The notes beneath the pieces are model-generated. The model ran no database searches and was not told the DNA's origin. It saw nothing but the letters and a program-made list of their open reading frames with translations. The position numbers were made by a program, and so were the translations under genes. From Azorinus chamasolen (taxonomy: Eukaryota; Mollusca; Bivalvia; Cardiida; Solecurtidae), in NCBI GenBank assembly GCA_963576725.1, contig OY755241.1, positions 74,995,001-75,059,000 on the forward strand: DNA of 64,000 nucleotides, in the 5' to 3' direction. This document shows, piece by piece, positions 1-64,000 of the stretch; position 1 is the stretch's first letter, and the number at the start of each line of letters is the position of its first letter.

Positions 1-39
1 TAATACAGGGCATTGTAGACTGTATACTTAGATCTATTA

Positions 40-107
40 GCAAACAGAGCAGACCCAGGTCAGAGAGCTCTTATGGCAGCCGTCTGATCTGGGTCTACTC
101 TATTTGC
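40..107. repeat. Hairpin unit of the GCAAACAG palindrome family
   Basis: An imperfect palindrome begins GCAAACAGAGCAGACCC and ends with the inverted partner GGGTCTACTCTATTTGC. The same about 66-bp hairpin recurs roughly thirty times in the window and is the core of a TTAA-flanked MITE family (see 12918-13159 and 55214-55455). Here I do not see both MITE ends. Confidence 0.75.
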
Positions 108-461
108 AAATGTTTTAAATGTGTCCCTGTTAGATAAAGGGCTAAAGTACGAGACTTTGGAGATGACTAATACTGTAACACGTCGATAACATAAGCGTCA
201 TTTGCTCCTATAGGCCATGGTGGTAATAAACATGGCTGGTTTGTTCCCAATATGTCTGCTGGTTGTTTTCAGGCTTGGTACACTATTTGGAAGCGACAAA
301 TCTGAATGGTAAATACACGTACTTTCATTTACTTGACTGGTCAAAATGTTTGATGGATTTTGGTATTCGAATTGTAATGCGACAGTGAAACAATATATGT
401 ATATACTATAGAGCCTCACTATAACAGTCACCTTACCGTTGACCTAGTTAAATGCATATTT

Positions 462-785
462 TGTTTATGTTTTGTTTGTTATTGTTGTTGATTGTTATTG
501 CTTTTGCCTTGATTTGTTTCATATCATATTAGTAGCGGTTTAACATCGGTTTAACAGTATTTCAGTCATATCACGACGTTCAGCTAATTACAGGATGAAG
601 AAGACCCGTATATGTCTTGGTATATTGAACATATTGTTTTAGTGCATAGAATAACGCCATGGTAGAACCAGCTGGAAGGTTTCCTCACATGAAAAACCCA
701 CATGCCATGCCAGGATTCGAACCACAGCAGCGAGGCTCTGCCTGATTGTCAGTCGAAGACCATACCCACTCGGCCCGAACCCAAC
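462..785 (-). repeat. tRNA-derived SINE, near full length
   Basis: Read on the minus strand, the head at about 785-690 has a Pol III A-box-like GCCGAGTGGGTATGGTC and a B box GGTTCGAATCC. A body containing TGTGAGGAAACCTTCCAGC follows. The 3' part contains CGTCGTGATATGACTGAAA and an A/C-rich CAAA-type tail near 462-520. This matches the tRNA-head, conserved-body and simple-tail plan of molluscan SINEs. The tail words recur in the SINE at 43778-44052. It is not a functional tRNA, because the 3' half of the cloverleaf runs into the SINE body. Confidence 0.7.
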
Positions 786-789
786 CCAC

Positions 790-1420
790 ATGTATTGTTG
801 TAGCCAATGTATATCGACAACTATAACGTCCAGAACTTATTATTTTCACTCCAGCTATATATATTGTGTATACATATAACAAACAGTATTTTGTAATTGT
901 TATTATCCTGCAACTCATTTTAACAGAATGTCTCGTCCTAGATCAGTTAAAGATAAAGATATTAATTTTACTTGGTAATATACTAAACCAATTTCATTCT
1001 AGGGCTGGAAATAAAAGCTAGACACTACAATTAAACCTTTGCAGTGAAGAAACAATCCGCTGCTTAAAGCAGTGTGAAAGTCAAACAAAAATATTACAGA
1101 GGAGCTTTCAGTGCGACCTTCACTGCCATCTGTCTTAAAACAATGATGATGCTTATCTGAGTGTTCGAATAAAGTCTTACAGCTTCTAAACTGATTCGTG
1201 AGCTGGCGGTGTTGATCTCATACACTGTGTTGCCATGAGCTAAGCCCGAATCATCTAAATGTAGACATTCAACATAAATCGACTTTAAAACACTTCTTTT
1301 TGGCGATCAGTTTGTCATAATTCTACACAAACAACCAAATAGCTTAAATATACATAAATAACTCATTTATATGTTATGTTATATATTTTATATCGTAAGA
1401 AACGTTGAAGACAAAACTTT
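790..1420. other. Non-genic, AT-rich stretch
   Basis: I see no exon-like frame, RNA gene or clear transposon end here. Part of it (1060-1130) has a short GAGCTTTC-containing inverted word that resembles a decayed copy of the GGTGGCTGCTTAA palindrome family. Confidence 0.4.
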
Positions 1421-1424
1421 CATT

Positions 1425-1576
1425 TGTTTCACCGAATAATGTTTGTTTTGTATCACAGGAGCATTTCCAATGTAAGTTCAAATTGAAAATCTTCACAAGA
1501 ATAAATGAAAATGTCAAATACAATGTTTTATGATGTTTCTGAAAATAAGTATTTATTGGTAGAGACATTCACTTTA
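1425..1576 (+). repeat. Dispersed repeat ending GACATTCACTTTAAA
   Basis: This segment is a diverged copy of sequences at 11507-11699 and 26227-26418. Shared words include TTCAAATTG, ATGTTTTATGAT and the terminal GGGACTTTCACTTTAAA-like end. The related start TTTAAAGGGGATGTCCCTAC at about 11811 suggests short terminal inverted repeats. Nothing indicates coding potential. Confidence 0.5.
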
Positions 1577-1718
1577 AATCGAGACATCACCCTAATCAAT
1601 CATGAATATTTATGTGAGAAATAATATGAATATCAATTAGCTTTTATAATGTCGTCATGAACAATGGAATATTTAACTTTGACAGAAGCTGTATATACAG
1701 AACTGCGTAATTATATAA

Positions 1719-1786
1719 GCAAACTGAACAGACCGTGATCGGAGGGTTCCAACAGGAGCCATCTGTTCTAGGTATACTTTGTTTGC
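1719..1786. repeat. Hairpin unit of the GCAAACAG palindrome family
   Basis: A degenerate copy, GCAAACTGAACAGACCG to the inverted TATACTTTGTTTGC. It lies in AT-rich sequence containing TGAATATTTATGTGAGAAATAATATGAATAT, a phrase also found beside other copies (13180, 14370, 63110). That is the flanking body of the same MITE family. Confidence 0.65.
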
Positions 1787-2860
1787 AATGGCGTGAAAAT
1801 GCGTCTCTATGATGGAAAGTGTCAAACGTTTACTGGATGAATAATCAGGCAAAACATAAGCTAAAATGAAATATTAATTAATGTTTTTTTTTAAAATGTT
1901 TGTGTCAGAAATGATATATGGACATTAACTGTCACAACACATATCACAGAGTGTGTAAGGAAATGTATGGATTTTGTTCACTCTGTTTGCGAAGGCGTAC
2001 AAAGACGACATTGTCAAGTAAAGGATTATTTTTACCATTCAGTGTGGAATTCCCTTTAGTTTTCTACAGTTATATACATTCATATTGCATGGACAACGGT
2101 AATAGTTCTTGAATGGATTTACAACTGCAACAATGCAGTCCCCTTAAACTCCATACCATTTGCAAGTTCTGATTTTTTTTAATTAAAAGCCAAGTTGTGG
2201 AAAAAAGCTGACGAATTATCACTTAAAATGCAAAGGTTTGATGTTAAGTATCGATCTCGCCGACGTTATTCGCCTACGGTTTAGACAAATCCATAAATGC
2301 GGTTTAGTCCCGTCGCGATACAGTAAAACTATTTTGTTCTAAAACAAGAAATTATGAATGGCAATCTGAAATATTATTATTGATTCACACATGGAATATA
2401 CAATATTAGTTGTTTAGGAAAGTCCTCACAAAATGGTCCAAACAGTATTATTTTAAAACGCGTTATTTATAGGAAATTTACATCAGACTTTTTAAAGGTT
2501 TACTCCATAGTTAAACCTTTTAACGTATTTGCAAACACAAGATCTATTCTGTTTACTTTTGGAATAATAAAGATCTTATTCTACAGTTTCTGACATGGGC
2601 AGAACTTCGTGTTATTAACATGCCGTTATAAAAACGCATATAGTTAATATTCATGAAGTCATTATGTCTTTGAGTAAATGGTGTTGTACAATGTTTCCGT
2701 AGTCTAACAATTCCACACAAAAGTTAAAGTCTCATACCTTGAATCCCAAAGTATTCACACGAACTAAGTTGCGCACTAAGGCAGGTGGGGTCAATACATT
2801 TCAAACAGCCCTCGTTATAGAGAGTTTAGACTTTACACTGATTTTACACCCATCAGCAGT
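1787..2860. other. Non-genic stretch
   Basis: The sequence is AT-rich with no supported gene. Only short open frames occur, without splice signals or recognisable protein similarity. Fragments of the MITE body (TTTACTCCATAG, ATATTCATGAAGTCATTATG) are visible at 2500-2670. Confidence 0.4.
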
Positions 2861-2888
2861 AACCTAACAAAAAACCAAGACCGAAATA

Positions 2889-2987
2889 ATGCCTAGGCTT
2901 TCAGAAGCAGAGAGAAATAGAGCAATTGGGATGCTGCAGGGTGGAATATCTCCGATCAACGTCAGCCGGACATTGGATGTGTTTTGA
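2889..2987 (+). pseudogene. Tc1/mariner-type transposase, N-terminal fragment
   Basis: Thirty-two codons begin MPRLSEAERNRAIGMLQGG and then hit a stop. This is the start of the N-terminal helix-turn-helix DNA-binding domain of IS630-Tc1-type transposases common in invertebrates. The same N-terminus occurs inverted at 3490-3400, so two truncated copies point at each other. The upstream words CAAAAAACCAAGACCGAAATAATG are mirrored to the right of the second copy. No catalytic DDE region is present. Confidence 0.7.
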
Positions 2988-3154
2988 GCATGTATGTGAA
3001 ATTTTAGCTTTATTGCATACGTAACGTATGATTTAGACGCCAGTTAATATGGTAGTGTGTAAAACGAAAATTTCAAAATGTGTATGTGTTTAACATGGTC
3101 ACTGGATGCCCCGTAAGTCAGGTTTCTGTGCAGGTTGTCGTTTCAATGTTGCCG

Positions 3155-3490
3155 TTAATATCGATTGTGACCTCCCATTGCCCGTATGAGTGCCAATATA
3201 CGCCACCTCATCGAGTTGATGTAGCGCTGGATCACATGATTAGGCATGTTGTTCCATTCTGCTGTGAGGGCGTTCGCCAATTGGCCGATGTTGTTAATGT
3301 TGTAATTTCGGCGAACACGTCTCCCTTACTCACCACATACATGTTCGATGGGATTCATGTCGGCAGACATGGCTGGCCACTGCATAACGTTGACGTTAGC
3401 AGCGGCCAACCTGCTAACGTTGGTCGGAGATACTCCACCCTGCAGTATCCCAATTGCTCTATTTCTCTCTGCTTCTGAAAGCCTAGGCAT
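3155..3490 (-). pseudogene. Internally deleted Tc1/mariner-type transposase
   Basis: The minus-strand frame starts with MPRLSEAERNRAIGILQGG. After about 30 residues it jumps to the C-terminal part of a Tc1-type transposase: WPAMSADMNPIEHV (normally WPA-SPDL-PIEH), then EWNNMPNHVIQRYINSMR and a GGHNRY terminus before the stop. The central region with the first two catalytic acidic residues is missing. An in-frame stop follows HVCGE. It cannot encode a working enzyme, but its terminal regions could still be substrates for a transposase supplied in trans. Confidence 0.8.
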
Positions 3491-3719
3491 TATTTCGGTC
3501 TTGATTTTTTGTTGTGTTAGTGATGTCGGTGTAGCTTAGCTACCTTGTGAGACTTTTGTCGGCCTGCTATCTGACCGGATTCGTGCTGCACAAGGTTCAC
3601 GTGCGAAAACAAGATAATGTGGTTTTTCCCAAATTTAAAAGATAGAACACTGTACAAATTGTACACACGTGTTGTGTGATGATAACCCGATACACTGGTA
3701 ACCAAATAAATGCATATAG

Positions 3720-4368
3720 TGTTTTAATTAAAGAGTTAATTAAAGTTATGCAGCGTCAGGTTTCTTTTTTGGTTCAGTATAGATCAATTGGGCACTTCGT
3801 TCTAAACAGGTGTGACTCTTTCGGCACTTTTCAGTAATTTACATTTAGATTAAATGTTTGTAGAAACACAATCTGGCTTATGTTGACTAAGTGTTGAGTA
3901 GGTGAAACTTTAATCAAAGGCTAAATATTGAAACATTAAAAGCCCTCATATATAATCATACCAATACTGGTGACACTTCGATACACATGTTATATATCCC
4001 AGTCTTATGCTAAATATATAGGACCTTGCTAAAATGCGTCGGAATACACAACAGATCAGGATATATTACAAATTAGTTCTAGAACAGAGATATGCAATCT
4101 ATTTAATTAAAATGCTAATGCATATATACTTTTATTCAGTTTCTTTTCAATTATTTTCACGTCTTATTAACGTGCTCCGATGATGTTAGATTAGTTGTAA
4201 TTAAACCTTTGTCCGTCAGGCGATAGCGGATATTCCTCGATTTCCATCTTTAAGTGTACGAGTAAAATAATAGGTGAGTGGATAGTGAGGGTGAAGAACA
4301 TCGTGCAACATATTCGAGTTATACTCACTTTGAGAGAAATGTGAGGTCAGGACATCGGTAAACCGGTT
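3720..4368. other. Non-genic stretch
   Basis: AT-rich sequence. I recognise no exon, RNA or transposon end. It leads directly into the (TG)n-bearing dispersed repeat at 4369. Confidence 0.4.
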
Positions 4369-4680
4369 AAAACCCCCAGTGGTGTTTTTGCTACTGACCG
4401 TGCCAAGGCGGTACTCTCTTTGTCGCCCTTGCTTTTGTTTGTCTTGCGTCTTTGTGCTTGTGATTTTGTTCATGTGTGGAATGTTTGTCTCTAGTTCTTG
4501 TGTGTTTGTTGATGTTTTCTGTGTTCATCTCGTGTGTGTGTGTGTGTGTGTATGTGTGTGCACGCGCGTTTGGGTGTATAGTTGAGTGTGGGTATGTGTG
4601 TGTTATGCTATCTATCGGTGTTTTTTTGGTGGTTGCGTCTTGCATGTGGCTTTGCCTGCTTGACTTTACTATGACCTGAA
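4369..4680 (+). repeat. Copy 1 of a (TG)n-bearing dispersed repeat
   Basis: Starting at AACCCCCAGTGGTGTTTT, this segment is about 85-90% the same as 9563-9850 by eye. It shares CTGACCGTGCCAAGGCGG, a central (TG)n tract, TGCATGTGGCTTTGCCT and CTTGACTTTACTA. In the second copy it lies inside an element with terminal inverted repeats. Here those ends are not visible, so this copy is truncated or belongs to a variant. Open frames across the TG tract exist on both strands and are low-complexity artefacts. Confidence 0.65.
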
Positions 4681-4982
4681 AATGACCTGCAGTTGTGTGT
4701 AAATCTGGAGTGTTGTCTGCAGTAAATTAAAGCATCGTCATTTTGAATTTCCATCAAAAATATGTGCGACCGCCGGGGAAATATATTACAATGCAGTAAA
4801 TAAATGAAATAAAATCAAATACTAATAATTGTCTATCACACATTTCAATAAAAACTAATTCCGCAGAAACTCATGAGGATTTTCGCAGCCAAATAATTCT
4901 ATATGGAAAAATATGGTTTGCCTAAACAAATTAAACATGATTTAAATTGTAACAAAATAAACACTTTTGCGAAATTAAAGCA

Positions 4983-5236
4983 AAAGTGTGCTTGTGAAAC
5001 ACTTATGCCCCCGACGTTTGACCCTGATGGATGACATTGACCTTTGACCCATAAACCAGGGAGTTGAATGCGACACATTGTCTTTGTGTGGTGAACATTT
5101 GTGCCAGGTTATTTTGCATCCATTCACAGATAAAAAAGTTATAGAAGGGACAAGAAATTTGAGACGGACAGACTGACGGACCGACAGATGGAAGGACGGA
5201 CAATGCGATTACTATGTGCCCGCCGATGGGGGCATA
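4983..5236 (-). mobile_element. Short pearl/Helentron-like element, ATGCCCCC family
   Basis: Read on the minus strand, it starts with a hairpin-like ATGCCCCCATCGGCGGGCAC end, then a CCGTCC/GTCGGTC-type microsatellite. One tandem-unit remnant follows (TTGACCCTTGGT-type words, ACAAATGTTCACCACACAAAGACAATGTG), and then GGGGGCATAAGTGTTTCAC near 5000. The same unit words occur at 37850-38340. The 3' hairpin GTGTTTCACAAGCAC matches that of 53611-54031. It is a deleted single-unit copy. Confidence 0.65.
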
Positions 5237-5671
5237 AAATAGCCGTATTTGTTTTATATGGTAAGCAAACACATTCCAGTAAATACTTCCAATCGAGCAG
5301 AAATGGCACCAGAATGCACCTGTGTGCACCTCAAAATAATGACTGTTTTTGAGAGTTTTCATAACCAGTGCCTTCTTATAATTCTGTTAATCCTTGCAAC
5401 GTTTTTTTATTCAAATGAATTATTCCAAAATAAAAGAAATCACATTTACGGTGAATATTATTTTGCAACTTGACAAACAGTGCAGACCCTGGCAAGATCT
5501 GGATCTACACTGTTTGTCTGAATGCCGTGTTCTCATGCACTTAAGACACCTAGCCTTCCCTGGCATTGGTGCGTATTCAATAATTATGACCAGGCACGTC
5601 ACTGAAAGGAAATTACTAAATGTATTTGAAAAATAAAGATATAACCTCTTCACTGCCATACTCAATTGAAT

Positions 5672-6752
5672 TATGTCTCCCCATATTTATATGGGGGAGA
5701 CATATTGTTTTCGTGAGAGTTGTATGTCTGTCCGTCTGTCTGTCCGTCCGTCTGTCCGTTTGTCCGTCTGTCCGTCATACTTTGTGTCCGGACGATAACT
5801 TCAATATGCCTGATGCCAGTTGATTGAAACTCTAATATAGGAGTTATTGCCCCTTGTAAAAAAATCACACTTTTTTGTCCGACCGATAACTCCTATATGA
5901 CTCGTGCCATTGGATTGAAACTTCATATATGGAAAGAGCATAATGAGAGGAAGTGTCATGCACAATGTCCATAACTCTGGCTTCACTAATATAGGAGTTA
6001 TTGCCCTTTGTAAAAAAATCACACTTTTTTGTCCGGACGATAACTCCTATATGGCTCATGCCATTAGATTGAAACTTCATATATGGAAATATCATGACGA
6101 GAGGAAGTGTCATGCACAAGGTCCATAACTCTGGCTTCACCAATATTGGAGTTATTGCCCTTTGTAAAACAAAATCACAATGTTTTTGTCAGGACGATAA
6201 CTACTATATGGCACATGCCATTGGAGTGAAACTTCGTACATGGAAAGATCATAATAAGAGAAAGTGTCATGCATAAGATCCTTAACTTGGGCTTCAATAA
6301 ATTTAGAGTTATTGCCCCTTGTACATTTGCTTAACGCTTTCTTGTCCTGGCGATAACTCCTACATGGCTCTTGTCATCGTATTGAAACTTCATACATGGA
6401 GAGAGCATGATGAAAGAAAGCGTAATGAACAAGGGCGATAACTCTTGCTTCAATACTTTTGGAGTTATTGTCCTTTGTTACATTTTTGGCCGATTAATAA
6501 CTCCTGTTCGACTGATGCTATTGGAATGACATTTTTTTTATGGAAAAGGCATGATGAAAGTAAGTGTCATGCACAAGGGCCATAACTCTGGTATCAATAT
6601 TTTTGGAGTTATTAGCTGTTATCATTTTGTTTAAATTAAAGTGCATAATGAGGGGAAGTATCATTCATCAGGTCCATAACATTTTTAGTGATTTCCCTTT
6701 ACATATTGTTTTTATTAGAGGGGAGACATCCGTTTTGTGACAAAAACCTCTA
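5672..6752 (+). mobile_element. Pearl/Helentron-like element with about 155-bp tandem units (TGTCTCCCC family)
   Basis: The 5' end is a hairpin in which TATGTCTCCCC pairs with GGGGGAGACATA, followed by ATTG and a (GTCCGTCT)n tract at 5725-5780. About six degenerate units follow. Each contains GTCCGGACGATAACTCC, TTGAAACTTCATAYATGG, GGTCCATAACTCTGGC and GAGTTATTGCCCTTTG. The 3' end is a short hairpin TTTTGTGACAAAA followed by CCTCTAGT. The plan (5' hairpin, microsatellite, about 150-bp core units, 3' stem-loop) fits the pearl/HINE non-autonomous rolling-circle elements reported from bivalves. No protein is encoded. Confidence 0.8.
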
Positions 6753-6754
6753 GT

Positions 6755-7957
6755 TAATTAATGCGTGTGTTATTTGTTTGTTTTTATTCTTTTTTACCAG
6801 TGGATACCTTTTTATTTGTATCGCGACGATATATTTGATTTGTAGCTAGACTTTATAGAAACTCAAGAAACGACATTTCCCACGGAAAATAAATTTGTGT
6901 GAACAAGTCTAGTACGATACAATCATTATAAAATACATTGAACATATTTGGACCATTCTGTCAATTAATGCCTGGTCAAATATAATTATAAGACCAGACG
7001 TGTAAAATCAATTAATATACTTAATAGTCTGAAATATACATACATTAATGTCTCCTTAATACAACCGCTGAAAAGAAGTATAATGCTGACTTTTTTAAAC
7101 AAATGGTAGTTGAATGGAGTTTTCTGCGTTATTATAATGTATATGGTATTATTATTATTAGTTCGTGTTACTATTATCATTATTATTGTAATTAGTATTA
7201 TAACTATTATTTTAACTATTATTATTACTATAATTAATATATATATGGCATTTTAATTATTATTGTTATTATTATCATTATTATTGTTATTATTATTACT
7301 TTTATTCCATAACTGGTGTCAACAGGCATAGAAATACTGCAATGTGTTCATGTGTTCTCTCAGCAGTTTTGTAAATGTAGCCATTCAATAATGTACAGAT
7401 AGTACCTGGCAATACCATGTGTTTTACAGTCAATTCTAGCTAATGCCACCGATACTGTTACTAACAGTGAGTCTGTAAAACAAGGTGGTTGGTTAATGAA
7501 GGGCAAAAGTAATGCAGCAAAACTCTAATGCGACCAAAAGTTTATTAACAAGGAGTATGCAAAAGTAGGTGGTTGCTTAACCCTTTCACCACCAATGTCG
7601 CAATACTTTCGATACCGGACGATTTGTTCGGTCCCGAGTTTTCCCTTTTTTTCTCATTATGAAAATCCCTGTAAAAACCGGACCTTGTGAAAACCGGATG
7701 CCGGACAGGTATCGCCAAATATTGGCTTCATTTCAATACAAATTAACCTCTGTAAACCGGATGCCAAAACCAGCCGACCGGAACGTAATTTGCTGACATG
7801 CCTCTCGACACGTTTGTATGCAACATGTCACCTCGCGCCATTGTTTATACAGTACAATTATCAATAGTCCCGATTAACGGTATGGCTAGGTATGAAATCT
7901 TGACCATTTAATGAGAAAAGGGCCGAATGATTAATTCTGAAAACAAATAACATTAAT
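6755..7957. other. AT-rich non-genic stretch with (ATT)n
   Basis: An (ATT)n/(TTA)n microsatellite spans about 7130-7310. At 7395-7560 there is a GGTGGTTGGTTAATG...AAAAGTAATGCAG segment, a decayed copy of the Tc1-like MITE palindrome. At 7660-7760 several CGGATGCCGGA words occur. I find no gene. Confidence 0.5.
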
Positions 7958-8178
7958 GATCGGGGCCACAGGGGTAAGACACGTTTGAGTCAGTATATGT
8001 ATGTATAGAAAGAAGGGATCCGACTTCAAAAGATCCAAATTACCCACTCCTCTACTTTAAACCCTTCGTTCTGCAAGAAATGCACCGATTTCGATCAGAT
8101 AAAAAGCTATTCCGTAAGCAAAGGCATTATTTTATTCGAATAATGACTCAAACGTGTTTACCCATGTGATCGGGGTTA
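7958..8178. repeat. About 220-bp inverted-repeat element
   Basis: The left arm contains GATCGGGG, CCACAGGGGTAAGACACG and TTTGAGTCA. The right arm contains the inverse, TGACTCAAACGTGTTTACCC then CGGGG. A shorter hairpin with the same CCACAGGGGTAAGACC arm is at 25348-25425. It is a foldback/MITE-like unit without coding capacity. Confidence 0.65.
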
Positions 8179-8510
8179 CATCAAACCTTACCTGCACTAA
8201 TTTTTGAACAAATTACGACATACCACAAATTTTGTCATTAATCAACAATTGAAAATCATTAATGATTGTAAATTCTTATGATGCCGACACACACACACAT
8301 CTTGTCAAAATTTCCCTTAATCCCGGTGAATGATTGTTAAAAGCTGTCTGCATGTAGAACCACATTCGCACTTCGAGTGACCTGGAGTTTAAATTTGCAA
8401 CATCCTGTAACCCTTTGCCTGTTACGTAAGTTTCCACATGCTTCATTATTAAAACTTCTCAAATTCGCTTTTATTTCTTGTAGAAATGTTGACTGAGTAT
8501 CAAACATATT

Positions 8511-8566
8511 GGATTCAGATCGGGCTCCGAGTTACTCGGTGTCTCACCTGGATCCAGTTTGTTTGC
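8511..8566. repeat. Palindrome of the GAGACGCCGAGTAACTCGG family
   Basis: CCGAGTTACTCGG lies at the centre, flanked by GGATTCAG on the left and CTGGATCC on the right, and ends in GTTTGC. Related palindromes are at 9152-9197, 25144-25195, 26446-26482 and 61228-61283. Each is about 45-55 bp and probably the core of a small MITE. Confidence 0.6.
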
Positions 8567-9151
8567 ATACATGACATGACACTCGCGACCAGCACATTAA
8601 GGGTTAAAACCTGGCAAGAAATACCACACCCATTTGTAACACGAGTGAAAAAATTCAAACAAGATAGGTTACACGTTTTTTACAGATGTGTATGTGATGC
8701 TGCACGTGAATTAAACACACACACACTCATGAATGTATTATTATTATGTCCACGGACTTGAGGAATACATGCGCGACACAAAAAGTCAGTATAATTTTTG
8801 TACAGTTCATTCTTTCTTTTTATTCTCCTTTTTTGGTAAAAAACGTCTCCTCTTTCTTTTGTCGTAATTCAGACCAGTCAAATAAGTGTTACATCTAGTT
8901 GCACATTAAGAGACTCATAAGGATGGATGAATTTAAACTGAACAGTGTACACACGTTGCTGGTTTTCTCGACAAAATTTCGAACCTGAAAATACCGGATA
9001 CCTCTGAAAACCGGCCGATTGATCTGTCCCCGAGGAGTCCGGTTTTCACAGGTTTCACTGTATTATATTCGACTGATCTACATTTGAGACATCGGGAAAG
9101 TAGTGACGCCTATCCTGGAAAACACAACCTAACTCACATTTGCAAACATTT

Positions 9152-9197
9152 TGGATCCAGATGAGACGCCGAGTAACTCGGCCTCTTATCAGGATCC
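9152..9197. repeat. Palindrome of the GAGACGCCGAGTAACTCGG family
   Basis: GGATCCAGATGAGACGCCGA is followed by its inverted partner TAACTCGGCCTCTTATCAGGATCC. This is the clearest copy of this family in the window. Confidence 0.7.
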
Positions 9198-9499
9198 GCG
9201 CTGAATGATATCTGGTTAATAGTTTCTCCGAAGCTAAATGGTATCGGAAGTTGTCCAAATTGCATCAGATACACATAAGAGCAGATTTTATAACAAGATA
9301 AGGATTCAAAAGAGCGGCGGTATTCGCGGTATTGTTCTGTTACAACAGAAACAAACTTATCTCTACAGCTACCTTGGACTAGAGTTATTGCTCCGAAATA
9401 CCCAGAGTATAACTTTATTAGATAGTTAGATCATTTGAATGTTGCCGTAATTAACCCTTACCTTGATGTGAAAAAAATATGTTTAAAGATCAGTCGTAG

Positions 9500-9901
9500 C
9501 ACAGGTGTTGGGCTCATGAAATATGTCTAAAATCAGTTAAAATGTCCCTAAAGTTAACTTTAAACCCCCAGTGGTGTTTTGCTGCTGACCGTGCCAAGGC
9601 GGTACTCTCTTTGTCACCCTTCCTTTTGTTTGCCTTGCGTCTTTGTGCTTGTGGTTTGTTCATGTTGTGGAACGTTTGTCCGTTTCTTGTGTGTCTTTTG
9701 GTGTTTTCTGTGTTCATTTCGTATGTGTGTGTGCGTGTGCGTTTGGGTGTGTGGTTGTGTGTGTGTGTGTGTGTGTGTGTGTCATGCTGTCTATCGGTGT
9801 TTTGGTGGTGGTTGCGTCTTGCATGTGGCTTTGCCTACTTGACTTTACTACTTTTCCATTTAAACTTATTTTAGACATATTTCATGAGACCAACGCCTGT
9901 G
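9500..9901. mobile_element. 402-bp hAT-like MITE carrying a (TG)n tract
   Basis: The left end CACAGGTGTTGGGCTCATGA and the inverted right end CATGAGACCAACGCCTGTG form about 35-bp terminal inverted repeats, which also include AAATATGTCTAAAAT. The flanking 8-mers AGTCGTAG (9492-9499) and GGTCGTAG (9902-9909) look like an 8-bp target duplication with one difference, as hAT elements make. The interior is the (TG)n-bearing sequence also found at 4369-4680. The open frames of up to 110 codons across it are low complexity, so no protein is inferred. Confidence 0.7.
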
Positions 9902-10214
9902 GGTCGTAGGACAGGTGCACAACACCTAGAATATCAAATTTAAAATAATAGAAAATAGCCAATCAGAGGACTGTCTAAATCGGACAGGTATATAAAACAC
10001 GGGTAACATTTTAGTACGTCAGACTGATGCCGTTTCTGCGCTGATGAGGATGATGTCTGTTGCAGGATTTGCGTGCGTCTGTGTGTGTATGTTTTCTGCC
10101 GCACAGGGTTTAAACTGTCCACATGAGGATACAACTCTCACAAAGTTTTCAGACCGATTCAGCAATTATGATGTATGTATTTCGGTGGTTGTTTTTTCTG
10201 CAATAATTTAGTAA

Positions 10215-10402
10215 TTACTGATATTCATTCATTCATTCATTCTCTGATACATTTATTCGTTCGTTCGTTCTCGTACACATTTACTCGTTCGTTTGTTCGC
10301 ATTGTTTATTTTTTCACCAATGTATTAACTTTTTTCATTTATGTAGTTATTCGTTATTTCAATCATTCATCATTTAATATATTAATTCATTCATTCGTTC
10401 AC
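10215..10402 (+). repeat. (TTCA)n / (TTCG)n microsatellite
   Basis: Interrupted runs of TTCATTCA and TTCGTTCG units. A 78-codon frame across it is low complexity and is not called. Confidence 0.85.
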
Positions 10403-10583
10403 TTATGGTAGAATCTGACATTTTCTTGTAGCAGTATAAATGTGTACATCATATATAAGACACAGCAGGCAACGCACAGATACCCATACTATGTGTGAAC
10501 TGAGCATACAAGACGTATTCAACAGTCAATATCAAAGGTTCATATTTTAGACAGCAAAGAAACATATCTATCAAATTATATTA

Positions 10584-10635
10584 GCAAACAGAGCAGACCC
10601 TGATCAGACGGCTAATCTGGGTCTGCCCTGTTTGC
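10584..10635. repeat. Hairpin unit of the GCAAACAG palindrome family
   Basis: GCAAACAGAGCAGACCCTGA is paired with ATCTGGGTCTGCCCTGTTTGC, with a shortened loop. The flanks TTTAGACAGCAAAGAAACATAT and GTGAAAACACGTTTATGTGAGGGAAAGGGTTAA show that the right TTAA end of the MITE (10669-10674) is preserved. Confidence 0.75.
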
Positions 10636-10905
10636 AAGCGCGTGAAAACACGTTTATGTGAGGGAAAGGGTTAATGAATTATTCAGTTAATTTATCTACT
10701 AATGCCGTGTCATGCTACAGATTTTCGTTTTCAAAATGTTAATTTCAAAATTGAGCTACGTTATATAATCGATTTACTCTATGAATATTCATGTGAAAAT
10801 AAATATATCATATATATGAATTATATTACTTTGTATAATGACATATGATAATAAGCATTGTCAGTCATGGAAGAAACTGTATAATCACACTATATTATAT
10901 CATAA

Positions 10906-10957
10906 GCAAATGGTGTAGACCCAGATCAGACGGCTCCTAAAGGTCTACTATGTTTGT
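10906..10957. repeat. Hairpin unit of the GCAAACAG palindrome family, degenerate
   Basis: GCAAATGGTGTAGACCCAGA and the inverted GGTCTACTATGTTTG with part of the right loop deleted. The flanks match the MITE body (TGAATATTCATGTGAAAATAAATAT, GGAAAGGCGTATTTATAGAGTAAAGG). Confidence 0.6.
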
Positions 10958-11224
10958 AAAGGTGTGGAAAGGCGTATTTATAGAGTAAAGGATTACTACG
11001 TTCATTATTTCCTACGCGAATACTTATCAGGTACAAATGTAATGGACTGAATACAATGACGAGCGACAGACGCAAAATGCAATTTATTTTGATTTGAAAA
11101 ACCTTTAGCAAATCAGATGAAACAGCTTCTGCTGTTAGGAGACGAGATGCGTACTCAATAATACATATCTAGCAATGTATCTACATGCTTAAAATACATT
11201 AATCAAACGTTTATTTTCTGAAGA

Positions 11225-11345
11225 GAAGTTTTGTTTGTTTGTTTGTGTTGATTAACGTCCGTTTCTGCTCACTATGGGTTAATTGGACGCCCCAGAGAGA
11301 GGGGAGGGGATACAGAGAAACCCGGACGCGATGCCCTACTCTTAT
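11225..11345 (-). repeat. SINE tail fragment
   Basis: TTTTGTTTGTTTGTTTGTG followed by TTAACGTCCG resembles, on the minus strand, the CGTTAA...(CAAA)n 3' end of the SINEs at 462-785 and 43778-44052. No tRNA-like head is seen. Confidence 0.4.
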
Positions 11346-11506
11346 TATCGACTGAGCTTCTCTGGTTCTGAAAAGAAGTACATGTGTATATCGCAAGAAA
11401 CACAATCGAATAAACGCCTAAGATAACAAAACGTCAATGTGTTTGATATCGAAAACCGGATGTATTTCGGCAATGTAATAGTTTTAGTTTCGTTAACTGT
11501 TCGACA

Positions 11507-11699
11507 AAGGTCGATAATATTTTGTTGTAAAACAAAGAAATTAAGTATCGATGGAAACGCGTTATATTTTTAATCATTGGACATTTTTCGATATAAGGTC
11601 AAATTGATAGTTTTTTTATAATTATGATTGAACATAAAAATACCAAGTTTTATGATTTTCTTTAAAATATGCGTTTGTTGTAGGGACTTTCACTTTAAC
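11507..11699 (+). repeat. Dispersed repeat ending GTAGGGACTTTCACTTTAA
   Basis: Aligns by eye with 26227-26418: GTCGATAATATTTTGTTGTA, ACATTTTTCGATATAAGGTC, AATACCAAGTTTTATGAT and the shared end. The opposite-type end TTTAAAGGGGATGTCCCTAC lies at 11811, so two copies or a composite may be adjacent. Words near 12027-12065 (the inverse of CCGAACTCTGACGGAATAC) recur at 51742-51780. Confidence 0.55.
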
Positions 11700-12315
11700 A
11701 TAATATTAATTCTTGTGTAAATCATTTTCAAGAGTCTTCGAGGGATTGTGCATTTTCATTTATAGCAAATAATACTCTATATTGCTCCAAATTTTCATTT
11801 ATTCTACATTTAAAGGGGATGTCCCTACATTTGACGCGTTTCATAAACACTTAAAATGTACAAAACTCATTTGTTTATATGCTGAAAAGTAGTATATCGC
11901 AAAAAGCCCCATCCAATTACCGTTTATAATGACAAAACATTCATGTGTTTGATATCGCCGATCCCGGTTTTACTCCCCGATGTTTCAGTTTTATTCGGGT
12001 TGGGTTTTAGTTTCGTAACTGTTCGCCCCAATCGTAACTACTCGCCGTATTCCGTCAGAGTTCGGAATATAGGCTCGTATGTAGCGTATGAATACTTCAG
12101 AAAAACACCCATTTACCACTGTAGGTGTAAGTGATCGCTTGCAGAAATAGCTCCTTCTCATAACAAACAAAATGGTGGATTTCGAAAGTGAAATTAACTT
12201 TTGTGTGAAACAAATGATGTTTCCATTTGAGATGAAAAGGAAACAAAAGAAAGTTTGAGGCATTTTTACAAAGAACTTGATATTGTTGACATATTCCTTA
12301 ACGGTCTCTTCCGTC

Positions 12316-12540
12316 ATGCCTCAGAGAAAGTTTTTTTCTGTTGAGGAGGCAATGGGTGTTGTCATTTTTGACAGCTTGAATGCATGATTTCGAATGCAGT
12401 ATTAAAGAACAGGAAAGAACTTATTAGAAAAGAAACCATGGTATGCCAGTCACCTTAGAAGACATGAAGGCTGGAAAGTACACAGAAACTCTTCATACTC
12501 TAGCTATTCGCAAGCTGTTGAGAGATCACGACATATTACA
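12316..12540 (+). other. Unrecognised coding-like fragments
   Basis: Two short frames start with ATG: MPQRKFFSVEEAMGVVIFDS at 12316, and one at 12437 that begins MPVTLEDMKAGKYTETLHTL and closes at about 12547. Composition is coding-like but I recognise no family. With the frames at 13327, 15404 and 16942 they could be remnants of one decayed gene or of a transposon-borne gene. Confidence 0.25.
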
Positions 12541-12755
12541 GAGCCTAGCCTAATATATGCCATCGTTGTTGATGAAGTACAGAATATCAGTATTTGGTGA
12601 GTTGTCTGGTGTTGTGCTACAGTGGCAGTTCAGCTTAATTTATTGACATAGTAAAATCAATAGAAGAGTTATACATATAAGTGTTTTCTGTATTGTTGTC
12701 AATCTGGTTAAAAACACTCACTAATAAGGTATATATTTTAATGCCTTATAAGTTT

Positions 12756-12822
12756 GCAAACAGCCTAGATCCATATCATACAGTGTCTATAAGAGCCCTG
12801 TGATCAGGGTCTGCTCAGTTTG
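12756..12822. repeat. Hairpin unit of the GCAAACAG palindrome family, degenerate
   Basis: GCAAACAGCCTAGATCCATA pairs loosely with TGATCAGGGTCTGCTCAGTT. Confidence 0.6.
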
Positions 12823-12917
12823 GTTACTTGTAAGTGTCAATAAAGATCTGATTATGTACAGTTGCTGTTATGATAAAAATTGAATTGTTCATAGTGCCAT
12901 TATAAACATTAAGTTAA

Positions 12918-13159
12918 CCCTTTCCCTGTTATATGTTTATTAAAAATTTCAGTACCTACTGAATATTCATTAACAGAATAGTTAAAAAGAAATATGGAAG
13001 TTGAAACATTTTAGACATTTTAGAAAGCAAAGAAACAAATCTATCATATTCTATTAGCAAACAGAGCAGATCTAGATCAGATGACTCCTCTAGGAGCCAT
13101 CTGATCTGGGTCTACTCTGTTTGCAAATGCGTGAAAACACGTTTGTATGAGGGAAAGGG
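12918..13159. mobile_element. TTAA-flanked MITE with internal hairpin, complete copy
   Basis: TTAA (12914-12917) then CCCTTTCCCT starts the element. AGGGAAAGGG then TTAA (13160-13163) ends it. The TTAA duplication plus CCC-starting inverted ends fit a piggyBac-type MITE. Inside are ACCTACTGAATATTCATTAA, TTTAGAAAGCAAAGAAACAA, the hairpin at 13057-13124 (GCAAACAGAGCAG... to ...CTCTGTTTGC) and AATGCGTGAAAACACGTTT. Length is 242 bp. Complete or near-complete sister copies are at 17510-17729, 55214-55455, 57041-57279, 60952-61184 and 63092-63333. Confidence 0.8.
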
Positions 13160-13326
13160 TTAATATCCAGTATAAATGTCATTATTTCTGACATGAATAT
13201 TCATGGTGTAAAGGATTAAGTAATATTTCATATGAAATAGATCTGTATGTTAATCATGAATAAAAATTATTTTTTGATTTCATGATATAAATTTCGACCA
13301 GCTTTCCAGACAATCAGCGACATGAC

Positions 13327-13533
13327 ATGCCAGTTTTCAAACAGTGCCCACTTTGCTGTAACTGCCACAAAAATGGAGAAAAGTATTGCTTTTTTGACAA
13401 AGACTTGAAAGAGTTTTCAATTTCAAAATACAGTAAAAGTAACAGTTGTAACATTTGTTTTCAACATCCTAACAAGTCTTTCAAATATTCATCTAAGTAT
13501 GAAAAGCTTGATAAGTTGGTGCAGTCTTTGTGA
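13327..13533 (+). CDS. Unrecognised Cys-rich open frame
   Basis: Sixty-eight codons from ATG, with CPLCCNC near residues 7-13 and SCNIC near residues 40-44, which would suit a small metal-binding fold. A pyrimidine/AG acceptor (TTTCCAG, 13308-13314) lies just upstream, so it could be a terminal exon. I recognise no family. It sits between MITE copies and may be a fossil exon or transposon remnant. Confidence 0.25.
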   Translation: MPVFKQCPLCCNCHKNGEKYCFFDKDLKEFSISKYSKSNSCNICFQHPNKSFKYSSKYEKLDKLVQSL

Positions 13534-14538
13534 TATATTGTATGTGATATATTGTATGAATTGTTAAATGATCTCCAGATGGGACTTTCACTTGACATGT
13601 ATGCAGAAAGTTAGGATACATGTATATCATTATGTACCAGTTCATTGCAAAGAAATTGAGCCAAAGACAATATGATGGTGATTCAAGACCGGGGAATACA
13701 ATATGTTGGACATGCTGGTCAGGACTCTGAAGTTTGATGTCTATCAACAACTTGGAGTTAAACTTATCAGAATCTGTGCTAAAAAACTTGTAATAATGAG
13801 CAACAAATAAGCCTTAAAAGGAACCTAGTGAACTACTTTGGATACAAGCAGCCGACGTTTGCTGGTTCATCCCGTAGATGATGCTCGGTTAAATGTAAAA
13901 CGAAAGTTGACATGGCCATAACAGAAACTATAGAGTCAGATCTTTATTATATGTATGTCGTAAGAAAGCAGAACATTCCATGATCAGAAGGTGTAGAAAG
14001 GCATATTCATGGAGTAAAGGGTTAACAATAACATTGTATGGGAGACGAACTGGACTGAATTTGATATATAAAGGCTGAATATCTTTTTAATCATTTTTGA
14101 TTGTCTCTCTAATATTTTGTTCAATAGATATGCCTTTGCTAAAAGAGTATACCCATATCAGAAAGATGTGGATGCCGTTTGATCGGGTTCTGCTCCTTTT
14201 GCTCAGGGAATAACATGATCAAACATTTTTGCCATGGTCAAACTTTCCTGTGTTAGCCATTATAAATAATTCATGATGTCATGTCATGGATCAAATGGTT
14301 AGAAACACAATGCTTTGGTATTTTTTTTAATACATATATAAAACCTTTTATAACACTTTAATCCATGAATATTCATGTAAGAAATAATGACATGATGAAT
14401 ATTAATTAGCTTAATTGTTATAATAGCACATGTACACAGGACTTTTTTGCTGTTCTATATCATGTCAAAAGCACACAGCAGACCCTGATCAGACGGCAAA
14501 GCCAGAAAAAGCGTTTATATGACGAAAAGGGTTTGAAA

Positions 14539-14615
14539 GCAAACAGAGCTGAGTCAGCCGACCCTGATCAGACTGCTCCTACAGGATCTGTCTGATCCGG
14601 GTCTACTCTGTTTGC
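14539..14615. repeat. Hairpin unit of the GCAAACAG palindrome family
   Basis: GCAAACAGAGCTGAGTCAGC ... GACCCTGATCAGAC pairs with TCTGATCCGGGTCTACTCTG. A partial second copy (AAAAGCACACAGCAGACCCT) precedes it at 14466. Confidence 0.65.
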
Positions 14616-15267
14616 ACACTGCCAAAGGTTTATTTAATTAGTAAAGGATTAACAGTTGAATATTGTGCTCATGCATTAGATTTGCCAAATTTTGACTCAA
14701 GTCTGATTTGGCCATTCAGCTGTTTGAGTACTATCTCAAAGTCAAAACTCATGATAGACATCAACCCTTATTTTTTAAGAGGAGTTACCTTAAGATACCC
14801 GTATTTATGTAATACTGATTTCTCACATTATCTATTCTCTTTGCATGTATAATTTGCCATATTTCTTCATTAATGTAGCCTTTGAGTTGTGCAGCAGGCT
14901 AGACTTTCAGTTTTTCTCAAGATTATTTTCTTACATTAGTAAGTGGTAAAGTATATATAGTATTTAGTGTTTATTATTTTCACTGTTGAATATTTATGTA
15001 AGGAATAATGTCATATAAATATTAGCCCTTTCTTTATACAAATGCTTTTTCATGCCTTTGCATTTAATGACTCCTGTTCGGGTAGTTTGATTATGGTCTG
15101 TTATGTAATTGTAATTCATTTAACATTACAGTTTCTTCCAATACCATAACCTCAAGAGTACATATGATATAAATATTAGTGATGAAATGAATTTTTTAAT
15201 AATGGCATATATGTACACAGGATGTTTTAGTATTGGTACAAGTCAGATGTATTGTACTTTCACTGAA

Positions 15268-15335
15268 GCAAACGGCGCAGACCCTGATCAGATGGTTCCT
15301 ACAGGAGCCTTATGATCTGGGTCTACTCTGTTTGC
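15268..15335. repeat. Hairpin unit of the GCAAACAG palindrome family
   Basis: GCAAACGGCGCAGACCCTGA is paired with GATCTGGGTCTACTCTGTTT. The stem retains G-U or mismatch positions relative to other copies. Confidence 0.7.
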
Positions 15336-15403
15336 AAAGGTGTCAAAAAGCATTTAATATACAAAGGAAATGTTTAAAAGGGCTCAGTATTGATTAATGC
15401 TCA

Positions 15404-15620
15404 GAAAAACAAGATGCTTTGAAAGTGTTGTTTGAAAGTTTGAAAGATTTGAAAAATGTATGCAAAGATACTATTTTTAATTACATAGCTGTTAAGAAGT
15501 TTCAAGTGTGTGGTTTCATAGCATATTCACACAAAACAGAAGATACTAATCAGTATGTACCATTTATAAATTCTTTGCTTAGCAAATTTGTAGGTGAAGA
15601 AATATACCTATCATATTCCT
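15404..15620 (+). other. Unrecognised exon-like frame
   Basis: After a CTCAG acceptor-like site at 15400-15404, an open frame reads EKQDALKVLFESLKDLKNVC and continues about 60 codons to LLSKF. There GTAGGTGAAG could act as a donor. Composition looks protein-coding (helical, Lys/Leu-rich), but I recognise no domain. A MITE hairpin begins directly after it. Confidence 0.25.
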
Positions 15621-15623
15621 ATA

Positions 15624-15701
15624 GCAAACAGAACAGACCTAGGTCAGATAGCTGCTATGGGAGCCGTCTGATCTGGCACCATCTCAGTCTACTCTGTTAG
15701 C
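15624..15701. repeat. Hairpin unit of the GCAAACAG palindrome family
   Basis: GCAAACAGAACAGACCTAGG pairs with GATCTGG...TCAGTCTACTCTG. A 10-bp insertion (CACCATCTCA) breaks the right arm. Confidence 0.65.
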
Positions 15702-16184
15702 AATTGTGTGAAAAGGCACATATCGGTATATGAAGGAAAGGGTAAAATCCCTAGAAGCTGATTCTGATATTCATTTTTTCATTGCACTAAGGACCATTTT
15801 CCCAAATCATTGTCCATTTTTTAAGATATAATAGAGACTGATGTTTTCAACCCTTCCCTTCAGGGATATTTATTTGTTAAAAAATTCAGAACCTTATGAA
15901 TATTCAATAACAGAATTTCTATGATGGAACCTTGACAGTGGAATTTTCCATCATAGTAGACAATGTAGAAATTCCAAAAAAGCAGACTATGGATATCTTG
16001 TCTGCTGTTTGCAAATGCATAAAACAAGTATCCATTAGGAAAATGTTTATTCATTAACTTATTTTGTAATAAAACTTCAAGGAATGTTTTGGCTTATAAT
16101 ACAAAACCTAGTCAAAATTCTAAACCATTCCATCAGCACACAGAGCAGATGGCTTCTACAGTAGCCATCTGAACTAGATGTGCA

Positions 16185-16330
16185 GTAGAACCTGTCATGA
16201 GTGGCCATTCATTTATTGAACATGAGTCTGAAAAAGCATGTGGTTGCTTAATGCAGGGCAAAAGTAATGCAGAAAGCTTCTGTTAGAGCTTTCTGCATAA
16301 CCTTTGACCTGCATTAATCCTTTTCCTCAT
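16185..16330. repeat. Tc1-type MITE copy, diverged
   Basis: A GCAGTAGAACCTGTCATGAG end is followed by the palindrome GTGGTTGCTTAATGCAGGGC ... GACCTGCATTAATCC. It belongs with the better preserved 199-bp element at 61417-61615. Confidence 0.55.
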
Positions 16331-16352
16331 ATAAATGTGTTTTCACGCATAT

Positions 16353-16419
16353 GCAACAGAGTAGACCCATATCAGACTGCTTCTATAGGAGCCGTTTGAC
16401 CAGGGTCTGCTCTGTTTGC
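16353..16419. repeat. Hairpin unit of the GCAAACAG palindrome family
   Basis: GCAACAGAGTAGACCCATAT pairs with GACCAGGGTCTGCTCTGTTT. The left MITE flank CCTCATATAAATGTGTTTTC precedes it. Confidence 0.7.
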
Positions 16420-16697
16420 AGATGGAATTCGATATATGTTTCTATACTTCATAAAATGGCTACAATGTTCCACCTTCCATATTTCATATAGCTACCACCT
16501 GTCTTCCAATGACAATCACTGTCAATGACAATAGTTCATTTGCAATACAAGGCCTCTCGACCAAAATACAAATCACATGCTTCAACAATTGTATGTATAG
16601 TGTCAATAGTTTTTGTATCAAAACTAATATATATGGAAAAATAGTCAAACAGGGAGTACATCAATTTATATATGTTATGTTGGTTTTCAAAATGTCG

Positions 16698-16893
16698 ATA
16701 CAGAAAAACCCCTCTAATGTGACCACTTAATAAATAAACAATGATGTCTTTATAAGCAGGTGGTTGCTTAATGCAGGACAAAAGTAATACAGAAAGCTTA
16801 CTGCATTACATTTGTCCTGCATTAAGCTACCAACTGCATCTAGAACCCATAATTATACCTCTTTTAGGTGGTCGCATTAGTGGGGTTAATATT
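16698..16893. mobile_element. Tc1-type MITE, third recognisable full-length copy
   Basis: The left end is AAAAACCCCTCTAATGTGAC and the right end inverted is GTGGTCGCATTAGTGGGGTT. The centre is the palindrome GCAGGTGGTTGCTTAATGCA ... TGCATTAAGCTACCAACTGC. It has the same plan as 61417-61615 but is diverged. Confidence 0.6.
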
Positions 16894-16941
16894 CAAAAAT
16901 GAGGATAGCCCTGTCTAAAATGACAATTTGGGAGGAAGAAC

Positions 16942-17139
16942 GAGTTGTCTTTAGTATACAACACAGTTGCTGACCCTAAAAATGTCTCCATCACCCATGA
17001 TTTCTCTGAAATTGAGCAAGATGAAAAAATACTGCTTAAAATATGCAGCATGATCTCTGGTACCTTTTTAAGTCCAAAGGGTGTTGAACCCCTGTCAATT
17101 GCACCAACACATTTGTGTGTACCCCTGGTGTTGAAATGA
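16942..17139 (+). other. Unrecognised open frame
   Basis: About 65 codons without interruption including HDFSEIEQDEKILLKICSMI and SPKGVEPLSIAPTHLCVP before a TGA. It looks protein-like and is not a repeat I can see elsewhere in the window. There are no clear splice sites or recognised domain. It could be a fragment of the same unidentified gene as the frames at 12316-15620. Confidence 0.25.
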
Positions 17140-17509
17140 AGATGACCTTTTCAGTGGAAAAGCATATCAATTGTCCCCCAGCTTGTATTAAGAGTACTAC
17201 TCAATCCTCCAGATGTTTAATATGATGAAAGCCAAGGTATAACATCTCCATAACAATGAAACAGCATTTAAGCAATTTCAATATTATAGAGTCAATACAC
17301 CCATAATGAGAATCCAGTTTCCTGGGATTTATTGTCCACAATTGCTGACACTGAAATGAAATATATATTGTAGATAATGAACACATTGAATGGTATATAT
17401 AATTCACCTTGTCCTGTTGTACATGTTTCTACAAGTACAACTATAAATTTAACAGGACAAATTAAAGATATCTGCTCACATGTCCTGCAGACAAGTGACT
17501 AACTGATAG

Positions 17510-17729
17510 CCCTTTCCCTGTTCTATATCCATTTCAAATTTCAATACCTACTGAATATTTATGGATAAATAAAACTTATTAGTTATCATGATATATGGAT
17601 TGTGGAATAGATATTTCAAATTCCATAAGCAAACAGAGTAGACCCTGATCAGACGGCTCCTCTAGGAGCCGTCTGATCAGGGTCTACTGTTTGCAAATGA
17701 GTGAAAACATGTTTATATGAGGGAAAGGG
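17510..17729. mobile_element. MITE of the CCCTTTCCCT family, complete
   Basis: It runs from CCCTTTCCCT to AGGGAAAGGG. The internal hairpin at 17629-17694 is the most perfect in the window: GCAAACAGAGTAGACCCTGA to TCAGGGTCTACTGTTTGC around a CTCCTCTAGGAG centre. The flanking 4-mers read ATAG on both sides rather than TTAA, so target choice was not strictly TTAA or the sites have mutated. Confidence 0.75.
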
Positions 17730-17903
17730 ATAGCTTGAATGAAGTACTGTAACTCACTCAAACTGCAGATTCTCCTTAAGTTTTCAAAAATAATTTGCTA
17801 TTTCTCAGAGATTTACAAACTTTGAATGCTCTAGCAGTGTTGATACATTGATTCCTCATTTTAACCCTAAATTTGCTTCATACAATAATGTTTTCATCCA
17901 TTT

Positions 17904-17971
17904 GCAAACAGAGTAGACCCAGATCAGACGGCCCCTATAGGAGCCGTCTGATGAGGGTCTGCTCTGTTTGC
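17904..17971. repeat. Hairpin unit of the GCAAACAG palindrome family
   Basis: GCAAACAGAGTAGACCCAGA pairs with GATGAGGGTCTGCTCTGTTT. The right flank of this MITE (AACAGAACAGGGA) runs to the edge of the Gypsy LTR at 18117, so the retrotransposon inserted at or beside the end of a MITE copy. Confidence 0.75.
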
Positions 17972-18116
17972 TAAGGGAATTTGAAATATAGATGTTTCTT
18001 TGCTTTCTAAAATGGCCACAATAATCCATCTTTCATGTTTCTTTATAAGCATTTTGTTTATGACTTATTAATATTCAGTTGGTGTTAAATTTGGAATAAA
18101 ACAGAACAGGGATAGG

Positions 18117-18402
18117 TGCAACACAGTAAGGGGAAGATGAATAAGCTACGATCGTATAGTGGTTTCTACATTTTACTAAACAACTCCGCGCTTCTCTCTA
18201 TGCTCTCTGCGCCTCTATCATCTCCTCTCCCTCTCTCCTCTCCTCGCCGCCGAGCGGACTTCTGCTGCCCGTTTTATCTGAACCTGAGATCACGTGCCTC
18301 TTGCCAGCCCGTGGTCATAGGTTCCCCAGTAGTGCACGATATCGGCTAGTGATCAGGTAGCGTCCTCGTGACTACTGTTTGGCAGCAGGCCATCGTGTTA
18401 CA
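18117..18402 (-). repeat. 3' LTR of the Gypsy element
   Basis: 286 bp, TGCAACACA...GTGTTACA. It differs from the other LTR at a scatter of positions (for example CTCTGCGCCTCTATC versus CTCACTGTGCCTCTC), which implies an insertion that is not very recent. Target duplication TAGG precedes it. The adjoining internal sequence AGGGACGAA (minus strand) is a weak polypurine-tract candidate. Confidence 0.88.
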
Positions 18403-19023
18403 TTCGTCCCTATGAAAATGAAGTTTTGAAATTCGAATTACAAAACTTAAGCCAAAGCGGTATAAATAGTAGTAACACGATGTAACATGTAACATATAAA
18501 CAACTAAATACATATAACTAACAATGTCCCATTAAACTCCAATGTCACTTAAATATATTTTAACTACGAATGTTCACACATTAAATACAAATGTCACCCG
18601 ATGACTTCACACCTGATAAATCCCAGGGACAAAAGAATAGTCAACAGTCTCCAAAATACACTAAATGTTATTCGTCTAACTTTGTCCCTCGATGGCTGTT
18701 GTCCGCGCCCGTCCCCGTGCTCGTCGTCGTGCCGGGTTTAGGCCCTGGTGTCGTTTGTATCGTCGTCTCCGTTTCATGACCCAATTAGACACGTGTCTGG
18801 ACAGAAGAAGATCGACACGTGTTATCAGGGAAAGGTATGCCATTACAGTCGTAATCCAATCCTTTGATTGCGTCGACTGCCGCTGGAAATTACTATACAT
18901 GTACAATTAACAGGTACATAGTTCATAAACAATTTTATGGCGCCATTCTATTTACAGTTTATGTACAGTCCATGTAACAATGTCACTTGTAGCTGTTACA
19001 TCGCTACACCACTCCCGTTCCAG
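18403..19023 (-). other. Gypsy internal region between env stop and 3' LTR
   Basis: About 620 bp without a supported gene. A GC-rich CGTCGTCGTGCCGGG patch at 18690-18780 opens small frames on both strands. These are compositional and I do not call them. The region could hold the element's 3' untranslated sequence. Confidence 0.5.
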
Positions 19024-20640
19024 TCATGACAACTGACCAGAACCTGTCGCCGGTATATAAACATATGGATACAGTCTCTCTGTGACTGTGCCCCCGTCTG
19101 AAGTCGAGCTGTGTCGATTCGGTTGTTGGTGATATCCCAACGGCCTCCATTGATCGGAGCTCAACGTCTTGTTGATCCGCATCGTGCTTATCCCCGTATC
19201 TCTCACACATACATTTTGACAGGCGGTTAATAACAATTTCGTTCTACAGCAGATGACTACTATGACAACTGTTAATATAATTCCAATACCCAAGCTACTG
19301 ATAAACCATGTGTTAACAGAACTCGTTTCGACTGTGTTATAATTAAATTTGGCTAATTCATTCATTAATCTGTGTAACGGCATTTCTTTATTTTTTTCAA
19401 GAGTGGGAGGAATTGATATTTCAGTTTTGTTCGGATACATATCTGTCAGGTTTGCCCAAATCAAAGACGACGAAAAGTTCGCCTGCTTAAGAAATTCGCG
19501 CGCCGCATGCCCAGCAGTAGCTTCACCACTGATAAACACAGCTGATATAGAAAAGTAATTGGTCGTTAATTCGCACCCGTCCCGGAGCTTAATGATCTCG
19601 ATGAGTGGTTTTGTTGTAGATTCAGTATGCCAGTCGTAGCATACTCGCGCCGTTGCTAAAGGTTCTCGGGATATAATTGCCCAGAAATTATCAAACAAAT
19701 AGGCTGCTAATGGAACTTATCGCTAACCACCCCCACGAAACAATACTTTGTGAATGCAGCATTTCCCTGTGTAAACATTAAATAGGCACAATCTTGACGT
19801 TCTAATGTAGTATACAGGACTTGTTACCGTACATAATTTTATGTCTCCATGGCTACAGGCAAATATTTCCTGATCTGTCAGCAGCTGGTATTTCGTTCTC
19901 TGTTTGTTAATCAGCATACCGTTTGCCTCCAGATTAATATTTCCTAGAAGTTCGCGACCTAGCAAATTTGATACTGTTAACGGGGCTAACACTGGAATTG
20001 AGAGAGCTCGGTATACCTCATACGTCTGATCAATTTTTAATATAGGTATTGACATTACCATTAGAATTTTACCTTGAGTAAAAACTGCTGAAGTGGTTAG
20101 GTATTTATAGAATGACCAAGTTTTTCTTTAGGATCACTGATAAGAGTCATTAATTTAGGAAGCCTAGATTGAATTTGCAGAAGCAAGTTCTGTAAAGTTA
20201 AGGGTTGAATTATTCTTGTAGACATCTTCCCTAAAGCCAAAAAATCAATTCGAGCCCGTAGATTGGTAACATAAGCCCTAGCATTTTGTAATAACATTTT
20301 TATTTCATCAATTAACAACTCTACTCTTGCCTGCGTAGTGATAAGTCTACGGTTTCTGAGAATTTCATGCACGAGCATTTCTGATAACTGATATATTTCG
20401 GCATTTAGTTTCTGGAGAGACAGTATACTTCCATTTATAGATTGTCTATTTTCTTGAATCATTAATTTGGATTCATTTATCATAGTCATAATTTCCGTTA
20501 CATGAACCAAAATCTTTTGATTATCTGTTAATTTTCGAACCTGACCGCGGATTTTATTTATATCTCCGTCAGTCACTAACCCAAACAACCATGATAAACC
20601 TTCGCCGATAAAAGGCACTAACGACCTTTTTTTCCTACTG
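19024..20640 (-). pseudogene. env-like glycoprotein gene of the Gypsy element, broken
   Basis: Three minus-strand frames lie in order: 20618-20097, 20061-19723 and 19698-19024. The first is preceded by a basic RKKR motif (a furin-type site) and starts with a hydrophobic fusion-peptide-like stretch (PFIGEGLSWLFG), followed by a long helical, heptad-rich region. The middle part is Cys-containing. The last has a single membrane segment (about residues 128-150, WFISSLGIGIILTVVIVVIC) and a cytoplasmic tail of some 70 residues. This matches the baculovirus F-like fusion proteins carried by env-bearing Gypsy elements. The breaks near 20097 and 19723 are frame changes or stops. The segment upstream of 20640 also contains a stop and is then cut by the 20800 junction. 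Confidence 0.75.
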
Positions 20641-20799
20641 CGTATCTTTCATACATGTCTGACATCTGTAATTAATTGAGAGCGTATGGAATCTAAATAC
20701 TCCACTTCTCGCCTTAACCCAATAAAGCTGCTTATAAATGAGGCGAACGTCTCGTTATCAAAACTTGCCAGAAACGGACGCAACCAGTTTCTCATTCAT

Positions 20800-22036
20800 T
20801 ATCTACTGAGCTAGATTTACATTCAAGTGTTAACTGCTTGGACCATTTCATTCCTGTCACACAAGATGACGTTAAACGGATCATACAAAGCTCTCCGAAT
20901 AAATCCTGTGAACTGGACCCAATACCGACCTGGCTCTTGAAATTGTGTCTAGATGAACTACTTCCAATATTAACAGTAATAATTAACGCTTCGCTTGAAT
21001 CTGCACACGTTCCAGCATCTTTCAAAAGTGCATATATAAGGCCCCTTCTGAAAAAGCCAGGCCTTGACCAAAACATTTTGAAGAATTACAGACCAGTCTC
21101 CAACCTACCTTTCATATCCAATGCTCTCGAGAAAGTGGTTGACGTGCGCTTACAACAACATTTGACACTGAACAATTTGCACGAAGAACATCAATCTGCA
21201 TACCGCAAATTTCACTCGACAGAAACTGCACTTTTGAAAGTACAGAATGACATCCTCCAGTCGTTAGACCAGGGAAATGTCACAGTACTGGTTTTACTTG
21301 ACCTATCAGCAGCATTTGCCACCATTGACAACGGAACTCTTCTTTGTCGACTAGAACATCATTTTGGAGTTACAGGAAGTCCGCTGAAATGGTTCACCTC
21401 ATACCTAACCGACCGCTACCAAACCGTGTGTATCGATGGCGACCTTTCAAAACCTGTGCTGATGAAGTACAGTGTGCCCCAGGGGTCCGTTCTAGGTCCC
21501 AAAAGCTACACGATGTACACAAAGCCGATGGGTGCTATATGTCGTAATCATGGACTGAATCACCATTTCTACGCGGATGACTCCCAGCTGTACCTTTCGT
21601 TCAAACCAACTGATTGTACGACAGTAAGTGATGCATTGAAAATTGTCGAAGGTTGTCTCAATCACATTGTGTCATGGATGCATGAAAACATGCTTAAACT
21701 AAATGCTGACAAAACTGAAGTCATACTATTTTCCTCAAACAGCAATGCTAAATTTACTTCTGATATATCAATAAATGTCGGGGGTGCAAACATAAAACCA
21801 TCAAACTGTGTTAAAAATCTAGGTGCCTGGTTGGACTCAAAAATGACCATGGAACAACATGTTAACTCAGTCTGCAGGTCTTGTTATATGCAATTTAGAC
21901 AAATTGGCCAGATTAGAAAGTACTTAAACGCTGACGCCACAAAGTCACTGGTGCACTCCTTAGTAACATCACGCCTGGATTACTGTAACTCCCTTCTACA
22001 AGGCGTCCCAAAAATAATATTGAGCAAACTACAAAT
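20800..22036 (+). pseudogene. Non-LTR (CR1/Jockey-type) reverse transcriptase segment inside the Gypsy element
   Basis: An open frame from 20838 carries CELDPIPTWLLK (typical start of the RT domain), LIRPLLKKPG-like and NYRPVSNLPF blocks. Motif A is LDLSAAFATID (the usual second Asp is Ala), motif B is SVPQGSVLGP, and motif C is the catalytic YADD. A thumb with LDYCNSLLQGVP follows. The RT homology stops at SKLQM (about 22036). The frame then continues to 22361 only as the antisense of Gypsy RT. Endonuclease and the LINE 3' end are absent. A related fragment is at 43100-43584. Confidence 0.85.
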
Positions 22037-22462
22037 GTTCCACGATGGCAAGAGAACGAGGTCTTGCTTTTGTGTTCGTCATCCATCAACACCTGCCAGT
22101 AACCTGATTTTAAGTCTTAACGAGGTAAAGAATTTCGCCTTGCCCAACAGTGCAAGAATATCATCTATGATAGGCAAGGGATATGAATTAGTTTTCGTCA
22201 CCTTATTCAATTTCCTAAAATCAACACAAAACCGTTTCGAGCCATCTTTCTTATCTACTATTACTACAGGGAATGACCACGGTGACCTACTTCTCTCAAT
22301 GATTTTTGCATCCAACATTTCATCAATTGCCTTATCAATAACCTTCCTATTGTTTAGCTGACTACGATATGGTTTTAACTTGATTGGAGGTGAATCACCT
22401 GTATCAATTTTCATACGAACTGTATCAGTGTGGCTTAGTTCAGCATCAGTTTTTGCAAACAA
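22037..22462 (-). pseudogene. Gypsy reverse transcriptase, N-terminal part, truncated
   Basis: The minus strand reads AIDEMLDAKIIERSRSPWSF, then VIVDKKDGSKRFCVDFRKLN and SYPLPIIDDIL, the standard start of a Ty3/Gypsy RT (fingers). After KAKFFTSL the frame shifts, and the adjacent frame supplies the expected SGYWQV and CHRGTF words. It ends abruptly at about 22037 where the antisense LINE segment begins. The YxDD catalytic motif, RNase H and integrase are all missing. Confidence 0.85.
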
Positions 22463-22537
22463 GTCCCGGTTCCGTGTTAAGAGTTCATTTACCTTTGACC
22501 TAAATTTTTCGGGAACATCGGCATCTTTGAAAGTTTC

Positions 22538-23317
22538 CTACCCAACATCACTACCTTGTTTACCTGTTGACTTACTTTTCATTGCTTCCTCTACAGACGA
22601 AATGGTACCTGAATTGACCGAATTTACCTGTGCAACAGGTGTGCCTCGTTTAATAGAAATGGTCTTGTTAGTGGTATTTACCAAGAGAATAGGAACTTTA
22701 TGATCATTAGTGAGATTAAATACAGAGTGAGTTATCAGTAACCCTGGTTCATCTTGAATTTGTGAACCATTAAACGGTGTTACTTCGTATGACTGATCTA
22801 CCGAAAGGTCAGGGTGTTTACGAACTTTACACAGCGAAATATGTGCTGTCTGTGGGGCAATGACCACTTTGTTTTTCAATCTAATCATAGATGCTACGTG
22901 GATATCGTCTACCAGAGGTATATATGTTCCATGAACTCTTACACAAGATAGATCATGGTACACACGTACGCCTCGTGATTGTAACCAGTCAAGACCCAGA
23001 ATAACATTACGATTTAGATTTCGGACAACATAAAACGTGTGGCTCATTATCAGACCCCCTAACGAGAACTTAATCTCCGCGATGCCATCTACAAATAGAG
23101 GCGTGTTACCTGCCGTAGACAAATTTAGATTATTTTTTCGCAGCTTCAGCTTGGTCGTTAACCCATCATATACTCTACGTTGTATCAAAGAAACCTCAGC
23201 ACCTGAATCAAGTAATGCCCTGTACTTCTGTTTTCCTAATTTTAGCAACAAAGAATTTGAATGCGAGTTTGCTGAATTTAAATAACCATTGGCATTAAGA
23301 GTATTCTTACTTCTCAC
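22538..23317 (-). pseudogene. Gypsy aspartic protease region
   Basis: A 259-codon frame. DSGAEVSLI at about residues 37-45 is the retropepsin active-site motif (D-S/T-G-A). VILGLDWLQ near residue 108 is the conserved C-terminal ILG block of clan AA proteases. The region between protease and RT is lineage-specific linker. It is continuous here, but overlapping or frame-shifted relative to gag and RT, as is common in pol of Gypsy elements or from damage. Confidence 0.85.
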
Positions 23318-23343
23318 ATCGTCTTCAACATGTGAGAAGGAAC

Positions 23344-24396
23344 CTAGTTTAAATGTTGAGTTGATTTCGACCCTGTGCGCTGACTTTGAGATGCCCTACA
23401 ATCTCTCGCTATGTGCCCTCTCAACCGGCACCTAAAACACACGATATCGCTTCGGCGCTTAGCCTCCAGAACATTGACCTGCATATGTTTCTTTCTCTGC
23501 CTACAATCTTTGATAATATGACCATATCTGTTGCAATAATTGCAGCGCATTTGAGGCCTCGTGTGATCGATTTCCATGGGCTCTTGGCCAGAAGCTCGAC
23601 CACTCGACGAACCCATTGCTGCCCAGTCCGCAGCTGAAAACGCCTACGCAGATTTTGGTCTGTGGTAGCAATAACGATGGCGTGTTGGAAATTATCTGGA
23701 TTATCTCTCATGACCTTCATTTTCAAGTGATCGTCGTTTAACCCGTCAACAAAATGCCCTACTAACTGTTGCTCTCTCACAACCTGTGGTTGCCCTACAA
23801 ATGCATCTTCTGCATACGAATTTAAACGTTCTGCATAACTAGTTTGCTCCGGTGGGGTTCGATTTAACGTGACATATTTTTCAATATTTTTTACCCAGTC
23901 TTTAAATTCCTCAGGGTTTGAACCATCAAAATAAAACCGAGTCTGCAATTTTCTCTTTTTGTGTTGCAATGTTTGCTCTCGAGGATCACCTCCCTTTAGA
24001 ATTTATAATCTTCACAACAGCAGGTGTTAAGTGCTTGTATGGCGGCCGTAAAACGTCGCCCCGTACTTCATTCTCAGTGTTGTTATACCTTCTGATCATT
24101 CGAGATCATGAATTTCAGTACTTCTTGTTCTGAAAATTGAATACCGCTTAACCCGGTGCTAGGGGGCGTGAGCAGTGTTGCACTTTCAATTACTGCTCAT
24201 GAACAGACTCGATAAAACCGAGTCTGCAATTTTCTCTTTTTGTGTTGTAATTTTTGCTCTCGAGGATCACCTCCCTTTAGAATTTAACAATATTTGCTAC
24301 CCCTTGTGCTCCCAAAGATGTTGTCATTGAAGTCATCTGAGTATTAATTGCGTTACATAGCTGTAACAAAACCTGTGCCGGATCAGCTTCCGCCAT
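23344..24396 (-). pseudogene. Gypsy gag with two CCHC zinc knuckles, interrupted
   Basis: The start is MAEADPAQVLLQLCNAINTQ at 24396, running 39 codons to a stop at 24277 where a 280-bp dispersed unit intervenes. Gag resumes near 23935 with FDGSNPEEFKDWVKNIEKY, a typical Gypsy capsid start, and runs to about 23650, where the frame shifts. The 3' end at 23616-23344 holds two CX2CX4HX4C knuckles, CNYCNRYGHIIKDC and CFRCRLRGHIARDC, which bind nucleic acid. It is non-functional as it stands. Confidence 0.82.
24010..24288 (+). repeat. LTR-like dispersed unit nested in gag (copy 1)
   Basis: The unit begins near AACAGCAGGTGTTAAGTGCT and contains TATGGCGGCCGTAAAACGTC, GGTGCTAGGGGGCGTGAGCA, a hairpin ACTCG-ATAAAAC-CGAGT and an end near GGATCACCTCCC. 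Other copies are 30214-30482 (+), 44487-44755 (-) and 34497-34690 (-, truncated). Two of these keep AATAAA just before the hairpin, as in U3-R-U5 of an LTR. The last 70 bp are repeated directly at 23936-24004, so the insertion has a tail duplication. Confidence 0.65.
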
Positions 24397-24564
24397 TTTG
24401 TCAAAAATATATGCTTGAAATACAAAGGAAAGAACACTTACGGTTTGATATCTTCAAGCTGTAGCGTCGTAGAGGTTTCGTCTCTCAGTACCCCAACACT
24501 GAAGTTCATAGACACAAAAAAAGTCAATTTGTGCCACATTGCTGGCCACGACAATTCCAATTCG

Positions 24565-24604
24565 AATCCTGGTCATTGGCACCAAAAATATCACCTCCCC
24601 TTTA
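24565..24604 (-). promoter_or_regulatory. Candidate primer-binding site of the Gypsy element
   Basis: Reading the minus strand inward from the 5' LTR, TGGTGCCAATGACC then AGGATTCGAA resembles the complement of a tRNA 3' end including part of the T loop. It starts about 18 nt inside the LTR edge, a longer spacing than usual, so the assignment is tentative. The tRNA identity was not determined. Confidence 0.4.
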
Positions 24605-24890
24605 TGTAACACAATAAGGGGAAGATGAATAAGCTACGATCGTATAGTGGTTTCTACATTTTACTAAACAACTCCGCGCCTCTCTCTATGCTCACTGTGC
24701 CTCTCTCATCTCCTCTCCCTCTCTCCTCTCTTCTCCGCCGTGCGGACTTCTGCTGCCCGTTTTATCTGAACCTGAGATCACGTGCCTCTTGCCAGCCCGT
24801 GGTCATAGGTTCCCCAGTAGTGCACGATATCGGCTAGTGATCAGGTAGCGTCCTCGTGACTACTGTTTGGCAGCAGGCCATCGTGTTACA
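24605..24890 (-). repeat. 5' LTR of the Gypsy element
   Basis: 286 bp, TGTAACACA...GTGTTACA, followed by the target duplication TAGG at 24891. It has the same length as the 3' LTR. The TCTCC/CTCTC-rich tract and GCGGACTTCTGCTGCCCG block are shared. Confidence 0.88.
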
Positions 24891-25347
24891 TAGGGTGGAG
24901 CATGTACACAACTGAACAAGTATATAGGTTGCAAGACACAAGTCCAGGTTCAGCTCACTCTTTTAGATTTCGTAATTCAAAACATCGTTGGATTCCAACA
25001 CCTTTAAGTAATGAACCATTAAATATGCCTTTGCAAACAGAGTAGATCCATATCAGGGTCTGCTCTGTTTGCTTGTGATATGACAGAGGACAGTTTCTTC
25101 TATATAAATTATAAACCAAAATTTTCAATTCTAAAAATAAAATTTCTGATGAGACGCTGCATTATGTGGTGTCTCATCTGGATCCAAACTGTTTGCATAG
25201 TTAATCACGTTTCACCCACAGGGGTTAGTTCACATCTGTGTACCCTAAATGGTGATATCGAGCTACTTTCGGTTTTAACGCTATCCCGGCAGACGGCACC
25301 TGTGTCACAAAATTAGCATGCTTTATTACGGGTCATTAATGAGACTA

Positions 25348-25425
25348 CCACAGGGGTAAGACCCGTTTGAGTCATTATATGTATATATAGAAAGCTATAT
25401 ACATGTACAGGTCTTGCCCCTGTGG
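25348..25425. repeat. CCACAGGGGTAAGACC hairpin
   Basis: CCACAGGGGTAAGACC at the left and GGTCTTGCCCCTGTGG at the right enclose a TATATGTATATATAG centre, a near-perfect 78-bp palindrome. It shares its arm with the 220-bp inverted repeat at 7958-8178. Confidence 0.75.
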
Positions 25426-26226
25426 TTTCACCCCTAGCATGCAAAGAGTTCAAGCACACTGAGCTGACCCTGATCAACTGATGTCAACTGCTAGATAGCA
25501 GTGTTGATAAATTGAGTCCGTTCAGTTTAACCCTTTCCTTCATACAAACGTGTTTTCAAGCATTTGCAAACAGTGTAGACCCAGATCACAACTTTCTGGA
25601 AGCGCAACACACCCGAAACATAATCAATTATGATTTATTTAGACAGTTTCGTACCATGTTGGTGTGCATATGTAGATGAAACTGTGTCAGGCTGTTGAGT
25701 TTTCCATTTTCTATGCGTTTTTCCTACTTTCTGGTCTAATCTAGTGCTAAACAGTTTAGATATTGACAAGACACCAAATAACTCGACATCTCGTCTGTGT
25801 CTAGATCTACTCTAACCTGTTTCAAAGGGCATAGTTCAACTGGAAAATGTAAACATAGCCTTTGCATATATAAATAAACAAGAATTACTATGGAGCATGT
25901 TGTTTGTTTCTTTCGTTGTGCTCTGTAGAATATTTTTTCCTATACTAACCAGTTTCAGATTGTATATTTCTCTTGCCCCTGTGTATTGTTTGTATTGTCG
26001 GATCAAGTGCAGTTCCATAGCTAACGATGTTTACACTGTCCGCGATGTTGGACGGGACTACTTCTTTCAACCGTGTTATCTCCGAGGTCTTATTTCGATA
26101 GAAATAGCCGATGTGTTCCGAGTGTATTCGCCCTATTCGCGATTCTCCGACCACTTCCGAGAAAGCTATTAAGTAAACAATGGAGGGATCGGGTGATCAT
26201 CGGCAAAACGCGGAAGAAGTTAACGG

Positions 26227-26418
26227 AAAAGGCCGATAATATTGTGTTGTAGAACAAACATTATCAGTATTGATGAAATCGGTTTATTTGTATCACAAGG
26301 GCATTTTTCGATATAAGTTCAAATTGGGAACCTTCATAATAATGATAGAGCATAACAAATACCAAGTTTTATGATATTATTGAAAATATGCGATCATTGT
26401 AGGGACTTCCTCTTTAAA
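26227..26418 (+). repeat. Dispersed repeat ending GTAGGGACTTCCTCTTTAAA
   Basis: Copy of 11507-11699. Upstream words (GAAATAGCCGATGTGTTCCGAG at 26101-26122) resemble 51705-51730, so the family probably extends further left. Confidence 0.5.
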
Positions 26419-26749
26419 CTCTTTGCCACCAGTGGTGAAACTGTGATTAACTCGGCGTCTAATCAGGGTCTAAACTGTTTGATGTAGCAGACGACAAATT
26501 ACAACTACATAACAGGACAGCGAAGGGATTAACAATTCGACAACAAAACAATAATTTGTGAATTGCAAACTGGACTGACCATGATAAAACCTCAGAACGT
26601 GGATCTTTACTAGAGAAATAGTTCTTTGTAATGCCACCTTTGAAATAAAGTTAAAATCCATTTCATAGATGACTGGTCTGTGGCTACATCTATTTCAGTA
26701 CACTTCTGCTATTTAATGGCTTATGTGTTTTGGCGTTTTTTTCTTACAG

Positions 26750-26966
26750 AAACAAACTGACATAATCATCGCTGAAGGTATACTGCTCGACATCCCAACT
26801 CTACATGTCAACACTATCGAAATAATCGGAACTGGAAAACTCGTCTTCAACCAAAGTCTCGACATCGAGATCAAGGTCAACGGGATATTAGTCAAGGACG
26901 ACGCGTCGCTAATTATAGGAAGTGAACTCTGTCGTCATAACGACAATGTCAGAATTGTACTACAAG
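26750..26966 (+). CDS. CEMIP: CEMIP/TMEM2-like gene, exon a (second half of G8 domain)
   Basis: The exon follows a TTTTTTTCTTACAG acceptor and ends CAAG|GTAGGC (phase 0 in, phase 1 out, 72 codons plus 1 nt). It encodes KQTDIIIAEGILLD, then VNTIEIIGTGKLVF, then VNGILVKDDASLIIGSELC. This is the strand-glycine pattern of the second half of a G8 domain, ending in the GS-LC block followed by IVLQG, where vertebrate CEMIP has FTIILYG. The G8 domain of this family is needed for hyaluronan handling. The preceding exon (signal peptide or anchor and first half of G8) was not found. CEMIP versus TMEM2 (CEMIP2) orthology cannot be decided from this part. Confidence 0.85.
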
Positions 26967-27068
26967 GTAGGCGGAGCTTTATATGATATTGTAGAAGCAG
27001 CCTGGACACAACCATAATGGTGGAGTTATCAGACACTTTACCTGATAGAAACGCATTTTGGCGCATTT

Positions 27069-27136
27069 GCAGACAGAGTGGACCTAGACCAGAAGGATAC
27101 ATTAGGAGCTATATGATCAGGGTCTGTCCCATTGGC
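27069..27136. repeat. Hairpin unit of the GCAAACAG palindrome family, in intron
   Basis: GCAGACAGAGTGGACCTAGA pairs with ATGATCAGGGTCTGTCCC. The copy has lost the exact GTTTGC end. Confidence 0.6.
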
Positions 27137-27344
27137 TTTTGAAATAACATATGTCTAATTCTACAGTTTCTACCATAACCTAAACTTCCACAGGTTATTA
27201 TAAAAAGGAATCTAATTGATACAGGCTACATAAATATTCTTTTGGTTTAAACCTTCTACATGTATATCTAGATAACACTAAGTAAAGTAAAGTACCTAGT
27301 TATAGTCTACTTTCAGTCCGAATGACCGTTCAGCCGACTGTACA

Positions 27345-27440
27345 TTTATCACACACATCAGCTTTGTGCGGGTCAAAGGCAATGCAAAAAGCTCCTACAG
27401 GAGCTTTCAGCATAACTTTAGACTTGCATTAATATGTGAA
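27345..27440. repeat. Tc1-type MITE core, diverged
   Basis: TCAAAGGCAATGCAAAAAGC ... GAGCTTTCAGCATAAC ... ACTTGCATTAA is the palindromic core of the 61417-61615 family. The ends are not recognisable. Confidence 0.45.
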
Positions 27441-27920
27441 CATTTTCCAGATTGGAAATCGGATAACTGGACCTTGTGTTTTCTCGAAGTAATTTGTATG
27501 GTCCCTTGAAGTTCAACTGTATATGGTTACATGATCTTGTTATGTGTTGGACCTTACTCCGCCATGAAAAAATAGTGTCTGCTAGAAATAACATATTGTA
27601 CTACCTTTACTACATTCGAATCGGTCACGTTTGACCGAATGCCAAACAGCTTGGGTCCTGGCGTGGATCAACTGTTTCCAAAATGTGTGTAATGTCGCGG
27701 TAAGGCGGAATGGCTGGCATTGCCATCGTCAACACGAATGCAATGCTGGCAAAGACTGCATTATGGGATTTTATAAAGTCCGATGTATGTCTATGGCACT
27801 ACACTTTTGTTCCATATTGAATACAGTGGCAAATGTGTCTATTAACCATTTCCCGTATATTAACGTCTTTTCACACCTTTGCAAACAGAACGCCTACTGT
27901 AGGAGCTGTCTGATCAAGGT

Positions 27921-29622
27921 CAATACAATACAATACAAACTTTATTTAAAGTCTGTGCATATATAACAATGTAACATTAGCTATGTATAACTATTTACCG
28001 ACATTAGGTCAGAGTAAAAATTCATGACGTACAAACAAACATAAGAACAATACAGACACATATACAATCAATTAAAATGATAGATCATATAAGATAAAAC
28101 ATAGTAACAAGCATAATAGTGCGACTGCTTAAGGAAGCATAATAGTGCGACTGCCTAAGGAGATTAAGAGCGATATCCCCATAAATGGTTTAAGAAGACT
28201 GATCAACAAAATTCATCACAGTACATGAAATCACATAAACAAGCTAAATTTTCTATTCCTGAATTGAGGGCTATGGTATAGCATGTATCAGAAAGCAACA
28301 AGCAGAAAAGATTCAAGCAGACAAAGCGACACACAGGAAACTAAAGTTGCAACGTGCAAGATAACAATAATGAAGCAGAAAAAGCGTCAAATAAAAGCGA
28401 TAAGCAAACAAAAGCACAAAAGAAAGCACAACTGCAGTGTAAGAGTTCTAAAATTTAATATGCACAGCGAGAACATCTGCATCTCTCTCCGTCCCATGAG
28501 CTAACCAGGCTCCGGAACTGGCCTAAACCAGTGATTTCTCTGAAATGCTGGGGAAAAGAGTTCCAATGCCTGGGTGCTGCAGATCGGAAAGAGCTGAGGC
28601 CATATCTTGAACTTCTTACCTGAAGGACTTCTGCTGTATTTGTATATCTAAAGGAGTAAGAATGAGATTTTATTTTAATCAAATCATGGAGATAAGATGG
28701 TGTATCTTTTTTTATTATTATTTTGAAGGTTTCTATTGCCAGTTTTGATTTTTGTAGCAAGCCATCATAGTCTGAATCATAAACATTATATATGAACCGT
28801 AAAGCTCTTTTCTGCAAACTTTCTATCTTTTGTGTATTTGTTTCTCCACAGAAATGCCAGGTTAATGGACAGAAGTTGAAATTTGAGAGAATAAAAGAAA
28901 TATATATATTGAGTTTACCTAATTTTGCAAATATATTTTCCAATACGTTTCAGCACATCTAATTGTCGTGAGGCCTTTTTGCATATATTTGAAACATGAG
29001 ATTCGAAATTTAGCCTAAAATCAAAAGTGACCCCAAGTAGATTTACTTCATCCTCACAAATTATTTCGTTTCCTGATAGATTAAAAGACACGTTACATTT
29101 CCGGGTTTTAGATCCTATAGCTATTGCCTGAAAATCTGGGTTTGCTTGCGTTCTGTTATTTGAAAACCAATTCATTAGAGAAAGGCTGTCCTGTTCCAGG
29201 GTTGATTTTACTTTGTTAAGATCATGATCTGCACAAGATAAGGTGTTATCATCCGCATAATTATACAATTTGCTGTCATTTACAAAATAAAAGATGTCAT
29301 TTAAAAATATATTCAAAAGTACCGGGCCTAGAATTGAGCCTTGAGGAACGCCTTTATATACTTCTTGAAAATCGCTTTTAAACTGCCCTATTTTAACACA
29401 CTGTTTCCTGTTGCTTAGATAGCTATGAATTAAAGTTAAAGAGTTTTCAGATAAACAGCGCTGTAAGTTTATGGAATTGTATAGATGTGATTTTACAGTT
29501 TCTGCCAAGGTAAACACAATCCTGCGTTCATCTGTCATTATAAAGTAAATACGTATAATAGTATTTCTTGTACATGGACATCGAACAGGCGACGGGTTAA
29601 ACCGCGGGGACAAAATTTTCAT
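27921..29622 (-). mobile_element. CR1/Jockey-type LINE, 5'-truncated, decayed
   Basis: On the minus strand two overlapping frames (29622-28915 and 28943-28455) give RT motif B GVPQGSILGP and motif C NYADDNTL. The thumb follows (EVNLLGVTFDFRLNFESHV) and then the C-terminal block KRALRFIYN ... PRHWNSFPQHF. A frameshift near 28930 separates them. The 3' end has AATAAAG and a (TTGTA)n simple repeat at 27921-27945, as CR1/Jockey elements have. The 5' end is lost within RT before motif A. It lies in the intron between exons a and b, antisense to the host gene, and is broken into a GCAAACAG hairpin copy. Confidence 0.85.
28106..28165 (+). repeat. Two-copy tandem duplication in LINE 3' region
   Basis: AAGCATAATAGTGCGACTGC is present twice with a spacing of about 26 bp inside the LINE 3' untranslated part. 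Confidence 0.7.
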
Positions 29623-29714
29623 ATTACGTCATTTTACATTGTTTCTGTAAAGACTTCTGATTGCAGAATTGCACAAACACTCAGCATAACCCTTATTCAT
29701 ATAAACATTTTCAG

Positions 29715-29884
29715 GAACCAGAACTGCCGACCGATCCACTCTGACCGGAGCCGGAGAGAAGTATATAGCCGTCACAGACCGTGGTACCCTGCACATATAT
29801 GGTGAGGACAAACTGGCCTGGACCAAGCTCACGGAGACAATACCACTGCAAGCGTACGCCAATGATAATGTATACTGGCATAAG
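29715..29884 (+). CDS. CEMIP: CEMIP/TMEM2-like gene, exon b
   Basis: Acceptor TTTTCAG and donor AAG|GTAATA; phase 1 in, phase 0 out, 170 nt. The first two bases complete a Gly codon with exon a. It encodes GEKYIAVTDRGTLHIYGED and LAWTKLTETI, which correspond to the KYI-V-GG-L-LHG and LSWT-L blocks that follow G8 in CEMIP. There is no stop or frameshift. The exon lies about 90 bp right of the LINE boundary, so the LINE insertion just missed it. Confidence 0.88.
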
Positions 29885-30213
29885 GTAATATACACGAATA
29901 ATGATGAGATTCAATTGTGAAATGTTATAAGATAAACTGTCAAGAGCCATTTGAACTGGTATCATATGGTGCATTTAATCATGTGTACAACCTTTAGGAA
30001 ACAGGACGTACTTGAACTGGTATTAGATAGTTATATGTGTATAGGTTTAGGAAATGTTTTGTATTTGAAGTTGTATAATATAAACATGATGCGTTTAACC
30101 ATATGTACAGGCTATAAAAATAAGGACCTATTTGAACTGGTATCATGCAAACATGGTGTGTTTAAATAGTGTACAGACTTTAGGAACAAAATACATAGTT
30201 TTCAGAATATATG

Positions 30214-30482
30214 TACTTCACAACAGCAGGTGTTAAATACTTGTGTGGCGGCCGTAAAAAGTCGCCCCGTACTTCATTCTCAGTGTTGGTATATTTTCTG
30301 GTCCTTCGGAATCATTAGTTTTGATGTTAATAGTTTTGAAAATTAAATACCGCTTAAGCCGGTGCTAGGGGGCGTGAGTAGTATTGTACTTTTAATTACT
30401 ACTCATGAACAGACTAAATAAAACCGAGTCTGCAATTTTCTCTTTTTGCATTTCTACTTTTGCTTTCGAAGGATCACCCTTT
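30214..30482 (+). repeat. LTR-like dispersed unit, copy 2
   Basis: Nearly colinear with 24010-24288, including GTGGCGGCCGTAAA, GGTGCTAGGGGGCGTGAGTA, AATAAAACCGAGTCTGC and TCTCTTTTTGCATT. The AATAAA 20-40 bp before the end fits a solo LTR. I see no coding region beside it. Confidence 0.6.
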
Positions 30483-30699
30483 TTCAGAATATTGTCTGGT
30501 AAATACACGCTTTAGGAAATAGGACGTATTTAAACTGGTATAACGTAAATATAAAATATACACACAGGCTTATGAAGAAGGCCCTATTTGAACTGGTATA
30601 AAACATGGTGCTTTTAATCAGGTGTAGAGTATCTCGTGCGTTTAACCACATGTATAGGCTTCAATCGTTTCCCTCACATAAACGTGTATTCACACATTT

Positions 30700-30763
30700 G
30701 CAGACAAATTAGACACTGATCAGGCGGTTTCTGTAGGAGTCGTCCTACCAATGCTCTGTTTGC
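30700..30763. repeat. Hairpin unit of the GCAAACAG palindrome family, in intron
   Basis: GCAGACAAATTAGACACTGA pairs loosely with GCTCTGTTTGC. The left MITE flank CGTTTCCCTCACATAAACGT is present. Confidence 0.6.
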
Positions 30764-30777
30764 CTATGACATAATTA

Positions 30778-32068
30778 TATCTCACCCATGTTTATATGGG
30801 GGAAACATATTGTTTTCGTGAGAGTCGTCTGTTTGTCTGTCTGTCCGTCTGTCCGTCAAACTTTTTTTCCGGACGATAACTTCAATATGCCTGATGCCAG
30901 TTGATTGAAACTTCATATATGGAAAGAGCATAATGAGAGGAAGTGTCATGCACAAGGTACATAACTCTGGCTTCACTAATATAGGAGTTATTGCCCTTTG
31001 TAAAAAAATTCACACTTTTTTGTCCGGACGATAACTTCTATATGGCTCATGCCATTGGATTGAAACTTCATATATGGAAAGATCATGACGAGAGAAAGTG
31101 TCATGCACAAGGTCCATAACTCTGGCTTCACTAATATTGGAGTTATTGCCCTTTGTAAAAAATATCACATTTGTTTGTCCGGACAATAACTTCAATATGC
31201 CTGATGCCAGCTGATTGAAACTTCATATATGGAAAGAGCATAATGAGAGGAAGTGTCATGCACAAGGTCCATAACTCTGGCTTCACTAATATGGGAGTTA
31301 TTCCCCTTTGTAAAAAAATTCACACTTTTTTGTCCGGAAGATAACTTCTGTATGGCTCATGCCATTGGACTGAAACTTCATATATGGAAAGATCATAACA
31401 AGATGAAGTGTCATGCACAAGGTCCATAACTCTGGCTTAACTAATATTGGAGTTATTGCCCTTTGTAAAAAAATCACAATTTTTTGTCGGGATGATAACT
31501 CCTATGTGACACATGCCATTGGAGTGAAACTTCATACATGAAAAGATCATGATAAGAGAAATTGTCATGCATAAGATTCTTAACTCGAGCTTCAATAAAT
31601 TTAGAGTTATTGCCCCTTGTACATTTGTTTAATGCTTTCTTGTCCGGACGATAACTCCTACATGGCTCTTGCCATCGTATTGAAACTTCATACATGGAAA
31701 GAGCATGATGAGAGAAAGTGTCGTGAACAAGGGCCATAACTATGGCTTCGCTTCAATACTTTGGGAGTTATTGCCCTTTGTTACATTTTTTGGCCGATCA
31801 ATAACTCCTGTTCGACTATTGCTATTGGAATGACATTTTATTTTTGGAAAGAGCATGATGTAAGTGTCATGCACAAGGGCCATAAATCTGGTATCAGTAT
31901 TTTTGGAGTTATTAGCTGTTATAATTTTCTTCTTGAAAAATGTGGTTTGGAAAGCGCATAATGAAGGGAAGTATCATTCATCAAGACCATAACATTTTTA
32001 GTGATTTCCCTTTACATATTATTTTTATTAGAGGGGAGACATCCGTTTTTGTGACAAAAACCTCTAGT
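30778..32068 (+). mobile_element. Pearl/Helentron-like element with about 155-bp tandem units, copy 2
   Basis: The 5' hairpin has degenerated (CTCACCCATGTTTATATGGG), then ACATATTG and a (GTCCGTCT)n tract at 30833-30857. TTGAAACTTCATATATGG recurs at 30907, 31061, 31217 and 31372, giving periods of 154-156 bp. Each unit has CATAACTCTGGCTT and GAGTTATTGCCCTTTG. The 3' end is the hairpin TTTTTGTGACAAAAA followed by CCTCTAGT at 32061-32068. Frames of 60-90 codons on the minus strand are by-products of the units, whose period is not a multiple of three. Confidence 0.8.
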
Positions 32069-32497
32069 ATAGACATGATTCTACAGTTTTTGTCTACCTG
32101 ATTCTACAGGTTTTGTCAAAGCAAACAATTCCCTTGAATATGTTTACATTATAAAAAATCACCTGATAAATATTCATCATCTTACATGGATACTGAACAG
32201 GGAAATGTTAAGCAATATGCCTGACAACACTTTTATCTAATTAATGTGCAGAATGATATTTGTCTTACATGACAAATGTTTCAATTAATGTTGACACCGT
32301 TACAAAAATCACTTAGCAAAGAAAATAAAACAATTTTCATTTATTTTTTAATTTTCTTCTATTTTTTGTCAAGACTTTAACGATAACAATGTTTGCTGAA
32401 AACTGGGTTATTTGTACTATAGTTTTTTATTAGATGCATAATATCATGTATTTGACTAATCGTACTTTACATTTGAAAATACACCTTTAATCGGCAG

Positions 32498-32657
32498 GTC
32501 TCCCCCAATCAGAATTATCGTCGCTGGTATAAAGGACTGTCCTTGTACATATTTGACTCCGCTCTCCAGATGAAATTTTACTATGTATATGGAATTATTA
32601 AGAGTAATTCCGCCGAGGAAATGGCCATAGTCAACGAGATGATTAACAAACTTGAAG
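32498..32657 (+). CDS. CEMIP: CEMIP/TMEM2-like gene, exon c (start of ILEI-like domain)
   Basis: Acceptor TCGGCAG, donor GAAG|GTATGG; phase 0 in, phase 1 out, 160 nt. It encodes RRWYKGLSLYIFDS ... SAEEMAIVNEMINKLEG. The pattern (a strand KGL-L-IFD, then a helix E-A--VNE-I--L) is the first half of the ILEI/PANDER-like domain of CEMIP and TMEM2. There the equivalent reads RGV-VHVIDP ... ESERLVQYLNAVPDG. An antisense frame of 82 codons across the exon is a shadow. Confidence 0.88.
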
Positions 32658-32896
32658 GTATGGCCATGCATCTTTGTGATATTGTATTCTCGTGAAGAAA
32701 GCAAACACGCATTTTTAACAAAAGAATAACAAACTATTTATGTATGGTGCCTACAAAATTGACAGTCTAGCTGCTAATCATTTTGTCGGCTGCAAAGTTT
32801 GTCGTCTGCTTTAATTTATATTGCTTCATATGCGTTTTGTTAAAAAAATAGTCACAGTAACAAATAGATTGGATCCAGATGAGGCGCCGAGTTAAT

Positions 32897-34116
32897 TATG
32901 TCTCCCCCATATTTATATGGGGGAGACATATTGTTTTCGTGAGAGTTGTCTGTCTGTCTGTCTGTCTGTCCGTCACACTTTTTGTCCGGACGATAACTTC
33001 AATATGCCTGATGCCAGTTGATTGAAACTTCATATATGGAAAGAGCATAATGAGAGGAAGTGTCATGACAAAGTCCATAACTCTGGCTTCACTATTATAG
33101 GAGATATTGTCCCTTGTAAAAAAAATCACATTTTTTGTCCGGACGATAACTCCTATATGGCTCATGTCATTTGATTGAAACTTCATATATGGAAAGATCA
33201 TGACGAGAGGAAGTATCATGTACAAGGTCCATAACTCCTCCTATATGGCTGAGAACTTCAATATGCCTGATGCCAGTTGATTGAAACTTCATATATGGAA
33301 AGAGCATAATGAGAGGAAGTGTCATGCACAAGGTCCATAACTCTGGCTTCACTATTATAGGAGTTATTGCCCCTTGAAAAAATCATACTTTTTTGTCCGG
33401 ACGATAACTCCTATATGGCTCATGCCATTGGATTGAAACTTCATATATGAAAATATCATGACGAGAGGAGGTGTCATGCACAAGGTCCATAACTCTGGCT
33501 TCACTAATATTGGAGTAATTGCCCTTTGTAAAAATAAAATCACAATTTTTTGTTAAGACGATAACTCGTATATGGTACATGCCATTGGAGTGAAACTTTA
33601 TACATGGAAAGATCATAATAAGAGAAAGTGTCATGCATAAAATGCTTAACTTGGACTTCAATAAATGTAGAGTTATTGCCCCTTGTACATTTGTTTAATG
33701 CTTTTTTGTACGGACGCTAACTCCTACATGGCTCTTGCCATCGTATTGAAACTTCATACATGGAGAGAGCATGATGAGAGAAAGTTTCATGAACAAGGGC
33801 GGTAACTCTTGCTTCAGTACTTTTGGAGTAATTGCCCTTTGTTACATTTTTGGCTGATCAATAACTCTTGTTCGACTGATGCTATTGGAATGACATTTTA
33901 TTTATGGAAAAGGCATGATGAAAGTAAGTGTCATGCAGATGGGTCATAACTCTGGTATCAATATTTTTGGAGTTATTAGCTGTTACCATTTTGTTTGGAA
34001 AGTGCATAATGAGGGGAAGTATCATTCATCAGGTCCATACCATTTTTAGTGATTTCCCTTTACATATTGTTTTTATTAGAGGGGAGACATCCGTTTTTGT
34101 GACAAAAACCTCTAGT
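32897..34116 (+). mobile_element. Pearl/Helentron-like element with about 155-bp tandem units, copy 3
   Basis: An intact 5' hairpin, TATGTCTCCCCCATATTTAT with its partner ATATGGGGGAGACATA, leads into TTG and (GTCT)n with GTCC at 32947-32971. About seven units follow, one of them broken by an internal duplication at 33235-33300. The 3' end has TTTTTGTGACAAAAA and CCTCTAGT. It lies 240 bp right of exon c in the same orientation as copies 1 and 2. Confidence 0.82.
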
Positions 34117-34327
34117 TTGATTTTAGTTATCTAAATTGATATTTGACATTAAGGATTCCAAATATTGGGCACTACTTCAGAAAAAGCTGTCTACATTTAA
34201 CTACTAAAAAGCTTTCTACAGCTTTCAAGATTAAAACATCACGCCATCGCAATTGACGGTTGGTAAACGTTTAAACCGTAAACCTTATTCTGTCAGTTGC
34301 GTCTTGAATATTTGTATGTGTATGTTT

Positions 34328-34370
34328 GGATCTGAATGAGACGCCGTGGAACTCTCATCAGGATCTGTGT
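34328..34370. repeat. Palindrome of the GAGACGCCGAGTAACTCGG family, diverged
   Basis: GGATCTGAATGAGACGCCG ... GGAACTCTCATCAGGATC, with the centre partly lost. Confidence 0.5.
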
Positions 34371-34496
34371 AACACTCACTCAATACTGTCTCAAAATAGT
34401 GTTCCAAACAAACTTTCAATAGACCAGAGTCAATATTGTAAACAATATATTGAATAAATTGTAATAGAAATTTTTCTTCTGATAGTTCTGAAAGTA

Positions 34497-34690
34497 GGAG
34501 ATCCTTCGAAAGCAAAAGCAACAATGCAAGAAGAGAAAATTGCAGATCGGGTTTATTGAGTCTGTTCATGAGCAGTTATTAAAAGTGCAACACTACTTAC
34601 CGGCTTAAGCGGTAATCAATTTTCATAACTATTAATATCAAAACTTATGATCCTAAAGGACTAGAAAATATAACACTTATACCAGACAGA
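34497..34690 (-). repeat. LTR-like dispersed unit, truncated copy
   Basis: Minus-strand copy of 30214-30482 (GGAGATCCTTCGAAAGCAAA, AAGAGAAAATTGCAGA, TGAGTCTGTTCATGAGCAG, CCGGCTTAAGCGGTA). The far end with GGCGGCCGTAAA is missing, and the GGGGGCGTG block is deleted. Confidence 0.6.
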
Positions 34691-34702
34691 GACATGCTAC
34701 AT

Positions 34703-34769
34703 GTAACAGAGTAGAGCCAGACCAGACGACTCCTGTAGGAGCGGTTTGATCAGCGTCTGCTCTGTTTGC
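34703..34769. repeat. Hairpin unit of the GCAAACAG palindrome family, in intron
   Basis: GTAACAGAGTAGAGCCAGAC pairs with TTGATCAGCGTCTGCTCTGT. Confidence 0.65.
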
Positions 34770-35105
34770 TTATGACATGATAAAGATCGGTTTCTACAGT
34801 TTCTGCCAGGTAAAACTCTTCCCATGCGCGTTATGTCATTATATAACCCCAGATCACTGACATTAATATATTCATTAATAATTTTCCATGTACAGTAAAC
34901 CCCATCTCAAATGGATATTCAATTTAGTATAAATATCGGTCTTGGAGACAGATGCCAGCTTAATGCATGACCTTTGCCCTGCATTAAGCAGCTACCTGCC
35001 TAAAAGTATTTAAATTCTTCTTTCTTAGAATTCCAGTTTGGAGGGGTTTTATTGTGTATTCATTAGGTAACTTGTTAATTGTTTCTTGTGTTCATCATGC
35101 TTTAG

Positions 35106-35282
35106 GGGTGTCGGAGGGTGACCTGGTTGCCATATCTGTACATAACTACTTGAATCATAAGAAGGAGACAGACCTGTCTGGTTTGTATGACAAGATAGAA
35201 CACACGGCAGGCATGCAAACTGGGTCTCTGTTGCTGAGGAATTCAACCATGTATGATGCATTCACACTGATCTTCGTCAAAG
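35106..35282 (+). CDS. CEMIP: CEMIP/TMEM2-like gene, exon d (end of ILEI-like domain)
   Basis: Acceptor CATGCTTTAG, donor AAAG|GTTTGT; phase 1 in, phase 1 out, 177 nt. It encodes SEGDLVAISVHN (the EGDIV-IAVHD strand of ILEI domains), LYDKIEHTAGMQTGSLLLRN and DAFTLIFVKG. The last closes the domain, where family members have a Leu-Gly-Ser turn and a W-FL-VKG strand. Together with exon c this gives one complete ILEI-like domain of about 110 residues, which separates CEMIP/TMEM2 from other G8 proteins such as fibrocystins. Confidence 0.9.
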
Positions 35283-35379
35283 GTTTGTATTGTCCCAATT
35301 CGAATCCCTGGAATATACCAGAAATCTGTCTTTAGAGGCCATTAAAAATTGTATAATTATTTGTATGTAAGGTAGGGTG

Positions 35380-35530
35380 TAGCTTAATACAAATCAAATG
35401 TAAAGCAGAAAGCTACTAGAGAAGCTTTGTGCATTAGTTATGCCCTGCATTAAACAACCACCTGCTTTTTAAAACTCCTATGTTCAATAAAAGAATGGCT
35501 GCTTATGAAAGGTTCTGCTACACGTGCACT
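35380..35530. repeat. Tc1-type MITE copy, diverged
   Basis: TAGGGTGTAGCTTAATAC ... GCATTAAACAACCACCTGC with an AAGCTACTAGAGAAGCTTTG centre, then TATGAAAGGTTCTGCTAC near 35510. It has the core palindrome of the 61417-61615 family with eroded ends. Confidence 0.5.
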
Positions 35531-35724
35531 CGAAGCGACTCTTGTCTGCAGACACTAGTTTCGTGACGTTTTGTCTTATTTTACGCTTCTAAAAGTTAAG
35601 GTCTAACATCTTGTCTTTGTTTTCGACGAGTTTGATTTAGTTTTAGTTTAACGCCCCTGCAACACCTATTGGCTAACATGCTGTTAGTGTTGAGCAGGCA
35701 AGGAACAGTTCTATGAAGGTCGTG

Positions 35725-36120
35725 CATGTACATATCAGCGTGTATGCACATATGAGCGTGTATGTACATATGGGCGTGCATGTACATATGATCGTGCATG
35801 TAAATATATGTAAGTATGTATGTACATATGAGCGTGTATGTACATAAGAGAGTGTATGTGCATGTGAGCGTGTATGTACATGTGAGCGTGTATGTATATG
35901 TGAGCGTGTATGTATATGTAAGCGTGTTTGTACATGTAAGCGTGTATGTACATAAGAGCGCGTATGTAAATGTGCACGTGTATGTACATACGAGCGTGTA
36001 TGAACAAAATCGTGTATGTACATGTGAGCGTGTATGTACATGTGAGCGTGTATGAACAAGATCGTGTTTGTACATGTGAGCGTGTATGTACATGTGAGCG
36101 TGTATGTATATGTGAGCGTG
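35725..36120 (+). repeat. 18-bp minisatellite (GTGTATGTACATGTGAGC)n
   Basis: About twenty degenerate 18-bp units. Because 18 is a multiple of three, long frames stay open on both strands (up to 165 codons, made of VYVHVS- or HTRSYV-type repeats). There is no start context, splice site or conservation to support a protein. It sits in the intron between exons d and e. Confidence 0.88.
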
Positions 36121-36363
36121 GACGTTATTTGTGCTTTTGATGTTGCTGGTGACATTTATGTGTCACTTCCAAATTTCCTGCCCGATTCTGATCTTTTATT
36201 GATTGCCTTACGCTACAGTCGTACTGGCAGATTTGTTTACATTTTGCCCCAAAAGTTCACTCAGTGTAACAAGCGGTGTGGTTTCGGATGAGGCGCAGAA
36301 TCACTATACATCTAATCCGGATTTTATCAAAATTATCTGCTAACGTGTAAATGATATTGGCTC

Positions 36364-36576
36364 ATGTTTGGAGGAAACAATCTGCTTGGTCTACTCGACA
36401 TATTTCGAAACTTCGATAGAAAGGCACCATGTGTTCAGACTGCAACCAATGACACGCCATTTTATCTACCGCAACACCCATGGTTTTCTGCAGTAAATAA
36501 ATGGTTTATCGACAATTCATGTTTTTTCCACATTTTCGAAAACACGACACTAAATGACATTTATCAGCCAGCTTAG
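36364..36576 (+). other. Unrecognised open frame in intron
   Basis: Seventy codons (MFGGNNLLGLLDIFRNFD ...) without recognised domain or splice support. It could be part of a transposon remnant. I do not include it in the host gene, because exons d and e already join in phase. Confidence 0.15.
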
Positions 36577-36640
36577 AACGTTTCTAAAATATTTAAGCTC
36601 ATTTTTTACAATGTGAATACATGTACAAGTACGACTTTAA

Positions 36641-36872
36641 ATCTTTTGGCGCCAAATTTAAAACTGTCGTCTGAATAATAATTTCATATTAAATATAATT
36701 CTAAACTAAATAATAAAGATATGTTAGTAAAACATTTGTTTTTAAAACCCTGTATGCTTGGGCTAAAATAATACAGAAAACAGTGAAGTCCCAGGTCAGA
36801 TGCCGCCTTGAATCTGACCTGGGACTGCACTGTTTTCAATGGTGCCAACAGGCGGTATTGGCGCCAGAAGAG
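36641..36872. mobile_element. Second TTAA-flanked MITE family (GGCGCC ends), copy 1
   Basis: TTAA (36637-36640) then ATCTTTTGGCGCCAAAT, ending TTGGCGCCAGAAGAG then TTAA (36873-36876). The internal hairpin is CAGTGAAGTCCCAGGTCAGA with partner TCTGACCTGGGACTGCACTG. It has the same overall plan as the CCCTTTCCCT family (TTAA ends, off-centre hairpin) but unrelated sequence. Sister copy at 44776-44993. Confidence 0.78.
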
Positions 36873-37274
36873 TTAATCAAATACAGTAGTCAAACAAATA
36901 AAGATGCTTGCGAAAGATAACACTTTTTACGCATTTTATTTATAATAAGCTAATTTATGATACTCCTCCATTTTAAAGCGACCACTTTGAGAACCAGACT
37001 TTTTATGGTCACTTTAGTTTCATTTTGCTGAATGGTAGAACCACTCTCTATCGACCACATACTAATTAACATAGATTAAAATAGCTGCTTCTTGCTGCAG
37101 AACGAAATTAATGCAAAGGCTTCTGCATTAAGCTACCACCTATCTTAAACACAAAAATAAATCTCTCTTTTGACGATAGTTATAGAGAGGTGTTTATTGC
37201 ATATACTGGACATTTTTGTTTATTTCCGAAGAGAACAGATTGAACATTTAACATTTTCTCACCCATTGATACAG

Positions 37275-37490
37275 GAGGAACCTACCGCCAAGACCACTCT
37301 GTGATACTACAGTATCAGTCTCCAGGCCGCGCCATTGCCTCGCTAGAATACAAAGGTCAAAAGGTCACATCAGAGTCTGTCGTATCCTACCGAAAGTCAC
37401 ACTTGTCCTCGATAGACCTCAGAATACTGTCACCGGAAGTAGGGTATCCCGAAATACAAGTGCTTGATGACGTCACTTCTTGGGAAGCAG
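37275..37490 (+). CDS. CEMIP: CEMIP/TMEM2-like gene, exon e
   Basis: Acceptor TGATACAG, donor GCAG|GTATAG; phase 1 in, phase 1 out, 216 nt. It begins GTYRQDHSVILQYQSPG and ends EIQVLDDVTSWEAG, which corresponds to the L-DDV-SW-PGD approach to the GD-IVIASTDY block. Between the ILEI domain and this point human CEMIP has a considerably longer stretch, so the mollusc protein is either shorter here or another in-phase exon is missed. A mobile element starts only 7 bp after the donor. Confidence 0.85.
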
Positions 37491-37496
37491 GTATAG

Positions 37497-39623
37497 TTTT
37501 TATACGCCCACCTAATAAAGGTGGTCGTATATTGGCGTGGCCATGTCCGTCCGTCCGTTCGTTCGTTTGTTCGTTCGTTCGTCCGTCAACATTTTGTTTG
37601 TCCGCAGTTTTCTCGGAAAACTGTTTGACAGATATTAATGAAACTTCGCACCAATGTTTAATGTATCAAGATCTGAAGCTGAGTTGATTCTGAGGTTCAT
37701 TTGATTTTTATGCCCCCAAAGGCGGGCATATAGTAATCGCATTGTCCGTCCTTCCGTCTGTCCGTCTGTCCGTCTGTCCATCTGTCCGTCCGTCCGTCTG
37801 TCCTTCCGTCCCAAATTCGTGTCCGGTCTGTAACTTCTTCATCTATCAATGGATTTCAATATGACTTGCCACAAATGTTCATCAGACAGAGACGATGTGT
37901 CGCGTTTAACTTCCAGGTCCATGGGTCAAAGGTCAAGGTCACAGGGTGCAATTACTTTGTCACAAATTTCGTGTCCGGTCTGTAACTTCTTTATCTATCA
38001 ATGGATTCCAATATGACTTGCCACAAATGTTCACCACACAAAGACAATGTGTCGCGTTTAACTCCCAGGTCCATGGGTCAAAGGTCAAGGTCACAGGGTA
38101 CAATTACTTTGTAACAAATTTCGTGTCTGGCCTGTAACTTCTTTATCTATCAATGGATTTCAATATAACTTGGCACAAATGTTCACCACACAAAGACGAT
38201 GTGTCGCTTTCAACTCCCAGGTCCATAGGTCAATTACTTGTTTATCTGTGAATGGATTTCAAAGGAACCTGGCACAAATGTTCACCACACAAAGACGATG
38301 TGTCAAATCCCTGGTCCATGGGTCAAAGGTCAAGGCCACAGGGTACAATTATTGGGGGCATTTGTCACGTGACAGTGATATCTCTTGTTCGTTTCAGAGT
38401 TATGGCCCTTGCCCTTAAAAAATGCAAATAGTTTGTCCGCTGTTTTCTGGGAAAACTGAATGAGAGATATTAATGAAACTTCACACAAATGTTTAATGCA
38501 TCAAGATCTGAAGTCGATTCTGATGTTCATTTGATTTGTCGTTTCGGAGTTATGGCCCTTTTACTTAAAAATAATGTAAATACATGCAAATAGTTTGTCC
38601 GCTGTTTTCTGGGAAAACTATTTGAGAGATATTAATGAAACTTCACACAAATGTTTAATGCATCAAGATCTGAAGCTGAGTTGATTCTGAGGATCATTTC
38701 ATTTTTCGTTTCAGAGTTATGGTCCTTGTCCTTAAAAATTAATGCAAATACATGCAAATAGTTTGTCCGCTGTTTTCTGGGAAACTATTTGAGAGATATT
38801 AATGAAACTTCACACAAATGTTTAATGCATCAAGATCTGAAGCTGAGTCGATTCTGAGGTTCATTTGGTTTTTAGTTTAAGAGTTATGGCCCTTTTACTT
38901 AAAAAATAATGCAAATATATGCATATAGTTTGTCCGCTGTTTTCTGGGAAAACTGTTTGACAGATATTAATGAAACTTCACACACATGTTTAATGCATCA
39001 AGACCTGAAGCTAAGTCAATTCTGAGGTTCATTGGATTTGCCGTTTTGGAGTTATGGCCCTTGCACTTAAAAGAAATAATGCAAATCTATGCAAATATAT
39101 ATGAGTATGGCCATATCTTTTTCATTTGAAATGATATTTACTTCAATATTTTGTATATGGTTAAACCTTAATATGAATTTTCACATATATTGCGGGGTTT
39201 TTGGTAAGTCATTTTATTCTAAAGTTATGGTCCTTGAACTTTGTGTGTTCGTTGCTTTGTTTGTCGGTCAGCTTTTAGTTTGTCTCTTGTTTTCTGGGAA
39301 AACTATTAAAATGATATAAATGAAACTTCACAGAAATGTTTTAAGCAACAAAATCTGAAGCTGAGTTTATTTTGAGGTTCATTCAGTTTGTCTTTACAGA
39401 GTTATGGCCGTTGCACTTTTCAAAACTCTGCAAATATGAGGATTAGCTGTAACTTTTTTATTTAATAAGATATTCACTTCAATTTTTATTAAAAATAGTA
39501 TCACCTTAATATGGAAATCAAGATCTGAAGCACAGATTAGAAAATGTCAACACTTATAAGGCATGTTGAATCAGAGAAAGATTGCAAGTGGGCGTATTAT
39601 GTACCGTATGCGGTACTCTTGTT
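37497..39623 (+). mobile_element. Pearl/Helentron-like element with about 162-168-bp units (TATACGCCCACC family)
   Basis: The 5' hairpin is TATACGCCCACCT with AGGTGGTCGTATA, then TTGG and (GTCC/GTTC)n at 37543-37586. TTTGTCCGCTGTTTTCTGGG recurs at 38431, 38593, 38761 and 38928. Units also carry ATGAAACTTCACACAAATG and GAGTTATGGCCCTTG. The 3' end is the hairpin GTACCGTATGCGGTAC followed by TCTTGT (39608-39620). A different element (37708-38384) is inserted in the first unit. It starts right after exon e. Confidence 0.8.
37708..38384 (+). mobile_element. Nested pearl/Helentron-like element (ATGCCCCC family, about 151-bp units)
   Basis: Inserted inside a TGATTTTTCGTTTCAGAG word of the host element. 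The 5' hairpin ATGCCCCCAAAGGCGGGCAT is followed by a (GTCCGTCT)n tract. Unit starts TCGTGTCYGG occur at 37818, 37969 and 38121 (periods 151-152), with AAATGTTCACCACACAAAGA and GGTCAAAGGTCAAGGTCACA. The end is GGGGGCATTTGTCACGTGAC then ATATCTCTTGT. The surrounding unit resumes with TCGTTTCAGAG. Confidence 0.8.
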
Positions 39624-40330
39624 ATTAAGAGGTTAGGAAGAAATGAGTAAGACTCATTGTGATGTGTGTAAGCCTACTTCTGCCAGATTCCACGAACATG
39701 TTTTTGTCAGTGCTGTGACACTTACAGCAAGTTGTGAGGTACACGTGTTTAATAATGTCGCTAATGATTATTCCTGTAAGAAATCATTGGCACGGTAAAT
39801 GTTGTTGTCCTTTAAATAGAAATAAATCGATTAAAGTCCAAGTATATTTTCCATATAAAATATTAAAAAGGGCGATTTGTTCCAAAAAATGCTTCAAATC
39901 AATACAAACAAGTCGCGATGCTCGGAAACTATTTCATGTTGAAGGATAGTTTAAATATGTCCAGTTGCTTGTATTGTTTCAATTCTAATATCTCTTTTCT
40001 TGTTTGATTGCACTAGCTGATAGATAACACGATGTCGACCATTTCCAATACAAGACATCATGTGTAGCCGTCTGATAGCTGCATTGGCGTGGAAATTTAC
40101 ATATATAATAATAGGATTTTAAGTGGCTGAGAGTTTGTACAGGTTTTTATGAGTGATACCTTATGTAAGCTGTAGAATCAGGTCAAAGATGTATCATAAT
40201 CGGATCTTTGTCTACTCCGTTTACAAATATGTTTACCCATTCCCTCATATTGACGCCTTTTGACACATCTGCAAAAGTCGTGTTTTGAAACCATTGTGGT
40301 AAATAAATAGAGTATTTGCTCCATAGGAGT
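39624..40330. other. Non-genic stretch
   Basis: No supported gene. A degenerate MITE piece (GAATCAGGTCAAAGATGTATC ... GGATCTTTGTCTACTCCG, TTTACCCATTCCCTCATATT) occurs at 40165-40270. Confidence 0.4.
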
Positions 40331-40332
40331 AT

Positions 40333-40410
40333 TATTATTATACCACATTTATATAGCGCTCTTTTCACACAGGATATGTGCGTTCAAAAGCGCTTCATAT
40401 AGATACATTT
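40333..40410. repeat. Left part of a split dispersed repeat (TATAGCGCT ... AGCGCTT)
   Basis: TATATAGCGCTCTTTTCACA ... AAAAGCGCTTCATATA is a short inverted repeat that in many marine genomes precedes a GCGTTTTCAGAG...TTTTGAAA...TTCCAGAGTTTCGG block. Here that block is 2.5 kb away at 42963-43085, with other elements between them. Confidence 0.4.
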
Positions 40411-40721
40411 TATATACAAAACAGGGTATATTCAATGTGTAATTATAGAACATTTAAAATAAAACATATTTAATACTTATATATAGATAAGAATAATAAT
40501 AAAAAAATAATTTATTTAGAACATAGGTAAAACAATTTCGTTCTTTCCGTAAGTTTATCTGTCTGTGTCATTTTATGCTCTTTTATATTGTGTCAGCGCA
40601 CTCACATCATAAAAAAACAAATTTGAATGTAACATTCTATGCACAGTGCCAGTACGTCACAGACTTTTGACCCAGACCCAACAGAATTGGGTACATTTTT
40701 TAGCATACAACACTACACATA

Positions 40722-42096
40722 CAAGAGGGCCATGAGGCCCTGAAGCGCTCACCTGAGATAACCCAAGGGGCGGGGCCATTTTTGACCACAAGAAATCATT
40801 TGTACAACCTTGGTAGAACCACAAGGCAAAGCAATATGTCATTAATTTAAGGTCTAAGCCTTATGGTTTCAAAGAAAAATAATATTTTATACTTTTCCCA
40901 TGGAAAACTGATAAGCCCTGAGGCAGGGCCAAGTTTCGCCCAGTGGTCAGGGTCGTAAGTTGAATATTATTGGCAGAGAACAACAAGCCACAGCTACATA
41001 TTTGTAGAGGACCATTAGATCATGTTACATACCAAACATAAAAGGTCCAGGCCTTACAGTTTCAGTATATTTTTAATGATTTTCCTATGAAAAACTGATA
41101 GTCCCTTGGGCGGGGCTAATTTTGGTCTGGGGGTCATAATTTGAACAATCTTTGTAGAGGACCATATGATCATGCTACATACCAAATATGAAAGGTCTAG
41201 GCCTTACAGTTTCAGAGAAGAAGATTCTTAAAGAGTTTCCTATAAAAAACTGATAAGCCCTTGGGCGGGGCCATTTTTGGACCGGGGTCATAATTTGAGT
41301 AACCTTGTAGAGGACCATAAGATCATGCTACTTACCAAATATCAAAGGTCTAGGCCTTACAGTTTCAGAGAAGAAGACTTTTAAAGGTTTTCCTATTAAA
41401 ACTGATAAGCTCTTGGGCGGGGCCATTTTTGGCGCGGGGTCATAATTTGAACAATCTTTGTAGAGGACCATAAGATCATGCTACATAACAAATATCAAAG
41501 GTCTAGGCCTTACAGCTTCAGAGAAGAAGATGTTTAAAGATTTGCCTATGAAAAACTGATAAGCCCTTGGGCGGGGGGTCATAATTTGAACAACCTTTGT
41601 AGAGGACCATAAGATCATGCTACATAACAAATATCAAAGGTCTAGGCCTTACAGCTTCAGAGAAGAAGATGTTTAAAGATTTGCCTATGAAAAACTGATA
41701 AGCCCTTGGGCGGGGCCATTTTTGGCCCGGGGGTCATAATTTGAACAACCTTTGTAGAGGACCATAAGACCATGCTACATACCAAATATCAATGGTCTAG
41801 ACCTTACAGTTTCAGAGAAGAAGATTTTTAAAGATTTTTCTATGAAAAACTGATAAGCCCTTGGGCGGGGCCATTTGTGGCCGGGGGTCATAATGTGAAC
41901 ACTGTTTCATCCCCCCTAGCCACTGATGCTTCTGACAAAATTTCGTTAAATTCGGGTCAGCAGTTTCAGAGATGTCATTTGAAAATGTGGACGGACGACA
42001 GACGCTGGAAGCCGGACACCGGACGACGGACACCGGACGACGGACACATCGCGGTCACAATAGCTCATCCTGAGCCTTCGGCTCAGGTGAGCTAAA
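40722..42096 (-). mobile_element. Pearl/Helentron-like element with about 153-bp units, minus orientation
   Basis: On the minus strand the 5' end is a hairpin (AGCTCACCTGAGCC with GGCTCAGGATGAGCT), then ATTG and a (GTCCGTC)n tract at 42000-42045. ACTGATAAGC recurs at 41249, 41402, 41555, 41694 and 41849 (mostly 152-155 bp; one unit is shorter). Each unit has TTTGATATTTGGTATGTAGC and TTCAAATTATGACCCC. The 3' end is the hairpin GGGCCTCATGGCCC followed by TCTTGT at 40722. It has the same end structure as the plus-strand families but other sequence. Confidence 0.8.
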
Positions 42097-42962
42097 AATA
42101 TTGCTGGAAAATTGGGTAACAGAAGAGATCAATTTGAAGTTCATGCATATAAACTAAGTAATACAAATAAACAACTGTAATATATGCGCAATATGCAACC
42201 CCCCAGTCAAACACTATTCGACCCGCCAAGGCAATGAGGGAGCACACAAGGGATAATCCGTATTTTAACGGAGTTGTAATAGGGTATATGTCCTATTATG
42301 GGAACCCGAAAAGCCCAGCCAAAGTAAAACTAAAGAGGGTATCCCGTATACCGTTCCTACAACATATCCCACCGGCTGCAATGGAACGGATTCATATTGG
42401 ACAAATCGAGATTGACTGAGACACGCGATGCTGCATCGGACCGTACATGCTTCACCTGCCCACTGCCCATATATTACACGACACAGTTCACTGGTAAGCA
42501 AAAATAAGGAAACTGGGTTTGCTTAACAGGAATCCCTGGCACTGGTTGAGGGCAGGGTAGCAAGTCATGCCAGCAAGACTCCCAATGTACCAGTGGGAAT
42601 AGGGATGCACTGTTCCACTACGGTGCTCTCTCCGGCATTGGAACTGGAGTTACCAGAGGTATCAAGCATATAGGGATGCCCCGTTTGACAACAGCACCCC
42701 CTCGGAATCCAACTCCTAGACAGCGGAATCCGGCTGACACAACACACGTACAACAGCAAGGGGATTCCTTAGAAGTCCATAAAAAAATATGGTTGATATC
42801 TTTTTTGTTCGTTTATCTAATTATTTCTTCTACATTTGTTTGAGGGGGTTAAAAAAAGTTCCACAGTCATAGGCAAGTGGCAGGATCAACACGCTGTGGC
42901 TAATGCAGCAGTTATGATAACCGACAATTAGTAGCTACGCTTTCTAAACTGCCCTAATAATA
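42097..42962. other. Unexplained, less AT-rich segment
   Basis: Composition differs from neighbours (for example ACCCGAAAAGCCCAGCC, CAGCACCCCCTCGG). Open frames exist on both strands, including plus-strand MREHTRDNPYFNGVVIGYMS at 42234 and a plus frame at 42540-42670 (ALVEGRVASHASKTPNVPVG). They look protein-like and may be a transposon ORF fragment. I recognise no family. Confidence 0.3.
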
Positions 42963-43088
42963 ATTGTTGAAGAAATGCGTTTTCAGAGATCTTTTGAAAC
43001 ATGCCAGTGAGCTTGCATCTCTAATGCCTGATGGTAGAGCATTCCAGAGTTTCGGAGCTGCATGCATGAAACTCTCACCGTATTTTAC
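42963..43088 (+). repeat. Right part of a split dispersed repeat
   Basis: AATGCGTTTTCAGAGATC, TTTTGAAACATGCCAGTGAG, GATGGTAGAGCATTCCAGAG and TTTCGGAGCTGCATG form a phrase I associate with a repeat that is common in invertebrate genomes. It is immediately followed on the other strand by LINE coding sequence. Confidence 0.4.
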
Positions 43089-43099
43089 CTCAGGTTTCT

Positions 43100-43584
43100 T
43101 TAAAAGGGGTCTGACATGTGACTCTTGAAACTTTTTGGAACGCAGGCAGTGTCTAAAGAGGAGTTAACAATGTTTGTCAAAATCGGTAGGAGTTCATCAA
43201 GGCATGCCTTTAGCAGCCATGTAGGTATTGGATCCAGTTCGCAAGACTTACAGGGGGATGCCTTAATGATCTGTTCTACTTCTTCCATTGTAGCTGCACT
43301 AAACTTTTCTAAAACTTGTGTTGAATGCTGCATCTCAGTGGTAATTGGCACACTGGATACAGTGCCTGATGCAATATCTTATCTGCCCGTATTTTTTCCA
43401 CCTTTTCAACGAAAAAGTCACTGAAGTCTTGTGCAAGTTGTTTTGAGGATGAAGTCTTAGGCAATGAGATACCATTGGTTGAACCTAGCAGATGCTTATT
43501 GACTTTGAAAAGACTTTTTGAGCCTGCCTGGCATGATTCAACTTTAAATGCTCTATTTATATTAATGGTTTCTAAACTACACAA
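43100..43584 (-). pseudogene. CR1/Jockey-type LINE fragment (pre-RT region and RT start)
   Basis: The frames 43584-43309 and 43351-43100 give SKQLAQDFSDFFVEKVEKIR (the pre-RT DFFV-KV--IR block) and then SCELDPIPTWLLKACLDELL and ACVPKSFKSH. This is the same subfamily as the RT segment at 20800-22036, covering the part just upstream of and overlapping its start. The frame shifts near 43345. The remainder of RT is absent. Confidence 0.8.
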
Positions 43585-43777
43585 TTATCAAAGTTTCCTT
43601 TTCTGTTGTTAATGCACCTTTTCGGTAGATTTATTAAAAAGGTTGGATCTAAAAATAGGCCATGAGGTAATGGGTTAAAAGGCGTGTCTATCAGTTAAAA
43701 TGTCTTCGATCTGACATATCCTTTTTCTAGTTGGATACTCATTACATTTACCAGAATAAGATAATGGCAAATTAATT

Positions 43778-44052
43778 ATTATCCTCTGTGACCGAGTGGT
43801 AATGGTCTTTGACTGATAATCACTTTGCACTTAGCACCTCTCCACTGTGGTTCGAATCCCGACCTGGGCATTTGGATTGTTCACGTGTGTGTTACATGTA
43901 CATTGGTTGTTCTACCCGGATCTTCTTCTAAGTATGAGGTAATGCAATTGGTCCCATGCATGGAAAAGGCGGGTCTTCCTGCACCTGTAATTAGCTGGAC
44001 CAGAAGATATTTTGTTAACGCAACGTAAATCCAGATACAAACAAACAAAAGC
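43778..44052 (+). repeat. tRNA-derived SINE
   Basis: The A-box-like GACCGAGTGGTAATGGTC and B box GGTTCGAATCCCG are 50 bp apart in the head. The body has ACATTGGTTGTTCTACCCGG. The 3' part TAATTAGCTGGACCAGAAGA ... AACGCAACGTAAATCC ends in AAACAAACAAAA. A 67-codon frame across it is not coding. No intact tRNA gene is implied. Confidence 0.72.
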
Positions 44053-44486
44053 TTATCCTGCATTTAAACATCATTTGGTTAACCTGCTTCGATCTTAATA
44101 TGCTCAATTCACCACAATGGTTTCAAAACTACACCATTTTAAAAAAAATCCTTTCTCTAGTAAATGCTTCCTTCCGTAGATATATTCAAAGATGTTGAGT
44201 CTAACAATAGCCTTTGAGATAATGGATTAAGGACGGTGTTGGATAATTCTAAGGTTTATAGGTATGTAAAACCCCTCTAAACCGGAATTTGGATCAAGAA
44301 CAATTGGGATATTAACTTAATACAAGGTGAAAATCTTGTTGAAAGATTCTCTTGCAGCTTCCTATATTACATCCATCCTGCATTAAACTACCAGATATCT
44401 GAAAGACCGCCACTAGTATTACATTGAACGTCCAGTATATAGAACCTTCACTTTATAAACAAAGCTTACAAATATACCCTGAAAGT

Positions 44487-44755
44487 GGGAGATCCGTCAA
44501 AAGCAAAAGTAGCAATGCGAAAAGAGAAAATTGCAAACTCGGTTTTATTGAGTCTGTTCATGAGTAGTAATTAAAAGTGCAATACTACTCACGCCCCTAG
44601 CACCGGCTTAAGCAGTATTCAATTTTCAAAACTAATAGCATCAAAACTAATGATCCCGAAGGACCAGAAAATATAACAACATTGAGAATAAAGTACGGGG
44701 TGACTATTTACGGCCGCCACACAAGCACTTTGCACCTGCTGTTAGAATGTTGACA
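44487..44755 (-). repeat. LTR-like dispersed unit, copy 3
   Basis: Full-length minus-strand copy with GGCGGCCGTAAA, GGTGCTAGGGGCGTGAGTA, AATAAAACCGAG and GGATCTCCCAC. It is flanked by different sequences from the other copies, which supports genuine mobility. Confidence 0.62.
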
Positions 44756-44775
44756 ACAATATGTGGAGGTTTTAA

Positions 44776-44993
44776 CTCTTTTGGCGCCAAATTTAAAAGT
44801 GTCGTTTGCAATAATAATTTCATATTAAATATAATTATAAACTAAATAATAAAGGTATATTAGTAAAACATTTGTTTTAAAAAACCTGTATGCTTGGGCT
44901 AAAATAATACATAAAACAGTGAAGTCACAGGTCAGATGCCGCCTTTTCAACTGTTTTCAATGGTGCCAACAGGCGACATTGGCGCCGAAAGAG
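44776..44993. mobile_element. Second TTAA-flanked MITE family (GGCGCC ends), copy 2
   Basis: TTAA (44772-44775), CTCTTTTGGCGCCAAAT ... TTGGCGCCGAAAGAG, TTAA (44994-44997). Relative to copy 1 it has lost the right arm of the internal hairpin (GCCGCCTTTTCAACTG). Confidence 0.78.
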
Positions 44994-45082
44994 TTAACAT
45001 GTAATTTGAAAACATGAAACTGAAAGCAGCTAATATGTATATTAAATATTTAAAATGCAACGCGTTCAATTTCATTTACCAG

Positions 45083-45181
45083 GTGATAAGATTCTCATCA
45101 CCTCCACCGACTACGTTTGGCATCACGCAGAAGTTCGCACCATACGAGAAATAGCGGGAACACACACCATTAAATTAGAAG
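45083..45181 (+). CDS. CEMIP: CEMIP/TMEM2-like gene, exon f (GD-I-STDY block)
   Basis: Acceptor TTCATTTACCAG, donor GAAG|GTGAGT; phase 1 in, phase 1 out, 99 nt. It encodes GDKILITSTDYVWHHAEVRT and EIAGTHTIKLE, the family's GD-IVIASTDY---AEE block after the second G8-like linker. The donor is strong. The next recognised exon is 13.3 kb downstream, the largest intron here, and contains the 4.3-kb foldback element. Confidence 0.9.
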
Positions 45182-45641
45182 GTGAGTAGATTTTTCTGAC
45201 ACTCGACACGTCTTACTTGTGATTAACCCCTTACTCCATAGCTACGCTTTTAACGTACACATATATTTGCAAACAGAGTAGATTCAGATCAGACGGACCC
45301 GTCTGATCAGGATCTTCTCTGTTTGATTATAGTATTATATAGATATGATTCTTCAGTCCCTGACATTGGCAAACGTTCCTGTGTGGATGTGCTATTATAA
45401 AAATGTATCCAATTAATATTCATGACGTTATTATGTTAACATAAATATTCTTGTTGTAAAGGGTTAATAATGTCTATATCGTATTAATCTAGTAATAATT
45501 AATATGGAATGTGCTCTATTCTTGAGCTCATTTAAAACATTATCTGGCAAATTAACCATTTGAATATGGTGAACGAATACAAACACTGCTAATAGTGGTA
45601 ACCCAGATTAGAGAGCTCCTAGATGATTCCTCTGATCAGGG
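45182..45641. other. Intron with degenerate GCAAACAG MITE pieces
   Basis: TTTGCAAACAGAGTAGATTC ... GATCAGGATCTTCTCTGTTT (45269-45325) and AGATTAGAGAGCTCCTAGAT ... CTGATCAGGGTATAC (45602-45645) are eroded copies. ATATTCATGACGTTATTATG and GTAAAGGGTTAA are the matching body and end. Confidence 0.55.
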
Positions 45642-45895
45642 TATACAGTACAAGTCCCGCGGACTTTTTGTTTTCCGCGGCCCATCGCAATTTTATCCAA
45701 CGCGGACAAGGGTTTTTTTGTCCGCGCTGAAATGCGGTCTTCCGCAATCCAGCACGGGTTGTGATGGGTTCGCGATGGTGTCTCACCAGGGGCACTCGTC
45801 GCCGGGCGCGATCGTTATCACCGCAGTTCGCGATGGTGTTATCGTGGACCACGGTGTACCACTGCGGATCGCGCTGGACCTTACCTGGATTGATA
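45642..45895. repeat. GC-rich dispersed element (TACAGTACA ... GCGGAC), copy 1
   Basis: It starts TACAGTACAAGTCCCGCGGA, continues CTTTTTGTTTTCCGCGG and contains many GCGGAC/GTCCGCG words with inverted copies of each other. The unit recurs inverted at 57676-57902. CpG and GC content are far above the surroundings. Open frames on both strands follow from the GC-rich composition. Confidence 0.65.
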
Positions 45896-45899
45896 TTTA

Positions 45900-47275
45900 T
45901 ATTCTTCATTAATTTTCACAGCCTATCTTTCACTTTACATGTACATACAAATATATACATCCATATTGTGCAAAATTGATATGAAATGTATGAAATAAAA
46001 CACTCGAGAAATGGTTCGTTGAGACTAATTCCAAACCGAAACTGTTCTGCATTCGGCAAACACAAATTAATCCATTAAAATCCATTATTTTTGGCGCGTT
46101 TAATTGTACTGGAATATAACCTGGCCGTGAATTGTCTGATTCGTTTCTGCAAAATATGGGTGCGATATTCTAGTATGCTTTCTATTTCAATTGTTTGTTG
46201 TTCAAAACGTAAGCTTTTTATATAGAAACACGGAACACCCGTTAAACACAAAATACACACGCAAGTTACTAGGTTGTATAAGTTGTATTAAGTTTGCATA
46301 CATTTGTGCACATTGTTAGTGAATTCATCTTCATTTCGATTCTAGGTTCCGATTCTAATTCCTAATCGATTTTGTTTTCAGTTTCACATCAGTCTAAATT
46401 TTAATTATCAGAAATCTACTGGAAACGACCAACAGAACCTATTGATTCTGTTATGAGAATAGTCCTCACTGGTCTTCTTATGACTCCTGTATAAATCTAT
46501 ATAAATATTGTGCTGGCAGACGAAAGAATTTAGGGATTTTATTTACTAAATACATCTAATATCAATTCAGCCAGGTGAGTTGTAAAGTTAGAAGTTTTCT
46601 CCATTATTTAGTCTTGGTTCGGCAGCTTAAAATGTACGTTTTAACCAGTTTCAATAGTCATTCGAATAATACTTGTGTGGTTGTTTTATTACGCTTGTGC
46701 TTAATATTTTACTGTGTAAAAATCTGCCTGTGTACATGTTTTGCCTTTCTACTTGATACACATGTACTGCATATTTAGATGTTGCTCAATCGATTCATTG
46801 CCATGATGTACCTGTATCCTATGGATGAAAAACGATAATCCATTTTTTTTCTTAAAACGTAGATATAGGTGTAAATCAGTTTTGGTTCTGGTTTGATAAC
46901 GAGATATTGGACGTCTGTTCTGGATCTAAACTGTTGTTAATGTCATGGCAACCGAATTCTAGGAGTGAAGGGGCATCCGAATTAAATTAATCAATGTTTT
47001 TAAAGAAGCGTACATGTACGTGATTTATCTTAACCTCAAACCACGGACCTCGTACACCCACATTCTTTCGTTAAACGGATATGTCTAAACCAAAGTGTCA
47101 CCTGCTTAAATTCCATGACCAATTCCTTATTTGGAAATAGGTCACAATTTTCCGATTGTAAGTTGTATTTACTATTAAACCCTTCAATGTAAAACTTGAA
47201 AACTCTAATGCTTGAAAACAGTTTGGATCCTGATCAGACGCCGCCTCTTATTTATTTGTTGGACATGCCTGATAT
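45900..47275. other. Intronic stretch without recognised elements
   Basis: AT-rich, with several small frames of no evident significance (for example 46575-46778). I see no exon of the CEMIP-like gene here; exon f and exon g join in phase without one. Confidence 0.45.
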
Positions 47276-47283
47276 GTCGAATA

Positions 47284-48051
47284 GGGGTACACTCAAAAGC
47301 CCTCCACTACAAAAGCTCCTCATACAAAAGCCCCTCACTACAAAAAACCCTCGATCAAAAGTCCCTCACTAAAATGGCCAAGGCTTACAAAAGCCTCTCA
47401 CTATTTTTGTTAATTAATCATTATACTCCAAATATTTGGACAAAGTAGACCAAAATCAAAATTACAGCTATCTGATCTGGATTTACCCTGTTTAATACAT
47501 GACAAGTTTATAAAGATTCATTAAGTAAGGTAATTAGCACACTCTATACTTATAAAAGTAAACATAGTAGATCACAAGGAGATTCCTTATATTTATTTCA
47601 AACAGGGTAGACCCAAATCAAATCTAAAGTTATATGATCTGGTTCAACCATGTTTGCTTTGTGACAGTTAATATAGATTCAATAGCTATGAATGATGCAA
47701 TATTAACCATATTGTTTATAAATTATTATAATATTACCCCAATTAACTTAAACACAAACTTTTTCCATTTTTTAATTCCTTAACTTTCTTAATTTCAAAC
47801 AGAGTAGACCAAAATCAAAATACTGAGCTATCTGATCTGGATCTACCCTGTTTGCTCAATGACAAGCTTATAAAGATTCGTTAAGTAGGTAATAGCACAC
47901 TCCTTTTAAAAGTACACTTAACAAAACACTTAAAGTTCAATTAATGTTAGTATTGTTTTTTTGTGAGGAGCTGTTGTAAACCTTGACCATTTTGGTGAGG
48001 GGCTTTTTTGCAAGCGGGGCTTTTGTAGTGAGGGACTTTTGTGATACACCC
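47284..48051. mobile_element. 768-bp foldback element with sub-repeated ends
   Basis: The left end is GGGGTACACTCAAAAGCCC followed by repeats of CCTCACTACAAAAGC. The inverted right end is GGGTGTATCACAAAAGTCCC followed by the same sub-repeats, giving arms of about 110-130 bp. The flanks GTCGAATA (47276-47283) and GTTGAATA (48052-48059) look like an 8-bp target duplication with one difference. The interior has three palindromes related to the GCAAACAG family (47444, 47598, 47796). There is no coding frame. Confidence 0.72.
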
Positions 48052-48861
48052 GTTGAATAATTTAGATCAACAAAAGTTAGAATTTTAAATCTCGTTTTGT
48101 TTTAATAAGATCTAGATATTAAGATATACATGTACAGTCTCACGGCGTTCATTTATGTGTTGTAAAATGTCTTCTTTCGGGCTACTGTAAAGTACCGTAT
48201 CAGATCTAGTAAAAGTATTTTAGTATAGATCTAGATAATATCAATCTAAACTGTCTTTAGAACTAGAATTCGCAATAATCTAACTGTTTTAAATCGTTAG
48301 GGTTTAATTATGCTTAGCCATAGATCTAATTAGTCAAAGCATAGTTATCTTCTATTTTTCGGGAAACTGTTTAACAAATCATAACTTTAGACAATTGGCA
48401 CATTGTTAGGTAGCTTCATTACACGCATTCCTGTTACGTAATAATTCATAACTTTGTTGACAGTGTGTGATAGATGGCAGTTGTGTGATAACTGACTCTT
48501 GCCCCCTGCTGAGAAATTAGGGGATTTACTGACCAATCTGGCACCTTTGATCGTTACTATTTTCTTATGTCTAGCTAGTAAATTACAGTATACATGTATT
48601 TAGGCTGAGTAAGTAATATAATAATATAGTCTCCAACTGTCTAACACAATTCATTTTCAGTATTTAAATCAAATAGTTTGTATTGTTAAATGCGGGAAAT
48701 AAAACTAGTGACATTTGAAAACTGTAGACCCAGACAAGATGGCTCAAAAAGCAACCATCTGCCCAGGGTCTTCACTGTGTATTATTCAAAATCATATAGC
48801 TAATTTAGGTCTTATATAATGAATGGAATCTACAGTTAAACAATGACGGGTCATTCCACCT

Positions 48862-49101
48862 TAAAATACAAACCTTTCTCTAATATAAACGTGTTTTCAA
48901 GCATTTGCAAACAGCGTAGTCCCAGATCATACGCATGATCTGGGTCTGCTCAGTTTATTTATGGAATTGTAATAGGCCCGACTCTACAGGTTCTACCAAC
49001 ATCAAAACAACCTTTTCTACAAATCCCATTTAAAACATTAGCTTATAAATATTCATGATATCATTATTTCTTACATGAATACTGAACAGGGAAAGGGTTA
49101 A
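48862..49101. repeat. TTAA-type MITE copy, right end intact
   Basis: AAACCTTTCTCTAATATAAACG ... hairpin 48907-48957 (short) ... GAACAGGGAAAGGG then TTAA at 49098-49101. The left terminus is eroded. Confidence 0.65.
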
Positions 49102-49249
49102 TAAGCAAAAGTAACAGAATAACAAGAATGTTTTCATAGTTATACAATTCATAAAAATATGTTTATTTATTTAAAACTCTTAACTGATAAGACTCAGGTC
49201 AGATTTCTCAAATAGAAGCTGTTTGACCAGGGGTCAGCTCTGTTTGCTT

Positions 49250-49499
49250 ATCCCTTTACCATATATAAACAATTTCCATGCCTTTGCAAACAGAGTAGAC
49301 CAAGATCTGAAGGCGCCTATTGGAGTCGTATGATCGGGACCAGCTCTGTTTACTTGTAAAATTATATAAGATCTGACTCTACATTTTCTACCAGTACCAA
49401 GAAAAGTTATGGACCGTGTACCTACACCATTATAAAATCAACTTATAAATATTATGATGTCATCTTTTCTGACATAAATATTCAACAGGGAAATGGTTG
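49250..49499. repeat. TTAA-type MITE copy, diverged
   Basis: ATCCCTTTACCATATATAAAC ... hairpin 49286-49352 ... TTCAACAGGGAAATGGTT. A further partial copy follows with its hairpin at 49562-49629, so three copies lie within 800 bp. Confidence 0.62.
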
Positions 49500-49750
49500 A
49501 AACCCACCGACAACCAAACAGAAGTAAAAATTCTGAGAGCATCGACGCTTTTCACGTGCTTGCAAACAGAGTAGACACGGATACGATGACTCTTATAGAA
49601 ACCGTCTGATCAGGGTATTCTCTGTTTGCTTATGAATTTATGTTGGATCTAACTCTATAGTATTGTTCCAATACCAAAACAGCCTCAGTACATAAGCTAT
49701 TTTAAAAATAAATTTAATAAATATTCATGATATCGGTATTTCGGTTTACG

Positions 49751-50056
49751 GACATTTGCCCCCCGAACACTTGCCCCCGGACCATTGCCCCCTATTTGGG
49801 CATGGGCGGACATTTGCCCCCTGGTGTTTTAGCTTTATATGGACAGTAGCTGCCTAACACAGGTTGACTGTCTGTATAATAAATATATATTTTAGATTAT
49901 ATATAGATTTTTTTTTTTTTAAAAAAAAAAGATAAAAAATAATTTTTAAAAAAGGGTGGCATTTTTTCCAGTGGCATATTTTCCGGTGGCATTTTTTCCA
50001 AATCAGGGTGGCATTTTTCCCGGTGGCATTTTTTCCAGTGGCATTTTTTCCGCAGA
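49751..50056. repeat. Cluster of short sub-repeats (GGACATTTGCCCCC and GTGGCATTTTTTCC)
   Basis: The left side has GGACATTTGCCCCC-type units three or four times. The right side has GTGGCATTTTTTCC-type units about six times. The inverse of the right unit, GGAAAAAATGCCAC, resembles the left one, so this may be a small foldback element of the kind at 47284 and 50354. The arms are weakly similar and I see no target duplication. Confidence 0.45.
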
Positions 50057-51157
50057 CTGCATTAAGCAGTCACTTGCCTTTGAAAATGATACATTAACAC
50101 TAATTCGATGTTTTTACGCGGAAACAAAATTTAGTCGATTTTTATTTTAAAAGAAGACAGAAGGAAACCCGGCAAGAAAACAAAAAATCATTTTTAAAAG
50201 CAAATTCTTTCAGCATAATAAATGTAGGTAACTTGGACATTCTCTATAGGACCCTGCAAGTTTCAAAAGATAAAAAAAAAAATATGCAGATCAACCCTTA
50301 GCCCGCCGAGCGTGGCTTCCTTAATATTTACAAACAGTTTGTATACTGAACAGGGGTGTAGGGCAAAACCCCACTAGGACGTAACCCCACTAGGACGTAA
50401 CCCCATAGGACAATTCCCCACTAGGACCAAACCCCAGTAGGACAATACCCCACATGGACAAACCCCATTTTAATCATAATTATGTCTTTAATTAAGGATA
50501 TATACATACAAATGGCACTTCATAGCAATAGAAAGGGAGAATAAAACATACGAGAAAAGAAAAAAGTATAAATATTTAAGTTCAATGGGAATAAAAGTAA
50601 TAAATAACTATGTTGTTATGCATATGGTAATATGGTAATAACCTGATTTTCACTAAAAGCATAAGTTGTATTATCACAAAGAGGATATTTTCATATCTTT
50701 TTACAATCAGAATAAGTCCAGATCATACAGATTCTAAAACACCTTTGCTAATTTATTGGGTACAAGATTAAAGTCAATGTGAAAACAAACTTTCATGATT
50801 AAATAAGAAAGGTGTGAAATGTAAAGACTATCCAACCAATCAAGCTTTTAATGACTATCACAGTGAGTAAAGTATTTGTCATTAAAGAAGAAATATGCGA
50901 ATTTAAATACTTTAAAGAGAATTAGGTGTGAAATCATTAATAAAAAGAATTTGCTGTATCAAAGTTTTCAGTACAATGCCATGTATAATCCTGTTTAATT
51001 AATTGTATGTATAATTAACTTTGATACATCTAAAACACATCACACATTCAATCAGTAGTTTAGTGTAATCTTCTTTAACTGAATTTAATATATAATTATG
51101 ACTATTGAACATTGATACCGCTAAAAACAATTAAATTAAAAGTAAAATTAAAATTAA

Positions 51158-51536
51158 ACTAAAGCTCATTTAACTATGAATGCATTCTTTATTTATTCAT
51201 AATTTTGACCTAATTTTAAATATGCTTTAACTTCTATTTTATTTGCAGATTGTAACTTTAAATTTGAAAATGTAAAGATCTTGCTTTGAATGTATATTCT
51301 GATTGAGTGTATCTTCTTCAAATTATCTAAAAGTTGATTTAAAAGTAAACTAAAGCTCATTTAACTATGAATGCATTCTTCATTTATTCATAATTTTGAC
51401 CTAATTTTAAATATGCTTTAACTTCTGTTTTTATTTGCAGATTGTAACTTTAAATTTGAAAATGTAAAGATCTTGCTTTGAATGTATATTCTGATTGAGT
51501 GTTTCTTCTTCAAATTATCTAAAAGTTGATTTATAG
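51158..51536 (+). repeat. 191-bp tandem duplication
   Basis: ACTAAAGCTCATTTAACTAT occurs at 51158 and 51349, and the following about 190 bp match almost base for base. The near identity indicates a recent duplication inside the foldback element. Confidence 0.88.
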
Positions 51537-51539
51537 CGA

Positions 51540-52060
51540 GCACAGCTCGCAAGAATGGCCGAATTTTGGCAATCTTGCGAACGAAGTGAGCTCTATGGTA
51601 ACGCGTAGGATATAAATTTGGTTCTCTAGGCTGTACATTGTTAACCTAGAATCGGTTGTATGGATTTTTCGCTTCCGGTTTGATCCATTCAGCAATCGGA
51701 ACACCTCGAAATAGCCGAGGTGTTACGAGTGATTCCTATATTCCGAACTCTGACGGAATACAGCGAGTAGTTACGATTGGTACATGGATATTGACGGGTT
51801 ACACTTTATTCAATGTCAAATTTTATCAACTTAATACCCGAAAATCCACACAAATCGCAACAACGTTTGTCTACGAAGAAAATCGATTTACTAAATTGTA
51901 ACTTGCATTTCGTTTCGGTATAGATTTAACTATTTGAATCGCTGTTTATTTGCCTGAAAATTAATGTTTTCCGTTCGGTAAACGTCTCCGTCCGAGATCG
52001 AGTTAGCGGAAAAGGCCGAGTGTATGTGTTAAGTCTGATGACGTATTATCCACAACTTGT
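51540..52060 (+). repeat. Dispersed sequence shared with 12.0 kb and 26.1 kb
   Basis: CCGAACTCTGACGGAATACA (51742) occurs inverted near 12045. GAAATAGCCGAGGTGTTACGAG matches 26101-26122, and GCGGAAAAGGCCGA matches 26222. It is probably one mobile family of 500 bp or more that also includes the 11507/26227 repeat. Its ends are not defined. Confidence 0.4.
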
Positions 52061-52690
52061 AAGTGACGTAGTTGTGGTCACATGACTTCCATTAATCGTC
52101 TGCAGTGCATTTTGTTTACATACAAGGCTCAGCTGTGTTACTCTTCCGGTTCCTACTGTCAATAACTTTGTATGTGAGTAATTTAGACATTGATTATTAA
52201 ATTTTCTTTCATTTGAATCAGTTGTCAATACAAAACATGACATTATTTGAATTGGATCTACATCTAGATATTTATCCCGGCGTAGGGTGTTTTCGACGGT
52301 GTAAGCGGTTTTCGTAAATTTGACCTACTTAAACAAATGCCGATTGCTTGAATAAATATGTGAGTGAAACATGCAAACGAATGTATATCACTGAGATTTT
52401 ATAAAGAACTAGATCTACGGCAACGTAGAATTGTTTACATTTTGAACCAAAATAGCTTAAGTCTTGGTGAAATCTGACTTGTTCTTTCCGACTAGTCTGT
52501 CTATCTGCAGGTATGTCTGCAGTGTTTAAGTTTCGTAGTCTTTCTGTCCTTCTTTAAATACTGTTTTACATAAATCAGCCTGTCTGACTGACTTCTTTAA
52601 TTAGGCCCACATCTAACATCCCAGACATAGATATACAGCCTTGCAGACATATTCTCTATTTACAATCATTCTACATAGAAAGTTAATAAC

Positions 52691-53230
52691 ATGATTGAAC
52701 AACTTGAAGGCTTAGCAACATCATTTAACACAGACATCACACCTTTAAAGGTTGGGAGCATACCACCAGCATCACTTCAGAAATACACAGAATTAAAAAA
52801 CAAGCACAGCAAATTTCATTCAAGCCAATTCTCTGACACTGAAATACACACTAAACAAAAATCTTTAGAAGAGGACAAAAAACATATAAATACAAAAATA
52901 TCACACATAAACACTCAGCACAATCTACCAACAATCAGATGGGATTGAGACATCAAGAAAACAAGCACACAAAAAAACGAGGGAGGCATGCCCAAAATTC
53001 TAAAAAATATAGAAAATGTACTAATGAAGTTATGTTCATATATGTATGATGGAGTTCACCCTGATTACTGGCTAACTTACAAGTGGTTTTCCATTGTTTG
53101 CAAGACAGTTCAGAATGACTTAAGTTGCCCTTCTTCCCTGCAAGATGTTGCTGCTGCTGATGATGATGCTATTGATTACAATTTTAATGATGAAAATGAT
53201 TCTGATTCATGGGATTTCAAACGAAAATAG
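52691..53230 (+). pseudogene. Unrecognised 180-codon frame with one internal stop, cargo of the foldback element
   Basis: A frame from ATG at 52691 runs 85 codons to a TGA (52946-52948). In the same frame it continues through MPKILKNIENVLMKLCSYMY to a TAG at 53230. The N-terminal part is Lys/His-rich and helical. The C-terminal part has VHPDYWLTYKWFSIVCKTVQ and an acidic Asp-rich tail. I recognise no domain. Being in one frame across the TGA suggests a single coding region with one nonsense change, or a short intron. It lies on the plus strand inside 50354-54658 and could be a captured exon or the element's own gene. Confidence 0.4.
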
Positions 53231-53610
53231 CTTTTAACTACCCCTAAGATATACTGTATGCATGTGTAACACATAGTTCAAATGGTTCACCCTTTCCTCC
53301 ATGCTAAATAGGAAATAGTTAAGATTATGTTATATGTGTTAATAAATACACTTATATGCATGCACGCAGTATTGTCCTTATCCTATTGACCTATCCAGTA
53401 ACTTCAAAGTCTATAATCACCATCATTAGCATCAATTGACATTAAGTTACTAATACAACGGCTCCATCAATATCTTCTGTTTTCTGCATGTTTCTATCTC
53501 AATGCACCTAAATGTACCTGGTGTACATGCAAATATACCACAACTAACAAACAGCTTGTCTTGCCATTTTAACCCTTTCCTCTGCATATGTAACACCATA
53601 TGACACCTTC

Positions 53611-54031
53611 ATGCCCCCATAGACGATAGTCGGGGGGCATATTGTTTTTGCCCTGTCTGTCTGTCTGTTTGTCTGTTTGTCTGTTTGTTTGTCAGCAACT
53701 TTAACATTGGTCATAACTTTTGAGCCAGTATAGATAGAGACTTGATATTTGGCATACACATGTATCTCATGAAGCCGCACATTTTGAGGGGTGACGTGTC
53801 AAGGTCAAGGTCATCCTTCAAGGTCAGAGGTCAAATATATGGGTCAAATCGCCGACTTTAACATTGGCCATAACTTTTGGACCAGTAGAGATAGAGACTT
53901 GATATTTGGCATGCTTGTGTATCTCATGAGGCTGCACATTTTGAGGGGTGACATGTCAAGGTCAAGGTCAGAGGTCAAGGTCAGAGGTCAAATATATGAG
54001 GGGGCATAGTGTTTCACAAACACATCTTGTT
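53611..54031 (+). mobile_element. Pearl/Helentron-like element (ATGCCCCC ... GGGGGGCAT family), two units
   Basis: The 5' hairpin is ATGCCCCCATAGACGATAGT with CGGGGGGCAT, then ATTG and (GTCTGTTT)n. TTAACATTGG occurs at 53701 and 53858 (period 157), with GAGACTTGATATTTGGCATA and GGTCAAGGTCA in each unit. The end is GAGGGGGCATAGTGTTTCAC, AAACAC then ATCTTGT. It is nested inside the foldback element. Confidence 0.8.
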
Positions 54032-54059
54032 TACAATTAATATTTACTGATGATGGCGA

Positions 54060-54195
54060 ATACAGATTGCAACTTAAATCATGATGAAAGTAACGCAGAA
54101 AGCTCATTGAGATTTCTGGTTTCTTGTCATCTTGCTTTAAGCATTACCAAACCTTAATTTCAGCTTGCTTTAAGCAGTATTACATTATACATGTA
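54060..54195. repeat. Tc1-type MITE core, diverged
   Basis: ATGATGAAAGTAACGCAGAA ... TCATCTTGCTTTAAGC, the core palindrome of the 57958 and 61417 elements. Confidence 0.45.
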
Positions 54196-54702
54196 ATGCC
54201 CTTCTGGCAATGGAGTAAAGGGTTAATATCGCTAATCTACTGTCTTGTGATTTAGACTATGTCAATAATTTAAACATCACATAGCAGCATTATGAGTTTC
54301 TTATTTTACTTGGGAAGAGATTGTTGGTTTAAGTTTGTTATTTGAAGTTGTGATTTCAACTTTTATCAAGGCGTACTGTATTCGTTTATTGTTCTGTTAC
54401 TTTTAGAGAGTTATAAATGTATAAATCATCAAATTCACCATATATTTGGTGTTATGCTTTCACTTCATTCAGTTGAATGCGTTTGGCAGCTGTGCTCGCT
54501 TATAGGCTGTGCCTATTTCATATTAACCCAATTATGTTAACATGTGGGGTTTTGTCCACCTTGACACATTTGGCAGTGGGTTTGTGTCCTATGGGGTATT
54601 GTCCTGTGGGGTTACGTCCTAGTGGGGTTACGTCCTAGTGGGGTTTTGTCCGTACCCCACTGAACAGATGATGAGTTACTCAGAGTCTTACTAGGGTCAA
54701 AT

Positions 54703-55041
54703 ATGTGTGACTCTCATTTTTCTGTTTGTTTTCAACGAACTAAAGCAATGCTTATTTCATTTATTTTGCAGACTACATTTTTGAAGCGGACGATAATTCA
54801 GTATAATGAGGGTCAAATGTTTTGGTCATACATTAAAACAATGATCGCTTTGCGTGCTCTACAATGTACGGAAACTACCCTGGTGTTTCAGCGCAGGGGG
54901 GGGTCATTGATTTATGGTCATCATTGTGTTAATTATTTGGTCATCAATAAAGTTCCGACAACTTTAAAGAAAGTCTTATCGGGTATTTCCTCTCTTTTGC
55001 GACTATCAAGATGTCACAGCTCATTGGTTCAGTATCTTTAA
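54703..55041 (+). other. Unrecognised open frame
   Basis: A 112-codon frame (MCDSHFSVCFQRTKAMLISF ...) just right of the foldback element. No domain is recognised and it has no convincing link to the host gene. The GGGGGG run inside it (54894) makes coding unlikely. Confidence 0.15.
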
Positions 55042-55213
55042 GACCCACCCATTGAAAAAGATAAGCCAATCAACTGTCACCTATAGGCGTGTCAATCACC
55101 AATAATTGATGTTGCTCTTCATAATTGATGAGCGGTCATCTATATTTCCCACAATATTAAATATAGAATGAATGGGTATTTTGTATTCAAAATTTATTCA
55201 TATTGTACTTTAA

Positions 55214-55455
55214 CCCTTTCCCTCATATGAACGTGTTTTCACGCAATTGCAAACAGAGAAGGGTCTTTTCTGACCTCTTAGAGGAGCCGTCTGATCAGGG
55301 TCTGCTCTGTTTGCTAATAGAATTTGGTAAATATATTTCTTTGCTTTTTTAAATAGCTGCAATGTTCCCCCTCCCATATTTCATTTATAACTATTTTTGT
55401 CCATGAATATTCAGTAGGTATTGAAATTTTGAATAAACATAGAACAGGGAAAGGG
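55214..55455. mobile_element. TTAA-flanked MITE with internal hairpin, complete copy
   Basis: TTAA (55210-55213), CCCTTTCCCTCATATGAACG ... hairpin 55249-55314 ... TTCAGTAGGTATTGAAATTT ... AGGGAAAGGG, TTAA (55456-55459). It has the opposite internal orientation to 12918-13159. The left hairpin arm is damaged (GAAGGGTCTTTTC) while the right arm is intact. Confidence 0.82.
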
Positions 55456-55889
55456 TTAAATAAAACAATCTCTATAAGCTTGAAATTGATGTCGGTGAGG
55501 GTTTGACGTTAGGTTTAAAACCAGTCAATGTTATTTTACATGTATTATTTTTTTACAAGTATTATTTTAAGAAATTGTGAATACAAGATATCGATCAATG
55601 CTATCAGACCGGGACAAGGCCTTATAGACCAGTTATATTGAGTTATTCTGTTGTTGTCGTGGAGACATAGCATGCTACGAGCACCTGTGAATCAATACAG
55701 GGGGCACTGTATTAAAATGGAATATTTATCATGTTTTAGACTTTGTTATTGTCTGATACATAATTAATAAGCCCATAATATATTTCCTCACCGTCCCTGT
55801 CCCTCTCTTTATGTACAATTGTTGTTGTTTCTAAGAAGTCCTCTTCCCCAAGTAAACATTTACAATGATACGCAATCACAAGGCCAGAA

Positions 55890-56110
55890 TGGACGTCAAA
55901 ATCTATCTCTCCCCGTCTCTCTCTCTCCGTCTTTCTCTCTCCCCTTTCTCTCCCTCTCTGTCTGTCTGTCTCTCTCTGTCTCTCTCTCTGTCCCTATCTG
56001 TCTCTCTCTGTCTGTGTGTCTCTGTGTGTGTCTCTGTGTGTGTCTCTTTCTGTCTCTGTCTCTTTCTCTCTGTGTGTGTCTCCCTCTCTTCATTCTCCCT
56101 CTCTCTCTCC

Positions 56111-56153
<43 letters not shown>

Positions 56154-56155
56154 CG
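55890..56155 (+). repeat. (CT)n/(TCTG)n microsatellite
   Basis: About 260 bp of pure and interrupted CT, TCTG and TGTC repeats. Frames of up to 156 codons (Ser/Leu/Cys only) cross it and are artefacts. Confidence 0.92.
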
Positions 56156-56275
56156 CAGATATGAATGAATTACGTATTACTATCTATCATGTCAACTTTT
56201 ATATTGGTAATGGATACAGTAATAATTTCCCCAGGACGAATGGCAATATATGCTTGACAGATCCTATAAGAAACC

Positions 56276-56335
56276 AATGTACACCCTGATCATACAGCCT
56301 CTAAGAGCTGTCTGATCTGGGTCTGCACTGTTTTT
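56276..56335. repeat. GCAAACAG palindrome family, partial
   Basis: TGTACACCCTGATCATACAG pairs with CTGTCTGATCTGGGTCTGCA. The outer ends are lost. Confidence 0.55.
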
Positions 56336-57040
56336 AATTTGCGTTAATATATGCTACTAGTATGAAAAGGGTTAATATGACTTAAATGAATAACATTACG
56401 ATCGCAACTTTGAACTCATCTGAAAGACAACGACATACCAATATTTGGCTATCTGTTATTTCAGGTGGGTGTTTTATACAGAGTATTGTTTTACGCAGGC
56501 GACTGCTTTGCGCTGTTTCAAAATAAATTAAAATACAATAAGCTACAATAGTTTTCATCTTAATTCTGATATCAACTTAAATATTGAAACTGCACTACAT
56601 GGTCGGTTAAACAAGAATAGCTGTAACAGTATAGATTATTAGTGTAGATGCGTAGTATTAGTGTATTAGTGTAGATGCGTTTCGAACTTAATAATTATTT
56701 AATCAACTGTTTGCCTCTCTTCTTCGAATGATACACCAGTTCAACCCTTTACTCCATAGGTGCTCATTATAGTGCGTTAATCTATTTCTCCACTCAAAAA
56801 TAGTTCCACTTGATACATTCATGAATATGCGCCATAGGAAATATTTCTATATCACAGTAGACGGTAGCTTAAAGCAGGCTGAGAAAAACGCAAAATGGTC
56901 CCATTCAGCCTGTTTGAAGCAAACATCTGTCATCAATACTGAACAGAAACTATGGAGTAAATTGTTAAGGTTTCAAAAAGAAGTATTTCAAGGAGTAAAC
57001 AAATAATGGTTTTCCCGAGATACAACTCTCCACCCTTTTA

Positions 57041-57279
57041 CCCTTTCCCTCATATAAACGTGTTTTCACGCATTTGCTAAGAGAATAGACCTAGATCAGA
57101 CCGCTCCTAGAGGAACCGTCTGATCAGGGTCTACTCACTTTGCTAATAGAATAGAATTTGCATTCCTAAAATGTCTACAATGCTCCACCTTCCATAATTC
57201 ATTATCACTATTTTGTCCATGAATATTCAGTAGGTACATTTGTATTGAAATTTGGAACAAATATAGAACAGGGAAAGGA
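57041..57279. mobile_element. TTAA-type MITE with internal hairpin, near-complete copy
   Basis: CCCTTTCCCTCATATAAACG ... hairpin 57076-57143 ... ATATTCAGTAGGTACATTTG ... AGGGAAAGGAA. The left flank is TTTA, a change from TTAA. It contains a 7-bp insertion (CATTTGT) relative to 55214-55455. Confidence 0.78.
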
Positions 57280-57675
57280 ATAATACGCGCGTGGGGTCGA
57301 AACAAATATGACCAAGTGCTCCTGACATCTATAATCTCTGCGCTACGCTTTTTCTGAAAATCAGATTGTGAAAACAATTGCTGCTGATATTTTGTATCTA
57401 TTTCTCGAGCATTTACAGTCTGGTAATCGTTAAAATCTTATATAAAGTATAGATTTAACAGAAAGAAACCGTTTCAGTCTATGGTTTTGGGTGAAGGCTA
57501 TCTATTTACGCATGCTATCTAATTTCATTTTGAATTCTAGATCTGACAGTATATTCAATATGCGTTTCTTCAGTTGAAAAAAAAATGCACATGTGTATTT
57601 ATATATACATGTAAGCTTTTGTATAAAACTTAGCTAAATAATTTATACCTAAATCGATTAAACGACTGCCAGTCA

Positions 57676-57902
57676 TAAAGGTAGTGTCCGCGGTGATGCC
57701 TCGCAATCCACGCTGATATCAGCACGGATGGCGATGGCTCCGCGGCGGTAATATCCCGTAGGGTAAATTGCGGTCCGTGGTGGACACAGAATTTGTCCGC
57801 GATGATCCATAAAAATTGTCCGTGCTGGAAACCCGCGCTCAATTAATTTTGTCCGCGCTGGTAAAACGGAAAACAAAAAGTCCGCTGGGCCTGTACTGTA
57901 CA
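57676..57902. repeat. GC-rich dispersed element (TACAGTACA ... GCGGAC), copy 2, inverted
   Basis: Minus-strand start TACAGTACAGGCCCAGCGGA, then CTTTTTGTTTTCCG and repeated GCGCGGACAAA / AGCACGGACAA words. Only the first 40 bp align closely with 45642-45895. The rest is the same set of sub-repeats in another order, like the arms of foldback elements. Confidence 0.62.
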
Positions 57903-57957
57903 TTGCTTGTTATTCAAAGCACTCTCTCAAATCATACCGTCTACTGAATTGACATTA

Positions 57958-58162
57958 CAGTGAAACTTCTCTACAACGGCCACTAAATTACATCAAGTAT
58001 TTTGCGTTAAATGCAGGTGGCTGCTTAAATCAAGGTGAAAGTAAAACAGAACGCTCCTATATGATCATTCTGTTTTACTATCATCTTGCTTTAAGCAGCC
58101 ACCTGCCCTACATACCAACTAATTAACATAATTTAGTGGCCGTTATAGAGATTGTTTTACTG
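57958..58162. mobile_element. Tc1-type MITE with nested palindrome, copy 1
   Basis: CAGTGAAACTTCTCTACAAC ... inverted end GTTATAGAGATTGTTTTACTG, about 45-bp terminal repeats (GGCCACTAAATT / AATTTAGTGGCC). The nested inner palindrome is GCAGGTGGCTGCTTAA ... TTAAGCAGCCACCTGC. CAGT ends are usual for Tc1/mariner derivatives. The expected TA is present only on the left in this copy. Confidence 0.75.
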
Positions 58163-58457
58163 CATTGTTCAATGACGAATCAGTGACAACTTTTGTAAGC
58201 ACTGGATCTATAGGCTCGTCAGTATCCACAACGTTGGAACAAAACCAGGACGAATCAAACTTAGGTTTCTTCATTTTCTACTGACAGATATTTACTCAAA
58301 CAGGAATATCATAAAAATGTGTTTTTGAAATGGTTTCCTAATCATGAAATACCTTTTTTCAACTTTCTTGGTTTTCTGATACTGTAATGCCGTTGTTAAC
58401 CTTTCTATGTCCACTTTTTCCATTGTCATATTTATGGCTCGGCGTCCACTTCTATAG

Positions 58458-58630
58458 ATGAGTTGACATTCCGCCATTTTGGGGAAATCGAGAGTGAAGT
58501 TGACATGCGAGCCGAGGTGGCGCTTCTGTCTCGTAATATAAAAATAGAAGGTGAAATGTCACGTGACTGTCCGCCAAGTAATGGTAACTGTGGAAGCATT
58601 CCGTATGATACGTATGGTGGCCATATAAAG
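58458..58630 (+). CDS. CEMIP: CEMIP/TMEM2-like gene, exon g (VDMRAEVALLSRN block)
   Basis: Acceptor CCACTTCTATAG, donor AAAG|GTAATT; phase 1 in, phase 0 out, 173 nt. It encodes LTFRHFGEIESEVDMRAEVA, LLSRNIKIEGEM and SIPYDTYGGHIK. The VDMRAEV-LLSRNI motif is almost invariant in CEMIP and TMEM2, as is the FGGHIK end, so this is the strongest family identifier in the window. The CDCPP-like segment SRDCPPSNGNC matches the Cys-containing loop of the family. The junction with exon f gives ...IKLE-D-ELTFRHFG, in register with homologues. Confidence 0.93.
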
Positions 58631-58761
58631 GTAATTATAATTATTAACCTGTAGCACGCTAGTCCCAGTATTAAGCAACAACCTGCTTTCACAGAATTGT
58701 GTAGTTGCATTAGCGAGACTGCTGTACCATTTAAACTCTTCATCCCATATATGGAACAAAG

Positions 58762-58829
58762 GCAAACAGTGTAGACCTAGATCCGAGGGAAAAGGGAGGA
58801 GTCCTCTGGTCTGGGTGCACACTGTTTGC
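58762..58829. repeat. GCAAACAG palindrome family, variant
   Basis: GGCAAACAGTGTAGACCTAG ... CTGGGTGCACACTGTTTGC with a GAGGGAAAAGGGAGGAGTCC centre. Confidence 0.6.
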
Positions 58830-59264
58830 TATACTAACCAATGCCAAATGTTGTCATTAGGACATATTTCATTTTGCAGGATTTCTTGGGATATTAGGAA
58901 TAAAACCTGGATGAGTTTAAAATTTTAATTTGGACGAGTTTATGTAACAAATATGGGAGATTAATGTCATGGTGCAGATTTATGGGAGTTAGATCATTGT
59001 GCAGGGTTTTCAGTTTATTCTTAGGTTTCTTCGTAGTGTTGCACAATTATCTATATCATTTTTCAACGGTATCTCGACTTTTCCAAAGGAAACAAAATCA
59101 TTATTCTGACAAACAATAACAAAGCATGGAAACAGACAGCAACGGGTATAGAGGACAATTGTTTGGTGTGTTCAATGTTAAACCTACATCACAGATGATA
59201 TTGAATAATTGTTTGATGCACTTCATGTTTATTTTAGATGACATTGTTTGCGTTTTATTTACAG

Positions 59265-59337
59265 ATAATACAAAACTTCAACTCCGTCGTCATTGATGGA
59301 GCAGAATTAGAGCACATGGGACAACGAACTGACATGG
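59265..59337 (+). CDS. CEMIP: CEMIP/TMEM2-like gene, exon h
   Basis: Acceptor TTTTATTTACAG, donor ATGG|GTAAAA; phase 0 in, phase 1 out, only 73 nt. It encodes FNSVVIDGAELEHMGQRTDM, matching the G-K-VHL-GVELKHMGQQ block that follows GGHIK in the family. The HMGQ motif is conserved. Confidence 0.9.
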
Positions 59338-59384
59338 GTAAAACATTATCATTCAGATCAATCTCTGACAGTACCGTACCGTAA

Positions 59385-60120
59385 AGACAGCACTTTATAA
59401 TTATGAAACAATCTCATTTTCTTACAGTAGGGTAAAATAAAAACATCATACTGTTATTATCACACATGACTGTCCCTCACAGCTCCCTAAAGCGGACACT
59501 TCTTTATTACCACACAAAACCATCCCTTACAGAATCATAAAGCCAAGACTTAATAATTTTCACACAAAACCGTCTTACCTTACTGTAAAGCCAACCCTTT
59601 ATAAGAATCACACAAACCTGTCTCACAGTACCGTTAACACGTTGTAACAACCACACAAAACCGTCTCTGATAGAGCTTAAAACTTCATAACTATAACACT
59701 AAGCCATCTCTAACAGCACGGACAAGAACACATTTCATAATTATCACACAAAACTGTCTCTAACAGCATCGACAAGAGAACATTTCACAATTATCACACA
59801 ACACAATCTGTAATAGTACCGCAAAGCCAATGCTTCATAATTATGTAAATTTAATGCAATATACTTTCCACGCAAAATAGTCTCTTACGGTATCATAAAA
59901 CGAACACTTCGTTATTGTCATGCACACCTTCTCTTACAGTTAAGTAAAACAAAATCTTCATAATTTTCACACAAAAAACCCGTCTCTGACAATATCGAGA
60001 AGCTAGTATTTCGTAGTTATCACGCAAACATTCTTACAGTGCCGCAAAGTGAACACTTCACAAAACCGCACAAAACCGTTCCTTACATAACCGTAAAGCG
60101 AACATTTCTTAATTATGTTT
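59385..60120 (+). repeat. Degenerate tandem repeat, units about 55-65 bp
   Basis: The phrase TCATAATTATCACACAAAAC ... CGTCTCTNACAGTACCGTAA recurs at least ten times with substitutions and small indels. It fills most of the intron between exons h and i. The unit is unrelated to the 151-168-bp units elsewhere. Confidence 0.8.
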
Positions 60121-60244
60121 GATTATATTTATATATTAATATACTGATCTCGATAATTAATTACAATACCTGACTGGTATACCATCTGACCAGAAGTTAT
60201 AATGTGTATCATAATATAGTGAATAAATCATGCCGTTTATAAGA

Positions 60245-60345
60245 ACATGTGGCTGCTTAATACAGGAAGTAGGTAATGCAGAAAGCTCATAGAGAAGCTT
60301 TCTTGATAACTTCTGTTCTGCATTAAGCTACCACTTTCCTTAAGA
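60245..60345. repeat. Tc1-type MITE core, diverged
   Basis: ATGTGGCTGCTTAATACAGG ... TTCTGCATTAAGCTACCACT around AAAGCTCATAGAGAAGCTTT. It lies 50 bp upstream of exon i. Confidence 0.55.
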
Positions 60346-60392
60346 ACGCAGAATTGGACTGATGTTTTGAATGTTGCTATTGTTTGTTTTAG

Positions 60393-60538
60393 GATTCTAC
60401 CCAATCCACTTCCACATGTGTCTCGACGTCACGGGAAAACAAGCGCTTGTCAGACGTAACAGTATCCATGACTCACTTTCACGTGCGGTTGCAGTGCAGG
60501 GGACATATGGAACTTCTACCTCGCAACCCGGTGTAGAG
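60393..60538 (+). CDS. CEMIP: CEMIP/TMEM2-like gene, exon i (YPIHFH block)
   Basis: Acceptor TTGTTTGTTTTAG; phase 1 in. It encodes FYPIHFHMCLDVTGKQ, ALVRRNSIHDSLSRAVAVQG and TYGTSTSQPGVE. YPIHFH and the SIH-SFSR-V-VHG-NG pattern are typical of the beta-helix region of CEMIP/TMEM2. I place the donor at GAG|GTATTC (phase 0), a weak site. An alternative is a few codons earlier. If no donor is used here the frame ends at 60565, which would truncate the protein well short of the family length. No further exon is recognised before 64000. Confidence 0.82.
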
Positions 60539-60732
60539 GTATTCCCATTAGATCTATCAGACTAAATGATATACCGACGTAACACTAAAAGCAACAATTG
60601 CACATATCCAAATGATGAAAAATAAAGTTTGTTTAAATCTTTAGCAGAAATTCTATATGAAATTCTATAAAGACACCATGCACAAGTACATTTTGACCAT
60701 GGTAGATTCATAGGGATACTTGCTTGGTAAAC

Positions 60733-60795
60733 AAACAGGGCATATTCTAATCAGATGGCTCCTATAGAAGCCATTTTATCTGGGTCTGCTCTATT
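60733..60795. repeat. GCAAACAG palindrome family, diverged
   Basis: ACAAACAGGGCATATTCTAA pairs with TTATCTGGGTCTGCTCTATT around CTCCTATAGAAGC. Confidence 0.6.
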
Positions 60796-60951
60796 TACAA
60801 GTGATTCACAAGTGCTGAAAACGCAAAAGCATTAAAATGACAGTTGAAAATTGATGCATAGTAAATGCAATACAGAAAAGACATTTCTGCATTACTCTTG
60901 TTCTGCATTAATCTACCCATTGATGTTCATACCTAAGTTATGACTTATTAA

Positions 60952-61184
60952 AGCATTTCCTTCACATAAACGTGTTTTCACATATTTGCAAACAGAGCAG
61001 ACCAAGATCAGGGGCTCCTATAGAAACCCTTTGATCAGGGTCTGCCCTGTTTGCTAATGGAATTTGTTTCTTTACTTTCTAAAATGGTTACATTGACCTA
61101 TCTTTCACATTTCGTTGTAACTATTTTTGCCATAAATATTCAGTAAGTATAGAAGTTTGGAATAAATATATAACAGGGGAAGTG
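60952..61184. mobile_element. TTAA-flanked MITE with internal hairpin
   Basis: TTAA (60948-60951), GCATTTCCTTCACATAAACG ... hairpin 60988-61054 ... AACAGGGGAAGTG, TTAA (61185-61188). The terminal CCC/GGG has decayed on both sides. Confidence 0.72.
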
Positions 61185-61227
61185 TTAATACATATCCTGC
61201 CAGAGAAGATCTTGCATTTGCAAACAG

Positions 61228-61283
61228 CTTGGATCAAGACGAGGCTCTGGGTAATTTGGCGTCTCATCAGAATTCAAGCTGTT
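61228..61283. repeat. Palindrome of the GAGACGCCGAGTAACTCGG family, diverged
   Basis: TTGGATCAAGACGAGGCTCT ... TTTGGCGTCTCATCAGAATT, ending AAGCTGTT. Confidence 0.55.
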
Positions 61284-61416
61284 GACACACGGTCAGATAT
61301 AGTTCGATTTTGACCCATGAGCTGTGACCTTTAGGACCCGTCCACCGTCGAGGTAAAACACGTCACAATCCATGTATTTGTTACCTGTGGTAATACAGAC
61401 AAGTAATAAGCATATA

Positions 61417-61615
61417 CAGTAAAACCCCTCTATAAAGGCCATTAAATTGTGTTAATTAGTTGGTACTTAGGGCAGGTGGCTGCTAAAAGCAAGGTGAAAT
61501 TAAAACAGAACGCTCCTAGCGTTCTGATTAACTTTCACATTGCTTTAAGCAGCCACCTGCCTTTAACACAAAATACTTGATGTAATTTAGTGGCCGTTAT
61601 AGATAGGTTTTACTG
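61417..61615. mobile_element. Tc1-type MITE with nested palindrome, best copy
   Basis: TA (61415-61416), then CAGTAAAACCCCTCTATAAA ... inverted end CGTTATAGATAGGTTTTACTG, then TA (61616-61617): a 199-bp element with a TA duplication. The nested inner palindrome GGGCAGGTGGCTGC ... GCAGCCACCTGCC has an AACGCTCCTAGCGTT centre. The TA target and CAGT ends place it with Tc1/mariner-derived MITEs. Confidence 0.82.
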
Positions 61616-61617
61616 TA

Positions 61618-62600
61618 TATACTAATACCGCACGATTACTACGAGCTTCTTGTGACAACCATTGTCCACTTAACCATAAATTAGAATGGTTGCAACTTCT
61701 TTAAATAGAAAAGTGCAGTCACGGCTCAGCACTCGAAATCGAACTATAGCTTAAAGTCATAATATCGCTCAAAATCATGTTAAAATCGCGTATTTTCTAT
61801 CATGGATGTATTATCTCCGATACAAATAACCGTGGAATCCGTTTTAATAACACTGTTTTGTGTAACCAGTTGTTAGTAATTAGCTTATGAATGTGTTGAT
61901 ATTTGATAGTGTTGTCACCACACTATAAGCTTTTGTTTACATTTTGAAAACATTTCGGCTTGCCGCGGAAAATCTCGATTGGTGTCGGGAGGTCACGTGG
62001 GTGAATAATTAATTTCTGATATAAACACAACAACATGGCGGCCGGAGGCTGGCAGGGCGTAAGAGAAATTCGGTGAATTCGCCAACAGAGAGAAAAAGTC
62101 GGCGACAAGATTCCTATAAAATGATTAACAGAGTCTGGGATATATAAGAAGACTAATTTGAACGCTGGAGGATATTTAAAGACGGCATCGGTGTGAAAAC
62201 AGATTCAGAAATGGCCAGATTTCTACCCAGTTACAAACCAAACCACGATACATTCATCTGTTTTTCTCTCTGGTTGAGTACATGTTTGTATTTATAGATG
62301 AAATCCAATTGATATGTTTATAAATAAACTTTAAATGTGTGTTATTTAATCTTAATTGCACAGCTCATTTGCATAAAGAGACTTACTCATGGAGTAACTT
62401 CGACACATGTGATTTCGCCCACAGACATGTCAATATTTATAATGGTAGATCTACAGTATACGCATTAACAGTTTCTGTAGTGCCCAGAAATCCGAGTTTC
62501 ATATATTAGTTGAACACAGACAATAAAATGTCACTTGTAAATATTTCGGATATGGTTGATATTAGTCCACGTGTGTGTAATGTATGTATCCATTCTAAAT
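61618..62600. other. Non-genic stretch
   Basis: No exon of the CEMIP-like gene is recognised. 61920-62060 is locally GC-richer (AACAACATGGCGGCCGGAGG) and might be promoter-like. I have no evidence for a gene starting there. Confidence 0.35.
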
Positions 62601-62855
62601 GTATCGAGCTACTTTCGGTTTTGGGCGATATCCCAGCAGACGGCAACTATCACAAAATTAGCATGTCGTCATATAACTCATTGATGAGCCTCCTAGGCTG
62701 ACATCAGTCTTTCATTATTTTTCTGAATAATCATCATTGGGATTAGTCTCATTAATGAACTGTAAGACAGCTTGCTAATTTTGTGATGGTTGCCGTCTTA
62801 CAGCAGGGATATCGTTAAAACCGAAAGTAGCTCGATATCACCATTTAGAGTATAA
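62600..62855. repeat. About 255-bp inverted repeat with about 65-bp arms
   Basis: The left arm is TATCGAGCTACTTTCGGTTT, then GATATCCCAGCAGACGGCAA, then ATCACAAAATTAGCA. The right arm is the inverse in the same order. One arm alone recurs at 25254-25315. A 63-codon frame over the left arm (62510-62701) is not called as a gene. Confidence 0.75.
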
Positions 62856-63091
62856 AATGTAAAGTACAATGGGATGAACTCTTTACAGTAATTACTAGAG
62901 TAGAATTTACATGATTTTATGGGATGGCTAAAAGCATATAAGATCGGTTGGAGTTAATTTATTTTTGTCAGTGCAGCACAAAAATATTCTGTATTCCAGA
63001 AATTTGCTAAATAGTGAATGAATCAATGAGGGTGGCATGTATTTTCATTATGAACAAATACAAATCAGATGCATGTTAATCACACAAGTAA

Positions 63092-63333
63092 CCCTTTCCC
63101 TGTTAAACATTCGTGTAAGAAATAATGACATCATGAATATTTATTAACCGAAATTTTATAATGACATATGTACACAGAAATTGGTATTGGTAGAAATTGT
63201 AGAGTAAGATATTTTATGATTTCATTAGCAAACACAGTAGACCCTGATCAGACATACCCTCTAGAGGGAGCTGTCTGATCTGGGTCTACTCTATTTGCAA
63301 ATGCGTAAAAAGGCGTTTATATGAAGGAAAGGT
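63092..63333. mobile_element. TTAA-flanked MITE with internal hairpin
   Basis: GTAA (63088-63091, one change from TTAA), CCCTTTCCCTGTTAAACATT ... hairpin 63228-63298 (with a CCCTCTAGAGGG centre) ... GAAGGAAAGGT, TTAA (63334-63337). Confidence 0.78.
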
Positions 63334-63337
63334 TTAA

Positions 63338-63855
63338 TGGATATATAGAAAATGAATAATTATCTCTCATAAATTATGAATGATTATTTCTCAAACCAAA
63401 TTGTAAAAGCAAATATTGTTAGCTTCTAGTCAAGTTTCAGGCAAATGTAGAGAAGGATTGTTCAACCCTTTATCTGTTTAATATTCATGTTAGAAATAAT
63501 GACATCATGAGTACGGACCATTTTTAAAAGTTTATGATGGTGTATGAACACAGATCAGGTCTTTTCTATTTGCAATATCATGACAATGCATTTGTATGAA
63601 AGTAGGGGTAAGGGTTAACTGAATTAACTATGTACAGTAAGGGCAATGTAAAACGACACTTGTCATATTGTGCATCTTTAATTTTGTTTGTCATATTTTC
63701 ACGTCTTTTGTCAATGGATTTTAGACTGAGACTTGCTTATGATATGTCTGAAAAAAAGTACATGTATTGCCATTTTTTGCCATATGTACATGTATCATTA
63801 TTTATAAATTATTATAGTAGTGTCAGCTTCATTAAATACTTTATTTTCCTTACAG
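63338..63855. other. Non-genic stretch with MITE remnants
   Basis: CAACCCTTTATCTGTTTAAT (63463) and AAGTAGGGGTAAGGGTTAA (63601) bound an eroded MITE whose hairpin is reduced to AACACAGATCAGGTCTTTTC. A 79-codon frame at 63630-63869 is AT-rich and unsupported. Confidence 0.45.
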
Positions 63856-63885
63856 TAATACTTGCATAAGCAGAAGACTGCTGCC

Positions 63886-64000
63886 ATGTCAGGGACCTCA
63901 TGCAAACAACAAACAGCTGCCAGACCTGGTACTTCAGGAATTTCAATATCAACACAGACAACACCAATACAGGCAAAGGGACAAACTGATGGAAATCAGA
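63886..64000 (+). CDS. Start of an unidentified exon, runs off the window
   Basis: A clean acceptor (TTATTTTCCTTACAG, ending 63855) is followed by 30 nt and an ATG. The open frame MSGTSCKQQTAARPGTSGIS is Ser/Thr/Gln-rich, low in structure and open to the last base. It does not resemble CEMIP, so it may be the first coding exon of another plus-strand gene or of a transposon. The product is unknown. Confidence 0.35.
   Translation, partial: MSGTSCKQQTAARPGTSGISISTQTTPIQAKGQTDGNQ

Follow-up and report, generated by a model that had tools for sequence, protein, structure and literature searches.

Probable non-autonomous Helentrons with a common 3' boundary word in the genome of Azorinus chamasolen

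Elements of the window and their architecture

The window, a 64,000-nt stretch of the bivalve Azorinus chamasolen (assembly GCA_963576725.1, contig OY755241.1, positions 74,995,001 to 75,059,000), contains eight elements reported in a preliminary description, all of which were found to be real upon element-by-element inspection. The six sequence-unrelated families proposed there reduce to four families defined by their subTIRs, namely A (three copies), B, C and D, with five 3' ends. The elements at 5672, 30778 and 32897 form a single family, A, by sequence comparison, while those at 37708, 53611 and 4983 (minus strand) have the subTIR ATGCCCCC in common and constitute family B, which comprises two 3'-end subtypes (B1 and B2) and B3, a copy combining both. 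B2 is nested inside the C element, a point missed earlier. The features are listed below, the elements being probable HINEs (non-autonomous Helentrons).

5673..6753, plus strand: HINE of family A, copy A1; subTIR ATGTCTCCCC; 155-bp core repeats
5673..5703, plus strand: A1 5' palindromic subTIR hairpin; 0 of 200 shuffles fold equally well
6718..6753, plus strand: A1 3' module, with subTIR, hairpin and CTCTAG, then TT
30777..32067, plus strand: HINE of family A, copy A2; left arm at the 5' end mutated; end CTCTAG, then TA
32898..34115, plus strand: HINE of family A, copy A3
34079..34115, plus strand: A3 3' module; end CTCTAG, then TT
37502..39621, plus strand: HINE of family C; subTIR ATACGCCCACC; 167-bp core; split by B2
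39589..39621, plus strand: C 3' module, with GGGCGTAT, hairpin GTACCGTATGCGGTAC and CTCTTG, then TT; 13 of 13 copies end here
37710..38387, plus strand: HINE B2, within C; subTIR ATGCCCCC; 152-bp core
38354..38387, plus strand: B2 3' module; end CTCTTG, then TT, in 10 of 10 copies
53611..54029, plus strand: HINE B1; subTIR ATGCCCCC; 157-bp core
53998..54029, plus strand: B1 3' module, with GGGGGCATA, hairpin GTGTTTCACAAACAC and ATCTTG, then TT; 25 of 26 ends
4981..5235, minus strand: B3; 5' end and core B2-like, 3' hairpin B1-like; end CTTTTG
40722..42093, minus strand: HINE of family D; subTIR AGCTCACCTGAG; 155-bp core
42062..42093, minus strand: D 5' hairpin; first 13 nt equal the 5' hairpin of the Rep-helicase element at C2:89472967
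40722..40757, minus strand: D 3' module, with CTCAGGTGAGC, hairpin GGGCCTCATGGCCC and CTCTTG; CTTG in 14 of 14 ends

The common plan consists of a 5' subTIR hairpin, which stands behind T residues, a GTCY/GTCC microsatellite, a tandem core of approximately 150-bp repeats, a 3' subTIR and a 3' hairpin. The hairpins at both ends, the GTCY-type tracts, the internal arrays and the CTTG/CTAG word were confirmed where the preliminary description had placed them, with B3 having a single monomer as its array and a deviant word, CTTTTG, followed by CTT. That description had omitted the recurrence of the subTIR just inside the 3' hairpin in each family; by inspection, the 5' and 3' subTIRs are mutual inverted repeats. 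Three features characteristic of Helentrons and HINEs are thus present: a 5' palindromic subTIR (eight window elements, by inspection), a microsatellite with central tandem repeats in these non-autonomous elements, and a 3' subTIR with a palindrome behind it close to the 3' end. The palindrome of the window B2 is mutated, and the unmutated right arm of its 6-bp stem is found in eight of nine other B2 copies. Among genome copies, the A-family 5' palindrome recurs in 36 rows, two of which are reverse re-readings of the palindrome.

The ends were folded as DNA and compared with 200 shuffles each. At most 3 of the 200 shuffles folded as well as the native 5' end for six of the eight elements, with 13 for A2 and 31 for B3. 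For the seven 3' ends folded (A2 was left out), the corresponding numbers were 1 (C), 2 (B3), 6 (D), 7 (B1), 13 (A1), 13 (A3) and 111 (B2). A joint grammar, formulated post hoc with the elements already known, required a 5' hairpin, a nearby GTCY tract, the right arm again 180-2300 nt downstream, a hairpin and CTWGT; it produced five matches in the window, all of them previously reported elements, against two in total in 100 dinucleotide shuffles, and missed A2, B3 and C. Two looser grammars were tried. The one without the tract but with the word was rejected for its many chance matches (seven, including three reported elements, against 0-4 per shuffle in 20 shuffles), and the one lacking both tract and word gave 121 matches against 15-30 in shuffles, a count inflated by the repeats of the window.

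Families A, B, C and D look abundant in the genome, judged by first-look candidates: 6003 with A3 as the query, 12077 with D, 1459 with C, 1433 with B2 and 214 with B1, 40 being scored per query. The D hairpin had no match in a scan of viral contigs, and none of the 10 frames scanned with Pfam, out of the 27 window frames with 110 aa or more, matched Rep or helicase.

The 3' boundary and the insertion sites

Comparison of genome copies placed the 3' boundary at the hairpin plus CTWG, followed by TT, where unrelated flanks start. CTWG was found at 29/30 ends of A, 25/26 of B1, 10/10 of B2, 13/13 of C and 14/14 of D, and TT as the next two bases at 28/29, 25/25, 10/10, 13/13 and 12/14, respectively. 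The word is CTAG in family A and CTTG in B1, B2, C and D. The proposal that the hairpin and CTTG/CTAG form the true element boundary therefore holds for A, B1, B2, C and D, whose copy alignments end there. The main text of the literature searched yielded no description of a common 3' word as a Helentron feature, and one oomycete proto-Helentron is given with 3' CTAG (PMC4067079); the shared 3' word of Helentron ends is possibly unreported so far.

Empty and filled sites differ by two T at L045, at L010 and where B2 lies in C, and less surely at L047. Insertion between T residues, as previously suggested, is borne out at these sites. At L032, L040 and L060, the comparison of empty and filled sites departs from an exact two-T difference. 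The absence of target duplications beyond 2 bp was upheld at the readable empty sites, and insertion into T-rich (TT) sequence without longer duplication is as in Helentrons and HINEs, a 2-bp TT duplication being possible. Some copies lie head to tail: the two units of the L005/L006 pair show zero mismatches over 406 nt, and the L053 junction reads CTCTAG-TT-ATGTCTCC. Such tandem copies can also stem from insertion beside an old copy or from recombination.

Rep-helicase elements of the same genome

The genome contains 109 Rep-helicase matches, and 3' ends were identified at six of the 22 places examined among them. Genes encoding Rep-PIF1 helicase(-endonuclease) proteins have 3' ends of HINE form downstream; at L062 and L061, Helitron_like_N, PIF1 and Exo_endo_phos all score above their cut-offs. 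Downstream of Rep-helicase genes, the C2 and C4 copies share 98.9% identity in the 373 bp that end with CTCTTGT and have different flanks beyond it, the C12/C4 and C7/C1 pairs diverge past CCTTG-TTT, and a single-copy end on C14 downstream of a Rep-helicase gene reads CTAG-TT. The L069/L078 and L070/L079 ends were defined by copy comparison. An automatic end-finder flagged L065, L062, L069 and L073, of which only the L065 and L062 calls held up.

Two of these elements could be linked to HINE families. The hairpins AGCTCACCTGAGC (5', L105) and CTCAGGTGAGCG (3', L065) flank one open frame of 2593 aa, such that the subTIR of D stands at both ends of one Rep-helicase element, which measures 14,862 bp end to end (as read on either side of C2:89479801-89485439). 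Its endonuclease matches lie under the Pfam cut-offs (24.6 vs 27.4 bits and 22.8 vs 24.5), and its agreement with the window D is 65% in the last 60 bp and 82% over the last 37. Conceivably, its 5' portion is a D HINE whose 3' end was lost. The second link concerns family F, which comes from flanking loci; its HINE in L029 matches a Helentron end with 94.5% identity across the 145 bp preceding the boundary. The 5' end of the F Helentron was not found in C12:17487001-17493000, a stretch ending 1.6 kb from the gene. These 6 kb upstream of the Helentron contain a different HINE-like 5' module together with an open frame. Rep/helicase elements with the same kind of end, as predicted in the preliminary description, are supported for this genome; candidate partners were seen for D-type ends and for F, and no autonomous partner for A, B or C was found among the 3' ends examined at 22 of the 109 places.

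The cores of A and F are clearly homologous (score 97 vs a shuffle maximum of 31), and the same-strand pairs A-B2, B1-B2 and B1-D also beat shuffles (0-1 of 1000). Since the opposite strand gives the better score for A-C and F-C and is the only one on which F-B1 beats shuffles, and most remaining pairs are near chance, homology of all cores was rejected.

Identity of the elements and recognition of their ends

The plan has been published for non-autonomous Helentrons of mites and for 11 oyster elements (PMC4067079, PMC7492417, PMC3627910), so the shared architectural rule, put forward earlier as novel, is not new. As described in PMC7492417, the Cg_HINE elements of Crassostrea gigas likewise have a 5' subTIR with a complementary IR, a GTCY/GTCC/GTCK microsatellite, central tandem repeats of 140-180 bp, a 3' subTIR with a palindrome and a T-rich target without duplication, and some of their families are unrelated in all modules. 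They differ in that the available account gives no common 3' terminal word and that its authors could not relate autonomous Repbase elements to Cg_HINEs, whereas two HINE-Helentron links were obtained here. Another oyster study describes no autonomous copies as detected (PMC7992393), and partners like those of D and F are not reported in the available sections of either oyster paper (PMC7492417, PMC7992393). The bivalve Pearl elements CvA, CvE and CvG, compared by description only, have core repeats of about 160 bp in a comparable architecture and have been re-categorised as non-autonomous Helentrons (PMC7492417). Helentrons and HINEs of mites, Culex and Drosophila share subTIRs, a 3' palindrome and a TT target, and their Rep/helicase/endonuclease partners share ends with the HINEs, as appears to hold here for D-type ends and F; according to the same source, however, identity to the partner exceeds 95% for Culex HINEs and is 98% for DINE-1 (PMC4067079), while D is linked by subTIR and end structure only and F by the terminal 145 bp. 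Helitron2 is similar in having a hairpin at either end, terminal inverted repeats that are asymmetric, and a 3' repeat just before the hairpin (PMC3627910), but is described as lacking the endonuclease domain (PMC4067079) present in L062 and L061.

The ends, the T-run sites and the Rep-helicase elements of the same genome support the Helentron/HINE identity suggested in the preliminary description. It is highly probable that the elements are HINEs whose ends, and not cores, are read by the transposition protein, presumably in a rolling-circle mechanism. Helentron-type elements are parasitic DNA thought to copy by rolling-circle replication. A Helentron Rep would nick at CTWG/TT, rolling-circle synthesis would displace one strand, the 3' hairpin and subTIR would mark the end, and the displaced strand or circle would join a T-rich target, each subTIR family being served by its own Helentron lineage.

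Pearl was reportedly first described as MITE-like, moving by cut-and-paste, and the mutually inverted subTIRs could be taken for the terminal inverted repeats of such elements. However, the 3' repeat is subterminal and precedes another hairpin, two T are the only extra bases where empty sites could be interpreted, the ends are shared with Rep-helicase elements, and terminal inverted repeats with a fixed-length target duplication were not found, apart from a possible lone 2-bp TT duplication; a MITE-like origin is thus extremely improbable. Just as improbable is derivation from canonical Helitrons (Helitron1), which are described with 5' TC, 3' CTRR, an A/T target and no 5' hairpin (PMC4067079, PMC3627910). 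The CTAG end of family A fits CTRR, but the elements have 5' hairpins, subTIRs and T-run targets, B1, B2, C and D end in CTTG, and L062 and L061 contain an endonuclease domain.

Within the HINE reading, several Helentron lineages, each having its own subTIR and all obeying one class-wide rule, fit better than the single replication machinery proposed previously. CTWG-TT behind the hairpin may be a class-wide nick and termination signal and the subTIR a lineage-specific password for the Helentron with the same subTIR, with core arrays swapped between end modules, as suggested by A and F, which share a core and differ in their ends, and by B3, in which a B2 5' half is followed by the B1 3' end; this detailed scheme is proposed tentatively, at slightly less than an even chance. 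One Rep/helicase recognising generic structure and CTWG-TT in all families, irrespective of subTIR sequence, would agree with a word common to the 3' ends of A, B1, B2, C and D and four resolved Helentron lineages behind differing hairpins. However, in both HINE-Helentron links the partners agree in subTIR or 3' end sequence, and the genome contains numerous Rep-helicase loci side by side (109 matches); cognate pairing is therefore the simpler reading, and a single enzyme is decidedly unlikely. The word and plan might also have been kept from one ancestral Helentron by descent without function. Every lineage whose gene is known is a Rep-helicase element, which makes common ancestry likely at some depth, and the A-F core homology agrees with it; yet the boundary word is constant though hairpins and subTIRs differ among families, which suggests constraint, and descent alone seems unlikely.

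The kind of element is already known; the families are new, their shared 3' word is possibly unreported, and the partner link is useful. A Rep-helicase element with an open frame and with ends like those of an abundant HINE family provides a concrete pair for testing how Helentrons choose their ends.

Structure of the elements in the window

Inspection of the 64,000-nt window revealed a total of eight HINEs (non-autonomous Helentrons):

A1, 5673-6753, plus strand: HINE family A
A2, 30777-32067, plus strand: HINE family A
A3, 32898-34115, plus strand: HINE family A
C, 37502-39621, plus strand: HINE family C, interrupted by B2
B2, 37710-38387, plus strand: HINE nested in C
D, 42093-40722, minus strand: HINE family D
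B1, 53611-54029, plus strand: HINE family B
B3, 5235-4981, minus strand: HINE family B, chimeric-looking

In pairwise comparison the mutual alignment of A1-A3 spans most of each copy's length, B1, B2 and B3 have the subterminal inverted repeat (subTIR) ATGCCCCC in common, and the similarity of C (outside B2) and D to the other window elements is limited to microsatellite sequence. Thus, instead of the six families of the preliminary description, the elements fall into four subTIR families, which between them have five different 3' ends. The plan of each element comprises, from 5' to 3', a subTIR palindrome, a GTCY-type tract (GTCCGTC-type in D), a tandem core of 152-167-bp repeats, a second subTIR, a 3' hairpin and the word CTAG or CTTG (CTWG). 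The architecture proposed earlier is shared with respect to hairpins, tracts and 3' word, except that B3 has a single core monomer and, alone among the eight, departs from the word (CTTTTG). The 5' part and core of B3 match B2 at 75% over 237 bp, and its last 26 bases match B1 at 92%; it looks like a chimera of a B2-like 5' part and core and a B1-like 3' end. A joint search for all parts, with a grammar composed with the elements already known, recovered five of the eight elements and no other window match, with two hits in 100 shuffles.

At 20097-20648 and 22538-23395 (both minus strand) and in neighbouring frames, the window also contains a Baculovirus F-like envelope fragment (PF12259) near a retroviral-type aspartyl protease frame (PF13975), each in a frame of its own, described here as putative remains of an env-bearing LTR element. 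Reverse transcriptase frames (PF00078; 20742-22361, plus strand, and 28915-29628, minus strand) are, at a guess, of non-LTR type. Short arrays of phrases like AAACCCCACTAGGACG and its complement occupy 50366-50468, 54575-54651 and 49756-49792, and a palindromic repeat around AACAGAGTAGACCCAGATCAGACGGCTCC is very common in the window and many other loci of the genome. A 489-aa frame in locus L103 (843-2309, plus strand) has no Pfam match; its GIPMGTNCAP stretch is presumably reverse-transcriptase-like.

Element boundaries and insertion sites

Distinct 3' ends of A, B1 and D were collected from the window's own 1.72-Gb genome with anchors on the subTIR or hairpin, leaving the word itself out, and the duplicates L001, L006, L013, L028 and L031 were removed from the counts. 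CTWG was present in 29/30 A, 25/26 B1 and 14/14 D ends, the latter including L088, L100 and L101, which have common flanking sequence, so that not all counted ends are independent insertions; the exceptions were L033 (CTTTAG) and L003 (GTGTTG). TT followed the word in 28 of 29 A, all 25 B1 and 12 of 14 D ends. A1, whose hairpin is shorter by one T and which was therefore left out when A ends were counted, ends with CTCTAG-TT. All 13 C copies (the window copy and 12 of 39 other scored places) end with CTCTTG-TT, after which the flanks differ. The boundary word and TT were likewise found in 10/10 B2 copies (the window copy and nine of 39 other scored places); with the query extended 3 bases past TT, 27 of 39 genome matches stop exactly at TT, 10 extend 1-3 bases and two end earlier. 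The right arm of the B2 stem TGTCAC/GTGACA, GTGACA, is present in eight of nine other copies and absent in L126 and the window B2. At the 5' side, A starts with TTATG or TTATA in 33 of 34 forward rows; among 20 B1 copies chosen for complete ends, exactly five T precede in 12 and six in three, and C stands ahead of ATG in three; at least five T precede D in 6/7 copies. The 3' ends of A, B1, B2, C and D copies agree, which at the sequence level places the true 3' boundaries at CTWG, as earlier proposed for the 3' hairpin and word.

The joined flanks of 57 insertions were compared against ~300 kb of the genome's sequence. Empty sites consistent with insertion between T's were found for L045 (A; exactly two bases fewer in 5/5 sister monomers, identity at least 84%) and L010 (B1; exactly two bases fewer in 2/2 sisters), in both cases with T's in the best matches, and for B2 in C, with a two-base gap relative to all five sister C stretches. 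They are less sure for L047 (A), located within an abundant degenerate repeat, where the match in L062 has two T fewer but the remaining three have a two-base gap with other letters. No clean two-base fit was obtained for L032, which has five bases too many, for L040, where one base can be read either way, or for L060, which lacks at least 11 host bases, and the junction of D inside A was ambiguous. In view of the two-base differences, TT would be either part of the element or duplicated on insertion; the same doubt is reported for mite HINEs in PMC4067079. Duplications longer than 2 bp (TT), which in several families would speak against the preliminary description, were seen neither in the joined-flank comparisons of the 57 insertions nor in nested cases, as far as sites were readable.

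Head-to-tail copies were also observed. In L005/L006 two B1 units, with zero mismatches over 406 nt, are separated by eight T, and in L053 an A-like 3' end leads directly into an A 5' end (CTCTAG-TT-ATGTCTCC). PMC4067079 and PMC5148889 attribute such tandems to circles or to termination that was bypassed; insertion beside an older copy may also generate them.

Rep-helicase elements with related ends

The Helitron_like_N domain (PF14214) has 109 matches in this genome, many within frames of >1000 aa, and none in 14 control genomes. In L062 (contig C14) it is combined with PIF1 helicase and Exo_endo_phos in a single 1650-aa frame, and L061 (C3) has these three and a Herpes_teg_N match; judged by its domains, this set is the Helentron combination. 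Sought at 22 of the 109 places (20, L061 and L062), 3' ends were identified at six. That of L062, ~480 nt past the stop, consists of GTGGGGGTAT, a hairpin and CTAG-TT, and its subTIR matches HINE-family modules in L041 and L056, compared on 5' modules only. L070 and L079 are 96.5% identical over 744 bp and diverge directly after CCTTG-TTT, as do L069 and L078. A HINE of a further family, F, in L029 (subTIR AGTCCCCC) matches the last 145 bp of L070/L079 at 94.5%, up to the boundary.

A 2593-aa open frame at C2:89482411 is followed by CTCAGGTGAGCGATATAGGGCCATCTGGGCCCTCTTG 1.26 kb past its stop; C4 carries another copy, not one of the 22 places, which is 98.9% identical over 373 bp, with divergence starting just behind CTCTTGT. 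Upstream, at C2:89472967, AGCTCACCTGAGCAAAGCTCAGGGTGAGCT is accompanied by a GTCCGTCGT tract and an array of 146-bp core repeats; the D-type 3' end is absent from the 6.8 kb read behind this 5' module. It looks like a candidate 14.9-kb Helentron with the subTIR of window D, a span that includes a 5.6-kb unread middle; its endonuclease matches fall under the Pfam cut-offs. Since the subTIR is common but only 65% of the last 60 bp (82% of the last 37) match window D, the two would be separate subfamilies of one family under the scheme given in PMC4067079, where at least 11 bp of identical subTIR define a family. Rep/helicase elements with the same kind of end are supported by six ends and by probable links for D and F. 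No autonomous partner for A, B or C was seen at the 22 of 109 places.

Additional HINE-like 5' modules sit in flanks of fetched copies, one within the C2 Helentron (L041 2680+, L056 2927-, L060 3684-, L005 2809-, L029 2477-, L026 2487+, L012 376+, L102 5141+), with subTIRs ATACCCCC, AGTCCCCC, an A variant and AGGGCCCTGCAT. By eye, a short HINE-like insert is present towards the 3' end of the C2 Helentron, in its 3' region (L065 ~350-620; 5' TTTTTAGCTCG, 3' GCACCCACTTGCGGTGC, then CCTTG-TTTT), and in L062 a D-type 5' module (~9660-10000), with its core but lacking the left arm, is set back to back to the Rep gene, whose upstream frame it seems to cut.

Probable transposition steps and Helentron lineages

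The plan, known from 11 Cg_HINEs (PMC7492417), has already been published, as has the fact that unrelated families share it (PMC7492417, PMC4067079 and PMC3627910), and the shared rule is therefore not new. The resemblance to oyster elements makes a bivalve host likely. No report of CTWG-TT as a 3' word common to several families, or of an autonomous Helentron cognate to HINEs of bivalves, was found in the literature searched, which left Repbase, supplements and much subscription literature outside its scope. In PMC7492417 autonomous elements could not be related to its HINEs, and in PMC7992393 autonomous copies were undetected. Unlike the Cg_HINEs, families D and F are linked here to putative Helentrons.

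The boundaries, the empty sites, the tandems and the ends of the partners are observed; from them we infer the steps of nicking, copying, stopping and joining. The first step is probably a nick at CTWG/TT by a Helentron Rep/helicase; rolling-circle copying would follow and stop at the element end, marked by the 3' hairpin and subTIR, and joining would require T-rich DNA. For Helitron2, pairing of 5' and 3' repeats is proposed to set the end point (PMC3627910). Because HINE and Helentron agree in end sequence in both links found (D and F), several Helentron lineages, each with its own subTIRs, appear to fit better than the single replication machinery suggested earlier, with one enzyme for all.
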